Shown here: positions 1 to 64,000 of the stretch, one piece after another
Position numbering within the stretch: position 1 is the first letter of the stretch
Layout: the number at the start of each line of letters is the position of its first letter
Assembly (NCBI GenBank): GCA_021029095.1
Contig: JAJOHG010000010.1
Coordinates: 124,001 to 188,000, forward strand
Length of the DNA: 64,000 nucleotides
DNA from: Phellopilus nigrolimitatus
Lineage: Eukaryota; Basidiomycota; Agaricomycetes; Hymenochaetales; Hymenochaetaceae
Reading direction: 5' to 3'
Notes under the pieces: model-generated
What the model was told of the DNA's origin: nothing
Database searches by the model: none
Seen by the model: the letters and a program-made list of their open reading frames with translations, nothing else
Position numbers and translations under genes: made by a program

Positions 1-366
1 GGCCCGCCGCTGCAAACCATTCAGAGAAGGGCCCAGACTACGCGAGCAGTCGCACACGCATGAGCTTGCCGACGTGCGCGCGTTCTCTTCTCCGTCAGTG
101 CGGCAGCAGCGCCAATCGAAACTGTCCCCGGTCCGCCGGCTCGCGGGAACGTATGCAGCCTGAAGATGAAGGTAAAAATGTGGTAAAAAAGCAAAGAGCG
201 CGAGGCGGGAGCAGGGCCTTCGGTCCCAAATGGCGGAAAAGCACAAGCAGAGTGGCTGCAGTCCATCGACCAAAGCAAAGCTGAGGGAACGAAAGGATGC
301 AGATGCTGTCACAGGTGATAGCAGGAGCAGGAGGCAACTCGGACACAAACCGATAAGACTTACATA
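1..366 (+). pseudogene. Truncated 5' segment of a family gene, cut by a MITE
   Basis: This stretch is an inverted second copy of the sequence at about 32.76-33.43 kb. An ATG at 230 opens a frame beginning M-A-E-K-H-K-Q-S-G-C; the right-arm counterpart at 33018 (minus strand) begins M-A-G-K-D-K-Q-N-G-C. The homology stops exactly where a TA-flanked repeat starts at 367, so the 3' part of this copy has been displaced or lost. Its presence at the window edge implies another repeat block further left. Function unknown. Confidence 0.45.
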
Positions 367-1142
367 CAGTCATGGACCGGTCCTTGAGACAGCCCCGGTC
401 CTTGAGACACCCTTTATATTTTCCTTCCACAACAGCTCGGGACCATCTTGGGTGTTTTAATGGGTCAATACATGATCGAACTGAGTGTTCCTGGAGTTAT
501 AGAAAAATTGTTCATGTACTTCATCAGATATAGGTAAAATGCACCTTTTTGACCAAAACAGCCAAACTTGCTCGCTTTCCGGAGCCCTTATTTGGACTAA
601 TTAAAATATGTAAAAAATCTCAGGAGCACTCCTTTCTGCATTGTAAACTAAAGTGTGCAAAAAGATTGAGGAAAAATGAGCAAGAACTGACTGCATAAAA
701 CATTTTGTCGCAAAACCTCTGTTGAGTGACTAAACGCAGTCACGTGACGCTTATGCGCTTACAGTCCGTTCGAACTTGATTTCGAGCTCTCCAATTCATT
801 TCTTGGCCGAAATGGTTCATTTTTTCAGTTGATCGAAAAATTCAGTAGTCCTCTTGGATATAGCAGAAAACATCTTCCGGTTGTGATATGTAATACTAGG
901 AAAAACGTTGAGATTGACCGTGAGAAAAAAGGTGTCTCAAAGAGTGGTGAACACCAAATTCCTGCCTCAGAGTCAATTATTTATTATCTCGCTCATTTCT
1001 CAACGGATTATCTTAAAACTTTGCGTGAATGTCGCTGAGTAAACAAACAAAATTATCATATTTTTTCTCTTGACGAAATCGAACCAGGGACGGTCAGGGT
1101 ACACGATCAAGATTTGGTGTCTCAAGGACCGGTCCATGACTG
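367..1142. mobile_element. MITE with Tc1/mariner-like termini (TA target duplication)
   Basis: The ends are inverted repeats: CAGTCATGGACCGGTCCTTG at 367 onward, and its reverse complement ending at 1142. Both ends are flanked by TA (365-366 and 1143-1144). The left end carries a partial second copy of the GGTCCTTGAGACA segment. No transposase is visible in the 776 bp; a short frame at 829-1038 is not recognisable. TA duplication is typical of Tc1/mariner superfamily elements, so this is best read as a non-autonomous derivative. It interrupts the repeated gene segment at 1-366. Confidence 0.8.
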
Positions 1143-1183
1143 TAAATGAATATGACGCTCCGATACACTGTCATACACAAATA

Positions 1184-1679
1184 CAGTTGAATATCTCATA
1201 ATGCATCACCTCATAATGCATAATATCTAATAATGCACGAAAAATCCGGGAACCGACTTCGTTCCCACTTTCATAACCGAAATATGCAAGCAATCTAATA
1301 ATTCATAATGCATAAGGTTTTGGGGGAATATGCATTAATAGATTTGCTATTTTGGGGGTATTTGCTAACAAAAACACCATATTTAGCATCTCGATGGTGA
1401 TCCTCAGGCTGACCTAATTGATCTTCAGCATATCTGACAAGTCGTGTCTTTTTCAGGGAATGGATACTACGCTGTAGCCTCTAAAATAAACCCACTAAGC
1501 TTGTGTCAGACCTTGTTTTCTCATCATAACATTAATGTTTTGTAAATCTGCCAGGAAAAATGTCACATTATGCCAATGTCACGAGTTGTCACGGACATGT
1601 GACATATACTATTGCATAATATCTAATATTGCATAAAAAACCTCGGAACGGACGTGATGCATTATGAGATATTCAGCTG
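1184..1679. mobile_element. Second TA-flanked MITE, AT-rich
   Basis: Inverted termini of about 28 bp begin CAGTTGAATATCTCATAATG (1184) and end with the near-perfect complement finishing CAGCTG at 1679. Both sides are flanked by TA (1182-1183 and 1680-1681). The 496-bp interior is AT-rich with repeated TAATGCAT-like words and has no coding potential. Its termini differ from the neighbouring MITE at 367-1142, so it is a separate family. Confidence 0.8.
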
Positions 1680-2290
1680 TAGAAGTAATACACGGCAGAC
1701 ACCGAGGACAAGTACATGCCTGTCGTGTGACCGACCGAAATCTCAGCAGGACTAGGCTACAATATCTGGAGGCAAAGACAGGCGGGTGATCGTCATCGTT
1801 AGCCAGAAATACTCCAATTTACTTTTTGTAGAGACACAGAGATAGCGAATTTCCAAGGAAGATCGCCTTGCAAGTTGATTGCTTACAAAACACTCACGAT
1901 TAAAAACCATTTATTATAGCTGGCCTAGTGTGACGCGACGGTTTTGATGATTACTACACTTATTGAGTTGTAGAGCACTGTGATGTCATGATGAATTGCT
2001 GTAATACAGTTTGAATGCTGAGCTGGTACTCCAGTGTTTCGATAAATCCAGACAGACTGTAGTAAGCTCAGTGCAAGCCACCTTTCGGCGTTCCAGCACT
2101 CACGGTTAAATCATTTCTGATTCAATCATAGTCTATGTTTCAGTCCTTTTTTCGATATTCAGGGAATAAGCAAACGCTGCAGAAATCTTGTCTATAGCCA
2201 AACTCGCGAGCGGTATGAATCTACGTAACGGTGGGATCAACGGCACATCAACGGCATCAGCAGCCACATCGGACACCGCGAGTTGCCGAG

Positions 2291-2325
2291 CTTGCACAAT
2301 GAGCACAATGAACTAGCGACTGTCC
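2291..2325 (+). promoter_or_regulatory. Shared upstream motif of the acidic/NLS gene family, plus TATA-like site
   Basis: CTTGCACAATGAGCACAATG lies about 100 bp upstream of the gene copy at 2396. The same word, usually CTTGCACAATGAACACAA, precedes the relatives at 3265 (+), 35709 (-), 36594 (-) and 43582 (-). A TATA-like CATAAAG follows at about 2335. The position relative to paralogous genes, rather than any experiment, suggests a promoter element. Confidence 0.5.
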
Positions 2326-2395
2326 CGGGCCTTCATAAAGTCGAGTAGCGAGAAATCCCTCCGTTTCTTCAACTACTAACATCACAAAGCCCGCC

Positions 2396-2888
2396 ATAGC
2401 CTACAACTTAGATCTGGAGGCTATAGCGTCGCGAATACGAGTTCACGAGGAGATCCGTGGATTTATTTCCGAGCAGCGTCTGGAGGCCATTCCGGACCCA
2501 CCAACTCACGGCCAATTCGCCCGACTTCCGCTCGAGAAACATGACGAGTTCATCGGGCAGTCCGCTCAAAAACAGGCGGAAATTTGGTATGCCTTCTCCT
2601 ATAGTATTGCTAATACAGTTTATGCCCATAATACATGCTTCGCTCTTCCACAGGTGCGATGACGATTACTTCTCCGACGAGGTCGCTAGCGAGGGTGACA
2701 TCGAGATCGCAAATGACCCTTCACTCGCAGAATACGACAATTTAGAATCTGGGGGCGAGGAGGCTGCGATCGTGGGCCCTGCTAGGAACAAGGGCAAAGA
2801 TCTTGAGTCTGATGTCGAGTGTGAAGAGGTTGAAAAGCTAATTGGGACTCCGGGGACCAGCGCGAATACGAACAGCACAAATACATGA
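2396..2888 (+). pseudogene. Start-lost copy of the 140-residue acidic NLS protein gene
   Basis: Two exons, 2396-2586 and 2654-2888, with intron GTATGC...CACAG between them, are collinear with the intact right-arm gene at 36105-36594 (exon 1 has the same 191-nt length). The codon aligned with that gene's start is ATA instead of ATG; otherwise the frame is open to TGA at 2888. The second exon is rich in Asp/Glu and has a basic G-P-A-R-N-K-G-K stretch. Either translation starts elsewhere or the copy has lost its start. Function unknown. Confidence 0.6.
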
Positions 2889-3112
2889 GATGGAAGGGAG
2901 TGAAAAATTGCAATTCCCGGCGAGAAAGGAGATATCTGTATGTAGGAGGTCATCTGTACTGCGTAATCATTTGAGCAATGTAGTACCTGTGCTCAAAAGA
3001 CCACGCTGCAAGCTTTTCGGTGGCTCATTGTGGCTTATTATTACATAACCCGTCTGCGAGCCGCAGCAATCAGTGGCTCAACCGAATTCGGATGCCGTCC
3101 GAAGTTGCCGGT

Positions 3113-3176
3113 CTTGCACAATGAACACAAAGAACACCAGGGTGACGCGGATGAAAAAGCCGGGCTCTAAAAGGGG
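3113..3176 (+). promoter_or_regulatory. Shared upstream motif and TATA-like box
   Basis: CTTGCACAATGAACACAAAG at 3113-3132 is followed by A-C-C-A-G-G-G-T-G-A-C-G and a TATA-like CTCTAAAAGG near 3166. The block is about 90-150 bp upstream of the ATG at 3265. It is repeated in reverse at 35849-35868 before the right-arm copy and, with changes, at 43721-43740 before the third intact relative. Confidence 0.55.
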
Positions 3177-3264
3177 GGAAATCTTCATCTCCTCCTGCAA
3201 TTACAACGACCACTTCCACAATCCACCATTAACAACATCTCACCTTCCACAAGCCACTGCATTA

Positions 3265-4506
3265 ATGTCTGTAGCAGTCGAAGAACGCATTGTTTCCGAG
3301 GCCTCTAGAGGTCTCAGTGAGCGTGCACGGCAAGCCGAAGCAAAGACTAGGGCCGAGCCACCGTCTCCAAGAACGATGTCCCGGGTTTTGTCTAAGCCTG
3401 GGTACAGGCTCAGGGAACTGAGCCACAGAGAACTAGGTTCCCTCACTGCGGTGAGCTTTTCCTCTTTTCTCGCTTGCCGACATAGCTCGCTCAAGAAGCG
3501 CTTCCTTTTCCCTATCGGCTTGTAGGAATACAACAAGCAAATAACAAAAAGGAATGCCCTCATAGACCGGCTGGTCAAGGAGCGGAAAGCGGAGCTCGAG
3601 TGCGTCGGCTTTCCTTCGCACATTCATTTCGTGCTGACGATAACATACAAGTGCGGTTGCCTGCTGCAGGAGCGAAGAGGAGGAGGACGCGAGTGGCTAC
3701 GATGGAGGAGACGAGAAGGGTGACGACAAAGAAGGCCAGGTATATGACGAGGATACCGACGAGGAAACCGACGAGGAGGGGAGAAATATTGCTGATTATC
3801 CCGCGTCCGCTGTCGAAGGCAGCTCCGACATTGACGCTCAAGAGGTCGAGGCTGCACTCACTGTGCGCGTACTGAAGAGAAAAGCAGAGTCGGACGAGAA
3901 TGATGAACCCGCATGCAGTGAGCCTTCAAGGATATTCAATGTCCATCGATGCGCACCTAACGAGTCAGCTCCACACACAGTTAAACGGCTACGGCCGGAT
4001 GGCTCTCCGGCCAAGCGGATATTGACAGACTCTCGCAAGGCCAACCAGAACGTCCCCCGCGCACTGCGACATGTCGTATGGCGCCACCGCAAGAGTCGAG
4101 GACATTCGGCGTCGCTTGCCACCGTTTTTTCTGGGTAAACCGCCGTCAATGCTCGCCAGCCCGGCGCACGCTTCGAGGTCGAGCTTCAAGGATCTTTCTG
4201 GATCGGAAGCTCATCTTTGATGATGCGAGATTGATAGAGCTGGCAGGAACCCTGCGGGGGAGGAGGAGTCGGCAGATCATAGACGGAGGGGATATAGATG
4301 TGCGCACAACACGAGCGACAAAAACCGTGCCTTGGGAGTCGAGGAGAGAAGGGAGACGAGGGAGAATTCGACTGACTGAACGAGTGAGAAGATATTTGCA
4401 TAAATATTATGGGAGGGAGGCTCTGGAGGTGAGCCTGCGCCGGGGGGCGTCAAAGGAATTCGGTGCTAGTGATCATGATTGCGAGCCTCTTGTTGATGTG
4501 GAATAA
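3265..4506 (+). CDS. Acidic, NLS-bearing hypothetical protein (left-arm copy, intact)
   Basis: Four exons join without a break: 3265-3450, 3526-3599, 3670-4134 and 4191-4506, giving about 346 residues. Donors are GTGAGC, GTGCGT and GTAAAC. Residues 1-86 are helical and charged, with K-R-N-A-L-I-D-R-L-V-K-E-R across exon 2, resembling the end of a SAP DNA-binding motif. Exon 3 opens with a long Glu/Asp run, then a basic V-L-K-R-K-A-E stretch that looks like a nuclear localisation signal, then an Arg/Lys-rich tail. Exon 4 ends R-G-A-S-K-E and C-E-P-L-V-D-V-E; AATAAA overlaps the stop codon. Exon 2 is 74 nt here, in the right-arm copy and in the relative at 43282-43355. I do not recognise a family; a nuclear DNA- or chromatin-binding role is inference only. 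Confidence 0.7.
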
Positions 4507-4834
4507 AATTTGCTGTGATGCACTGCTGTATCGGATTCTCCTGCTGAATCAGTATATACGAAGATCCTGCATATACTTGATGGTTATGTTCTTCGTGCTT
4601 GAAGATAAGAAGTTGAACTAATCAGGTTGCGGTTGAGTCGAATCCAAACGTCGTTACTCGATCTTCAACTGCTGTACCACTGTATTACGTAAGCGAGTCG
4701 CGTGCTCTCGGTCTCTCTCGTTACTGCTCGTCTTTTGTCTTCTCACTTTTGCCCCGCCATTGGTACTATAGTGCCGCCGGTCATGCAGCGCTGCGCAGTA
4801 CTCGAACCCACAAGCACACTCTTACGCGTTCACG

Positions 4835-5230
4835 CGTCATAGCGACCTTTCTTGTCCCGTCGCTGTGAACGCGCACCGAAAAACGTGCACGTAGGAGGCT
4901 CATCAAAAGTGGTTGGACTGCGCGGAGGAGATGGTCTCTGACAGTGAGCTTCTTCATCGCCGTTCAGAATACACCCGTGTTTATAACGTACAAACTCTCT
5001 GAAAGGAAGGCATGCCAGCTGCATGTCGAAGGTGCCCGTGGACGCGCACACTATCCTGCAAGCGACCATGCACCCTCTCGAGCTCGGACTCTCGTACCTC
5101 CTCGCACCAGGCCCGTTACGTGCGTCTATGTACCTCTACACTCTGTGAGCCCCGCGGGTCTCGGATCCCGGAGTTGGCAGCTCTTGACGGGTTGAAAGCT
5201 TACGTAAAGTGGGCTAGATGCAACTTATAG
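4835..5230 (+). pseudogene. Frameshifted copy of another family member
   Basis: A basic exon ending at about 4939 (T-E-K-R-A-R-R-R-L-I-K) is followed by an intron (GTGAGC from about 4940) clearly homologous to intron 3 of the gene at 42650-43582. The next exon starts near 5006 with A-C-Q-L-H-V-E. The right-arm copy (about 34.0-33.83 kb, minus) reads on in frame through V-P-V-D-A-H-T-I-L-Q to a stop. Here two bases are missing after GTCGAA, which shifts the frame, so this copy is probably dead. Confidence 0.45.
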
Positions 5231-5639
5231 GACGGCCGTGCTGTATGAGCTGAATGGGGCGCAGCTCTCCGTACTGATTTGGATTCTAGCTTTTGCTTCT
5301 CTGCATAAGCTACAATATACAAAATAAAATAAAAACTTCTATCGTCCTCTTCGGATAAATACATAAAACAGAGCTTTGCGTCTACAGTCTCTGAAAAGCT
5401 GCATTTTACTCGCAGACGATGTCCTCCAACCACCATCGTCACGACGCAAGGGAAGTAAAAGAGAAAAGTCATCGCACCGCAAAGCGACTGACAAAGCAAT
5501 GAGGACAGAGGTAGGGACGTCAAATCGAAGCCGTCAGCTTGCGAAGATCAGTGGCCAGTCGCACACGCGTCTCGTCCCTTGTTCAATGACCATCGCTACT
5601 ACTACATATTAAACAGGAATTACCACTACCACAGCCCGT

Positions 5640-6844
5640 TAGCACATCCCTCTCGCAAAAAATCACAGGTCCTCTATCGAATCATACGATGACGATGTTT
5701 GGCCAGCCGTAAGCGCACAGTCTACCAGAGCCTTCATGGAGCGGGCTAGACAAGTAAGCGCATAGTACAGGCCCGGACCGCCATCGCAAAGCACGATGGA
5801 CTGGGTGTAGTCGCTACCAGGCTACATGCTTGGAAAGTGGTACCGAAAATAACTAGGTTCTTTCTCCACGGTGGCCCCTCCTCCCTTGCCGCTCTCCGTA
5901 TGTCGCAATCCCCAATGTGCCGCCTTTGCACTCCCGCTTGCATAACATAACAGACAGACGAGAAGACGCAAGCACAAAGATCGGCTAGCCGGGGATCGGA
6001 AAGACAAACTGAGTACGCCTGCCTCAGGTACGAAAAAAAAAGTAGAAATAGGCAGTCATGACTCCGGCGACGAAAAGAGTGATGAAAGGGAAGAAGATAA
6101 CGAGGAATATAACGAGGAATATAACGAGGATAATCCGAATGGTGACCCCGTGTTTGCCCCCAGCGGCAGCTCTGGCGACGAAGCTGAAGAGGGTGAGGCC
6201 CTGCTTGAACAGCACAGTGGAATGGGTGGAAGGCGCCGGCGGAACAATCCACAAGTAGCACGTGTCCCTTCCCGCACGACAACTTTGTACCCATCTTTTT
6301 ACTGCACTTCTAAGCCTAGAACTGAATGAAAATTAATACCTCATCAGCATCGAGTCCATGCGTGCACAAAAATCAAAATCCGCGATTCGACGACGCTCAG
6401 CTTACGCGGGTTGTAGCAACCTCGCGTGTCGCTAACAGATGGGTGACTATGATACTCCCGCCGCTATTCCAGTCACTGTCGAAAAATAATGCCAGGTCCC
6501 GAACGGCGCCTGTGGAGCTCGCCGTCGAGCAGGCGGGCGTGTACCCGTAAATTATGTAGGCGCTTGATCATCCCTTGAAAGAGCTAGTTACAGCTCTGGT
6601 CAAGACGATTGAGGAAAGGAGACGGATCTCTCTTTAACAGCCGCCAGAACCGGGGGGCCATGGAATCCGACAGAGTAGGAGGATGCGAGAGGCGGGAACC
6701 AGTGTGGATCGACGAGAAGGATTGAGAAGATGTACGAGCGAGCGACGGCGGCTTTTATTAAGAAAGGAGTGGGGGAGCGTGGTGTATGAGCCTGCGAGAC
6801 ACCTAAAGAAGATGTCAAAGACATCGGATGCTCGTGAGTCGTGA
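5640..6844 (+). CDS. Acidic family member with C-terminal EPARxLKK box; exon structure incomplete
   Basis: Exon-like pieces are conserved with the right arm (about 32.6-31.1 kb): a segment I-A-K-H-D-G-L-G-V-V-A-T-R near 5785-5830 (right arm I-A-K-H-D-G-P-I-V-V-A-T-R), then from about 5960 a frame with R-R-R-K-H-K-D-R-L-A-G followed by a strongly acidic run with two N-E-E-Y repeats, then a basic G-R-R-R-R-N-N-P-Q stretch, closing at about 6320. A downstream frame ends Y-E-P-A-R-H-L-K-K-M-S-K before TGA at 6844; its link to the acidic exon is uncertain. The box is shared by at least eight other loci here. Boundaries, start codon and integrity are unresolved. Confidence 0.4.
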
Positions 6845-7199
6845 GCCTTCTATACTAGCTTCTAATCTCCAACTTTTGTGGTGAATCGAAGGGTTTGACT
6901 GCTGTACTGCCGGATAGTCACAATTAGTAGGTCCTGCACGTACGATGACAGATTAGCAGATAGGAAGGCGAAGGATTGTAGTTTTGGAGTACTAAAAACG
7001 GATCATTGCCGCAAATCTCTAGTTTGCATTTGTATTAGAGTTTTTGGAAACAAAATTATGTATATGTACATCGTTTGACCAAAATAGAGGAAGTACATAC
7101 AGTAGCACTACAAGCGAAACACACATAATACGTATGTGTGCTGCATGGAATTGAATTTATAGCGGACACAGGTCACCATATGGAAAATACCGCGGGGGT

Positions 7200-8535
7200 C
7201 TGTCCTGCAATGACGCAGTACCGCTATCACGTCCGCATCCCGCATCTAGAGCACGGCACGCCCCGCCCCCCAAGTCACTGACGCAGAAAACACCCGCTCC
7301 CGGACGCCGAAGCCTGAAGCAGAGTTTAAGCCAAATATTGAGACAACGCACGCACGGAGCCGCCAGCGGGATGGGCGGTCCGTGCGCGCTCGTCTGCGAT
7401 CCTGTCTGAACTGCGCTTCAGGCGCCGGAGCACACGGAGTCGCGGGCACTTGCCGGTGTGAGCTTGGTTTTTCTTTTCACGAAGGCAAAGGCTTCCGTTA
7501 CTGGATGGCGCGCTAGGTCGTGAGGAGAAGTGGCTCGACAGGGAGAGCGGGGAGAAGGAGTGAGCAGATCAGTAAGCGAAAATAAGACCAGGAATATCTG
7601 CTTTCCCCGAACATTTTTGTATCTCGCATACCTCGCCACTTCAACATGTCTGCAGCAATCGACAAGACCCTATCTTCGGACTCCGACTCGAGTGCTGCGC
7701 CGGGGAGACGGCTGTAGCTGCGCTCCAGGAACCCGAAAGGAGGATACTTTTCGAAGAGGTCGACTTCGGCGGCACGACCAACGAGGCCTGCCGAACCGCG
7801 AGAGCTCTCTTCATCGCCGTGATTAAACTCGCCTGCGGTCTCCTGGTACATGCACAAAAATAATCACGAGAAAACACTTCAAAACCACATACGCACGCGC
7901 ACAGCGAGGGGGCTGGAGGCCGTAGCGCTGTCGTATATCGCGCATCGCTCATGACTCCGACGGCAGACTGACGTAGGAAGCGGAACTCACTGTGGCTCGC
8001 AATCGACACGAACCAGTTCAAGTCTGAACATGCGATGCGGCGATTAAGACAGAACTAAGGATAAAAACACGTGAGTGCGCTGGCCGTTCGACCTGTCGCC
8101 CTCCGAGGTCAACTCTCTACATCCCTGGATACCTGAGCGTCTCGCCCCGGCCGCGTCTACCGATAGTACGGAATCAAAGAAAAGAAAGAGGGATTACAGC
8201 GACACCTTCGACGCGCCAGACCAGTATCAAAAATGCAGGATTCGAGAGTGACGAACCAAGACCGGCATTGAACTTGACAGTGCCGCTCTGAGGGATATTG
8301 CGTTTGCTCATCGGTTTTCCAACGATTCCGAAGCAGACAGTAGGTGGGGGACGCGGACGGAGACTGGGGTAATTTCGGAGATGCGGGGCAATTCTTGATG
8401 AGCTATATGTACATGCAAACAAGGATGGGTTTTTATGGGGATGGGGACGGCGAGCCTGCGAAGCACCAAAAGAGGCCGTCAAAGGAAATGGCGTCAGGCA
8501 TCTGTGAGCCTTTCGTTGTACATAGCCGGGTTTAA
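7200..8535 (+). CDS. Divergent family member with EPAKxxKRxSKE box; probably decayed
   Basis: The 3' end is clear: a frame ending at 8535 contains G-E-P-A-K-H-Q-K-R-P-S-K-E followed by C-E-P-F-V-V-H-S. The right-arm copy gives A-E-P-A-R-R-L-K-R-S-S-K-E and C-E-P-P-L-Y-I-G. Upstream, T-D-A-E-N-T-R-S near 7277 matches T-N-A-E-D-T-R-C in the right arm and ends at a donor-like GTGAGC at 7459. An ATG at 7646 opens M-S-A-A-I-D-K-T-L with a Ser/Asp run but stops at 7717. The arms are alignable, yet no single uninterrupted exon chain could be built, so the copy may be a pseudogene. Confidence 0.35.
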
Positions 8536-9337
8536 GTGTTCTGTACTTGCCACTTCGTCAGCTGAAGCCACGAACCGCCGCGTACAGAGCTCAAGGGTTT
8601 TGCCATTGCCGCCTGGTAAAATGGCGATTGCCGTTGGCAATACGCATCGCGATATTCTTTTCACCTGTAATTTCGGCTCCGGCTGGCAATTTATTCTTAA
8701 AATTACCTTTCCGGGAAATAGTTTTATTCTTACCAATGCCTTTTCGAGGTCTAAAAAGGAATATTGAGCCTATTACGTACAGTCACATGCCAAAAGTTTA
8801 TGCCGGGTGTGACATCCATGTAACTCTCGAAAAGTTTTTGCTCCATTACTCCACAACCACAAAATATATTGCCAATCTAATACTTGGTGGATCCTCCTCT
8901 GACCTCCAGTACCTGCTCCATGTGTTTAGGCATGCTAGAAATAAGAGAATTAATTATTTTAATGACAATCTTCTCACACTCCTTCAAAAGTGCCCTCTTT
9001 AATTCCTCCTTGTTCTGAGGGGTTTCTAGTCTTTTCTGATTGCAATTTTTGTCAGATACGGAAGATGTCCAATAGGGTTCATGTCTAGTGATTGAGCCAG
9101 GAGGGGAAATGGCTTCAGGAAATTGCTGTCCTTGATTATTTCTGCTGCATTGGATTTGTGAATTGGTGCCCCATCTTCCATGACCTTTACAACCCATTTC
9201 TTCTCATAAAATGCCAAATAAATGCCCCAGAGGGATCCTTTTATGATCAATTCCACATAAGCATTGCTCTTTTGTCTAACCTTGGGCATAAAAATGAGTG
9301 GGCCTTCTTTTTATATGCAATGCACCTCAAATCATAA

Positions 9338-9842
9338 TGTTAGAACTTACCTTGCTTACCTCACGATCCCCCTTACATCATTCCTTCCTCGCTTAGTCAG
9401 GCCCTTCACCTTTCCATTATCTTTCCCTTAGTTCATGGCCTGACCCCTTCCTCATTATACACGCCCCTCTTAGGCGTTCCCCGCTCCACGCTCCACTGCC
9501 TCATTCCATGCTCCACAGTACACGCCCCTTACGGGCCTTTCCCTCACGATCCCCTCATGTCATGCTGCGCATGACTCCATAGCTCCACTGACATCATAGT
9601 CAGTCTCACAGTATATATAGGTACATCGCTGGGACCTTAAGCCCCAGCTTGACCTCCTTGTTCAGTAGCTAGCATAGTCTTGCTATTCATCGCCTTGCTC
9701 TTCATACTCTTGCGCCCAGCGCTTCACAGTCTTGCCATAGTCATCGTCGCCTTGTCACAGTCAAGCCTCACGTCACTCGTCACATCACTGTCCACAGTCA
9801 CGCTCCTCGCTCCATTAGGCAAGACCCTGTTACTCCGTAACA
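9338..9842 (+). repeat. 5' LTR of the outer Ty3/gypsy element
   Basis: This 505-bp LTR has TG...CA termini. A TATATATAG box lies at 9611-9619. The sequence AGCTTGACCT at 9646-9655, about 35 bp after the TATA box, is exactly complementary to the sequence just inside the LTR (9845-9854), suggesting the transcript starts near 9646. U3 would then be 9338-9645, and R plus U5 9646-9842. Confidence 0.9.
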
Positions 9843-9844
9843 TT

Positions 9845-9854
9845 AGGTCAAGCT
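9845..9854 (+). other. Putative self-priming primer-binding site
   Basis: AGGTCAAGCT, two bases after the 5' LTR, is the reverse complement of AGCTTGACCT at 9646-9655 in the LTR. In Tf1/sushi-type chromoviruses the 5' end of the element's own mRNA folds back to the primer-binding site and primes minus-strand synthesis instead of a tRNA. The geometry fits that mechanism; it is inferred from sequence only. Confidence 0.55.
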
Positions 9855-10808
9855 CTCTTTTGATTGTCGACGTATCAACGTCTAGACAAAATTTCTACCC
9901 TACCCAAACTCCCCGCTAACGCGGTCTGGCCCACCGATCAACCCTACCCAACTGCGGGAACCTATCCACTCACCCTCAGAAGGAGATCGGACGGACGAAT
10001 TGCCTGGAAAGTATTTCTTGAAGGAGGCGACCCACACACCGAACTTTTATACCGTTACCACGAATTTGGAATCCTCCAAAACGTCCGACCCCGCGAACAC
10101 TCAAGCCGACCTATCGAAATACCAACGCCACCACAGCATATCGACCCTGTTGACGTAATCACTCGATCGTTATCTCAAACATCGCTTGACGACAATTCCA
10201 CTGCACCACCTCACGTTCCTACTCGACCAAATACTCCACCACAGACCACAGTACCGACCGTCACACCAAGCCCCACCATGAGCACCAAAGAAATCGCATT
10301 CGCCAAGCCCCCTGACTTCGATGGCAAGCGCAGCAATGCCCAATACTTTTGGGATGCCTGCCAGGCCTATCTACGAGGCAACAAGGACATCTACAAGACC
10401 GATCTGCACAAAATCACGTTCGTCCTTTCATTCATGAAGACTGGTTCAGCTGCTACTTTCGCCAGCAATAAGTACAAGACATACACGGACACGGCAGAAT
10501 ACGGAACCTGGGCAGACTTCGCCAAAGCCTTCGACGCCCAGTTCCTCCCTGTCAATGCCAAACAGGATGCGTCATTTGCAATCGCCAATTGCAAACAGGA
10601 CGACGATGTCGACGGCTTCATCGCTACATTCAAGAGTCTCGCCCTCCAAGCCGGGTTCACCCAAGAGGAACCCCTCATCGAGTACTTCCGCCGAGGTCTC
10701 AAATCCAGCATTGCAGACAAGATCTACAATCGAGGCGAGCCTACTACACTCGAAGGATGGTACACCGAAGCCAGCAAAGCCCAACAGAACCTACGACGCC
10801 AAGCTGAG

Positions 10809-11236
10809 TGGAAGGCACCCAGAGAGTGCCAACACTTGAGCCTACAAGACAAACAGGACAAAGTAATCTTTGTTGCTGTCAGAGATACTCTAAATACATA
10901 CATGAGACGCATTTACTCACCTTTGTTGCTGTCAGAGATACTGAGGCAACAAAGGTGACGGCGCGCAGTGAAAATGGGTCAGATTATATAATAAAAACTA
11001 TACAGTACCAGTCCGACAGGGATCCGACCCTTATTACTCTTGAAGTACGTAAGCCGACTTTCCGACAAGTTGGGAAAGTCGGAAATGCGAAAACGTCGGC
11101 CGAAACGTCGGCTCAAAAAACGTCGGCTCAAAAACGTCGGTCGGTCAAAAACGTCGGCCGGTCAAAAACGTCGGAACGTCGGCCGGTCGGACACACATTG
11201 TGTCGGAAATGGGAAGAACGCGCCAGCGGGCTTACA
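10809..11236 (-). repeat. 3' LTR of the inner element
   Basis: This 428-bp LTR is a direct copy of 16572-16999. It contains a perfect 13-bp inverted repeat (10917-10929 and 10946-10958) with a 16-nt loop, a repeated segment CTTTGTTGCTGTCAGAGATA (10868 and 10921), and a run of AAAACGTCGG-like units at about 11090-11190. Confidence 0.9.
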
Positions 11237-11260
11237 CCCTTCCCCCCTCAAAAGAATAAG
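11237..11260 (-). other. Polypurine tract of the inner element
   Basis: On the minus strand, T-T-T-T-G-A-G-G-G-G-G-G-A-A-G-G-G lies directly against the first base of the 3' LTR. This is the position and composition expected of the plus-strand primer of a retrotransposon. Confidence 0.8.
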
Positions 11261-11327
11261 CCCCTCCTCCGAGAAATAAGGTGAACCAGGAAAAGGGGTA
11301 AAATAAATCAAAAATTAAAAGAAAATC

Positions 11328-14300
11328 TCATCTTCTTCGCGGCCGCGGTGGAGCCCCCTCTCTCCGATCCCACCGTCGGACTATATCCGCTGCCGTCTGC
11401 TTGAGCTCCGAGCGTGATTTCCACTCCATTCCCTGGTCGCCGTACCCCTTCCACCGGACCAGCAGTTGGGTGCCGCGGCCGCGCTTCCGTTCATCCACAA
11501 TTGCCTCCACCTCGTACACATTCGCCTCCGGCTCTACCGGGTCTGGTCGCTCGAGTTGTCGGGTTGGGAACAGTGCGTCATCATTTGGCACAAAACGTCG
11601 GAGCTGGCTAGCATGAAACCCGGGGAACGCTTGGCTGTGATCGGGGAGCTCTAATGTGTACTCCGACTTTTCGGGGTGCGCAGCGATGATAAAGTACGGT
11701 CCGTCGTACCTGGGCATAAACTTCGCGACGCGATCTTGTCCGGCCGCCTTGTACTCCCGCCGCCGGTTTCGGGTTGAGAGCATAACCTGGTCTCCGACCT
11801 TGAAAAGGTCGTCGGCCGCCCGCTTCTTGTTCGCATGGTGCGCCTGTCGGGTTTTGGATGCCAGAAGTGCATCCTGCGCTTCCGACACATCGCGCTGCAA
11901 CTGCTGCATCAACTCCATGGCCTGAACCGCCTCCGCCCCCTCCGCCTGAAATTCTGCTTCGCGCTCCGGCACGATTGGCGGAATCATCCTTGGTGAGTGG
12001 CCCTGTCGGATTTGGAATGGCGTGAAACCCGTCGACGCATTCACCGTGTTCATGATGCAAAATCGGACCCGTGGCAATGCTCGCACCCACTGGTTCTGGT
12101 TCCGATCCACATAGTAGCGGAGAATCTGGTTGACTGTTTTATTCGTCCGCTCGCTCGCTCCGTCGGTCTCCGGATGGTACGCGGTCGACATCTTCACCTT
12201 GACTCCGGTGAGGGTGTGCAACGCCTTCCAGAAGCGTGAGACAAATAGCTTGTCTCGATCCGAAATGATTTCGAGCGGAAGTCCATTTTCGCAGTACCAG
12301 TGGTTGAAAAACACCGCCGCGAACTGTTCGGCCGTCATTTCCATGCGAATGGGCACGATCCGCACGTCGGCCGCTCCGAGCCGATCCGTCATAGTGACAA
12401 TCCCATTATAACCGCCATCCTCCGGCAACGGTCCGACAAAATCGAGCGCGACACTATCAAAGCGCTTGTCAGGGATCGGGAGCGGGTGCAGCGGACCTGC
12501 GGGTTTTGTGGTCGGACTTTTGTTCCGCTGGCAGTCCGCACAGCCGGGAACATACGCCGACTCCAAGTCCTTTCGCATGTTCGGCCAGTAGTAAGAGTTG
12601 CGGAGCGCCGCGTAACTCTTGTCGGGCCCGAAGTGGCCAAGTTCGTCGTGCGCCAGCCGGTACAGTGTCTCGCGGATGTCGCCCTTCCTCGGAATCACCA
12701 ACCGCTCACCCACAAACAACAACTCATTCTCTTCTCGCGCGCCTTCAATACTCCGCACGTTTGCCCGCAACTTCACGCAGAACTCATCTTCTGCATACCC
12801 GCCGCGGATCTTCTCCAGAAGCTCCGGGTCCGACGCAATGGTGAGTACTGCCGCTGCAGTCGGCGCGTCGGAAAACTTCGGCATACATGCAAGTCCCACC
12901 GCCGCCGCCATTGGGGAGTCGTCCGATGTTTTTGGATACCGCGACATCGCGTCGGCCGCCGAGTTTTCTTCGCCTTTCACGTACTCGATCTCGAACTCGT
13001 ACTGTGCCAAAAACTCGGACCAGCGGGCCTGCCGACGCGAGAGATCCTTCTGTTGCTGGAAGTAGGTGAGTGTTCGATGGTCCGTGATCACCTTGAATGG
13101 CATTCCCAAAAGGTACACCCGCCACTTCTTCAACGCGCGGACGATCGCCAAAAGCTCCTTCTCGTGCACCGGATAATTCTTTTCGGCCGCGGTATACTGA
13201 GCCGACTCGAATGCAACCGGTCGGGCCGTCTTCCACGACTCCCCGACACTCAAAACCGCCCCTGTCCGATGGTCCGATGCATCCGTGGTCACAAAAATCG
13301 ACTCCCCCGACTCGTGGTCTACCGTTGTTAGGCATTCGCGGCTGGTCACAATTTTCTTGATCGCATTGAAGGCAGCCTGGTGCTCTGAAGTCCACTTCGG
13401 AAAATTGCGGTTGTACTCTTTCTTGGTAAGCGGCGTCAATACCGACGTATACTCTGCCAGTTTCGGAAGAAACTGGGAAATGTATCGGACCAGGCCCAAA
13501 AACGCGCGGACGTCCTTCGTCTTCTGCGGAGTCGGCCAGGCAAGGATCCGCGCGACCTTCGACGGATCCGCCTCAATGCCACGTGCCGAAATGACGTGCC
13601 CGAGAAAAACAACTTCTGCGCAGTACAAGTTCGTCTTCTTGGGCGAGCAGAAAAGTCCGGCCGCCCGAAGCGCCAACATTACCAAATGTACGTTCCGAGT
13701 GTGCTCCTCCACCGACTCGGACCAGATGATAATGTCGTCCAGGTACACATGGCAAATCTTTCCGATGAGATGCTGCAGGGCCGCATACATCCGACGCTGA
13801 TGTGTCGCAGGCGCATTACAGGCACCCATCGGCATGACTAACCACTCATACAGGCCGAACGGCGTGTTCACCGCCGTATACGGCACATCGTCGGGGTGCA
13901 TGCGGGTTTGGAAGAATGAATTCGTCATGTCGATCTTTCCAAAGATCTTCCCCCGCGCACAGTCATTCAGGATCTCCTCCACCCGCGGCAGTGGAGTCCG
14001 ATCGCGCACCGTGTTTGCGTTCAACTCCCGATAGTCGTTCACCCAGCGGGGCAGCACGTTCGGATCCGACTTTGGGATAATAAATGCCGGGGACGCATGC
14101 GGACTGTCCGAGCGTCGGATCCGACCCGCCTCTACATGCTGGTGAATGAGTATCCGCCATGCATCTCGATACTTCTTCGGAGTTGCATAGGTGCGACCCG
14201 ACAATGTCTTGCCCGCATCCTTCAGCTTGATGCGATGGAACACATTGTCGGGCAGGTCGCGGAGGTGTGGCAGCTCTTCTGGGAATCGGTCGGCATACTT

Positions 14301-16331
14301 CTCCTTCGCCCGTGCATCCAATTCCGCCAACTTGTCACTGAATGCCAATATCAGGATTCGGTCACGGATTGATTGCATTACCGACACCGCCTTCACCTCT
14401 GGCGGCAGGTTCGTTTGTGCACCATTCTTCGGAGTCGGAATGTGGCATACAAATGGCGCATGGTGGATCGGACCGCACGCGGGAAGCTTACTGGACACTT
14501 TCCGAATCGACTTCCCTCGATTTCTGGCTTCACGCGTCTTCTCCGACACCTTCCGCGCCGAAATCTTCGATTTCGTCGGCTCCGCAGTCGGGCTCGGTGT
14601 CGGTGTCGGCGGAGGCTTGGGATGCATGAGATCCACTCCGGACTTCTTGGCAATGAGCGTCCGCTCGGCGGCATCGTGCACAATGTGGTTGGCCACCAAG
14701 AATGTCATTCCAAGTATCAACTTCGTACATAAGTTCGGCGCAACTTTGGCGCGGACCGACTTCGCCTCCCAACTCCGATCCTTCGACATCACCCGCACGC
14801 GGACCCACTCTGTCAACTCTATCGGCTTCGCCCCTTCCTGATTCAGTGCAAGTGTCGCCGACTCCGGGTTACGTAAGCGGTGGCGTCGGAGTCGGAGTCG
14901 GTCAGCGAACTCGGGACTAATCAGCACTGTAACACAGCCAGAGTCAATGAGCGGTCGGATGAGAAGCGAAGACGCGCGGTCTCGCGCGGAGATGAAACAC
15001 TCAGGTCGGAGATGGGGCTGGTGAAATGGCACATACTTGTCGGACTCCGACTCCGACGTTTCGCCTTCAGAATCAGAGTGCTGTTCTTCCACGAACGCCG
15101 CGACAGGTTCAGTCTTAACCCGCGCCGACTCGTTCGCGCTGCCCGACGGGTTCGGCGGTGCGGCCATGGCCATGCTCTCCGTCAGTGGCTTGTAGTCCTT
15201 GCGGCGCACTGGCCCGTTCGGACAGTTTCTGGCGTTATGTCCGGCCTGGAAGCGCATACACTTGTAGCACCCGTTGTACCGCTGGAGCAGGAGCCGCTCC
15301 TCGTTATTCGGTCGGACCGTGGCTCTCTGGTCGGCTCCGGGGTTCGAGGATCGGGTGGTGTTGCCCTGACTACCTGCCGACCCTCCCGACTTTCGCTGTG
15401 TCGCGGGTTCGCGCTCCCGGTCGGTCCGACGTTTTGCTCTGTCGGACCGCACTGCAGTCTCGCTGGCAAGGCGGATGCGGTCTTCGTTGCGGACCCGACG
15501 CTCATCCATTGTCTTCACATGTCCCAGCCACTCTCTCATGCGCAGTCGGATCACCTGTGCTTCGGCTGGCGGAGCCGCTGGGGCCGGGATAGTCACCCAC
15601 TGGCCAGGTGGTGTCGCGGCCTGTGCGGCGGCCGCTCCAACCAGGTTGGCCGCGCGGATCTGACGCTCTTCGGCCTCATACTTGGCTCGGAGTACTGCGT
15701 GGGGCTCGGTCAGGGTCGGGGGTTGTACCCGTATCATTTCTTGGAGGTCCGGATGCATATTCGCCTCCAGGAACTCCCGGAGTCGGTCTTCCGACATGCG
15801 CGTGCCTGCCGGGAGCACCGAGTTCTGCGTACTGACTTCGCGCTGCCACTCCCAGAACTGCGCCGCACCCTGACGGGAAGCCAGGAGCTTCTGCCGCTCA
15901 AGCGCCACCCAATCGACCGGCAGCGCTTCCTGTCGGAACTCGGCCACAAATTCCGCCAACGGAAGTGTGCTCACCCGGGTGTAGTCCGACATAATCCACT
16001 CCGCAAAACGCGGGTCCATGATCCCTCCGACCACCGCTGCCACAATCTGATCATCCCTCAACCCTTTGGTTGCTTGATACGCCCGCACCCTTCCAAACCA
16101 CTCCATCAACGTTCGGGGTGTCGGATCACCGGCCGTTAGCAACGGGACTTTCGTCGGCCCCGCCCACTCAATCGTCGCAAGCTGTGCGTTCGGTGGTGCC
16201 ATTTTCGGTGGTTTCACGTCTTCGGTTTCGGATTCGGACACGTGTGGTGTTGTACTGCGGTCGGATGCGGAGTCTTCTGTGTTCGAATCCGGCGGTGGTG
16301 ATGGTGCGCCGAAAATATACTGATCCGGCAC
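11328..16331 (-). CDS. gag-pol: Gag-Pol polyprotein with chromodomain (inner element), intact
   Basis: This is a single open frame of 1667 residues. Approximate order: Gag (1-380) with zinc knuckle C-Y-K-C-M-R-F-Q-A-G-H-N-A-R-N-C near 354, whose CX2CX6HX4C spacing is unusual (the norm is CX2CX4HX4C); aspartic protease L-I-D-S-G near 460; reverse transcriptase with Y-L-D-D near 862; RNase H T-D-A-S-D near 1013; integrase HHCC zinc finger near 1230-1265 and DDE residues in L-D-F-V-G-P, I-S-D-R-D-K and G-A-S-E-R-T; and a C-terminal chromodomain (Y-E-V-E-A-I-V-D and L-V-R-W-K-G-Y) near 1607-1650. Gag and Pol are fused without stop or frameshift. The chromodomain probably targets integration to modified histones. 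No disabling change was seen. Confidence 0.95.
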   Translation of the reverse strand: MPDQYIFGAPSPPPDSNTEDSASDRSTTPHVSESETEDVKPPKMAPPNAQLATIEWAGPTKVPLLTAGDPTPRTLMEWFGRVRAYQATKGLRDDQIVAAVVGGIMDPRFAEWIMSDYTRVSTLPLAEFVAEFRQEALPVDWVALERQKLLASRQGAAQFWEWQREVSTQNSVLPAGTRMSEDRLREFLEANMHPDLQEMIRVQPPTLTEPHAVLRAKYEAEERQIRAANLVGAAAAQAATPPGQWVTIPAPAAPPAEAQVIRLRMREWLGHVKTMDERRVRNEDRIRLASETAVRSDRAKRRTDREREPATQRKSGGSAGSQGNTTRSSNPGADQRATVRPNNEERLLLQRYNGCYKCMRFQAGHNARNCPNGPVRRKDYKPLTESMAMAAPPNPSGSANESARVKTEPVAAFVEEQHSDSEGETSESESDKYVPFHQPHLRPECFISARDRASSLLIRPLIDSGCVTVLISPEFADRLRLRRHRLRNPESATLALNQEGAKPIELTEWVRVRVMSKDRSWEAKSVRAKVAPNLCTKLILGMTFLVANHIVHDAAERTLIAKKSGVDLMHPKPPPTPTPSPTAEPTKSKISARKVSEKTREARNRGKSIRKVSSKLPACGPIHHAPFVCHIPTPKNGAQTNLPPEVKAVSVMQSIRDRILILAFSDKLAELDARAKEKYADRFPEELPHLRDLPDNVFHRIKLKDAGKTLSGRTYATPKKYRDAWRILIHQHVEAGRIRRSDSPHASPAFIIPKSDPNVLPRWVNDYRELNANTVRDRTPLPRVEEILNDCARGKIFGKIDMTNSFFQTRMHPDDVPYTAVNTPFGLYEWLVMPMGACNAPATHQRRMYAALQHLIGKICHVYLDDIIIWSESVEEHTRNVHLVMLALRAAGLFCSPKKTNLYCAEVVFLGHVISARGIEADPSKVARILAWPTPQKTKDVRAFLGLVRYISQFLPKLAEYTSVLTPLTKKEYNRNFPKWTSEHQAAFNAIKKIVTSRECLTTVDHESGESIFVTTDASDHRTGAVLSVGESWKTARPVAFESAQYTAAEKNYPVHEKELLAIVRALKKWRVYLLGMPFKVITDHRTLTYFQQQKDLSRRQARWSEFLAQYEFEIEYVKGEENSAADAMSRYPKTSDDSPMAAAVGLACMPKFSDAPTAAAVLTIASDPELLEKIRGGYAEDEFCVKLRANVRSIEGAREENELLFVGERLVIPRKGDIRETLYRLAHDELGHFGPDKSYAALRNSYYWPNMRKDLESAYVPGCADCQRNKSPTTKPAGPLHPLPIPDKRFDSVALDFVGPLPEDGGYNGIVTMTDRLGAADVRIVPIRMEMTAEQFAAVFFNHWYCENGLPLEIISDRDKLFVSRFWKALHTLTGVKVKMSTAYHPETDGASERTNKTVNQILRYYVDRNQNQWVRALPRVRFCIMNTVNASTGFTPFQIRQGHSPRMIPPIVPEREAEFQAEGAEAVQAMELMQQLQRDVSEAQDALLASKTRQAHHANKKRAADDLFKVGDQVMLSTRNRRREYKAAGQDRVAKFMPRYDGPYFIIAAHPEKSEYTLELPDHSQAFPGFHASQLRRFVPNDDALFPTRQLERPDPVEPEANVYEVEAIVDERKRGRGTQLLVRWKGYGDQGMEWKSRSELKQTAADIVRRWDRREGAPPRPRRR

Positions 16332-16571
16332 CGAAGGGACCTCTCTTGGGATCGCTGAGAAGGCCTGCCGCGCGGGAACTCGAAGTCGCGTTACTGGCGC
16401 TATTTTGGGATCAAAGTCAATCGGACTTGATCGCCACGTCCGGACAGTCGGTCGGGACGTCTACTGTGACCCGCGAAGACGCGCAAGGTCGAAACTCGTC
16501 GGATCGCGGCGAGGGAGGTGCGGAAACGCGCAAGGGGCAAAGATACGCTTTGCTGATGTTAAAAAAAAAAG

Positions 16572-16999
16572 TGGAAGGCACCCAGAGAGTGCCAACACTT
16601 GAGCCTACAAGACAAACAGGACAAAGTAATCTTTGTTGCTGTCAGAGATACTCTAAATACATACATGAGACGCATTTACTCACCTTTGTTGCTGTCAGAG
16701 ATACTGAGGCAACAAAGGTGACGGCGCGCAGTGAAAATGGGTCAGATTATATAATAAAAACTATACAGTACCAGTCCGACAGGGATCCGACCCTTATTAC
16801 TCTTGAAGTACGTAAGCCGACTTTCCGACAAGTTGGGAAAGTCGGAAATGCGAAAACGTCGGCCGAAACGTCGGCTCAAAAAACGTCGGCTCAAAAACGT
16901 CGGTCGGTCAAAAACGTCGGCCGGTCAAAAACGTCGGAACGTCGGCCGGTCGGACACACATTGTGTCGGAAATGGGAAGAACGCGCCAGCGGGCTTACA
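16572..16999 (-). repeat. 5' LTR of the inner element
   Basis: Identical by eye to 10809-11236. On the transcribed strand the leader to the Gag-Pol ATG is about 240 bp. Immediately inside the LTR is a run of ten T (complement of 16561-16570), followed by A-A-C-A-T-C-A-G-C. No tRNA-like primer-binding site could be recognised, and I found no matching self-priming sequence in the LTR. Confidence 0.9.
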
Positions 17000-17513
17000 C
17001 TGAGCTCAAGCACGCGCGACAAGCGTTGGTCTGGGGCTTTGGTACCAGCCCTGGCAACAACCTGACGAAGAAGACTGACCCTGAAGGCTTCCAACGCAGC
17101 TCCAGCGGCGCAGCCTGGGAGCCAACTTCTGGGAAGCAAACCGATCCCAACGCCATGGAAATTGGACGAGTCTCTAAGGAGGAGAGAGATCGTCGCAAGA
17201 TAGACGGACTTTGCTTCTATTGCGGAAAGAAGGGACATCTGGCGCGCGAATGCCGTCAGAAATTCGACACTCCCAACAGTCGACGATTCGCCTTTGACAA
17301 TCGAACCACGAGGGCTGGCAGCAACTACAAGATCATGTTCCATCGCGACCCCCCGAGGCGCAGCATCCGCAGCACCCCAGCCACAGAAGCGCCTGCCCAG
17401 CATGCCGAATCTTCAACACCCGCTAAAGAACCCCCTTCGGCCCGCATTCGCGCCATCCTGGCCAACCTCTCCGAAGAAGAACGCAAATCCGCATTCGACA
17501 ACTTGGACCTCGA

Positions 17514-17523
17514 GGGTTTTTAA
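17514..17523 (+). promoter_or_regulatory. Putative -1 ribosomal frameshift site at the gag stop
   Basis: The gag frame reads GAG-GGT-TTT-TAA. The heptamer G-GGT-TTT (17514-17520) fits the X-XXY-YYZ rule for simultaneous -1 slippage and lies directly on the gag stop. A -1 shift enters the frame TTA-AGA-AGG, which is open without interruption into pol. This would produce a Gag-Pol fusion. Confidence 0.65.
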
Positions 17524-17603
17524 GAAGGCAGCCAGCATCGACGTCTGCACTGCCTAGTATTTCGATTTCTCCTGTAATCATAGCCGAACATGCCCACAAT
17601 TCC

Positions 17604-20600
17604 ATGAAAATTCCCATTGGCATCCACTCGAGAAAAGAAATCGTCGAAACCACAGCCCTCATAGACTCCGGCGCAGAAGGACAATTCCTCGACTCCACCT
17701 TTGTGGACATACACCAAATCCCCACCAAACCTCTGCGTCGACCCATTCAAGTCCTCAATGTTGACGGAACTCCTAATTCCGAAGGAGAAATCAGTCGTTT
17801 CACCTGGCGATTCATTGCGATCGGCGAAGAACTCATCCCAATTTATTTTCTCGTTACCTCCCTTGGAAGAGAAACAGCTATCCTGGGCCTTCCTTGGCTA
17901 CGTCGCATCAACCCCAAAATCGATTGGGAGAAACGCATTCTGGACATCCCTAAGCAAAATCCACGATCCCTATCTTTTGCCCGATGCGAATCCTATGCCC
18001 CACCCGAAGAGCGATCTTTTGTCGCAAAAATCACTCTCAACATCCGTGCAAAAGTAAACACCGCCATGGATCTTGCACAACGTGCCAATGCTGCCAAGGA
18101 ACAGAAACCCCTTGAAGAAATTGTACCAGCACACTACCACCAGTTCCTGAAGGTTTTCGAACAGAAGGCATCTGAACGTTTTCCTCCAGTACGGACCTAT
18201 GACCACGCCATCGTCCTAAAACCCGATTTCCAACCTAAAGACTGCAAAGTCTATCCCATGGCACCCGCGGAACAAAAAGCTCTGGATGACTTCCTTGACG
18301 ACAACTTGAAGAAAGGTTATATTCGCAAATCCTCTTCCCCCATGGCCTCACCTTTCTTCTTCGTCGGAAAAAAGGATGGAAAATTGCGTGGATGCCAGGA
18401 CTATCGCAAACTCAACGAAGGAACAGTCAAAAACGCTTATCCGATTCCCCTCGTATCCGAACTATTAGACAAAATTCAAGGTGCAAAATACTTCACCAAA
18501 CTGGATGTACGATGGGGATACAATAATATTCGGATCAAAGACGGCGACCAATGGAAGGCAGCATTCAAAACAAATCGAGGACTCTTCGAACCCATGGTCA
18601 TGTTTTTTGGACTTTGCAATTCACCAGCGACTTTTCAAGCATTCATGGACGATACCTTCCGAACCGTTCTGCTGGAAGGATGGGTCCTCATCTACATGGA
18701 CGACATTTTCATCATGGCCTCGGACATTCCTACACTTCGCGAACGCACCCGCAAAGTCCTCGCCATTGGTCAAGATGCCGACTTATACTTCAAACCGGAG
18801 AAATGCGTTTTCGAAGCCACACAGGTAGAATATCTTGGACTTATCATTTCGGAAAACTCAGTTTCCATGGACCCTGTCAAACTGGCTGGAATCTCGCAAT
18901 GGCCCACACCGACGAACAAAACCCAAGTCCACTCCTTCCTAGGGTTCTGCAACTTCTATCGCCAATTCATCGACCATTATGCAGAAATTGCGGCACCATT
19001 GGACGCACTAAAAAGGGAGAAAACCACCTGGGAATGGTCAGACGTACATGAGAATGCATTCCAACGGCTCAAGGGCAAATTCCTCGAGAAACCCATTCTC
19101 CAGATGCCTGACAAAACTCGGCCATTCATCCTGGAAACCGACGCCTCTGGTGTAGCATCGGCTGGCACTCTTAAACAACTCGACTCGAACGGCGAACCCC
19201 ATCCCTGTGGTTTCATCTCCAAACAGTTTGACGACACCCAACGACGCTATGAGATTTATGATCGAGAACTCTTGGCGATCATCCGCGGACTTGAGGCCTG
19301 GCGACACTATCTATTGGGTGCACCCCATAAGATAACCATCTGGTGCGACCACAAGAACCTTACCTATTTCCGTGCGGCCCGCCGTCTCTCACCCCGCCAA
19401 GCACGATGGAGCCTATTCCTCTCCCAGTTTGACCACCACATCCAATATGCACCAGGAAAAGACAATACCACAGATCCCATGTCCCGACGCTCTGACTACC
19501 TGATTGATGGCAAATCAGAACCGGATGATCCCCCACTCTTACCCGAATCCGTCTTCATTGCCACGACTACTTTTGACTTTAAGACCCGTCTAATTCTTCG
19601 CACCAAGGAAGACAACTTCGCCAATGAAGCTCTCAATATCATCCGATCGGCCGGTATTCCACCATTTCGGTCTTCCCTTGCCGATTGGACGGAGAAAGAT
19701 GGCATTGTATTCTTTAAACAGAAGGCCTACATCCCAGACGACATCGAACTTCGCCGTCATGCAGTACAACTGTACCACGACACCCCTGTCATGGGACACC
19801 CTGGAATTTACAAAACCCTCGCATTGCTCAAACAGCACTATTGGTGGCCAGGAATGTACATCTTCGTTAAGAAATTTGTCAATGGTTGCGCAATCTGTCA
19901 ACAAATGAAGATCAACACTCATCCCACCGTCCCACCCCTCCATCCGATCCCTGCTGAACCCAATGCACACCCATTTTCCACAGTCTCCATGGACTTTATC
20001 ACCGGACTTCCCGAATCAAATGGTTATGACTCGCTATTTGTCACCGTCGATCATAACCTTTCCAAAGGCATCGTCCTTTCCCCCTGCAACAAAACCATTG
20101 ATGCCCTTGGAACTGCCCAATTGTATCACGACAACGTCTACCGGCGCTTTGGGTTACCCCAGAAACTCATCTCCGACCGAGGACCCCAATTTGCCTCCAA
20201 AGTATTCCAGGAGCTTTGTAAGAAGCTCAATATCACATCAGCCCTATCCACTGCGTTCCACCCTCAAACAGACGGAGAAACGGAGCGAGTAAACCAAGAA
20301 GTCGAAGCATACCTTCGAATCTATTGTGGACGCCATCCCGAAACCTGGGCTGATCACCTGCCTGATATCGAGTTCGCACACAATCAGCGTGAACATTCTG
20401 CCACAAAACGCTCTCCATTCTCACTCCTTATGGGGTACGAACCAATCGCCATCCCTGCTGCAGACCCCAACTCCGATCACCCCTCGGTAGAAGAACGCCT
20501 TCGCTCCCTTAAAGCCCTCCGAGAAGAAGCACTTGCTGCACATGAGCTTGCTCACATGCACATGGCTGCCCGCATGACTCGGAATTTCACACCCTTCAAG

Positions 20601-21020
20601 AAAGGGGAGAAAGTTTGGCTAGAAGCCCGGAACCTTGACATCGCCTCTCCATACAAGAAATTGTCCCCTAAACGCGAAGGTCCCTTCGAAATTAAGGACG
20701 TGCTATCCCCATGGTCTTATCGCCTGACTCTACCGGCCCGATGGCGAATCCACAACGTCTTCCATGCCTCCCTCCTGACTCGTTATGTGGAGACCGATAC
20801 CCACGGACCTACCCACGCAGAGCCACCACCTGACCTTGTCAATGGAGAAGAAGAATACGAGGTTGACGCAATACTACGTCATCGTTTCCCAAAGAACCGA
20901 AGACAATACCTCGTGTCCTGGAAAGGATGGTCATCGCTCCACAACTCGTGGCAGAAGGAATCGGACCTCAAAAATGCGAAAAAACTTCTCAACGACTATA
21001 AAAAGACCCATCGACTCTAA
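17604..21020 (+). CDS. pol: Pol polyprotein with chromodomain (outer element)
   Basis: There are 1138 residues from the first ATG in frame, but the frame is open upstream to 17520 and overlaps the end of gag in the -1 register, so the natural product is probably a Gag-Pol fusion. Domains: aspartic protease A-L-I-D-S-G-A (about residue 20), reverse transcriptase with Y-M-D-D (about 364), RNase H L-E-T-D-A-S-G (about 508), integrase zinc finger H-P-G-I ... C-A-I-C-Q-Q (about 731-775), DDE core (S-M-D-F-I-T-G, I-S-D-R-G-P-Q, G-E-T-E-R-V), and a C-terminal chromodomain with V-S-W-K-G-W (about 1090-1138). No stop or frameshift is visible. Without intact gag upstream, this copy cannot make particles alone. 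Confidence 0.95.
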   Translation: MKIPIGIHSRKEIVETTALIDSGAEGQFLDSTFVDIHQIPTKPLRRPIQVLNVDGTPNSEGEISRFTWRFIAIGEELIPIYFLVTSLGRETAILGLPWLRRINPKIDWEKRILDIPKQNPRSLSFARCESYAPPEERSFVAKITLNIRAKVNTAMDLAQRANAAKEQKPLEEIVPAHYHQFLKVFEQKASERFPPVRTYDHAIVLKPDFQPKDCKVYPMAPAEQKALDDFLDDNLKKGYIRKSSSPMASPFFFVGKKDGKLRGCQDYRKLNEGTVKNAYPIPLVSELLDKIQGAKYFTKLDVRWGYNNIRIKDGDQWKAAFKTNRGLFEPMVMFFGLCNSPATFQAFMDDTFRTVLLEGWVLIYMDDIFIMASDIPTLRERTRKVLAIGQDADLYFKPEKCVFEATQVEYLGLIISENSVSMDPVKLAGISQWPTPTNKTQVHSFLGFCNFYRQFIDHYAEIAAPLDALKREKTTWEWSDVHENAFQRLKGKFLEKPILQMPDKTRPFILETDASGVASAGTLKQLDSNGEPHPCGFISKQFDDTQRRYEIYDRELLAIIRGLEAWRHYLLGAPHKITIWCDHKNLTYFRAARRLSPRQARWSLFLSQFDHHIQYAPGKDNTTDPMSRRSDYLIDGKSEPDDPPLLPESVFIATTTFDFKTRLILRTKEDNFANEALNIIRSAGIPPFRSSLADWTEKDGIVFFKQKAYIPDDIELRRHAVQLYHDTPVMGHPGIYKTLALLKQHYWWPGMYIFVKKFVNGCAICQQMKINTHPTVPPLHPIPAEPNAHPFSTVSMDFITGLPESNGYDSLFVTVDHNLSKGIVLSPCNKTIDALGTAQLYHDNVYRRFGLPQKLISDRGPQFASKVFQELCKKLNITSALSTAFHPQTDGETERVNQEVEAYLRIYCGRHPETWADHLPDIEFAHNQREHSATKRSPFSLLMGYEPIAIPAADPNSDHPSVEERLRSLKALREEALAAHELAHMHMAARMTRNFTPFKKGEKVWLEARNLDIASPYKKLSPKREGPFEIKDVLSPWSYRLTLPARWRIHNVFHASLLTRYVETDTHGPTHAEPPPDLVNGEEEYEVDAILRHRFPKNRRQYLVSWKGWSSLHNSWQKESDLKNAKKLLNDYKKTHRL

Positions 21021-21052
21021 CACCATCCATCAGCTCCCACTTCCACTGTTCC

Positions 21053-21410
21053 ATGCCTTACTTCCACTTCCACATTCCCCACCTGCCCTCTGTCAACTGG
21101 ACCTTCGCCCTAGAAATCGGAGAATCCACCCCTCTCTTCCTGCAATTTATCATCGACCACACCAACTACCCCGACGACCGTCGCCTCGTAGTCCGCCTCG
21201 GCATCGACGTCCTCGAACAACAGATCCTCCACATCGTCTTCTGATCCATCCCACCTAGCCGCAGGCCTAACCGTCTATCCCGAGCCGTCCCTGCACGCAA
21301 CATACCCGTACAGATTGTTCCCCCTGAAGACCTCATCCCTGACCTCGACCCTGTCCCCGTCTATCGCGATGCCGCCACAGAGACCCCCGAGGCGCCTGAA
21401 CACCTTTGAT
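21053..21410 (+). CDS. Small extra ORF after pol with one internal stop
   Basis: A 63-codon frame (M-P-Y-F-H-F-H-I ... H-I-V-F) ends at TGA 21242-21244. The same frame continues with protein-like sequence (V-P-A-R-N-I-P-V-Q-I-V-P-P-E-D-L) to a second TGA at about 21408. It overlaps the start of the next ORF in another frame. It may be the first part of an accessory region whose stop is a recent mutation, or may be spliced to the following ORF. No homologue recognised. Confidence 0.35.
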
Positions 21411-22235
21411 CCGCTCCCGGCACCTCACACTCGGCTCCCCGTCTCTGGCAACCGGCCCAACCTCGACTTCGCCAACGATCGCTCTTTCCTCCGTCATGTC
21501 TTCGTCGATCCCGGTCTCGCCAGCCCCATCAGTCAAACCATCCGAGACTCTCAACGGCCCGATCTCGTCCGCTGGCAGAAGGCCCATGACCAAGCCGAGC
21601 AGAACCTCGCTATCGCCAATCGTATGGGCGAACATATCGATGAACTGCGCGACGAAAACGAGAAGGCAAAGTCTACGGCTCGCCGGCAAATTCGGCAAAT
21701 CTTGAAAGGAGCCCTCGATGCTGGTGTACTCGCTATCCTGGACGACTATCGACCCTCGAACGACCGCTTTCCCATCGATGAAGTCACAGGTGCCATTGAT
21801 CTCACCTCGCCTCCGCCTGGACTTCCGGTTCCTCCACCATCGACTCCGCCACCTCCTGCCGCACCATCACCGTCTCCGTCACCCCCCGATGAATTCATTG
21901 CCGGAACATCGCCACCAGTCACTCCACCCACGGCTCGTCCCTTCCGGCGCGCAGTCAATCCCTTCACGCAGTCCATGATGGGTGACGTCCCATTCTCTCA
22001 GATGTCACCTCAGGAGATCCAAGGACACCTTAACCGGCGCAATTCCCCTGAGAACTCCACGGCAACTCCGCTTCGAGTTCGGACACAATTCTCGCCTCGG
22101 GTCATCAGGTGCTTCACATGCGGCCAAGACGGACATCGGCAACAGGATTGTATTCGCTACCAATGCGGATGGTGCGACAGACTCGCCCCCGGACACTCTT
22201 CGACTAACTGCCCGCACACAAACCGTCATTATTAG
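21315..22235 (+). CDS. Extra 3' ORF with two zinc knuckles (outer element)
   Basis: The open frame has 306 codons; an ATG at 21369 (M-P-P-Q-R-P-P-R) may be the real start. It has a charged helical part (about residues 70-140), a Pro-rich linker (about 170-215), and at the C-terminus two CCHC knuckles: C-F-T-C-G-Q-D-G-H-R-Q-Q-D-C (CX2CX4HX4C) and C-G-W-C-D-R-L-A-P-G-H-S-S-T-N-C (CX2CX6HX4C). It lies between pol and the polypurine tract, where most Ty3/gypsy elements have no gene. The layout resembles a second nucleocapsid-like or Gag-like protein, perhaps an RNA-binding accessory factor. It is undamaged. Confidence 0.75.
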   Translation: MFPLKTSSLTSTLSPSIAMPPQRPPRRLNTFDPLPAPHTRLPVSGNRPNLDFANDRSFLRHVFVDPGLASPISQTIRDSQRPDLVRWQKAHDQAEQNLAIANRMGEHIDELRDENEKAKSTARRQIRQILKGALDAGVLAILDDYRPSNDRFPIDEVTGAIDLTSPPPGLPVPPPSTPPPPAAPSPSPSPPDEFIAGTSPPVTPPTARPFRRAVNPFTQSMMGDVPFSQMSPQEIQGHLNRRNSPENSTATPLRVRTQFSPRVIRCFTCGQDGHRQQDCIRYQCGWCDRLAPGHSSTNCPHTNRHY

Positions 22236-22636
22236 GGGCGGAACGTCCGCGATGACGTTAAACTAGAGGTCGTTGTGGGAACATGCGCGAAACCCTCTGC
22301 TTTCAGGTGATGCTGACAAACCTGGTCCAACGTTTTGGGTGAGCTTTATTGCTTTCGTTAAACCCTTCTTGAAGTTGTAGGCTCGCTCGAAACCTTCTGC
22401 TTGTTGGTGATGCTGAGAAACCTTCATGGCTGGAGATTTTCGGAATCCGGCATGGTCACGTCTTGTCTTGTCTCGCTTTTTCTTGTTGAGTTTCCCTTTA
22501 CTTTTCAGTCTTGACTTCCTTCTTGCGCATTGTAACTGCTTATTGGCGTTTATTTCGCCCTATTGCGTTTTCTTTTCGCCTTTCTTTTGTTTTCTTTGAC
22601 AGTTTCGGCGAACTGTCGGCCTTAAAGAGGGGGTAA
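22236..22636 (+). other. 3' untranslated region and polypurine tract of the outer element
   Basis: Non-coding. Two imperfect 40-bp direct copies of a sequence containing GGTGATGCTGA occur at about 22292-22330 and 22394-22430. AAAGAGGGGGTAA (22624-22636) abuts the 3' LTR and is the likely polypurine tract. Confidence 0.7.
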
Positions 22637-23141
22637 TGTTAGAACTTACCTTGCTTACCTCACGATCCCCCTTACATCATTCCTTCCTCGCTTAGTCAGG
22701 CCCTTCACCTTTCCATTATCTTTCCCTTAGTTCATGGCCTGACCCCTTCCTCATTATACACGCCCCTCTTAGGCGTTCCCCGCTCCACGCTCCACTGCCT
22801 CATTCCATGCTCCACAGTACACGCCCCTTACGGGCCTTTCCCTCACGATCCCCTCATGTCATGCTGCGCATGACTCCATAGCTCCACTGACATCATAGTC
22901 AGTCTCACAGTATATATAGGTACATCGCTGGGACCTTAAGCCCCAGCTTGACCTCCTTGTTCAGTAGCTAGCATAGTCTTGCTATTCATCGCCTTGCTCT
23001 TCATACTCTTGCGCCCAGCGCTTCACAGTCTTGCCATAGTCATCGTCGCCTTGTCACAGTCAAGCCTCACGTCACTCGTCACATCACTGTCCACAGTCAC
23101 GCTCCTCGCTCCATTAGGCAAGACCCTGTTACTCCGTAACA
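22637..23141 (+). repeat. 3' LTR of the outer element
   Basis: Matches 9338-9842 over all 505 bp by eye, with TATATATAG at about 22910. It is followed by the target duplication CATAA at 23142-23146. Confidence 0.9.
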
Positions 23142-23862
23142 CATAACATTTGACCTTCCTGGCTGCCAGGCACTTCTTTTCAAATTCCTATTTGAAGTCT
23201 TTCCATACTTAAGGGGTCCTTGAGCTATTCAAAAGCTTTGCTGGTGATTTGTCTGTCTGGGTGACTCTGTGCTGTTCCTCCTTTCCATGGGGTATCATTG
23301 TGGTTCCTCATGCAAGCCATTTCTTCTTATGCTTATCAATAAGGGAGTGATTTTTTGCATGAATAGGGTGAATAAATTCCTAAGTGACAGTTTGAAACAC
23401 TCTGGACAGCCCTGGGGGCTGCTGGGGAGGAGAGGCTGACGTTGGAAGTATGGGTGTCATCAACCAGTGTTTAGCATCTGTTGCCATCAAATTACCACTG
23501 AAAATTATGCAAACCCCTGTTCTTGATTTTTTTCAGACATCCACTCCTGGGTATGTTATTGACGTGGCCTCAATTTTGGTAGTTCCAGAGAACCTGACAG
23601 ACAGTCAAATCAGAGCACTGGATGGTATAGTAATTTGAGACCAATCTAGATAAGAACTGGATGAGATAACTATGGAATTACATTCAGCTGGAGTAAGGTA
23701 TCACTCTCCAAGTTATTTGGACACAATTGAATCAGTGGTTTTTGTGGTATGAGGCAAAGTTGTTGAAATGTGACGTGACAACCGGCATAAACTTTTGGCA
23801 TGTGACTGTACAATTGTGCTAAACCGGCAAAACCAGGCAAAAATGGCAAACTTGCCTGCGGA

Positions 23863-23945
23863 CGAGCAGTCGGATGATAACCAGCGCTGATGGACTGCGC
23901 AGACCCATGTAACACATGGTCCCCGGGCGTCAACTTCAAGCTTGT
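23863..23945 (+). promoter_or_regulatory. Conserved 5' flank of the DUF7330-like copies (copy 1)
   Basis: A block of about 75 bp (GATAACCAGCGCTGATGG, TGCGCAGACCCATG, then C-C-C-G-G-G-C-G-T-C-A-A-C-T-T-C) stands about 60-140 bp before the ATG at 24006. It recurs at about 25750-25830 (+, no gene directly after) and in reverse at about 29520-29445 before the third partial copy. Part of it, ACCATGTGTTACATGG, is an inverted repeat. Conservation upstream of paralogues suggests promoter or enhancer sequence. Confidence 0.4.
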
Positions 23946-24005
23946 GTTGGATAAAGCCTATCCTCCTATCTCCTCTCCTCCCCTCCCCACACGCCGCGCA
24001 ACCCC

Positions 24006-24446
24006 ATGATCGTCATCGACGACGCCGCGTCGCCCGACTTCAAAAGCCCCGCGGGCGCGCTGCAGCTGCCGCTCCCCGCGACCGCCCCGGGGCGCTCTGC
24101 CCCGCTGCCGTACGCGCGCGGGCTCCCAGAGGCCGCCCCGCTGCAGTACCCGCACGACGTGCCCGCGCACGTGCGCCGCAGCTTCCCGCGGGGCGAGCGC
24201 GCGCGACCGCGCTTCCTCAAGGCGTTCGCGGCCGCGGTGGGCGTGTGGTTCCTCCTGTGCATCCTCGCCGGGAGCTTCACAGACGTGGCCTCCAGCAGCG
24301 CGCGCGCCTATTCAAGCTTCGGCGGGTCGGTGCGTATCGGCACTTCATCTGTTCTGCGAAGGCAGCTTATGCAGATCTTGCGGAAACGAAAACAGAACAC
24401 GCGGACTTTGCTGGTGGAGACGAGCGACGTGCCTGCTGTGCTGTAA
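24006..24446 (+). pseudogene. Truncated DUF7330-like membrane protein gene (left-arm copy)
   Basis: The first-exon part of the intact gene at 26344-28017 is recognisable. It has an N-terminal M-I-V-I-D-D-A-A-S-P-D, a Pro/Ala-rich stretch, a basic R-A-R-P-R-F-L-K-A-F segment and one membrane span (A-A-A-V-G-V-W-F-L-L-C-I-L-A-G-S-F) around residues 78-97. The extracellular repeat exons that should follow are absent; the frame runs into unrelated sequence and stops at 24446. It could still encode a 146-residue tail-anchored peptide, but truncation of a larger gene is more likely. Confidence 0.55.
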
Positions 24447-24767
24447 TCCGGCTGGCGCTGGCGGTAGACTGGCCATTTCGTGTGTTTTCTTAGTCTTTTC
24501 TTTTTGCCTTTGGGCTTATCCGTGTGTATTGTATGTCATTTGTACACTGAACTTCGACACGAAGTATATGTATCAGGTTTCTCATATATATTGATTTGAA
24601 CGCGAGTGTCCCATTCGCGCGCGCGCACTGCGCATAAGTATGGCGAACAGCAGCCAAATGAACAGCGCGGCGGCACCGTATGGTCTCGCCGCGGAGGACG
24701 CGGGCGGGCGGGATGGCTGCATAGTGGGCGAATTAGGGCTCGAGAGGGAGGCGCAGTCGACACGATC

Positions 24768-25060
24768 CTACGCCTCGCAGCAGAAGCAATAGAAGCGGCT
24801 CCGCGGGCTTCCGGGCCATTCAGTTTCGAAGTCGCGCAGCGAGCACAGAAGGGGGCCGACGTCGATGACTGGGAAGAATCTCCTTGACGAGCGTTCTAGG
24901 CGCATCGCAGGCTCGGTACCGACAGTCTCGCAGCACCTGCTTTCCCGCCTCACCGCCGTGCCTTCTCTTCTGATCGTCTGCTCATGTACACAGACTTCAT
25001 CTGCGGCGCTGCAGCACAAATACCGATAATCGATAGGGTCCCAGGTGTGTTATATACATA
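24768..25060 (-). pseudogene. Isolated EPAMRLERSS box (family remnant)
   Basis: On the minus strand the frame contains T-E-P-A-M-R-L-E-R-S-S-R-R-F-F-P-V-I-D. A direct repeat at about 28260-28460 gives T-E-P-A-M-R-L-N-C-S-S-S-R-F-F-P-V-I. Both align to the C-terminal box of the arm genes. The surrounding sequence has no intact upstream exons, so this is a remnant or a very diverged member. Confidence 0.35.
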
Positions 25061-25199
25061 TGCACACTTCGTATGACTCTGACTACTGCGTCGACGAAGA
25101 TTCGCAGTCGGTTGCTTACTGCTTGAATACGAGAGCTATACGAATCCGTCAGCAGAACAACCTACCCAGCGACGCGTCATAGCAGATTAAGGGAAGGAG

Positions 25200-25720
25200 G
25201 TGAAGAGAGATCACAAGAACCCGATCTCCTTGACGCCTTCTTCAGCTCGTCGGCGGCTGCCCGGCCTACCGCCTTTCCCTCGCCCGCTTCTTCCCGCAGC
25301 GTTCAGCTCGCCTCTCTCCGCCCCTCGAAATACTTGCGCAGCACGCAGTCGTCGTCTGTGTTCGTCGCTTCTGCGCACATCGGAGAATGTGCGGGACGCT
25401 CGCGCGCGAGGACGGAGACGAGCCTGCGTCTTCTTCTCGCGTGTCTCGAGCGGCCGTGGGCTTCCATCCTCCGTCCCCTGTTTTCGCCCCCTTTCCACCT
25501 TGTTTCTTTTTCTTGTGTAACATCCAAGCCCCGCCTGCGACGAACAGCCGCACGGCTCGTGAACAGCGAGCATCTCGAACCCGCACGCGGGCCTCTCCTT
25601 AGAGCCCGCCTCCAATCTGCACAGATCTAGAGCAGCGCGCCCAAGAGTCGTCCGCCGCCGAGCCACCCAAGGCGCAGAAAGAGGGCGTCAAAGGAACGGC
25701 TCCCCTCGTTGTTCATACTT
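25200..25720 (+). other. GC-rich stretch with broken family sequence
   Basis: Near 25655-25720 the sequence GAGCCACCCAAGGCGCAG...GGCGTCAAAGG aligns to the EPA...SKE-coding box, but a one-base shift puts it in the wrong frame. Another partial match, in the other direction, is at 25226-25250. Several long overlapping frames on both strands are by-products of high GC. I find no gene I would defend here. Confidence 0.3.
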
Positions 25721-26000
25721 TGTACATATCAACTCGGGATCGCTCTGCGCGACAGCACAGGTCGGACGATAACCAGCGCTGGTCGGCTGCGCAGCCCCAT
25801 AGGTCCCGGGTGTCAACTTCGAGTTCGAGCTGAATAGATACATCCTCTTATCCTTCCTCCTTTCTCCACGCCGGGGATAGTGAAGTTCACCCATGTCCAT
25901 TTCCAATGATGTGTTGTGATAATACAACGCGTTGGAAATTTAATGCGTGCAAAAACCTTTCAAGAATGATATAATCAATTTGTACTGAAATAAGGGAAAT

Positions 26001-26001
26001 G

Positions 26002-26027
<26 letters not shown>
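26001..26027. repeat. (AT)n microsatellite
   Basis: An uninterrupted run of TA/AT dinucleotides, about 13 units, lies between the conserved flank at 25.75-25.87 kb and the 3' end of the DUF7330-like gene. Confidence 0.95.
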
Positions 26028-26032
<5 letters not shown>

Positions 26033-26343
26033 GTGCTGTAACAGAGGATATGAAAGCTGGGACTGCCTGTTATTTTCTTTCTCTCTTCTGGAACGTTTTC
26101 GCGTGCCTTACATGTACACGCTATTTTGTATGAACACAATATATGTAGCAGAATTCTTATACATCTTCATTCAAACGCGAGCGGCACATTTGCGCACCGT
26201 ATGTTACATGACAAGTACAACAACAAGAAAGCAACTCCTCAGATACATTCATTCACAAAAACTCACCTCAGGCGCCCTCACAGAATTGCCACTAGCCAAA
26301 GCACACCCCCCAAAAGAGCGACTGGCAAGGGCCCCTCGCCTCC

Positions 26344-28017
26344 TCACATCTCGCCCTCGGCCCCCAGGCCCAGGCCCACCTCCGCATTGCTCGTCTCCAA
26401 ATGCGCCCAGCCCCATCCCTGGCGCTCGCCCCACTCGCCCCACCACACGCGGCCGTCCGCCCTCCCCTTTCCCGCGCGGTGCACCTCCACCCCGCGCTCG
26501 CGCGCGCGCCCGCTCGGGTCCGCCACGCGCGCGTCGTACTCGACACGCGGCGCGCCGAAAACAGCGGACGTGCGCAGCGCGAACGCGCCCTCGAACGCCG
26601 GGTGCAGCGCCGCGCGCGCGCGCGCGTTCGAGGTCTTTAGGGTCAGGGTTAGGGGCGCGGAGGGGGAGTGAGAGGGGAAGAGGAGCGTGTTGGGCGCGTT
26701 GGACGTGAGTGATTGGATGGCGAAGCCCGGCGAGCCGGCGGGGGAGGAGAGCGCGATGGAGGTGTTTATCGCGCTTTTTGGTTCGATTCAGCTTGATTGG
26801 GACGGGAAGAGAGAGGAGGGAGAGGAGTGACGCACCCGTTGCTCGTCTTGAGGAGCAGTTCGGTCGCACGCGAGCTCGAGCTGCCTCCGCCGGCGTGCGA
26901 CATGGAGACGGACGCGGCGATGATCGCGTTGGACGTGACGAGCTTGAGCGAGGACGACGTGTTGTACGACCCCGTGATGGGTGCGTTGGACGTCTTGAGC
27001 GTGCCGGCCTGCACGTCTACATTCTGTTATGTTTTCTCATGTGAGCTACGTGGACAAACGGAAAGGGAAGCAGACGAAAAGCGAACCTCTGCGGCGATGC
27101 CCGCGTTGCTCGTCTTCAGGTCGAGCGCCCCGAATGCAAGGCCGGCGGCGAGCCCGTGGCGGAAGTTACTGAAGTCGGTCTCGAGCTTCTTGTATACGCG
27201 CCCCGGCGCGGCGGGGAGCCGCAGGACGACGTCGAAGCGCAGCATGTCGCGCGGGCGCAGCGGACGCCCCGCGCGCCAGTTGTGCGGCGTGAAGATGCCC
27301 ACGCCGTGTTCCTGTGCGTCGTTGAGATGGGCATCCGCCCCGGAGGAGTTCCGCGCGAGCCGGCAGACGGAGGCGCGGTCGAGCGCCTCGGGCGTCCAGT
27401 AGCCCACGCGCACGTCGACGGTGGCCATGTCCGTCTCGGACACCGTGTCGGAAGTAGCGGGCTCGATGCGCACGGAGCCGTGCGCGAGCGAGCCGCGCGA
27501 GAGCAGGTAGAGCCCCTCGGCGCCCGCGGGGAGCGCGAAGGAGACCTGCGAGTGGTACGGCGGGGTGTTCATTTTTTCCTTGGCCGGAAGGTCATAGGTG
27601 AGTGAGTTTTGCGCTTCAAAGTCGACTTGGAGGGGCGAGAGCGACGCAGGCCAGTCCGTGCGCTCGACGCACGCGCCGACCTCGCCCCTGGCGAACTCGG
27701 GCCAGTCGGTCGCAATGCCCTGTCATTATCGAAATGAGGAAGGGGAGTGCATATGAATGAAGTGAAGGAGGTGGGCTCACCCCGTGTGCGTGGTGCCTGC
27801 TGACGCCCGCGAGCTCGAGGGCGCTGCGCACGAGCATGGAGAGCATCAGCCAGATTAGCAGCGCGGCGGCAAACGCGCGCCAGAAGCGGCGCCGCGCGGG
27901 CTCGCCGCAGAGGAAGGTCGCAGGCGACTGCATGCCAGGCGTGTTTGTGTCGGGTGAGTTGAAGCTCGAGAGAGCGTGTGCAGAGTAGCCGGACTTGGCT
28001 GGGTCCTTCACGATCAT
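26344..28017 (-). CDS. Membrane-anchored protein with LKTSNA repeats (DUF7330/DUF4097-like)
   Basis: Four exons join in frame: 28017-27781, 27719-27087, 27008-26836 and 26773-26344, giving about 490 residues. There is a short N-terminal tail, then one membrane span (A-A-A-L-L-I-W-L-M-L-S-M-L, about residues 48-68) after a basic R-R-R-F-W-R, so the large C-terminal part probably faces outside or into the lumen. That part holds repeated strands of the type L-K-T-S-N-A/G, L-V-T-S-N-A-I-I and L-E-T-S-N-A-E-V, characteristic of DUF4097/DUF7330 beta-solenoid-like domains common in Agaricomycetes. Donors are GTGAGC, GTTCGC and GTGCGT. It sits at the centre of the inverted duplication, flanked by two decayed paralogues. 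Molecular function is not known for this family. Confidence 0.8.
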
Positions 28018-28179
28018 CAGTCAGCGTCGAGCGTTTGGGAATGGAATGCGAGAGGCAGGACGAGTGCTGTGCGCTGCGCTGCGCGCAGAGGGCGAGGCTT
28101 GCGCGAGGCTATAAGCTCTGCGAGGGTGCTTGTAGTGGGGCGACTCCGAAACTGAATGGCCCGGAAGCTCGCGGTGCAG

Positions 28180-28480
28180 CTTCTGCCGCTTCTGCTGCGA
28201 GGCGCAGTACGTGCGATTACTGCGCCTCCACTTCATCAGCGCAGCTAACGCAGTGATATATGACAGAGGGGTCGACGAGGATGACTGGGAAGAATCTGCT
28301 TGACGAACAATTTAGACGCATCGCAGGCTCGGTACCGCTACTCTTCCATGGCGCCTGGTTTCCCGCCTCACTGTCGCGCTTTCTCTTCTGCTCATGCGCT
28401 CAGAATTCGTCTGCGGAGCTGCGATACAAATCCAGAGAATCGATAGATTCGCAGGTACTGGCTTCGTATGACTCCTAATT
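28180..28480 (-). pseudogene. Second isolated EPAMRL box (family remnant, direct repeat of 24.85-25.05 kb)
   Basis: The minus strand reads E-P-A-M-R-L-N-C-S-S-S-R-F-F-P-V-I followed by V-D-P-S-V-I-Y-H and a stop. The segment GACTGGGAAGAATCT...GCATCGCAGGCTCGGTACC is shared with 24.86-24.92 kb in direct orientation. It is 5' of the DUF7330-like gene and transcribed in the same direction. No complete exon set is visible. Confidence 0.35.
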
Positions 28481-28862
28481 CCTTCGCAGGTTCGATTACG
28501 CAGTCTTCTGGCGTTGTCGGTCCACTGCAATGTAATGTGGACAGCATTCAGATACGACTAGTAACATGTGCTGTGACAAGAAGTGACCCGCCAACCAACG
28601 CCGTTTGGCACGCAAGGTTTGCTACAAACGACCTTCCTCCAGCACAACAAAGCTAAAACAGAAAAATTTGGCCGCACAATCTCTTTCGGACTCGTTACAA
28701 CAGATCTGAGAAGCTATTCCTTTTCTAAGTTCACTGTGGATTACGGAGGAAGCTTTTCTGCAAAGCGTGACACTTTGCTCACGTGATAATAGTCGTGCTC
28801 GAATGTGTCTACCGAGATTGTCCTCGACTTCGCCTTAATTTCCATTATGTGCCTTCGGGCTA

Positions 28863-29386
28863 TTAGACCATATCTTTCAGTGTACAAATGACGCCCCAAA
28901 ACGCCCGGATAAACCAGAAGGAAATAATACAAAGAAATCTTCCGTCCGCCAGCGGCAGCCGGACTACAGCACGACAGGCACGGTGCGCGTCTCCGCCAGC
29001 AGGGCCCGGGTGTTCTGTTTCGTTTCTACATAAGCCGGGTTCAAAAGAGACAAACGAAGTGCCGATACGCACCGACCCGCCGAAGCCCAAGTAGGCGCCG
29101 GCGCTGCTGAGGGCCACGTCTGCGAAGCTCCCGGCGAGGATGCACAGGAGGAGCCATACGCACACTGCAGCCGCGAACGCCTTTAGGAAGTGCGCGCGCG
29201 CGCGCTCGCCGTCCGTGAAGGCGCGGCGCGTGTGCGCCAGCGGGTACTGCACCAGGGTGGCTTCGGGGAGCCTAGGCGCATACGGCGGCGGTGCGGAGTA
29301 CTCCGGGGCGGTCGCGGGGAGGGCAGCTGCAGCGCGCCTACAGAACCTTTGGAGTCGGGTGACGCGGCGTCCTCAATGACGATCAT
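28863..29386 (-). pseudogene. Frameshifted DUF7330-like gene copy (right arm)
   Basis: It starts M-I-V-I-E-D-A-A-S-P-D-S at 29386 and after about 28 codons loses frame. The homologous sequence continues in another frame (Q-Y-P-L-A-H-T-R-R, then A-A-A-V-C-V-W-L-L-L-C-I-L-A-G-S-F) to about 28.87 kb. It is the inverted counterpart of 24006-24446 and is likewise truncated after the membrane span. The frameshift plus truncation make it a pseudogene. Confidence 0.65.
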
Positions 29387-29547
29387 TGGGCTACACGACG
29401 TGGGTAGGGGAGTAAGAGGGATAAGAGGATCGATTGTTTGTTTAGTACGAGTTGGAGTTGGCGCCCAGGGACCATGTGTTACATGGGTCTGCGCAGTCCA
29501 TCAGCGCTGGTTATTTTTTCAGGCTGCTCGTCTGCCTATAGCTGCGC

Positions 29548-30660
29548 TCACGGTTCGGCTGACAAAGAGACAATGAAATTCCGGGCCCCTATGTACAACG
29601 GGGGCTCACAACTGCCCGGCGCCATCTCCTTTGACGACCTCTTTAGTCGCCTCGCAGGCTCAGCGTCTCCCTTCTCATAAAAGAGCCGTCCTTCAAGACA
29701 TCCCCCCCTCAGTCAACAGTCCACCCCAGCCTCCGACTATGCCTCCCACCTACTGTCTGCTACTGGGTTTCTGGAAGACCGACACGGAATCATGATGTCT
29801 TTTCAGAGCGGCGCTGTCATTTACAGTTACATTGTCGGTCTTGGTAGCTGTGTTCGAGGTTCCGTGTCGGTTAGATTTTCCGGGAAAGCCGAGAGGCGAA
29901 CGGCCAGCGCGCCTACGTGATGCTATCCCTATTTCCGTCTCAATCGCTGCATCCCGCGCTCCGGTCTGTAACCGGGCCGTAGGCAACGCTCAGCGCGACC
30001 GCGACCCGTGGTCAGTTTATTCTTCTTACGACACTTCGCCGACTCGGGGCGCGGCAGGGCGCGATGCACGACCTCACTACGGCTCCAGCCCCACACCATG
30101 CGTATACGTACATATGTGTGTGGATCTCTAGCGCGTCATACTGAGGTTTTGTGCATGCACCAGCTGCCGACGAAGTCGACCTCATCGATTATTATCTTTC
30201 TTTTTCTTTTCTTTTCTCGGGTTCCTCGAGCGCAGCCGTAGCCGTCTCCCTATGGCTATGAAGCCACGATCCTCCTGGCTCAGCGCGTTATCCACTGACA
30301 GAATCCTCCGCCTCCTCTGCTGCCTTTGCGACAAGAAAAAAACTAAGCTTACCCCGGCAAGCGCCCGCAGCTCCGCGCCGGCGCCAGGCCTACTCTTAAG
30401 GCGAAATCGTAGGCGAGTGCGCACGGGCGGCCCAGCCGCGCGCTGGCAGCCCGTGCACCGTCTCGGATTTGCGTGAAATAAAAGCCCCGGCCCCCGGCAG
30501 CGGGTGTCTTCTGCGTTGGTGTCTTGCGACGGAAAGATTTTCGCTATGACTAGGGCCATGGCGGCGGCGCGGATCACATTGGGCCTGGGGACGTGATGGG
30601 TTGTGTGCGGCGGGCGTAGGACGCGTCAGCAGGAGCGGTGCACGACCCCGCATTGTCTTC
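29548..30660 (-). CDS. Family member with AEPARRLKRSSKE box (right arm), exons uncertain
   Basis: Counterpart of 7200-8535. An upstream minus-strand segment T-N-A-E-D-T-R-C-R-G ... G-A-E-L-R-A-L-A-G ends near 30360 at an intron-like GTAAGC with a T-rich tract. A following segment has I-G-R-R-L-R-L-R-S-R-N-P-R-K-E-K-K, strongly basic. The 3' exon reads G-D-A-E-P-A-R-R-L-K-R-S-S-K-E and ends at 29548. The pieces are collinear with the left arm, but one continuous product could not be built with confidence. Confidence 0.35.
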
Positions 30661-31116
30661 CAGATGGGTGCTTGTGCGCCGCTGTAAACTCGCTCCCGTC
30701 GCGGCCAATGCAGAACCCAAACGCGTTATGCGCCTCTTGTTTGTACGTAGGACTAGTAGCTGCTGTTTTTCCCTCGTTTTAGTCAGGCGATGTACTTATG
30801 CTCTAAATAAATGATTGTAAATTCAAATGCAGATCAAGAGGTCTGGAGTGTTAATGCTCAAAAATTGTAATCTTTCTCCTTTCTACTTTAGTTTGTTTTC
30901 TGCGCTTGTTTCTACTAGGCTAAGAGCGCTTGTTGGACCCGGCACGGCGCACGAGAGCAGGCTGATTCAAGCAACGCTTATGTTGATCGCTCGCCATTCT
31001 TGCATAGTATGACTGCCGATATCCGTCCTCAGCTATGCTCAGGCTCATGACCTCATACGAGTCTGCCTACGCGAGGAAGACGAAAGGTTCAAGAGTACCT
31101 GAGCCCGCAATTTCCC

Positions 31117-32640
31117 TTAACATGGCCGTGAATCTGGTCCGTCGAAGTTCGAACTTGGCCTATAACGCCTTCTATTTTTTTTCCATCTCCGTCGATGTAT
31201 CACAGCACATCGGAGAGTAATATCAAGACGAGAAGGCTCAAAAGTATCTGACGCCTTTGACGCCTTCTTTAGGTGTCTCGCAGGCTCATATGCCACCCTC
31301 CCCGCAGCTACCCATAACCTTATAAAAGCCTTCCTCTTTCAGTCGTACATCTCCTCAACACTCCCCATCGATCGACTTTGGCTCCCGCTCCTCGCATCCA
31401 TGTCCCCCTTCCCCCTCTCGGTTTTGTTGGTTATTGGAGTGAGACTCGTCTCTTTCCTTGATCGTCTTGCTAGAGACAGGCCCGGAGCTGCAGAAGCCAG
31501 CTCTTTTGGGGAACACTGACGACGTCTAAATCGGAAGCAGTACGCGCTAACATCAACTGCGGGCGCACGTCATCCCGCAGCACACCGTATCTTCTTCGAG
31601 GTGGCCGGAAGGGACAAGGCCCGGCTGCAGGCCCCGCAGTCCAGGCACGACGGATTTTTGATGTTGACACCTTCCGTGTCCTAGCGTCACTGACCCCATT
31701 GTTTCTGTGACTGCGTGTCCGGAGTAGGCGATGCACTCGTTTTCTGTTATACGCAAGGCCGGTGATACCCGTGTGCGCGGCGCGTCGTCGGACCGTGTAT
31801 TCATTAATTTGCGCGCGCGCAGGCTCGAAGCTGATGAGGGAATTTTTTTCCCTATACTTAGCTGACTTGAGAAGAGTCGGTACGCGGGTATAGAAGGTGT
31901 TGGATGAGAGGGGACGTGATGCTTGCGGATTTTTCCCCCATCGCCTTTCGCTCTTTCCTGCAGTGTTCAAGCAAAGCTTCGTCCTCTTCAGCTTCGGTAC
32001 GAAGCTGCCGTAGGGATAAAACTCGGGGTCACCGCCGGTATTATACTCGTTGTCTTCTTCTTTTTGGCCATTTTCTGTTCGTTGCTGAGGTCGTAGCTGC
32101 CCTTTTCTGCATTTGCGCTCGTACCTGAAGCAGGTTGTACCCAAATTTCGCCTTCCGCCCCTTGGCCAGCCGATCTACTATGGGCACGGGCCTCTTCACT
32201 GTCATTCTGCTGTGTGTCTTTGAGACGAGAGTGAAAAGGCAGCGCCTTTGTGTGTGTACATCGGAAAAGCGGTAAGGGCGGAGGAATCCACCGTGGTAAG
32301 AGCACCTAATTACTTTCTGTTTCACTCTCCCAGCATGTGTCCTAGTGGCGACAACAATGGGTCCATCGTGCTTTGCAATGACGATCTCAGGCTGTGCTGG
32401 GCGCTTGCTACCTATTCCGCTCTACGTAGGATTAGGTAGCCTATGTGTCTGGGCATCTGTCATTGTATGGTTCGCTGAGTCCCTGTTGTACTAGTGGTGA
32501 TGCTAGAAATAGTGGTAGTTCTTGGTGGTAGTACTAGCGATGATTGAATAAAAAAAGAGTCGGAGATTTGATTTAAAGTGCTTGGAGTGAAACACGGCGC
32601 TCGCTGGTTGGTACTCACGCCGTTCTGGGGTACCTTATAT
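31117..32640 (-). CDS. Family member with YEPARHLKKASK box (right arm), exons uncertain
   Basis: A minus-strand segment I-A-K-H-D-G-P-I-V-V-A-T-R lies near 32365. A longer open frame (32144-31470, 224 codons) begins R-Y-E-R-K-C-R-K-G, contains K-E-E-D-N-E-Y-N and P-K-L-K-R-T-K-L-C, and is alignable with the left-arm acidic exon. The C-terminal exon, Y-E-P-A-R-H-L-K-K-A-S-K-A-S-D, ends at 31117. The left-arm acidic run is shorter here and frames differ in places, so one or both copies may be degenerate. Confidence 0.4.
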
Positions 32641-32847
32641 CCTTTGCGCAAGATCACTTCTGACCGGCATCCGAATCCGGCCAAGCCACAACACCGCTGA
32701 CGTACTAATTGATTACATCATACTGCAACACGTTTTCTTGTCGCTGCCTTCGATGGTCTTATCGGTTTGTGCCCGCCATGTCCTTTGTACGTACCTTCGC
32801 GTTCAGTGATGTCCACTGACAGAGCAGCATCTGCTCGAGGCTTCTAG

Positions 32848-33018
32848 TTAGGAAACTTTACTGAACTCAGATGCATCGCGGGTTCGCCGACAGGCTACAG
32901 CCCCGAACTCACTTGTCTGAGTTGCCTTGCTCCTGTTTTCATCCATGACAGTGTTTGGATTCCGCAGCTTCGAGTCGCTCAATTGGCCGCAGCCATTCTG
33001 CTTGTCCTTTCCCGCCAT
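32848..33018 (-). CDS. Short family ORF, possible first exon
   Basis: The frame has 56 residues, beginning M-A-G-K-D-K-Q-N-G-C-G and ending with F-S-K-V-S. It is homologous to the MITE-truncated frame at 230-366. It could be an independent peptide or the first exon of the gene to its left. Function unknown. Confidence 0.3.
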   Translation of the reverse strand: MAGKDKQNGCGQLSDSKLRNPNTVMDENRSKATQTSEFGAVACRRTRDASEFSKVS

Positions 33019-33749
33019 CTGGGATGCTTGAACGGCTCAACGCAGCTCCCCTGCAGCTACATCGATAACCATCTTCGTTATTTTCCTTCCTCGCCATCCA
33101 TTCTCATCGTAGCATTAGCGCCCGCTCGTCCTCCGCGCCACGGCCGTAATTACAGAATCCGCCCGATCCACTCAGATCGGTACAATATTGGAGAACGCAA
33201 AGCGGATTCAGCCAGTGCTCTGCTTTTTCACCATTTTGTTTTTACCTTCATCTTCAGGCTGCATACGTTCCCGCGAGCCGGGTCAGTTTCGGCCGGCGCT
33301 GCCGCCGCACCACTGACGGAGAAGAGAACGCGCGCACATCGGCAAGCTCACGCGTGTGCGACTGCTCGCGTAGTCTGGATCCTTCTCTGCATAGTCTGCG
33401 GCGGCGGGCCCGTGCCACTGATCTTCGCGAGCTGACGGCTTCGATTTCCTGAATCCCCTACTCTGTCCTCATTGCTTTGTCAGTCGCTTTGCGGCGCGAT
33501 GGCTTTTCTCTTTTACTTCCTTTGCGTCGTGACGATGCTGGTTGGAGGACATCGTCGGCGAGTAAAGTGCAGCTTTTCAGAGACTGTAGACGCAAAGCTC
33601 TGTTTTATGTATTTATCCGAAGAGGACGATAGAAGTTTTTATTTTGTTTTGTAGATTGCAATTTATGCAAAGAAGCAAAAGCTAGAATCCAAATCAGTAC
33701 GGAGGGCTGCGCCCCATTCAACTCATACAGCACGGCCGTCCTATAAGTT

Positions 33750-34170
33750 GCATCTCCATCTGCACCTAGCCCACCTTACGTAAGCTTTCCACCCGTCAAG
33801 AGCTGCCGACTCCGGGTTCCGAGACCCGCGGGGTTCACAGAGTGTCGAGGTACGTAGACGCACGTAACGGGCTTGGTGCGAGGAGGTACGAGAGTCCGAG
33901 CTCGAGAGGGTGCATGGTCGTTTGCAGGATGGTGTGCGCGTCCACGGGCACCTCTTCGACATGCAGCTGGCACGCCTTCTTTCAGAGAATTTGTACGTTA
34001 TAAACACGGGTGTATTCTGAACGGCGATGAAGAAGCTCACTGTCAGAGCCCATCTCCTCCGCGCAGTCCAACCACTTTTGATGAGCCTCCTACGTGCACG
34101 TTTTTCGGTGCGCGTTCACAGCGACGGGACAAGAAAGGTCGCTATGACGCGTGAACGCGTAAGAGTGCGC
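33750..34170 (-). CDS. Family member with basic exon (right arm), partial
   Basis: An intron (GTGAGC from about 34046) homologous to intron 3 of the gene at 42650-43582 separates a basic exon from one reading A-C-Q-L-H-V-E-E-V-P-V-D-A-H-T-I-L, open to a TGA near 33833. The left-arm copy has a 2-base deletion here. Upstream exons are not identified with confidence. A third, decayed version is at about 41.2-41.4 kb. Confidence 0.4.
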
Positions 34171-34449
34171 TTGTGGGTTCGAGTACTGCGCAGCGCTGCA
34201 TAACCGGCGGCACTATAATACCCATGGCGGGGAAAGTGAGACGAGCAGTAATCGAGAGACCGAGGACAACGCGACTCGCTTACATAATACAGTGGTACAG
34301 CAGTTGATCGAGTAACGACGTTTGGATTCGACTGATGAGTTCAACTTCTTATCTTCAAGTACGAAAGCCATAACCATCAAGTATATGCAGGATCTCCGTT
34401 ATACTGATTCAGCAGGAGAATCCGATACAGCAGTATATCACAACAAATT

Positions 34450-35709
34450 TTATTCCAAATCGACAAGAGGCTCGCAATCGTGATCACTAGCACCGAATTC
34501 CTTTGACGCCCCCCGGCGCAGGCTCACCTCCAGAGCCTCCCTCCCATCATATTTATGCAAATATCGTTCTGTCAGTCGAATTCTCCCTCGTCTCGCTTCT
34601 CTCCTCGACTCCCAGGGCACGGTTTTTGTTGCTCGTGTTGTGAGCACATCTATATCCCCTCCGTCTATGATCTGCCGATTCCTCCTCCCCCGCAGGGTTT
34701 CTGCCAGCTCTATCAATCTCACATCATCAAAGATGAGCTTCCGATCCAGAAATATCCGGGCTGGACCTGAAGCTCGAGCTCGACTTTGGAGCAAGCGCCG
34801 ACTGCGCGGACCGTAAGCGGGCATTGACGGCGGTTTACCCAGAAAAAACGGTGGCGAGCGACGCGAAATGGCCCCGACTCTTGCGGTGGCGCCATACGAT
34901 AGGTCGCAGGGCGAAATGGACGTCCTGATTGGCTGTGCGAGAGTCTGTCAATATGCGCTTGGTCGGAGAGCCATCCGGCCGTAGCCGTTTAACTGTGTGT
35001 GGAGCTGACTCGTTAGGTGCGCATCGATGGACATTGGATACCCTTGAAGGCTCACTGCATGCGGGTTCGTCATCCTCGTCCGACTCTGCTTTTCTCTTTG
35101 GCATGCGCACAATGAGTGCAGCTTCGACCTCTTGAGCGTCAATGTCAGAGCTGCCTTCGACAGCGGATGCTGGATCATCAGCAATATTGCTCCCGTCCTC
35201 GTCGGTTTCCTCGTCGGTTTCCTCATCATATACCTGGCCTTCTTTGTCGTCACTCTTCTCGTCTCCTCCATCGTAGCCACTCGCGTCCTCCTCTTCTTCG
35301 CTCCTGCAGCAGGCAACCGCACTTGTAGGTTATCGTCAGTACGAAATGAATGCACGGAAGAAAGGCCAGCGTACTTGAGCTCCGCTTTCCGCTCCTTGAC
35401 TAGCCGGTCGATGAGGGCATTCCTTTTTGTTATTCGCTTGTTATATTCCTACAAGCCGATAGGGAAAAGGAAGCGCTTCTTGAGCGAGCTATGTCGGCGA
35501 GCGAGAAAAGAGGAAAAGCTCACCGCAGTGAGGGAACCTAGTTCTCTGTGGCTCAGTTCCCTGAGCCTGTACCCAGGCTTAGACAAAACCCGGGACATCG
35601 TTCTTGGAGACGGTGGCTCGGCCCTAGTCTTTGCTTCGGCTTGCCGTGCACGCTCACTGAGACCTCTAGAGGCCTCGGAAACAATGCGTTCTTCGACTGG
35701 CACAGACAT
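34450..35709 (-). CDS. Acidic, NLS-bearing hypothetical protein (right-arm copy, intact)
   Basis: Exons 35709-35524, 35448-35375, 35303-34839 and about 34783-34450 join in frame to about 352 residues. Exons 1-3 have exactly the lengths of the left-arm gene (186, 74 and 465 nt). Features match: charged helical N-terminus with K-R-N-A-L-I-D-R-L-V-K-E-R, an Asp/Glu-rich block with tandem D-E-E-T repeats, basic M-P-K-R-K-A-E, V-K-R-L-R-P, and C-terminal R-G-A-S-K-E. The last acceptor differs from the left copy because of an indel, so that junction is the least certain. Preservation of open frames in both arms despite substitutions suggests the protein is, or was until recently, functional. Confidence 0.7.
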
Positions 35710-35848
35710 TAATGCAGTGGCTTCTGGACGGTGAGATGTTGTTAATGGTGGATTGTGGAAGTGGTCGTTGTAGTTGCAGGATGAAGGAGGAGATGAAGAT
35801 TTCCCCCCTTTTAGAGCCCGGCTTTTTCATCCGCGTCGCCCTGGTGTT

Positions 35849-35868
35849 CTTTGTGTTCATTGTGCAAG
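35849..35868 (-). promoter_or_regulatory. Shared upstream motif (right-arm copy)
   Basis: On the minus strand CTTGCACAATGAACACAAAG, followed by A-C-C-A-G-G-G-C-G-A-C-G and a CTCTAAAAGG TATA-like site near 35815, lies about 140 bp before the ATG at 35709. Same arrangement as at 3113-3176. Confidence 0.55.
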
Positions 35869-36104
35869 ACCGGCAACTTCGGACGGCATCCGAATTCGGT
35901 TGAGCCACTGATTGCTGCGGCTCGCAGACGGGTTATGTAATAATAAGCCACAATGAGCCACCGAAAAGCTTGCAGCGTGGTCTTTTGAGCACAGGTACTG
36001 CATTGCTCAAATGATTACGCAGTACAGATGACCTCCTACATGCAGATATCTCTTTCCTCATTCCCTTCTCGCCTGGAATTGTATTTTCCAACCCCTCTCT
36101 CATC

Positions 36105-36594
36105 TCACATATTCGTGCTTGTCGTATTCGCGCTGGTTCGCGCAGTCCCAATTAATTCCTCAACCTCTTCGCACTCGGCGTCAGACTCAATATCGACGTC
36201 CTTACGCTTCCTAACAGGATCCACAACTGCAGGCTCCTTATCCTCAGATTCGAGATCGTCGAACTCAGCAAGCGGAGGGTCGTTTACAATTTCGATGCTC
36301 CCTTCGCTAGCGACGTCGTAATCACTGTCTTCGTACCTGTGGAAGAGCGGAACATGTGTTATGGTCAAATACTGTATCAGCAATACTATGGGAGAAGGCA
36401 TACCAAATTTCTGCCTGTCTCTGAGCGGACTGCCCGATGTACTCGTCATCTTTCTCGAGCGGAGGTCGGGCAATTGGGTCGTGAGCTTGTAAATCCGGAA
36501 TGGCCTCCAGACGCTGCTCGGAAATAAATCCACGGATCTCCTCGTGAACTCGTATTCGCGACGCTATAGCCTCCAGATCTAGGTTATAGGCCAT
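36105..36594 (-). CDS. 140-residue acidic NLS protein (intact copy)
   Basis: Two exons, 36594-36404 and 36336-36105, with intron GTATGC...CACAG, give 140 residues. The N-terminal 60 residues are helical (L-D-L-E-A-I-A-S-R-I-R-V-H-E-E-I-R). The last part alternates acidic runs with P-V-R-K-R-K-D-V, an NLS-like core. The exon junction falls at the same place as the exon 2/3 junction of the larger relatives, just before the acidic block, so this is a short family member lacking the Arg-rich tail. The left-arm copy has ATA for ATG. Confidence 0.65.
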
Positions 36595-36648
36595 GGCTCA
36601 CTCTGTGATGTTAGTAGTTGAAGAAATGGAGAGATCTCTCGTCGTTCG

Positions 36649-36673
36649 ACTTTGTGAAAGTTCATTGTGCAAG
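36649..36673 (-). promoter_or_regulatory. Shared upstream motif before the 140-residue gene
   Basis: The minus strand has CTTGCACAATGAAC followed by TTTCACAAAG, a diverged form of the family motif, about 55-80 bp before the ATG at 36594. Confidence 0.4.
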
Positions 36674-37269
36674 CTCGGCAACTGGCGGTGTCCGATGTGG
36701 CTACTGATTTGGTCCCATTATTACGTAGACGCATTATTTCGTTCATACCGCGAGTTTGGCAATTGACAAGACCTTTGTAGCGTTTGCTTGTCCCTGCATA
36801 TCGAAAGCGAGACTGACACATAGACTATGATTGAATCAGAAGTGATCCAAATGTGAGCGCTGGAACGCCGAAAGGTGGCCTGCTCTGAGCTTACTATTGT
36901 CTTACTGAAACGCTGGAGTACCAGCTCAGCATTCATACGGTGTTACAGCAATCCATCTGATATCGAAGTGCTCGCCACTACGACGCAATACGTACGGTGC
37001 TCACCAAGTTCGTCGCGTCACACAAGGCCAGCAGTAATAAGCTTCTTGTTTTTTTTTCTTCGCAAGTGGCTTGTAGGCAATCAACTTGTAAGGCGGTCTT
37101 CTCTGGAAATGGTCACTATAAAAACTAAATTGGAGTATTTCCGGCTAATATTGGCGTTGACACACCTGTTTTTGCCCCAGTTAATCTAGTCTTGCTGAGA
37201 TTTCAGTCACTCACACGACAGGCATGTACCTGTCCTCGTTGGTGCAGTGTCCGTCGTGTATGACTTCTA

Positions 37270-37880
37270 TTTATGACAGGTAAGTACTTCATATTAGAAC
37301 GGGCTTTATTCCAGCAATGATTTAGGCTCTCTTCAAGACAATTGCGAGAGCCCATAATGGCCGGATCTTGGGTGGGCTCTTGGGTTGCGGAATCGGCATA
37401 TCCTATGGCACGGTTAAAAGATAGAAGAGGATGACCTAGGTCTTCCCCCGAATCTGCGATCACTGGTTTCTAGAAGATATCGATCTAGCCTACCTGCTTC
37501 TTTGCTTTCTCCCATCTACACCGCAAAATATAAGCGTGTGAACGGCGGCGACGACGGGGCAGTATATCTACGACATGGGACTCACTGCCCTCACTGTCTG
37601 TTTAGTCTAGATCCGCGCCAAGAGCGTATGTGATATTTTTTATGCCTGTCAAATACTGAGATATGGAGAGTCAATGGGTTATATTTCGCTTTAGAGAGAC
37701 TGAAACGAGACGGCGGAAAAGATGTTCAGATATAAATGAAAGCAGTATTTGAATTAAGAATTCAATTTATCAACAAACATTCATATCACAACATTGTCGC
37801 AACATTAGACAGAATACATCACGATCTAAGTACGAAGCAAGGATCTACCTTTATTATTCAGATATCTTTAAACAGACAGA
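37270..37880. other. Intergenic, nothing recognised
   Basis: AT-leaning sequence between the end of the right arm and the 3' end of the acyltransferase gene. No convincing ORF, repeat or RNA gene was seen. Confidence 0.5.
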
Positions 37881-37882
37881 GT

Positions 37883-39638
37883 TCAAGCAGCGGCGACGAG
37901 GATAAGTTCGGCCCACTTCTTCATCCAGTTGTCTACGATACTGGCCTCGACAGCAAGTGCGTTGTAGTCAGCGCTAAGCATGATACGTCCCTTCCACTCG
38001 GTTACACGGAAAAACCTAGTTTGAAGAAACAAGCATCGCGACGGCTCTCAGTCTACATGAGAGAACTGAAAAAAGATAATACGTACGGTCCGGGATCAGT
38101 CTTGTTGAGGCCGAGAAAGAAATCCGTGATCTCAATGGCAGTATTCCCCTCTTTCGGATATTTGGGCTGAAGATATGTAGCGCCCTTACCGTCACCGGCG
38201 AACCAAGGTCCGCACCACGGTGGCGGCGGTGGCGCGGTCAACATCTGCTCGGCCTGCTGGATTGCAATGCCGAGCAAAGCCGGGAGTTCGGACTGATGCT
38301 TGTAGTCCTTCTTGACCGCCCGCGCAAAGTCGACGACGACTTCTTTAGCGTTCTTCTCAATTTCGCCCGTGTACTTGTCGGCGATGGCTGCCGGAATCTG
38401 GATCGAGGACATTCCAAGGCAGTAGCCAGGGTAGTCGAACGTGCCGCGGTATTCCTTCGCTAGGCGATGGCGCGCGTCAACGAGACCCCAAAAGAAAAGC
38501 ATATTTGGAGAGCCCGGACTAGGTGGGTTATCGAGAATAGTCACAACGCATAGCGCAGCGTGCGCTATCAAACCTTTTTTCAGATTGATGCTTCCGGGTT
38601 AGTCACGAAAGTGGCTCACCCAAATGGTTTACAGTCAGTTTGTCGGCAAACTTGGAACCAGCAGCGACGATCTTCTTCGACTCATCAACCGTGAAGGTAT
38701 GAAATGCACGACGGGTGACTGGATCAGCCTTCGTAGGGTCGTACGGAGGTGACTTGAGAGATTTGAAGGTGTGGGCGAGCTTAAATAGGGGGAAGGTCAG
38801 ACAACGCACTATACTACATAACCAGAAAGGTAGACCGTACTGGTGCGCCTTCTGAAAGACCTTCCATGACTTTGGCCAACGTCTCCTGGTACTTGCGACC
38901 CTCCCTGGGCTCTTCCGCGAGCTCCGCCTTAGTTAAGTTTCCACTACTGTCGTACTCCGCGGGCTCGTGTCTCCTCAGGACCTCTGTGATGATCGGAAGC
39001 AGGCGGCCACTCTCCTTTCCCCAAGTTAAACGAGCCGACTCTGCTGAAGTGTAGTGGGCGTCGGTAATATACTTCGACAAATGCTCGAAAAACTTAGTCG
39101 CGACGATCTTGATGCCAGCCCCGTCGAATGGGACATGCGAGGTGCGGAACAAGAATCCGAACGTGGTCGTAGAAAAGGACACAACGTACAGGAGTGTCTG
39201 GGGCTCGAGATCCTTCGTTGGAAGAAGTCCTTGGCCAACCTCGTAGCGCAACGTATCTAAATCTTTGACGCCTTCTTTCAGCAGCACAGTCTCTGCTGCC
39301 CACGCGTTGACATCGGCGGCACCAGAGGGTAAGACATATGCGAGGAATGACGTGGGTAATGGGGAATCTTCACGAGGCTCGTGGAGAATCTGCGCCGCAA
39401 CCGCTGGGATGTCCCAGCGTGTCGAGATCCAGGCCTTGTGGACGAGGCCGAGGATGTTATTGGCATTGAACGGTTGTGATAGCTGTGCATAGACACCGAG
39501 GAAGAGATTTTGCTCGCCATTCTTGTGAAAATTCCATATGTCTTCCATGAGCTCTCCACCGCCTATTTTTCGCTTGAAGAGTGAATAATCCTTCTCGTCA
39601 CGGAGCCATCGGTAACGTGAGAAAGCAAAGGAATCCAT
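37883..39638 (-). CDS. HxxxD-type acyltransferase (condensation/BAHD-like superfamily)
   Basis: Four exons join in frame: 39638-38841, 38779-38620, 38573-38087 and 38015-37883, giving 525 residues. The start M-D-S-F-A-F-S-R-Y is preferred over upstream ATGs because homology-like sequence begins there. R-T-S-H-V-P-F-D-G-A-G near residue 186 matches the HxxxDG catalytic motif of CoA-dependent acyltransferases and condensation domains. N-terminal W-R-W/Y-L-R-like and mid-protein V-S-F-S-T-T-T-F-G-F segments fit the two-lobed fold of fungal secondary-metabolite acyltransferases. The C-terminus lacks the plant D-F-G-W-G signature; a related M-L-S-A-D-Y-N-A-L-A-V-E segment is seen. No membrane span, so probably cytosolic. 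Substrate unknown; no other pathway genes adjoin. Confidence 0.8.
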
Positions 39639-39639
39639 G

Positions 39640-40540
39640 TTGCTTATTTTGTGAGCCGGAGGCGCTGGCTCCGCAGACAGCTTGATTGGCCGTTGTTCTT
39701 TGAGAGATGAAAGCAGAGAAGGGATCAGCGATGACGACGATGAAAAACGCGAAGGCCCCCAAAAAAGCAACGCGAGGAAGGGTGTCAGAAATATATCCAA
39801 ATGGTGTGGATTAGAGCTGCAAAGAACACGCAGGCTCAAGACGAAGCATGTAGGGTAGGGCACTATTTGAACACTTCGTGCTCTCTGAAAGATAGAAAAG
39901 CGACAGCGAGGGTCCGTGATATATTTAGTATCTTCCCATACACATTATGATGTAGCCTTCAGGCGAAATGGAGAAGCTAAATATGCATGGGAACGGAGCC
40001 GCCTTTTTATGGTTTGAGTGCCCAGAATTTAGCTGCAGTATGATGATAGAGTGCTCGTCGATTGGGAACCATAAGGAGGACCGGTGATCCCGGGGCGATG
40101 GACATGTTCCAACACAAAAAAGAAGACTTGCCCAATATCACAAAAAAAGGCTACCCACTTACTTGTAGCGCTTCCTCCTTACGATGAACATGATTTTTTT
40201 TTGAAAATCATAAAGAGCCGCAGACTTTGAAAACAAACTATCCTTGGATTTGCTGGCAGGAAGGTCTGAGAGGTTCAACCCGACATAGTAATCGGCGCTG
40301 ATTGTCCGCAGTCGCTCGCAACTTCTGCCCGCTCCGAGTTCAAGTTAGATGCTCACACAAAATCTATAATCAAAAGCCGACTCGGAGATGGCACAAGACC
40401 CAGTCTCTTCGATTGAAGTACTGAACCTGTAACAGGCTCGCCGAATGCCTTAATCGCATGAAGAATAGTCAGCTAAGTGTATGCATTATACTATATTTTT
40501 AGTACACTCGCCGTTAATTCTTAGATTGTCTTCTTCATTT
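39640..40540. other. Upstream region of the acyltransferase, non-coding
   Basis: No supported gene. The minus-strand sequence just above the ATG at 39638 has several in-frame ATGs that would add a hydrophobic leader (from 39863), but splice and context do not favour them. Beyond 39.9 kb the stretch is AT-rich without recognisable features. Confidence 0.4.
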
Positions 40541-41440
40541 ATTTGCTAAGTCGCCGGCGCGGACGCACAGAGGAACTCATGGGTAGACCACAGATGTCTT
40601 CGATCTTTCATCATTTTGGACGCCGTCAAACCAACAATTCTACGCGGTTGCCGACGGGTAATTTCACCGCGACCGAGATGTCCGTAGACTGTGAATCTTC
40701 TGCGAGTCTGAGATTGCATTCTGTTGCGTTGATGTTCGAACACCAATCCCGTTTTGCAGGTAGATTTACATCTAGTATGCGTCGTCTTGAGTTGGCCGTG
40801 CGTGTCGAAGGCCAATGTCGGTGAATGAAGTGCAGCTCGTCAAAGACGGTAGACGCGATGCCCTGATTTTTTTAGTCGAGATTTGATTGGTGCGAAGCCG
40901 CAACTTCTGCCACGGCTAACGAGACCTGACAGGATGAGCCGGTACGGAGACGTGACGCGATACGTTGTCTGCCTTCATTTGTCGTAGTCTTTCGTACTCA
41001 AAGTTGAGATTTGCTCAGAGACAAAAGCCGCTCCAAAGCAAACCGGACAGCTAAAGGAGTAATACAGCAGTGTTGGATGTGAGTGACTCCTTGAAGACGT
41101 ACATTCCACATAAATAGCAATCCAACCAGCAAATGCACAAGAAGGCATCCTCTCCTTATATAGGACGGCCATCCTATAAGTCGTATCTGCTAGCCCATCT
41201 TGAGCTTCTCGCGCCTCAGCCGCGGCCAACCTACTCCTGGAACAGAGGTCCGAGGGGCTCACACGAGAATAGATGAAGCACGAGAATCCGAGCAGAAGAG
41301 GGGCTCATGGTCGTTCGTAGTGTTGTGGGCTCGGCGCGGAGCCATGCTGGCGTGCTGACTCAGCCCTCTTGCTCTCACGTGCCACTGCGTTCTATGTGCG
41401 ATTGGCCGTCTGTAGTGGGTGAGTGAAAATTTCATAGACC
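40540..41440 (-). pseudogene. Decayed third copy of the 33.5-34.1 kb block
   Basis: Short matches in the same order as 33.55-33.95 kb are visible: AAGTGCAGCT...GTAGACGC near 40828, GGACGGCCATCCTATAAGT near 41163, and R-T-T-M-S-P-S-S-A-R-I-L in a minus-strand frame near 41.3 kb, corresponding to Q-T-T-M-H-P-L-E-L-G-L-S. No exon chain remains open. It links the inverted arms to the family block at 42-44 kb. Confidence 0.35.
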
Positions 41441-41449
41441 CGGGTATGG

Positions 41450-41776
41450 GTCAGAGGGGTCAGTGACGTAGAATACGTCCTCAAACCTTTACAGGTCCTA
41501 AGCACACTTCGTACAACTTTAACAAAAGGCACTGTAGCCACCCAAGTCTGTACCCGAGTCGAGTCCATTGGATCATGTCACCACAGGCCCACAGCAAGTC
41601 CCGATTCCGGTAGGAAACTCTAAATATTCGCCAGAAGTAATGCTGAAGACACTTGGAATGGCAGTCAGAGATATAAAGCGCACTCGGTAACCTAACGAAC
41701 ACATCCTCAGCCGATTTTGCAGTTATAATTTGGCAAAAATGCGCGCCGGACCGGCTTTTACTGACCCCATTGACCC
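41450..41776. mobile_element. Possible MITE remnant
   Basis: GGGTCAGAGGGGTCAGT at 41450 and its near complement ACTGACCCCATTGACCC ending at 41776 form an inverted pair about 330 bp apart. No clear target duplication was found and the interior is non-coding, so this is tentative. Confidence 0.25.
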
Positions 41777-42049
41777 GCCGATTTTCCAACACTTCATTGA
41801 CCCTCGGGCCAGACCATGGACCCTGATCTGGTCAGTGGTCAGTAGAAAGGTCCGACTCTTCACAGCGAATGGCGACGCAAAATATTCGGATCTGCTTCGA
41901 AATTTAGGGATTCGGCTTCAAGGTCTGTGTTGAATCGTCCTTGTACCTTCATACATTGAACCGCTTGACTATACGGATTTATCAGTGGAATACTCTAATC
42001 AGCGATGCGTCGAGGATATTCGAGAGCGAAGATTGGTCTAGAGGGCTCA

Positions 42050-42110
42050 CAACATCATGATCCCTTTGACGCCCTCTTTAGGTGGCTCGAAGGCTCGCAG
42101 ACTCACCGAT
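42050..42110 (-). pseudogene. EPSSHLKRASK box remnant
   Basis: The minus-strand frame E-P-S-S-H-L-K-R-A-S-K-G-S then a stop matches the C-terminal box of the arm genes. It is 0.55 kb beyond the stop of the gene at 42650-43582 and may be its lost or alternative 3' exon. Confidence 0.35.
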
Positions 42111-42649
42111 TTTCCCCATACATAAAGGGCGTTCATTGCTCGCCATCATACAGACTTGCATCCCCATCGCAATAGCCCGTCCGGTCGATTCCCTCGGCTT
42201 CACCCACACCCATCGGCGGTGTCGATCTTACACTACCACAGGTAAGTTCGCTTTCAGCATTATCTCGAGTCTGGAATCTATGTCGCGAGCTGGAAGAAGA
42301 GCTTCGCCGTTCCTGAGGTGATGGCCTTTGTGAAACAAAGGCACTAAGCTGTTTCGGACGGGCAGCTAGACAGGAAATCACACAGCAGCACCATTGCGGG
42401 AGGTCGGCAACTGGTCCGAGCGTTGTGTTGTTCAAATAATACTGTGAGTGCTCGTTGTCGATCGCTTGCAGCCATGTTCATGACCTCGTGTGACTTTTAA
42501 CAAGTGTTTTTTGTACAAGAAACGACACGACAGAAGACAACTCTATTTTTATCACTCTCCATTCATCCCTTAACTACTGCCAGATCAGAACGACGACGGA
42601 GACCGAAATGTATATACAACGAGGACCTCGCTGCTCAAAGCGGGCACTG

Positions 42650-43582
42650 TCACTCTTCAGTGTCCGTATCGCCGTCAGGTACCCAGTTATATATCTTTTC
42701 GGTCGACTCGGTTGCCGCGCCGATCGTCCAGTCAAAAATGGGCTTGAGTGGACTCGGCCATGGACCTGGATCCAGGTGCAAGCCGATGTAGAAAATGGGG
42801 TGTCTGCCATCGATGATGAGTGTCGATGTCGCTCCAGGAGGCAACGGAATCCAGTGCGTGACAGCTTTGGCTGGCGGCGAGGGCGGTAGCGAGGACGATA
42901 GCGGCATAGGAGATGGTACAGGTGGCGGGGGCGCGTCCGCGTTGGAGTCCGCCAAGATCCGCTTTTTCAGGCTCAGAATTGGTGTGTCATCTTGTGGAGA
43001 TTCATATTTCAGAAACGCAGGCGTATCGTGGGCAGCGATGATGAGACTCACTGTCCGGGTCCATTTCGTCCGCCTTCCGTTTTCTCACAGCGGGCACTTG
43101 GGGCATAGCCCCAGGATTTTCCTTGCTTGCGGAGCCCGAACCGGAGGCGGAATTGGAGTCGGCCACTTCGACATTCTTATCATGGTCGTCCAGATTGTCC
43201 TCGAGCCTGCAATGGACATCACAATGGCGTCAGCATACGATGTATAAGCAGTAAGCACGAGACGGCAGCACCATAACACACCTGACTTCCGCACGCCTTT
43301 TGAGAAGCCGCTCCAATATTTCATTCCCCGGTCCTATTGCCTTCAGGCCATGCTCCTACAAACGAAACCGTGCCAATCAGCAACTAGCGGCGACAGTAAT
43401 AGCGATGTAAGACTCACCTTTTCAAGTGTCCGCAGTGTATTGTATTTCAGCTTCTTCAGCTGTCCCTTAGGTGGAATCGCTGCGCCGTGACCCGGAGTTG
43501 ATGCCTCGAGTACCATCGAGTCATAAGCGGGCTTGCTTTGTTGTGCTTCAGGTGCACAGGTCGTGATCATTTGGGGGGACAT
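42650..43582 (-). CDS. SAP-like, NLS-bearing hypothetical protein (third intact family member)
   Basis: Four exons, 43582-43418, 43355-43282, 43206-43052 and 42990-42650, give 244 residues with correct phases. Residues about 39-78 (K-G-Q-L-K-K-L-K ... L-E-K-E-H-G-L-K-A-I-G-P, then E-I-L-E-R-L-L-K-R-R-A-E) resemble a SAP helix-turn-helix DNA-binding motif split by the intron. An acidic D-N-L-D-D-H-D follows, then V-R-K-R-K-A-D-E (NLS-like), a second basic L-K-K-R-I-L, a Pro-rich linker and a conserved tail with G-P-W-P-S-P-L-K-P-I-F-D-W. Exon 2 is 74 nt as in the arm genes. A relative at 47.9-48.3 kb shares the tail as G-W-P-G-I-I-R-P-V-S-D-W. A nuclear DNA-binding role is inferred from composition only. 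Confidence 0.7.
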
Positions 43583-43647
43583 GATGGTGTGGTTGTAGAG
43601 TTGCGGTAGCAGTAGTGATTGAAGGGAGAAAGGGAAAGAGCTCCGTA

Positions 43648-43740
43648 TTTAAACCATTGAAGAGCCACCACCAGGAGCCACCCATCGCTTGTTGGTTTGT
43701 ATTCGTGTTGCTCTGGTTTTCATTGTGTTCATTGTGCAAG
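43648..43740 (-). promoter_or_regulatory. Shared upstream motif and TATA-like box
   Basis: The minus strand has CTTGCACAATGAACACAATG (43740-43721), then A-A-A-A-C-C-A-G-A-G-C-A-A-C-A-C-G, and GTTTAAATACGG near 43653, about 65 bp before the ATG at 43582. The 37-bp motif is alignable with those upstream of the arm genes, although this gene body is much more diverged. Confidence 0.55.
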
Positions 43741-43999
43741 GTAGCCGATCGGCCACCAGGGTCCAGTGGCCACGCGCGTGGGACGTGTTATTTATCTCTA
43801 TTTGCGTTGAATAGATATTTCCGACATCGTTCCAAGGCAAATAATAATGGTTGGGTGAATGAAATTTGTGTACGTTGAATTCGAGACGACCAGGCTTGCT
43901 GTAAGCCTCGGAAATAGTGTTTGGCCTTATAGCGTACGATCTCAAACTAGCCGACATACCAATAAAAAGTAGTCTAGGCTCACCGGTCGGCTTTCCCCG

Positions 44000-46200
44000 A
44001 GTGTCTTACATCAGCAGTGTTCCGCATACACTCAGTGGTTAGTTCCCACACCTCTGTACACACGAAGAATCGCGTGCTGTGTCGCGCCTAACCTCCTCAT
44101 CACACTACCACCACCTCGCGTCTCATTTATCCGCCTCGTTTGCTCATCTCGTCCGTTCGGTGGTGCCCCGCCAGTTCCACTACTGATGAATTGGATGACC
44201 GCGTCGAGAGACACGCTGCTCAGCCGACTAGGGTTACAACAGAAGCAGAGAGTGCAGCGACAGTCGTGGCGGCGTCAAAACGCGCGTGCGACTGCGGTCC
44301 GTCTGACAGACTCCAGTCTGGGTGATACGCAGGATCCATGGTCTAGGTGGTCTTCATCGCATCCTATAATGGCCACCATGCATCCTAGTGCACCATGCTC
44401 TTTTGATCGTGTTCTTTGGACTGGCTGACTTTATCCCACCTGGATCGATCACGATTGCGGCGAAGGCATTGAGCAAGCATGCATTCAAGGATGTTATTCG
44501 GAAACGTCTTTGAGTCTTCAATTCTATGTTGCACACAGAGCGGCAAGGAAATTTATGGGTAATTATATGTTATATATATGCGCGTATATACAAGTATTTG
44601 TGGTTTTTTAGGCTCGTGGCCAGCCGCCGCGGTGTGGTACCGGAAGTGGATCCTAAATCTACTCGCTATGCATCCGTAGCTGCAGGCTACGAGCCTGGGG
44701 ATTTTGAGGACAAGAACAGCGGATTGCCTGCAGGCCTAAAGTGTCGCGTGCAAAGATCGTGACACCATGGACATCGATTTCGACGACGGAGCACCATCTC
44801 CGTCACGTCGGGAGCGATGTCTAAGCGATGTCTAAGTATTTTTCTTTGCCCGTACACTTTCCGCCGCGCTGGCTTTTCTGCTGCTGCAATCTTTCCATTT
44901 ACCCCTGGTTTCTAAGGCTTTTGGTTCAGTGTGCTAACACTTCCTTGGATCACCATGCTGGTTCTTGAAAAACGATAATGTAGAGGGCTTTACAACTGAG
45001 CAGAGCCCGAGCTAGTCGATGCTGCGCAACAAGGATACGAACACGCCGCTGTCGTCGAGTCTCTGCATATCGTGCACGTCGCGAACCAAATGCGTTGACT
45101 TTTTAAAATAATTTCGCTATCCTGCGCGTTGGAGAACCGGCGTGTTGACTATTTTTCATGAATTTTCGCTGAAGAACCCGACGCATTGACCTTTTCTATC
45201 TTGATAACTTGCACGTACTACGGTACACATTGTCCCGTTGACCGCAAGCCTGCCATACTTGTTACCTCTTTAGTTTCTCTCATGGTGCATGTTCCTCACC
45301 CCTTTCGATACATAAAGCGCCCCGCGCGTTTCGGCCCGTCATCTGCTCTAGAGATCCCATCATCGTGTCGAAGAAGCTCTTTTTTTTGGAGTCACTGTGT
45401 GTCGAATTTACGAGCAGATTCTTGCGGAAAGATGGCGGACATCCCTGCGGGCGACACCACGTGTTTATGGAACAGTACTTTGTTGGCCATTATGCATTCC
45501 CTTCTTGTGCATCATCTACTTCCTGGTGCGTTGTAAGTGTTCGTGCTGACACAGTATACGAAGCACTGTGAGACGTCTTCCAGGGGCAAAATCTGTCAGT
45601 CGTTCGAGATACCTGTGTTGCCTTCTTTCGCCACTTTCTCTCCGCTTCGATTTCAGCACGTTCGGGGCCCTCAGGTCAAAGCATAGCAAGTAGTGTAAAC
45701 TCAAATTGAATATGTATGTACACGTCTCACCGTATACTGCCGCATTACATACATTCCGTACAGTATGTTACCTCCGGACCCCGCCTAGCGAACACGGGAC
45801 TTCGTCCGAGTTTCTGTCTTTCTTCTTCTACTCTTTGCAATCGGCATGCGTCCGAGTAGCCGCAGACATGGAGATTGCAGCTGCTCTGTTGTGCCTGCTC
45901 AGCTGAAGTACGTGTAATTTTCAATATGCAGCTCTTCCGCTCCCTATAAAGGCAGAGAGATCACTGGCGCGTCAGGTTGTCAAAGATCCTCGATGGTCTA
46001 ACCTGTCCTGCATCGAAGAGTTCTCTGAGCTGATTCGGTAGTAGGCCTTGTGCGTGCGGCCGCCTCCTCGATATTTGTCTCCGTCTCGTCTTCCCGCTTT
46101 TCCCATTCCTCCTCTGACAGTCGTGTATAAGAAGGTATAAGAAGCAGCTTCCCAGTCAGCTAAGAGCAAAGGTCTTATCCGTGGGATTATTTCCTGCGCC
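44000..46200. other. No supported gene
   Basis: Scattered short frames exist on both strands but none has splice or paralogue support. CATAAAG and CTATAAAGG words occur near 45312 and 45943. Three short phrases containing C-G-T-T-G-A-C-T or C-A-T-T-G-A-C-C follow one another at 45090-45195. I see nothing I can name. Confidence 0.4.
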
Positions 46201-46299
46201 GTGCCTTACACAGACGTATGCGGGTGACTGTTGGGCGGGCTCGTAGTTGGGTGTGGAGACGAGGCTGGCGCACCGATCATTAAGAACTGTGGATCACGA

Positions 46300-46947
46300 A
46301 TGTTGACTGCAGATGTAAAATACGTAGGCGGCACTTGGGCACTTGAGAGTCATGAAAGAATGCGGATCCTTGAGCCAACAAAAGAAGATACCGTAAGAAA
46401 AGAAAAGGGACTCACCAACAGTAACCTGTTCACCATCCGAGTCCGACTCCTCTACCTTGTATTTTCTCAGTGGTCCCGTATTGTGTTCCAAGGATTCGTA
46501 ACACATCCGTTTAAGTATTGCTGTCGTCGCTGTCGTCGTAGACGAGCTTGATGGTGAAGTTCAGCTAGTTTTCACCTTTTGCAACGGGCAGAAGGGATTA
46601 GACGGCTTGAGAGAGTCTGGAAAATGGAATACATGCTGGCCCAATGCTGACCAGATCATCCAACGGACCATGTTGATACAGCGATGCGTCGTAGCCAGTG
46701 AAAGTCGTCGGGCGCAATACCGACACCGTAAAAAAGATCACAAAAGATCATCTGTTCCTGTAAGTCATTGACCGGGAAAGCTACATGAAGAACGCCAAAG
46801 TTGATGAATGCAGCTAGAAAAAGAGAAGTGGTACACAAGTGCAGCGCCAACCGACGCGTACGAAGCCTTCGTGCCGGCACGTGTCGCGTTGCGCCCGAAT
46901 TCAACTTCCTCGCTCTCGTCAGACTCAGAACATAGACTCAGCCTCAT
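46300..46947 (-). CDS. Fragmentary family-like exons
   Basis: Two minus-strand acidic segments look like coding exons. One reads S-E-S-D-E-S-E-E-V-E-F-G-R-N (about 46930-46890) and leads, after a possible short intron, to A-F-I-N-F-G-V-L-H-V-A-F-P-V-N-D-L, ending at about 46656. The other is M-C-Y-E-S-L-E-H-N-T-G-P-L-R-K-Y-K-V-E-E-S-D-S-D-G-E-Q followed by donor GTGAGT at about 46416. Their style matches the acidic block of the family, but no full gene could be assembled. Confidence 0.3.
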
Positions 46948-47128
46948 CTGCTTTTGCTACTTCAAGACGTTCTCGGCACAGTTTTATTACTTCAGTCATC
47001 GTCGACGAACGCATAATCTACAACCATCAGCTACGTCCGAGTCTTCTTCCATCTTTGCGGCCGACGCTAAAGCTGCTCCGCTCAGTTGACAAGTGGCCAG
47101 AATACCTGACGAGCATTCAGCATCCGAC

Positions 47129-48276
47129 TTATGCTGCTCGTATGTCCGCAACGTCGATCAAACGCGTGTCGACGAATTTTATAAAGAAATCCGATTTAAC
47201 GAAGGCTGGATTAGTCGATTCCTTTGAAGCCTTTAATCTCGCAGGCTCAACTTCGCCCTCCATAAAAGGCCTTTATCATTCGCCCGTCCATCGCCATGAT
47301 CCCCACCATCCTTTGAGTCGTCTCAGTCCACTTAACCCCTTCCGTGTCGGCCAATTCCTCCAACTTGCGCCCGCGTATTCTTGTATTCGGCGTAAGTCTC
47401 AGCTAGAAACGACTTCGGAGTCACCTCTTCATTGGTCGAAAGGGCGGATACCGTCTGAGTCGCGAGCTGTAGGGAGAGCTACCTTGGTATCCAAGGGATT
47501 CCTGGGCAAGGGACACTGGCAGCGGGTGCCCCATGCTATTCCGAAAGCAGTGACCTTCGTGGAATGGCACGAAAACGTCATGCTGCTTCAGTCGGGCAGC
47601 AAAGCCACCTCGCCGCATGCGAGCAGAGGACGAGGGCATCCGGCACAGTCATTAGGTGGTCGGCGACTTGTCCAAGTGTTGTGTCGTTCAAATGATACTG
47701 CCAGTGCTCATGGAGTCGCTAATCTGTTCATTGACGCCGAGCGAGATCCAGTCAACGCGATCTGATTCTAACAAGCGCTACCCAAATCATTATTGCGCAA
47801 GACATGACACGACAAAAGATATACAAAATACTGCTATTAACACCACCTATCTCTCAACTACTGTCAGAACGGCTTCGGAATGAGCGACGGAGACCGAGAT
47901 GGAGATACAACGATAACCTTGCGACTTAGAGCGGGCATGTGTCAGTATCGTCAGGTTTTTGGGTTTTTGGTTGTAATTCTTCTCGGACGACACGTTCGCT
48001 GGCCCTTCTCCCAGTCAGAAACGGGCCTGATAATCCCCGGCCATCCACTTGGATCCTGCGTAAAAAACATGGTGTTCCACGTTGGTAATGGGTCCTTCCG
48101 TGCTCCAGGAGATGGCGGCGGAAGTTGCGTCGGGGTGTCAGGGATGAGATGACGGCAGTGGCTGAAGTGTCGGCGGCGTCGCCGGCAAATATGACAGCAG
48201 TGTCGGAAGTGTTCTGCGTTGTCTGGGATGACAGAGGTGGGGGCACATCGGTGTTGATGACATGTGGCACCGTCAC
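47129..48276 (-). pseudogene. Diverged family member at 47-48 kb
   Basis: A minus-strand frame near 48140-47965 contains P-P-S-P-G-A-R-K-D-P-L and G-W-P-G-I-I-R-P-V-S-D-W-E-K-G, matching the tail of the gene at 42650-43582. A separate 3' exon, V-E-P-A-R-L-K-A-S-K-E, ends at 47129. Between them, 47.39-47.9 kb is alignable with 42.25-42.65 kb in direct orientation. Upstream exons were not recovered and frames conflict, so it is likely degenerate. Confidence 0.4.
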
Positions 48277-48279
48277 CGT

Positions 48280-48738
48280 ATACGGCCGTAATTCTTCGTA
48301 AATGCGGTTACGGTGCGCAGATACAAAACTTCACGTGGGCCTGGCCTGGTCACTTTATTTCCCTTCTAGTAATCTTAAGCTGAAGACAGTCGTTGAACTA
48401 CATTGTACTAGTTGAGTGCCGAAGAGATGGATGGTCCCAAGCTCACATGTCGACAACTGCCATAGCCGGGTTTACTAAGAGCCTGTACGGCAGAAGAAAA
48501 ACATCATACTCTTTTGAATAAGAATTGAAAATACTCAAGTGTACCGACTGCGAGACTTCTATACATTTTCATTCAGCCTAGAGAAATCGCAAACCACGCA
48601 CAGTTACGGAACCGCAGAAAAACATGACCCTCTACCAGGGAAAATGGAGCACTCATATCAAGCTGCGCAGGAACGCAAGTTGAGCTCGAATGTTTATGTC
48701 AAAGCCCTATTGTCTCTTAGCTCATGAGAGCATCCGTA
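48280..48738. other. Intergenic, nothing recognised
   Basis: No convincing gene or repeat between the diverged family member and the 3' end of the hydrolase pseudogene. Confidence 0.4.
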
Positions 48739-48739
48739 G

Positions 48740-50067
48740 CTAGAAGAGGCTTACCTGGCCACCCTTCATGATATCAAAATGTTCACCCGGTGCTTCAACG
48801 AGCTTTACTTCTAAGAAAAGTTAAGATGTTTGGAATTGTTTGGAATAATAATTGCGGATGCAAGAAAAAACCCACTTCCGTCGGCTTCAGATGCTATTTT
48901 CCTCGTCAGCTCCGCAGGAATTATATCGTCTTCTTTCGCCAGAACCACGAGCATAGGGCATTTGGCGTCTTTCAGCTTCGTTCCAGGCCTCGAGGACAGC
49001 ATATCGAATGCTAGTCGAGGAGCAACCAGGTTTGGTTGCTGAGAGAAAGGGGCATCACTTTGGTCGAACATTGCTTCAAATCCTATGCACATATAGATAA
49101 GGTGCATGTTAGTGTCCTGTGTATTAGATTAAGACAAAATAACGTCGAATAACCTGGATACGAGCTTGGTGTATTTAGCAATGCAAATTCTCCCGGCCTA
49201 CCTATGCATTTAACAAATACAGGCGGAAGACTAAAGTTTTGCGCAAATCCAGTCGACAGATGCCCAGAACAAGAGACGCGGATTTGGCTCTTTTGCCATG
49301 AAAGTAGCATAAGCTAGCAATTTCGTTCCGCGTTAATCCAGAACAAGTAAATATGAAGAGATTTCGCACCATCTAAAAGAGGACAATGAGCCATTCCTCC
49401 AACTAAGCCTGAATCTTGCACGACTAAAGTTGCAACAGTTAATCCGCTCAGAGCGCTTCCCATCACAACTATTTTGTCGGTTCTGAAGAGCTCAGAATGT
49501 TGGCGGGCCCAATTAATTACTGCACAATAATCGTCCAGTTGCTTTTTCAAGACAACTAAGTTTCGAGGCTCGCCGTCAGAGTTCCCGAAATAGCGATAGT
49601 CAAGGATTAGTGACGCATAGCCAGCGTCAGCAGCCCATCGCTCCCCAAATGCTGCGTAGCCAGCAGATTTCAGGACTGTTAAACTATGCAGAAACTCTAA
49701 TATCATTTTAAATTACTAAAAAGCATGTGACTGGACATACCCATGTCCTGCAACAACGACGGGGAATGGTCCAGGTTTCGCAGGCTTGTACAGCCAAACG
49801 TCCAAGTTCACGTTCGGCTCGACACTTGGAATCTTGATCGTCTCGCGCAAAAAGGTCCCCATACCCCAGAAAAGACAAGGTGATCCCTTGAAAAAGCAAC
49901 ACTGCAACGCTGCCTTTATATCGGTACGGAACGCAATCACCCCAAAGACATCGACGCGCCCGGATGCTTGGTAAGCTGGTCAAATCTTAACAATTTGTAG
50001 AAGATATCGTGATCTTACTTGAAGCAGTGTTGTGGGATCCCGCATCACGCCGGAAACCCACAGTGGG
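48740..50067 (-). pseudogene. Alpha/beta-hydrolase gene, frameshifted and lacking the nucleophile
   Basis: Exons reconstruct a fungal alpha/beta hydrolase: A-S-G-R-V-D-V-F-G-V-I-A-F-R-T-D-I-K near 49970, V-V-V-A-G-H-G (oxyanion region), L-T-V-L-K-S-A-G-Y-A-A-F-G-E-R-W, D-Y-R-Y-F-G-N-S-D-G-E-P-R-N, then V-V-M-G-S-A-L-S-G where the family has G-x-S-F-S-G (nucleophile replaced by Ala), D-G near 49372, G-R-P-G-E-F-A-L-L-N-T-P-S-S-Y-P-G, and the catalytic-His segment G-E-H-F-D-I-M near 48780. In the exon ending at about 49200, homology jumps frame near 49232 (K-L then S-L-P-P-V-F-V-K), leaving a premature stop. The 5' exon junction near 50010 is also unclear. Two independent lesions make a pseudogene likely. 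It lies next to the GH127-type gene on the same strand. Confidence 0.7.
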
Positions 50068-50527
50068 GGTACAACGCGTATGTAGAAGCATGATCTGATG
50101 TAACTAAATATATAGTATACGTATACCACTGTTGATTTTCTTCTTCGTCTGTCGAATTACCAAACATGTTCATCGGAACGGAACACACAATAGATCCTTT
50201 ATTTATATAATTCGTTCAGAAGAAAGGTGTTCTCGTATTCTACAATCTGCATTCTCAGTACGCAGCACTTGCCGCTGGCCTCTGGACGAACTCTAAAAAA
50301 TGCGAGACCGGCTATTGAGGAAACGACCTGCAATTACGAAAATCTTGAATGACACGCGGGGTAATGAAAAGCCTGATAAACTATATTGCCAACATATGTA
50401 CATATGTATTTACTTTACGATAGCGGGAATCAGGGTTCTTGGAATTGAGTACGTCGAGGACCTGTAGGTTCAGAGCCAGCCGCTGTGTACGGCTGTTGCT
50501 GCTGGCAGCCAATCCAATGTATTCGCT

Positions 50528-53500
50528 TCATTGCGACGAATTAAAGACTGGGAACTCGCTGATCCTCAGCTTCGTGGCCTTGAAACAAAGTGTCAAGTAA
50601 AATCATTCTATTTGCTGTTTGGAACTCACCCCGAGAGGCCAGAGCGTGATCTGCTTAGCATCACCCGTGCACGTCACGTTTTCCGGCTGCACGGCCGCAA
50701 ACGTGTCGCCTGCCTCTAACCACGCGATCGGACACGCCGTCGCAGTAATCGTATACGGCGGCAGCCCAGAGTTGAAGATTGGCGACGGCAGCGTGCCGTT
50801 TTCGGGGGTGGTGCCAGCGTTGAACTTGAGCGTGGACGGGTCGATCGCGTACTGCCACGCCTCGGTCGCCTCGAACTGCACGTCGATCGCGCGGGGCTCA
50901 TCTGCGTTCTGCTTGAGGACAGTCTGGTTACGCGAGATATCGAATGCGTAGTTCAGCGGGCCGCGGTGCACGGCGACGGAGTTGTTCGGGCGCGATTCTG
51001 AGGTAAAAGATGATATCAATTAGCAAGCACGCAAGGCGTAATTGGACGAGGGCTTACCGATAGGTGATTTCCGCAGGTAGAGAAAGAGTGAAGTTCGAAT
51101 TCCCTGCAGGTAAATTGATGGGGTATAACCCAGTTGCGTTTACTTGGACCTTCTCCTCTGAGCCTCCATTGAGCGTAACGGTCGCGTTTGAAACCCAGCT
51201 CGGGATGCGCACGTAGTACGTGAACGCCTTGTCTGCGGACACGGTCGTTGTGAGCGTGTCGCTGAACGGGTAGAGTGTGTCGACGCTCGCGGTGACCGCG
51301 TTTCCGTCGGTCAGAACAGTCTTCACAGTCAGCGGGCCAAGGTAGACTTGCACAAGCGAGGCCTTGTGAGCTGTAGTCACAAAGGAGTTAGTGACGAACT
51401 TCGGAAAACCTTGGCCGTGGTTCACGGTGCAGCATCTAGAAAAAAGATAGTATCATACGTCAACTGTTTTCTCCATAAGTTGGACTGAGCTTACGGATAA
51501 TTTGGTTCGAGTCCGAAGACGTTAGAATATGAATCGTCAGTCGGGAAAGGGTTTCTAGTCACCTAGATTAGATGACTCGAATATACAATCATGGGTACTC
51601 ACGGAGTCATGTTCTGTGCGGCGATTTGATTCTGCATCTGCAAGTACTGGCGTGACCACATATCTTGAAATTCATGCACAGATCAGCTCCTTGAACAATT
51701 AAGATGTTGTCGGGATTGCACAAACCTCCTGTTAACGTCGCTGGAAGCGCGTTATACGCGATTCTCTCTACCTGGAGATGTATTATCAGTCTAGTTGATA
51801 CAAATTGTATGAAGCAGGAAGCAGACTCACGCGATCGGCATATTTACTCTCTCCGCTGACTTGATACAGATACGAGCCTCTGAAACGAGAATATTAGTAT
51901 TCGATCCTCGTATCCAAATGCTAGCACATGCAAACTCACGAGTACATTGTTTCCTGAATTATTCGGTTTATTAGCACCTTCTCTCGATGTACCTTGGATT
52001 TCGAAACACGTACGACAACTAGACAAAGCTCTGTTCCACGAGTGGCGCCCAGCCCAGCTAAATACTCATCAGCAGCATATATGCCCGATGGCCGTCCGTG
52101 ATACTGGAACAGTAAGTCCCAGCCCTCGCTTGCTCGGTCCAGATCTGTCATCGAAGTTAGCATTCGTACAATCTAAATTCTTCAGAAGTTGACACTGAAG
52201 GATCTCACCAGACTGATTATGCGTAAAGCGGTATGTCGACGGAAGGGCCTTGAGCCCTTCGGCCATATTGACGCCGTGCCACGTCTGCCCGCACCAAGTT
52301 CAATTACCGCCGGCATATGCAGAAGAATAACAACATCGAGTACCAAATTACTAAACGGATTCTGGAGGCCTTCAACGGCTGTAGTCGGGAAGTACTATGG
52401 CACAAATGTCTTGAGTCCGGTATGATGCGATATACAAAATGACGGAGTGTACCTCCTTTTTGAAGACGTCTGGTGGAAAGGAGTTGTCTGGCAATCAGAT
52501 TTGGTTCTAAATGCAATCAAGTAGACGCACATTCCCATGGATCGCCCGTAGCCTTGAGCAGTTTCATCGTCTCGATCAACAGATCTTCGTTCCCATTTGG
52601 GTAGAAGTCATACAGCCTGCAAGTACATGCACAGCAGCTCAGCACACGGCCCTCGACATGGTACAGGCAGACGCACCATTGCAGCGAGATGACAAAGTCC
52701 TCCCAGCGAGTAGCCGCCCAGACATCGACTCCCGTGCCGTTATTTTTCATCATCGAGTTCGCGAGCGTGACAAACTTGTAGAGCGCAGGCACGACGGCGT
52801 CCGCTAGCGATGTGTTGTATTCCATCATCTGCATCGCGCCGAAGAGGTACGGGTACCTGCGCGACCATGTCAGAAAAACATCACGCAGTAGAAGGAGAGC
52901 GTGCATGAAACTGGGACGCACCGAGCCCAGAGATAGCGTGGCTTACTCGAGTTGAACACCTCGGGACCGAGCCAGCCCGTGTCGTCCTGGTTCTCGAGCA
53001 CGAAGTCAAGGAAGTACTGCGTCTTCGCCTGGATCTCGGCGGAGTCGACGAGCACTGCGTTCGGTACCATCGCGTTCTGTTCGTGTAGTACAAGAGTCAG
53101 AAAGGAGCATGGAGAACTGAAGAGGGCACACGTACAAACCAGTAACTCCCAGCTGGATCAACGCGGGTCAGCGAGGGGTAATCAGAGGTAATTGAGGACA
53201 GACCTTCTTCAAGGTTTGAATAAAACGAGTCTCCGCCTAGCCAATCCGTCTGGGAGACGCTAAGAAAACAATAAACGATGCGCACGAGCAAACTGACCCA
53301 GTAGACTCACTAGTGATAGAAATCGTGCTCATGCCCCCAAAGCCCATTCGTTTGCACCATGAGCTGCAGAGGAGACACAACTGATCAGTGCAAATCTTCG
53401 AACTTCGAACGGTCACTCGTACTTGGTCATGCAGCCATCCGGCTGGTTTTATCGCTCCCAGAGGCAAATTGAGGTATTTCTTCGCGGCGACTAGGGAATG

Positions 53501-53626
53501 CTTTCAGCACAGCTCGAGAAGAACTGTGAATCGGTTTGGCTCACGACCAGACTGGGACGCGACCCCGTTGACGACCCCAAGCAAGATAAATCCGAGGGTA
53601 GAGCACGCAGATCTCAAGTTCTTCAT
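50528..53626 (-). CDS. Secreted GH127-type (DUF1680) beta-L-arabinofuranosidase-like protein
   Basis: A gene of about a dozen exons; first exons 53626-53545 and 53490-53423, last exon ending at 50528. A signal peptide is likely (M-K-N-L-R-S-A-C-S-T-L-G-F-I-L-L-G). Family landmarks appear in order: L-P-L-G-A-I-K-P-A-G-W-L, a T-N-G-L-W-G-H-E-H-D-F-Y segment, T-D-W-L-G-G-D-S-F-Y, S-Y-W-F then A-M-V-P-N-A-V-L-V-D, D-D-T-G-W-L-G-P-E, T-R-W-E-D-F-V, L-E-P-N-Y-P-C-C-T-V-N-H-G-Q-G-F-P-K-F with the adjacent cysteines typical of these enzymes (one acts as nucleophile and both bind zinc in characterised members), P-L-N-Y-A-F-D-I, and T-K-L-R-I-S-E-F-P-V at the end. It would remove beta-linked arabinofuranose from plant cell-wall glycans outside the cell. 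No break in frame was found. Confidence 0.8.
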
Positions 53627-53857
53627 GACGGATAAGCAGCACTCATGGCAAAAAGAGCATCCTCCGTGCGGGCTTTATATCGCTAGCCATCGGGCCGCCA
53701 TAGACGAAATGCAATACCCGCCTGCAAATCTTGACTTATGTTGAAGAGACTTGGTCATGTTGCCCATATTGCACATGATTCCCCGTCCATACCAGGTGCG
53801 CGTCTTCAAGCGCGCACACCAGTAGGAGCGGCGGGGGCCGGCACCGAGCGGCTGATC

Positions 53858-54080
53858 TCAAAGCTGTGTCAGAACACCTGAGTTGTTTTTCACTTCGCCA
53901 GGATGAGTGTCACATGGGCCAAATTGTCCGTGTATTCGCACTGATTCCGACAGATATACAACATACACATACCGAACAATATACTGCACTCCAAGTCGCA
54001 CGACGCCCATGACAAACGTTAGCTTCAAGAACACAGATATGGCACGATAACACTGCAAGAAGAGAAGAGAAGACAATCAA
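53858..54080 (-). other. Orphan exon-like segment
   Basis: On the minus strand a pyrimidine-rich tract ending TTGCAG precedes a frame C-Y-R-A-I-S-V-F-L-K-L-T-F-V-M-G-V-V-R that runs into a GTATGT donor. It looks like one internal exon with a hydrophobic helix, but no partner exons were identified. Confidence 0.25.
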
Positions 54081-54345
54081 ATCAGCATGGAAGAAAAAAG
54101 GCGAAAAAGCAGAAAATGAGGATGAGTCAGATTTTCAAGGTCTCGACACAAGGATTAAGACAGGGATAACTGAAAAATATATGGAAAATCTCTTCATGTA
54201 AAAACCCGAACCGCTTACGACGGCTCGAACCCGAGTTCGCAGAGGTAAACCACAACTCACATCTTCGCGATGTTCAAGCAAAGCAATCTTCTTATAACAT
54301 TTTTTCAGAAACGATCTCCAAAAGCTGGCGGTTGGAGAGCAGAAC

Positions 54346-54740
54346 TTTGACGGTCGTTACTGGACAAAATAGTGGACTTAGACTTGAGATAGTGATGATC
54401 ATCGATGATCATCGATGATCACTAGTGATCACTGGTGATCACTGGTGAAAACCAAGTCTAAGAGCTATTCATCGATGATCACTAGTGATCACTAGTGATC
54501 GTCGATGAATGGGCACTTGGTTTTCATCGTTCACTAGTGATCACTAGTGATCATTAATGAATGGGAACTTGGGTTCATTGTTCATCAGTGATCATCAATG
54601 AATGTCGTGCTTCGACTTGAGTGTTCACCAGTCATTGATGAACCGTGAAATTCTATCTATTCAAGTCTAATAAAAAGCCTCATAAATGAGCAATGATCGG
54701 TGAATGGACTTGACTGGTGTTCACCATTCACCGATGAGTG
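54346..54740 (+). repeat. Left inverted repeat with 10-bp GATC units
   Basis: Contains runs of GATCATCGAT, GATCACTAGT and GATCACTGGT at about 54393-54446, 54470-54509 and 54530-54562. The stretch 54470-54509 is an almost perfect palindrome. The outer 165 bp align closely in reverse with 58683-58868. Confidence 0.85.
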
Positions 54741-54943
54741 GTGAATGCCTCAAATCCGAGATCATCCGACAAAAAGACTATAATTTAATAATTAGTAGTA
54801 ACACAGCCGCAAACTGTGATCGACGTTCTGCTTCGTCCTGCTACGCGATATCGGGCGGACACTCGCCCTCGTTCCCACGCTCTCGTCCAACCCAGCTCCT
54901 GAGGTTTCGAAACAATCTCCCCGTCTCGTCTGCACAGTCCATC

Positions 54944-57900
54944 ATGTCCGGACACAGCTTTGGAAGCAGGCGCATAACGCTGCGCATGCGTCGACTACGA
55001 CGGCCTAAGTTTGTCCGACACCTCGTCGCTCGTGAGCTTGGACGAATACAAGAACCGCAATAGCAGCGGCTCTTCGCTGTCTCTTTCGTTCAGATCGGCG
55101 GCGCACACCGAGCCGGAGGATGATAGCGTCACTGTTAGCTCGAGGGACACCAGGTTACTCGTGCAAAAAACGAAGACAGTCATGAACGGCGGGAGTGGGT
55201 CGACAATGCAGGACTTCCACACCTTGTACGGCTTGGAGTCTGAGTCTCATGCAAGCGCGTTCGATGGTACGTCCTTGGTGTCCAAATCTCTGTTTCGTTT
55301 TCTGCTTTGTTTTGTTCTGTTCTAACATGTAGAAAAAAGAGCGATACCCCGCGGATCCTTCTGCAGTTTTCGAGCGGCTGAAGTTGTCGAATCCTCCAAG
55401 TCCATCGAGCGAAATACACAATGGCTGCGCGACCAGACGTCGCGCACTATCAACGGCATCATGACGCCCGAGTCTGTCGTCTCCGATGGCTCCTCGCTCG
55501 CGCTGAGCGGCGACGATCTCGATTCGCAGAGCCCGTTTGACGGCGACCTCGCACTTCAGCAGGACAACGGCCGCTATTACTATACATACACCTCCGGGAG
55601 CTCGTCGTCCGCCGCGTCCGCGTCAGCCGCTCACGACGACGTCAGCATCGGCGAGCACGGCAGCCACCGCGTCGCGGACTGGCGCGATCCGAAGTTACAC
55701 TGGCTTGCTTCTCAGGCCCAGTCCAAGTCTGGCTCGTCCGACTACCCCTCCCCCTCGTCGTCGTCGAATCGCCAATCCGCGTCCTCGTCGACCTCCGACC
55801 CTCTTCCACGCACCGCGGACACCCCATCCGAGGTCCGGCAGCTCGTGCCGCCCGCATGCACGGACTGCTCCGTGTGCGGCGTTTTGCTCGATGCATTCCG
55901 CTACGTGTGCTCGACGTGCGGGGAGCGCACGCCGTGCCCGCGTGCGAGCCCCGGCGCGAACGGGCACGCGAATGGCTATGCGGACGGCAAGGGAAAGGCG
56001 CGCGCCGACGTCGTCGACGTGTCGATGTTCGATCCGCTCGCGTACCCGCCGCGCGCACACACGAACGGTAAGCCGTTCCCCGCGCGCCCGCGCCCGCTGC
56101 CCACACTCCCCTCCGCGCCCTCCGCGTCGTCTGCGTCGTCGTCGTCGACGGTCGCGGGCGATGGCGGGTACGAGCTGTGCCCGGGTTGCTTCGAGACGGC
56201 CGGCGTGTTGCATGCGCTGGCGGGCGGCGCGGCTCCCGACGAGCCGACCTCGGCCTCGCCGGAGGACCAGCGCACGCTGAGCCAGCTGCGGCGCGCGGCG
56301 CCGAGGCAGAAGGGCCACTTCCGCCATGCGTATCTCGAGAAGTTGTGGAGCGCGTCGGGGTGGAAAGACGTCGGTGCGTGATTCGTCCCTTTTTGATCTC
56401 GATATTAGCGGATGCTGAGTAGTCTGGACGGTGCAGAGCAAGACAATATAAGCGAGTGTACGATCTGCAACACCTCGTTGACAGCGCAGCGCTACAAATG
56501 CGCATCGTGCAAGAACTTCGTACTCTGCCGTGCATGCTACAGGTCCGTGCCACCACCAGTCATGATGTCCCTCTGCGTACTTGAACTTGTCTTTTTTTCT
56601 AGCCAAGTGCACGAAGTTCATCCTTCACACACTTTCCTCGATGTTCCCGACGGCCGCACCGTTCTTGAAGCCTGACCTGGAACTGACAAATAACCTGAAT
56701 GATGATGGACTCGGGACAAATGTAAGCCATTTGTATCTCTAAATGAAATAAATATTGACAATCCCGGACTGTAACAGCGCCAACACGTCCAAATGTCAAG
56801 TGTGCCCAGTAAGTCCACTATTACCTTTATCTAAAGCAAGACTGACAAAATCTGATAGTTGTCTTATGGACATATCTTATGGACATAGTAGGCGCTCGCT
56901 TCCATTGCGTGATTTGCGAGTCGGTGGATATATGTTCGAATTACGAAGCTGCTGGCTTGCCTGGGAACCTAGATGCTGATGATGGTGGTCACAATACCGC
57001 CCACATCATGATCAAGGTAAATATCCTCGACAGCACAATTCTGACCAAACTGACCAACTCATCTTACCGAAGATCCCCATCCCCTTGAATTCGAGCAAAG
57101 TGCAGACAGCGAGCAGACGCGCGTTGCAGCTATGGACCGGTCGCGACTCACTGTACGTATAGCGCACACCCAGCAGACGTGTGCGCGGAGACTCGCTTTG
57201 GGAGGCCGACGCAGTCACCTTCATCGGGTCCGGCTCGAAACATGCACGAGGTGGCCGCTGTGACCGCTAGACGCTCGACCTTCGCATCGCGTGCAAGGGG
57301 TGCAACCAGAGCAACGTCGGCGTGCGGTTCCAATGTGCGATGTGCCCTGCGACGAAGACCCAGTCGTATAGCTTGGTGCGTTTTCCCTATATTCGCAAAA
57401 TGATGCGGGGCTTGACTGGAGCTGTTGTTCGCTCTTCGTACTGCTCCGTTCAGTGCGCCAACTGCGAGCAGCGATTGTCCTTCTTCACGACCCAATGCAT
57501 ATTTTCTTTAAGCTACTGCGGCCCGTGCACCGTCCAATTGAGTCGCAATTTGCCATTCTACCAATCCTGTACGTCCCCATCGCATTTCTTTCACATATCG
57601 TGTTTCGTAAACTAACGTCTGTTCGCGGATGTTAGGTACAGGCAGCCCGCATGTCCAGCAGGTCAACTCAACTCCTCTCATCCCAAAGGTCCGTACGCCC
57701 TTCCATGTCCGGAAAACCAGTCCTCTTTTTCTGACACAATTTCATCTGCTGTTCCAGCTTATCTCACGACGCTCTACCACAATGTGGCGCTGTGTGATTA
57801 CTGCATGGACCGCATCAAAGGCGAGTGGTTCCGTTGCGTGTACTGCGCGAAGGATCTCTGCGATGAGTGCGAAAACTTGAATCCGCACGCGCATGATCGC

Positions 57901-58147
57901 ACCCATTTCTTCTATGTTTTTAAGGCGCCGGTGAATACTTTGTTCTCTTGTGCTTTAAGTTTTTGTGTCTCTTATTATTACAACTCGGCTTATTTTATTT
58001 TAGGTGGACATGCAGATTTTCAGGTGAGAATAAATGTGTCTGTGTCATGTTTTATCTGACCGTTCGTTGCTTCGCAGGATTGTCGCAGAGCTGGATAATC
58101 TGGAAGGGAGTCTGCCGGTGCTGAACTATCCCGTGTATTACTCGTAA
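54944..58147 (+). CDS. Multi-ZZ zinc-finger protein gene (NBR1-like architecture), damaged
   Basis: There are more than ten exons, including 55333-56373, 56436-56542 and 56603 onward, ending Y-P-V-Y-Y-S at 58147. At least four ZZ-type (CX2C...CX2C) segments are visible: near 55858-55935, 56457-56540, about 57290-57360, and C-D-Y-C-M-D-R-I-K-G-E-W-F-R-C-V-Y-C at 57795-57850. A Ser-rich linker lies between the N-terminus and the first ZZ. ZZ arrays bind protein N-termini or selective-autophagy cargo in NBR1 relatives; the N-terminal R-I-T-L-R-M-R / V-D-Y-D-G-L-S-L resembles the start of a PB1 domain. The start frame (ATG 54944) and the V-D-Y-D-G frame differ by a small indel at about 54989. Near 56863-56888 a 13-bp tandem duplication disturbs the second ZZ region. 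These breaks suggest a decaying or captured copy. Confidence 0.65.
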
Positions 58148-58489
58148 TGTCACTTCTGTTCGCTAACATTTTATTGCCAATTAGCATCACATGTATTTTG
58201 CCTTCCTGTACTTCCAGTGCTTGTTGTATACGTAGCGGATGCATTTCAATCTTCTTGGAAGATTTATGGGTTGGCTCAGAGTGCAAAAAAGCGTAAACAA
58301 GACATAGAAATGTGTTGAGGGGCACTCTGATTTATGTTTGTTTGGAAAAGAAAACTAGACAATGGATTGTTCCAGAGTGTGGCTCCGGGATCTACCTTAT
58401 GACGTGCCACCGACTGCAGCTTCGAAATGATGTGTCATAAGGACATCGGGTCTGGTCGGAAAGGAGGTTATTTGTAATAAAACTGGTCT

Positions 58490-58868
58490 TTCAAAGTCGT
58501 TTTCATTGATCATAAATGAACAATGATTAAGATTTGACTTTTAAAAATCATTACTCATTGATGATCATCAATGATCATCAATGATTAGTAATCACTAGTG
58601 ATCACTAGTGATCAATGAAAACATAACTTTTTTCATTGATGATCATTGATGACTGGTGAATTCCAAGTCTCCATTCATTGATATTCATCGATGATCACTA
58701 GTGATCACTAGTGATCATCGATGAATAGCTCTTGGACTTGGTTTTCACCAGTGATCACTAGTGATCATCGATGATCATCGATGATCATCGATGATCATCG
58801 ATGAATTTCCCAAGTCAAAGTCCAAAATCCCCAAGTCCAATGTTTTTTGTCCGATAGCGACCGTCATA
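58490..58868 (-). repeat. Right inverted repeat with 10-bp GATC units
   Basis: Reverse-orientation partner of 54346-54740. A perfect 44-bp palindrome occupies 58683-58726, and four consecutive GATCATCGAT units lie at about 58761-58803. The inner part (58520-58680) carries the related units ATCAATGATC and ACTAGTGATC. Confidence 0.85.
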
Positions 58869-58869
58869 C

Positions 58870-59640
58870 AGAACGTTGCTAATAATGTCGTATGGTAATC
58901 ATCATTGCGATCGAAGAAAGACGAAAAAGGGATTTTGCGAAGTCGACTTACTTTGTTTAGGGCCGGCCGTTTGTTTCATGGTCGCCGCGCACTTACTTTT
59001 TCAAGGCCACTATTCCACAGAGTTCTCTGTGGCCTATACGGAATTGCCGCCTCTTCCAAGCCAGCTGACCAACATCAATCTTCTCTCCGAGCCGTCTTCA
59101 TGCTATCAATACTCAGACCTCCCTGAATGTTTCCCCCTAGAAATCCACTCATCATCACCTTCTGACTCTCGCTTGCACTATGCGTCTCCACCGTCTCGCG
59201 ACTTCCTGTCCGCATTGTCTGTAAACTCAAGTCTGAGCCACGGGAGCCAGCCATAACATTGCAGAAAATTACATTCGCATTATTACAGGCCCTGTTGCTC
59301 CTTGGAGGAATCCAAACGTATCGATGACAACCATTGCACGGGGATTGCGGTGGGATTGTTACTCGGAGCATCCGGCTACCATGCTTTCAGTCATTGCGAG
59401 CCGTGTCGATGTAAATTATCTAATAAAGAGTAGTTCTGTAACTACAGAAGGACTGCCTCATCACGGGTCTGAAGGAGGCAGGCGGCAAAAAAAAAGTCTC
59501 TGTGTACCCGATCACTTGATAAAGCATAGCCGGGCATTAGGAGGAAGGAAAAGGGAAGACTGGAAAGGCTGTCGAGTCGCGGCGGGATGAACTTATTTCC
59601 CATTAGATGGCAACCTTCTGCAATGTTATCGCGAAAAACT
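58870..59640. other. Intergenic; one weak frame
   Basis: A plus-strand frame at 58876-59256 has no recognisable features and may be chance. A run of nine A at about 59489. Nothing else seen. Confidence 0.35.
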
Positions 59641-59648
59641 ATATAAAC
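59638..59648 (+). promoter_or_regulatory. TATA box
   Basis: ACTATATAAAC stands about 100 bp before the ATG at 59743, a common distance in fungal promoters. Confidence 0.5.
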
Positions 59649-59742
59649 CTAGGCTTGCACGGGACTTCAATGCATCAGAAACAGAAATATTTACAAAAGA
59701 ACAATAATCCAAAAAGGTATTACTGATTTATTGCCACACTGG

Positions 59743-60270
59743 ATGTTTCTTTGGGTGCTGATGGTGTCGGTCATAGTATTCAGAATGGCGTCTCCAGTCT
59801 CACAACTCGACCCCCTTTCCATCTTCATTGTCTTCACATACACAGTCAACCGTTCACAGGAACTCACGGGGTTGGGCCCGATGGGGATATTGCTCACGAA
59901 AGCAGATTCCAATGACGAGTGCAGCTTTTACAAGTGTGATCCCGCGCCACAGTACTGGTCAGACAAAGGTATTGCTCATCTCAAGAGAGTGACACCAATG
60001 TCTGTGAAAACAAGGGTTGTGAACAAGCTGTACGCAAAACACGACATCCGACTCTACTCTGCCGTCAAGGTCAACGAATACAGACTGATCCCGATGGAGT
60101 TCAAAAGAATACATGTTTCCGTGAACGCTCTCTCAAATGAAGACTTTAAAGATCGCCTTGGGTTGATTGAGAAGATCATCAGCTTTGTTCCTTATATGCG
60201 CGTGACCCGGGACAGGCAGAACAGGTGTACAGCTGGGGGATCGACAATAGAAATTTCCAAACCGTCCTGA
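59743..60270 (+). CDS. Small putatively secreted protein, unknown
   Basis: Uninterrupted 175-residue frame. The first about 17 residues (M-F-L-W-V-L-M-V-S-V-I-V-F) are hydrophobic and look like a signal peptide, or possibly a membrane anchor. The remainder is soluble and charged, with a C-S-F-Y-K-C pair near residue 66 and a single later Cys. A TATA box is at a fitting distance. No family recognised. The frame is intronless, unlike its neighbours, which leaves some doubt. Confidence 0.45.
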   Translation: MFLWVLMVSVIVFRMASPVSQLDPLSIFIVFTYTVNRSQELTGLGPMGILLTKADSNDECSFYKCDPAPQYWSDKGIAHLKRVTPMSVKTRVVNKLYAKHDIRLYSAVKVNEYRLIPMEFKRIHVSVNALSNEDFKDRLGLIEKIISFVPYMRVTRDRQNRCTAGGSTIEISKPS

Positions 60271-60756
60271 ATTTGTCTGAAGTGCTGTCCACATAGTAAT
60301 AGGGGAAGAAACAATGGATGGCAGCTATACATTAGTAGCTAGTAAGAAAAGAGAACAAATAAACAGCGAAGCACACAAGGAGCTAATGCAAGTCGATTTC
60401 ACAAGTGCTTACCCTGCTTGCCTCCCGTAATTCAAGTTCGCAAGAAACGAATAAGGGCGCGTGAGTGCTCTAATGCCTGTCAATTCAGCTAAGCTGAAAA
60501 TTGGTTTGCTGATACGTCGTAATATAATATATGATGATCTTGGATAGAAACTGATCTTGCACACGAAAATCTTGCGCATTGCATACGGGTCAATAAGAAA
60601 ACATGCCGATGAGAGCGTGCGTCATTCCCAGGATCGTCTAGTGTCTGGACGCGAACCCAAGCAGCAGGACCGAGTTATCACAAGTGCATTACAGTATAAT
60701 AAACAACCCAAAAGTACACCAGAAGCTCAACGAAACAATTATAAGCTTGGTACTCT

Positions 60757-61648
60757 TCATTTACGCGCCTCGCGATACCTCTCCGCAAGGAGGCCCTCGC
60801 CGCTCCAGAGGCCCAGCAGGCCAACCGCGACCGCACTGACGACGCGCCTGTCCCAGCGCGGGCGGTCCCAGTGCGCATACGCCGCGTACCCCGCGCCGCC
60901 GAGCACGCCCGCATTCACGAGCCCCACGAGCCCGCCGAGCACACCGGGGCGCAGCACGGCCTCACGCGTGTGGCGGTACACTGCGGCACCCTCCCTGCGC
61001 GCGCGTTTCGCCTCGTCCTGCCCGCGCGGCGTGCGTGCGTAGCGTGCCGCGGCGCCGCCCTCGAGCCCCGCGAGCGCCAGGAAAGCGGCGCCGCCTGCGC
61101 TGAGTACGCGAGCGTCGCGCCGCAGCGCGGGTGTGGTGGCTAGCGCGTAGGCCGCTCCGGAGAGGAGGCCGACGTTCACTGCAGGGTGGGTTTGTTATTA
61201 ACGAGAAAAAAAGGAATGCGCGCAATGCGGATACGCACCGACGCCGAGGAGCCCGCCTGCCACGCCGGGACGTAGGAGGTGCTCTTTCGCACACGCCCAG
61301 AGGCCCTGCGCCTCGTGCTCTGCCTCGTCGACTGCCTTGCGCGCGCGGCGCCTGCGCTTCGCCGAGCCGTTCTCGTTCTCGTCGTCGTCGCCCTCGTCGA
61401 CGCCGGAGAAGGGTTCCGCCTCGCTGGTGAGCGTCGCGGGGTCGCGCTTGAAGTCCGACGCGACGACGTTGACCTTCGCGGCATCGTCTGCGGCGTGTGG
61501 GGCCGCGGGCAGCTCAGTGTTGAGCAGGCCCTGGTCGGGCTTGGGCTACGCGCGGCGTCAGGCATTATGAGCGAAACGGGCTCGTCGGGGTGCGTACCTG
61601 CTTGGAAGCCGGGGGCGCGTCGTGCGCTGCGATGTTGGCGTACGACAT
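60757..61648 (-). CDS. Mitochondrial outer membrane protein OM14 C-terminal-domain protein
   Basis: Exons 61648-61598, 61545-61239 and 61178-60757 give 259 residues. It starts M-S-Y-A-N-I-A-A-H-D-A-P, as do basidiomycete OM14-type proteins, followed by an acidic region with K-R-R-R-R-A-R-K. Then come three hydrophobic segments separated by H-L-L-R-P-G-V-A-G-G-L-L-G and V-L-R-P-G-V-L-G-G-L-V-G, a duplicated R-P-G-V-x-G-G motif. In yeast OM14 is an outer-membrane protein that helps dock ribosomes on mitochondria; the same role is inferred here. The gene looks intact. Confidence 0.75.
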
Positions 61649-61774
61649 GGTAAAGTTGAAGGTGAAGGTGAAGGTGAAGGTAAAGGGTTAGGAGGACGGA
61701 TGGGACCGGCTGCGCGCGGGAGCGCTTCAAGGCGCGATTGCCACGCCTGACGTCATCGCAGCCCCGGGAAGGCG

Positions 61775-62050
61775 TTACCTAACATAGCGCGTCATCGCGC
61801 CACCGACGCGTATTTCCCGGCATGAGGCCGCGAATAACAAAAAGGAAAGGAAAGAAATAATCACATAACATCGCGCCCCAGACGCGCATTTCTCGCGGAA
61901 ATTCCTCAAGTCCGCCTTCCAATATCTCTTTGTATAACGTCGCAATGGTTTCGGGTAGAGCGAGTAGCGAAAAAAAAATTCACAATATCGCGCCAGACAC
62001 GTATTTCTCGCGCGACTTTTCACATGGCACCTTTCTGCATAGCGTCGGGG
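61775..62050. repeat. Three degenerate copies of a GC-rich motif
   Basis: Variants of A-T-C-G-C-G-C-C-x-x-A-G-A-C-G-C-G-x-A-T-T-T-C-T-C-G-C-G occur at about 61791, 61869 and 61986 in the intergenic space between OM14 (5' side) and the OPT gene (3' side). They could be regulatory sites or a small decayed tandem repeat. Confidence 0.4.
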
Positions 62051-62239
62051 ACGCGTTTTCGGCGAACAATATAAGTCTGAGCAGAGCCCATTTACATATG
62101 TACCAGTACAGGTGCTTGCAGTAGTAGTATATTCCCAATCGTACATGTACAAAGCAATACAACGGCCCATTTTCTTCCAGCCCCGCCGCAAAATACACCC
62201 CACCCCAAAAAAGCCCAAAGAGAACCGCACAGCGCTCCG

Positions 62240-64000
62240 CTACGTATCAATCAGCGCACACCGGTCGTAGTTCCCCGCCTGGTTCGCGCCCCACCACTGC
62301 GGGAACAGGTGCGTCGAGCCCGCCGCGCCGAACACCGCGAACGACAGGATGAACACCATCACCTGCGTCCCACCGTCGAGCGCTGCACAGAGCACAAAGA
62401 GTCAGCCTTTTCTTTTTCTCCTCGCCGAAAAAAAGCCAGAAAAAAAAGGGGGGCACGCACCAGCGCCGAGAATGTAGTTGTATTTTGCGAACCACCGCGG
62501 ACAGCGCGTGCGCAGGTACCACTGGCTCGCCCACGCGACCGCGAAATAGCTCGTTATGCTCGAGTTGATGCCTACACACAGCCAGCCAATATAATAGCAA
62601 ATCACGGGCGTGTACAAGTAGTCCGCGCGCAGCCCCGGCCAGCGCTTATGCACAAGCCAAAACGGCACCGGCACGATGAGACCGACGACGTACGCCCACG
62701 GCACCCACTGGTAGCGCGTGCCCGCCGCGAACAGCTCGTGCGCGAGCCCGCCCCATGCGATCGCCTGGCTGTTGTACTGCTGCGGCTGCTGCCCGCTCCA
62801 CACGTTCGTGCCCTCCACGCTCAACAGCACCGGCGCCTGCGCGTCGATGATGCTGTTCATCAGCACGAAGTTCAGCACCGCGCCCAGCAGCGTCCCCGCA
62901 ACCTGCGCGACGAACGCCGCGCGCGGCGGCAGCTTCGTGTACTGCGCGATCTTCAGGTCGCGGAGCAGCAGCTGCGCCTGATTTACGCTGTCTGCAAAAA
63001 ACGAAAGTTCGATTAGCACGCGCGCGCGCGGGCGGACAGGCGGAGGGACTCACTGTACGAGAACAGCACAAAATACATGTTCGCCATCGGCTTCCCGGGG
63101 TGTATGAACCCGCCGATCATCTGCACGAACGGCTGGATAATAAACTGCAATCCCGTAATCGCATACAGCGCGCCGAAGAACAGGATCGACAGCGCGCCGA
63201 GTAGCAGCGAGATGAGGAAGCCCCACCACGGCAGCGTGCTGTTCGTCTTGTAGATCACGACGAGCGCGACGAGCGCGCTCGCCACAAGCGTCAGCGCGTA
63301 CCAGCTGTTAGGCGCGTCCGCGTACACGAGCGTCGCGCGGTAGTGCGGGTCGATGCTCTTGTCGCCCTCCGTCTCCGCGTACAGCTGCGCGCGCTCTGCG
63401 CGGCCGTCGTGGCGCCAGAGGCGCCAATCAAACGTCGCCCATGCCGCGCGAAGCTGCGCCGGGGAGAGCCACGCCCACGCCGCGGAGAGGTCGTCGTAGT
63501 TCCACAGGAGGAGGTGCGTGAACGTCGCGGCCATGCCGAGGTTCGTCGTGAGCAGCGACACGACCCACGTGCCCGCGTAGAGCGGCAGGCCCTGCTCCGC
63601 GAGCAGCGCAGGGTCGACCTCGAGGTCCGCGTTGAGAATGAGCAGTTGGTCGTACACGGTGCCGTTCGCGTAGAAGAGCTCCTGCGAGAGGAACGGCAGG
63701 CTGCGGCTCTGCCAGATGTCCTTGTAGTACACCGCGACGAAGACGATCATGCAGAGGATATACCCGATGAAGTTGCTGACCTGCGCCTGGAGCGGGATCG
63801 TGAACGGGTTGACACCGCCGGAGATGTACTGCCAGTCGAAGCAGATCGAGAACAGCCCGAGGCCCTCGTTCCCGCTCGACCCACCGAAGATGCGAGTGAA
63901 GTCCGGCGAGCGCTGGTCCGCGAGGCAGAAGATGGAGAAGCCCGTCAGGAGCGGGAAGATCCACTCGGGGAAGAGCTCCCACACGAAGATGACCGCGAAC
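62240..64000 (-). CDS. OPT-family oligopeptide transporter, 3' part
   Basis: Exons from the right window edge to 63054, then 62991-62461 and 62382-62240; the 5' part lies outside. Many membrane spans are evident (for example F-I-G-Y-I-L-C-M-I-V-F-V-A-V-Y and A-L-V-A-L-V-V-I-Y). Conserved OPT features include S-V-N-Q-A-Q-L-L-L-R-D-L-K-I, K-L-P-P-R, the W-x-G-Q-x-P-Q-x-Y-N-S block, and R-Y-x-W-V-P-W. The protein ends with W-W-G-A-N near the C-terminus. OPT proteins import tetra- and pentapeptides or metal-chelating ligands with protons across the plasma membrane. No lesion seen. Confidence 0.9.

What the first reader, a model, noticed from the sequence alone, without database searches (positions are those of the whole stretch)
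2396..48276. Unrecognised expanding family of acidic, NLS-bearing, possibly SAP-like proteins
At least eight loci share a modular pattern: charged helical or SAP-like N-terminus, a 74-nt second exon in three members, an acidic block, a K-R-K core, and often a C-terminal EPAxxLKRxSKE box. Intact members at 3265-4506, 34450-35709, 36105-36594 and 42650-43582 coexist with dead ones, a birth-and-death pattern. A nuclear, DNA- or chromatin-associated function is plausible. I know no described family of this type.
Basis: partly seen in the sequence, partly recalled or inferred. Interest (0 to 1): 0.8.

Follow-up and report, generated by a model that had tools for sequence, protein, structure and literature searches.

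The report
Fungal orphan SAP-domain gene cluster
A wood-decay fungus carries a large, undescribed cluster of small genes whose proteins look built to enter the nucleus and bind DNA through a known fold called SAP; copies are duplicated, broken and partly overwritten by one another, but what they do is untested.

Summary
The window is from Phellopilus nigrolimitatus (Hymenochaetales). The repeated family is real. Two subfamilies share a gene plan. C (43582-42650) is SAP-derived: Pfam PF02037 matches 6 of 8 exact C-type N-termini, two above the curated cut-off, though not the window's own C protein; AlphaFold gives a helix-loop-helix with many SAP neighbours. B (3265-4138, 35709-34835) has the same split exons and a diverged SAP half, then an acidic block; its homology to C rests mainly on the exon plan. 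Both carry a KRK core. The exact 74-nt second exon occurs in at least 28 places, 15 within 215 kb of one contig. Database relatives found come only from this species. dN/dS is about 0.35, but introns diverge no faster than non-synonymous sites in many pairs, so constraint is likely, not proven. The B genes lie in a palindrome whose arms show mosaic exchange. Corrections: A genes (2396-2888, start lost; 36594-36105) are not shown to be homologous to B or C; the EPAxxLKRxSKE box is a true hallmark (7 in window, 38 in genome) but lies beyond the intact reading frames; B ends are uncertain. Most likely nuclear, DNA- or chromatin-associated proteins under birth-and-death evolution.

The parts
2396..2888 (+). 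A-type gene, left arm; exons intact but the start codon reads ATA
3265..4138 (+). B-type gene, left arm; exons 3265-3450, 3526-3599 (74 nt), 3670-4138; 242 aa; 3' end uncertain
4431..4455 (+). family 3' box, shortened version, beyond the B stop
5697..6845 (+). relict D, degenerate B-like gene with box 6788-6820
8452..8484 (+). family 3' box, taken as the remnant of a further copy (E); inference
1680..9337 (.). left arm of palindrome carrying A, B, D, E; taken to continue at 23142-25046 beyond the retroelement (inference)
28140..37269 (.). right arm of palindrome
29629..29661 (-). family 3' box of relict E, right arm
31237..32445 (-). relict D, right arm, with box 31255-31287
34501..34525 (-). 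family 3' box beyond the stop of B2
34835..35709 (-). B-type gene, right arm (B2), 242 aa in my model; deposited as DFH11DRAFT_1543322 (291 aa, other splicing)
36105..36594 (-). A-type gene, right arm, intact, 140 aa, one 67-nt intron
42650..43582 (-). C-type gene: 4 exons, 244 aa, SAP-like residues 39-84, RKRK 121-124, KKRIL, Pro-rich linker, acidic tail
47222..47248 (-). family 3' box of a dead C-type copy
47939..48109 (-). remnant of a C-type last exon (62-65% identical to paralogs in the six best hits)

Best explanation
A species-restricted gene family derived from a small SAP-domain protein. Shown: the shared exon plan, SAP similarity in most C copies tested, the KRK core, clustering, mosaic exchange between palindrome arms, loss of some copies. 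Inferred: C-type proteins enter the nucleus through RKRKA/E, bind DNA or chromatin with the N-terminal SAP helix-extended-loop-helix, and present a disordered Pro-rich linker and a tail (PVSDWxxGAA...DTE) to partners. B-type proteins keep the exon plan but lack the SAP loop glycines; a low-confidence AlphaFold model draws one long helix there, followed by an acidic block, which suggests a pairing or histone-facing modulator rather than a DNA binder. Copies arise by segmental and inverted duplication, overwrite one another by conversion, and many die.
For: Pfam SAP: 4 of 6 C-type members (best 3.6e-5); 6 of 8 exact C-type N-termini, C446 26.3 and C17:55160 25.8 bits against cut-off 23.9; of ten deposited proteins 6 match, best 23.5 bits. 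AlphaFold of P0001: helices 39-43, 47-56, 65-84, block means 86-90 in residues 41-80. Of 33 Foldseek matches, 16 are by my count SAP-bearing chains (3'hExo, MKL1, Tho1, DEK, Hcc-1/SARNP, HNRNPUL1, PIAS1, Ku70; for some the SAP label is recalled). 28 exon-2 copies of one length. Mean pairwise dN/dS 0.35 in B (10 of 10 copies; bootstrap 0.25-0.49) and 0.35 in C (16 of 18; 0.22-0.51). Exon indels in threes: B 3 of 3 (8 of 10 copies), C exon 3 4 of 4 (16 of 18 copies), against 6 of 16 and 12 of 31 upstream and 5 of 13 and 7 of 25 behind KRKAE, the latter partly coding. Exchange: at window 4058-4630 C2_B1 is over 99% identical to the arm C613_106, whose allelic partner B2 is only 89-94%. Eleven SAP-type models and one B model were deposited independently of me.
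Confidence: 0.57

Rival explanations
1. Mostly a graveyard: a few functional SAP genes and a large set of duplicated, decaying, non-functional copies, kept alike by gene conversion rather than selection.
For: Degenerate matches on C54, C608, C30, C201, C46/C60 with stops inside (some may be intronic) and without a scored 74-nt exon; A1 lost its start; C-type tails differ between copies and deposited models; dN is near intron divergence in many pairs.
Against: dN/dS about 0.35 and indels in threes in most exons; 28 exon-2 copies with open frame and GT..AG introns.
Confidence: 0.27
2. Cargo or genes of a transposable element that spread by transposition.
For: Many copies, some dispersed on other contigs. 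Two weak inverted pairs bracket B (3186-3210/4909-4933, 72%) and A-B (534-549/5394-5409, 16 nt).
Against: Two C608 copies are 95% alike over about 5 kb that also holds a gene recalled as alcohol dehydrogenase, i.e. segmental duplication. The arm at 534-549 lies outside the duplicated stretch 1680-5555, and the arm at 3186-3210 is interrupted in the right-arm copy.
Confidence: 0.06
3. A selfish or recognition gene cluster (meiotic drive, allorecognition) in which exchange generates diversity.
For: In the right arm haplotypes are 97-100% alike outside B but 89-95% inside it, with mosaic tracts.
Against: In the left arm the lowest allelic identity is at the A gene (81-87%), not B (90-96%), so there is no clean B-centred island; conversion between arms explains the pattern; none of 6 homeodomain and 18 STE3 matches lies on C2; dN/dS is below 1.
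Confidence: 0.05

Closest known systems
SAP domain proteins (Pfam PF02037)
   Same: Helix-loop-helix of about 35 residues with LxxL...HGLxxxGxxxxIxERLL, followed by a basic motif
   Different: Domain split by an intron and followed by a 74-nt exon; below the cut-off in most members tested; B lacks the loop glycines
Tho1/SARNP(CIP29)/MOS11
   Same: Small protein with N-terminal SAP (Tho1 from passages of PMC4909252); charged linker and basic motif recalled
   Different: No C-terminal helical domain predicted or matched here; many clustered paralogs
DEK
   Same: Fold neighbour seen in nucleosome complexes; acidic stretches recalled
   Different: No Pfam match beyond SAP-type models in the C members with SAP hits; much smaller (DEK size recalled)

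Membership tests
SAP domain (PF02037) | Score above Pfam's curated cut-off (23.9 bits) | tested here: met
   Met by N-terminal fragments of C446 (26.3) and C17:55160 (25.8); four other exact N-termini 19.9-22.6 and two no hit; six deposited proteins 15.5-23.5. Not met by the window C protein or by tested B sequences
SAP domain (PF02037) | Helix-extended-loop-helix fold | tested here: met
SAP domain (PF02037) | DNA binding | not testable with these tools
   needs protein
Tho1/SARNP/MOS11 | C-terminal helical region | tested here: inconclusive
   no Pfam hit; residues after 85 low pLDDT without helix
DNA transposon | Terminal inverted repeats around the unit | tested here: inconclusive
   only weak or short pairs bracket the unit; segmental duplication seen for two copies
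Basidiomycete mating-type locus | Homeodomain or STE3 genes in the cluster | tested here: not met
   0 of 6 homeodomain and 0 of 18 STE3 matches on C2; these searches score only the best candidates

The most novel reading that the evidence does not exclude
The linked A-B units and the C genes form a fast-changing nuclear system, in which SAP-derived DNA binders and acidic partners recognise or manipulate the other haplotype in the dikaryon or at meiosis, with exchange between palindrome arms supplying new variants.
Probability: 0.05. Interest if true: 0.85.

Novelty: new member of a known kind. Interest (0 to 1): 0.42.

Why it matters
It shows a nuclear DNA-binding-type domain caught in rapid, species-restricted expansion in a wood-decay basidiomycete, apparently with both haplotypes assembled. 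That makes birth, exchange and death of such genes measurable, and gives a set of minimal SAP proteins to test.

Tried and rejected
Pfam on four window proteins gave only weak chance-like hits. NCBIfam on four proteins gave one meaningless hit. Sequence search of solved structures hit only a proline-rich stretch of two chains. Mating-type link: rejected. Telomere link: 62 matches of a TTAGGG array on five contigs, none on C2; the C2 ends fetched were not examined. A SAP hit at C2:287922 lies in a different reading-frame product, by eye without KRK core and without an intron in the SAP stretch. Transposon origin: disfavoured, not excluded. Papers: SAP domain with Basidiomycota and gene family expansion; SAP domain-containing with fungi, lineage-specific, expanded; SAP domain with basidiomycete and nuclear: 0 papers each; SAP domain with fungal genomes: 2 listings; spore killer terms: 7 listings. 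Listings only, except passages of PMC12878558, PMC10410303 and PMC4909252. So I found nothing in print in that library; subscription papers are not held. The homolog search needs shared 5-residue words and scored 1701, 7991 and 7995 candidates, so distant orthologs could be missed. On checking I lowered the main confidence from 0.60 to 0.57 (weak B-C profile probability) and the selfish reading from 0.06 to 0.05 (left arm not B-centred), raised the graveyard rival from 0.25 to 0.27 and the transposon rival from 0.05 to 0.06.

Full report
WHERE. The window is G000:C2:124001-188000 of a 56.4-Mb genome. The C protein that I spliced by hand equals a deposited hypothetical protein of Phellopilus nigrolimitatus, 100% over 244 residues. 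A comparative paper lists this species at 56.7 Mb and 14,792 genes (PMC10410303, passages seen).

WHAT IS THERE. Three gene types. B (two in window): exon 1, a 75-nt intron, a 74-nt exon, a 70-71-nt intron, then an acidic exon with KRK. C (one intact): four exons, with a 74-nt exon 2 at the same place in the domain. A: two exons with a 67-nt intron. Relict D, a box taken as relict E, and a dead C complete the set.

HOW MANY. A scan of 42 of 68 fetched loci and the window found 28 places with a 74-nt exon 2: 10 B and 18 C; 15 lie on C2 between 45.7 and 260.4 kb, 10 on C613, 2 on C17, 1 on C446. C613 and C17 look like the other haplotype of C2 (inference): gene order is collinear and the nine paired loci compared by BLAST are about 90-99.7% alike. 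Searches list further exon hits, so 28 is a lower bound. Each of the 10 B genes has an A match about 2 kb or less upstream: 5 on C2, 4 on C613, 1 on C17.

SELECTION. Mean pairwise dN/dS is 0.35 for B (10 copies) and 0.35 for C (16 of 18), bootstraps up to 0.51. Exon indels are multiples of three in B (3 of 3) and C exon 3 (4 of 4), not in C exon 1 (0 of 2). Against this, introns are as conserved as non-synonymous sites in many pairs.

PALINDROME AND EXCHANGE. Window 1680-9337 plus 23142-25046 mirrors 37269-28140 (continuity across the retroelement is inferred). Right arm: haplotypes are 99.6-100% alike in the outer flanks, 97-99% near B and 89-95% within B. Left arm: 94-97% in the outer part on one side, 81-87% over the A gene, 90-96% over B, 99% at the other end. 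At window about 4058-4630, C2_B1 is over 99% identical to C613_106, which by order is the partner of B2. In a shuffle of polymorphic sites all six pairs, allelic ones too, show longer runs than chance (P 0.0002-0.005; longest 39 sites, C2_B1 with C613_106, 3944-4209). Conversion between arms is the simplest account.

THE BOX. GAGCCTGCG-N8-20-TCAAAG occurs 7 times in the window (0 in 100 shuffles) and 38 times in the genome (reversed control 4); 28 of 38 lie within 2.5 kb of a family exon hit, a zone of 0.4% of the genome, 9 more within 5.4 kb, 1 far away. Read as EPARxLKRxSKE it varies partly by synonymous changes. Five copies read by frame have a stop just upstream in that frame, while relict D1 is open for about 50 codons. 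It may be an old exon or a 3' element; unresolved.

VERDICT. A real, undescribed, apparently species-restricted family with a known domain. The function is inferred.

Noticed in passing
9338-23141: Retroelement of Gypsy type (recalled from the reading frames) with a 508-bp end repeat identical at both ends and a CATAA target duplication (9333-9337, 23142-23146), holding a second such element (10807-17000) with identical 431-bp end repeats: both look recent. The interval between the B genes is about 14 kb shorter on C613, so the pair is probably absent there.
   Followed up: partly
24006-24446 and 27616-28017: Two small reading frames with similar membrane-type stretches by eye; not at mirror positions of the palindrome.
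   Followed up: no
54399-54602 and 58555-58804: Two related self-complementary repeat patches.
   Followed up: no
L064, L060, L061 (C608, C30): B-type relict duplicated together with a gene recalled as alcohol dehydrogenase, 93-98% identical over 5-10 kb.
   Followed up: partly
P0003, P0006, P0008, P0010 (C2): Deposited models join the SAP N-terminus to different second modules, which suggests shuffling of tails or model errors.
   Followed up: no
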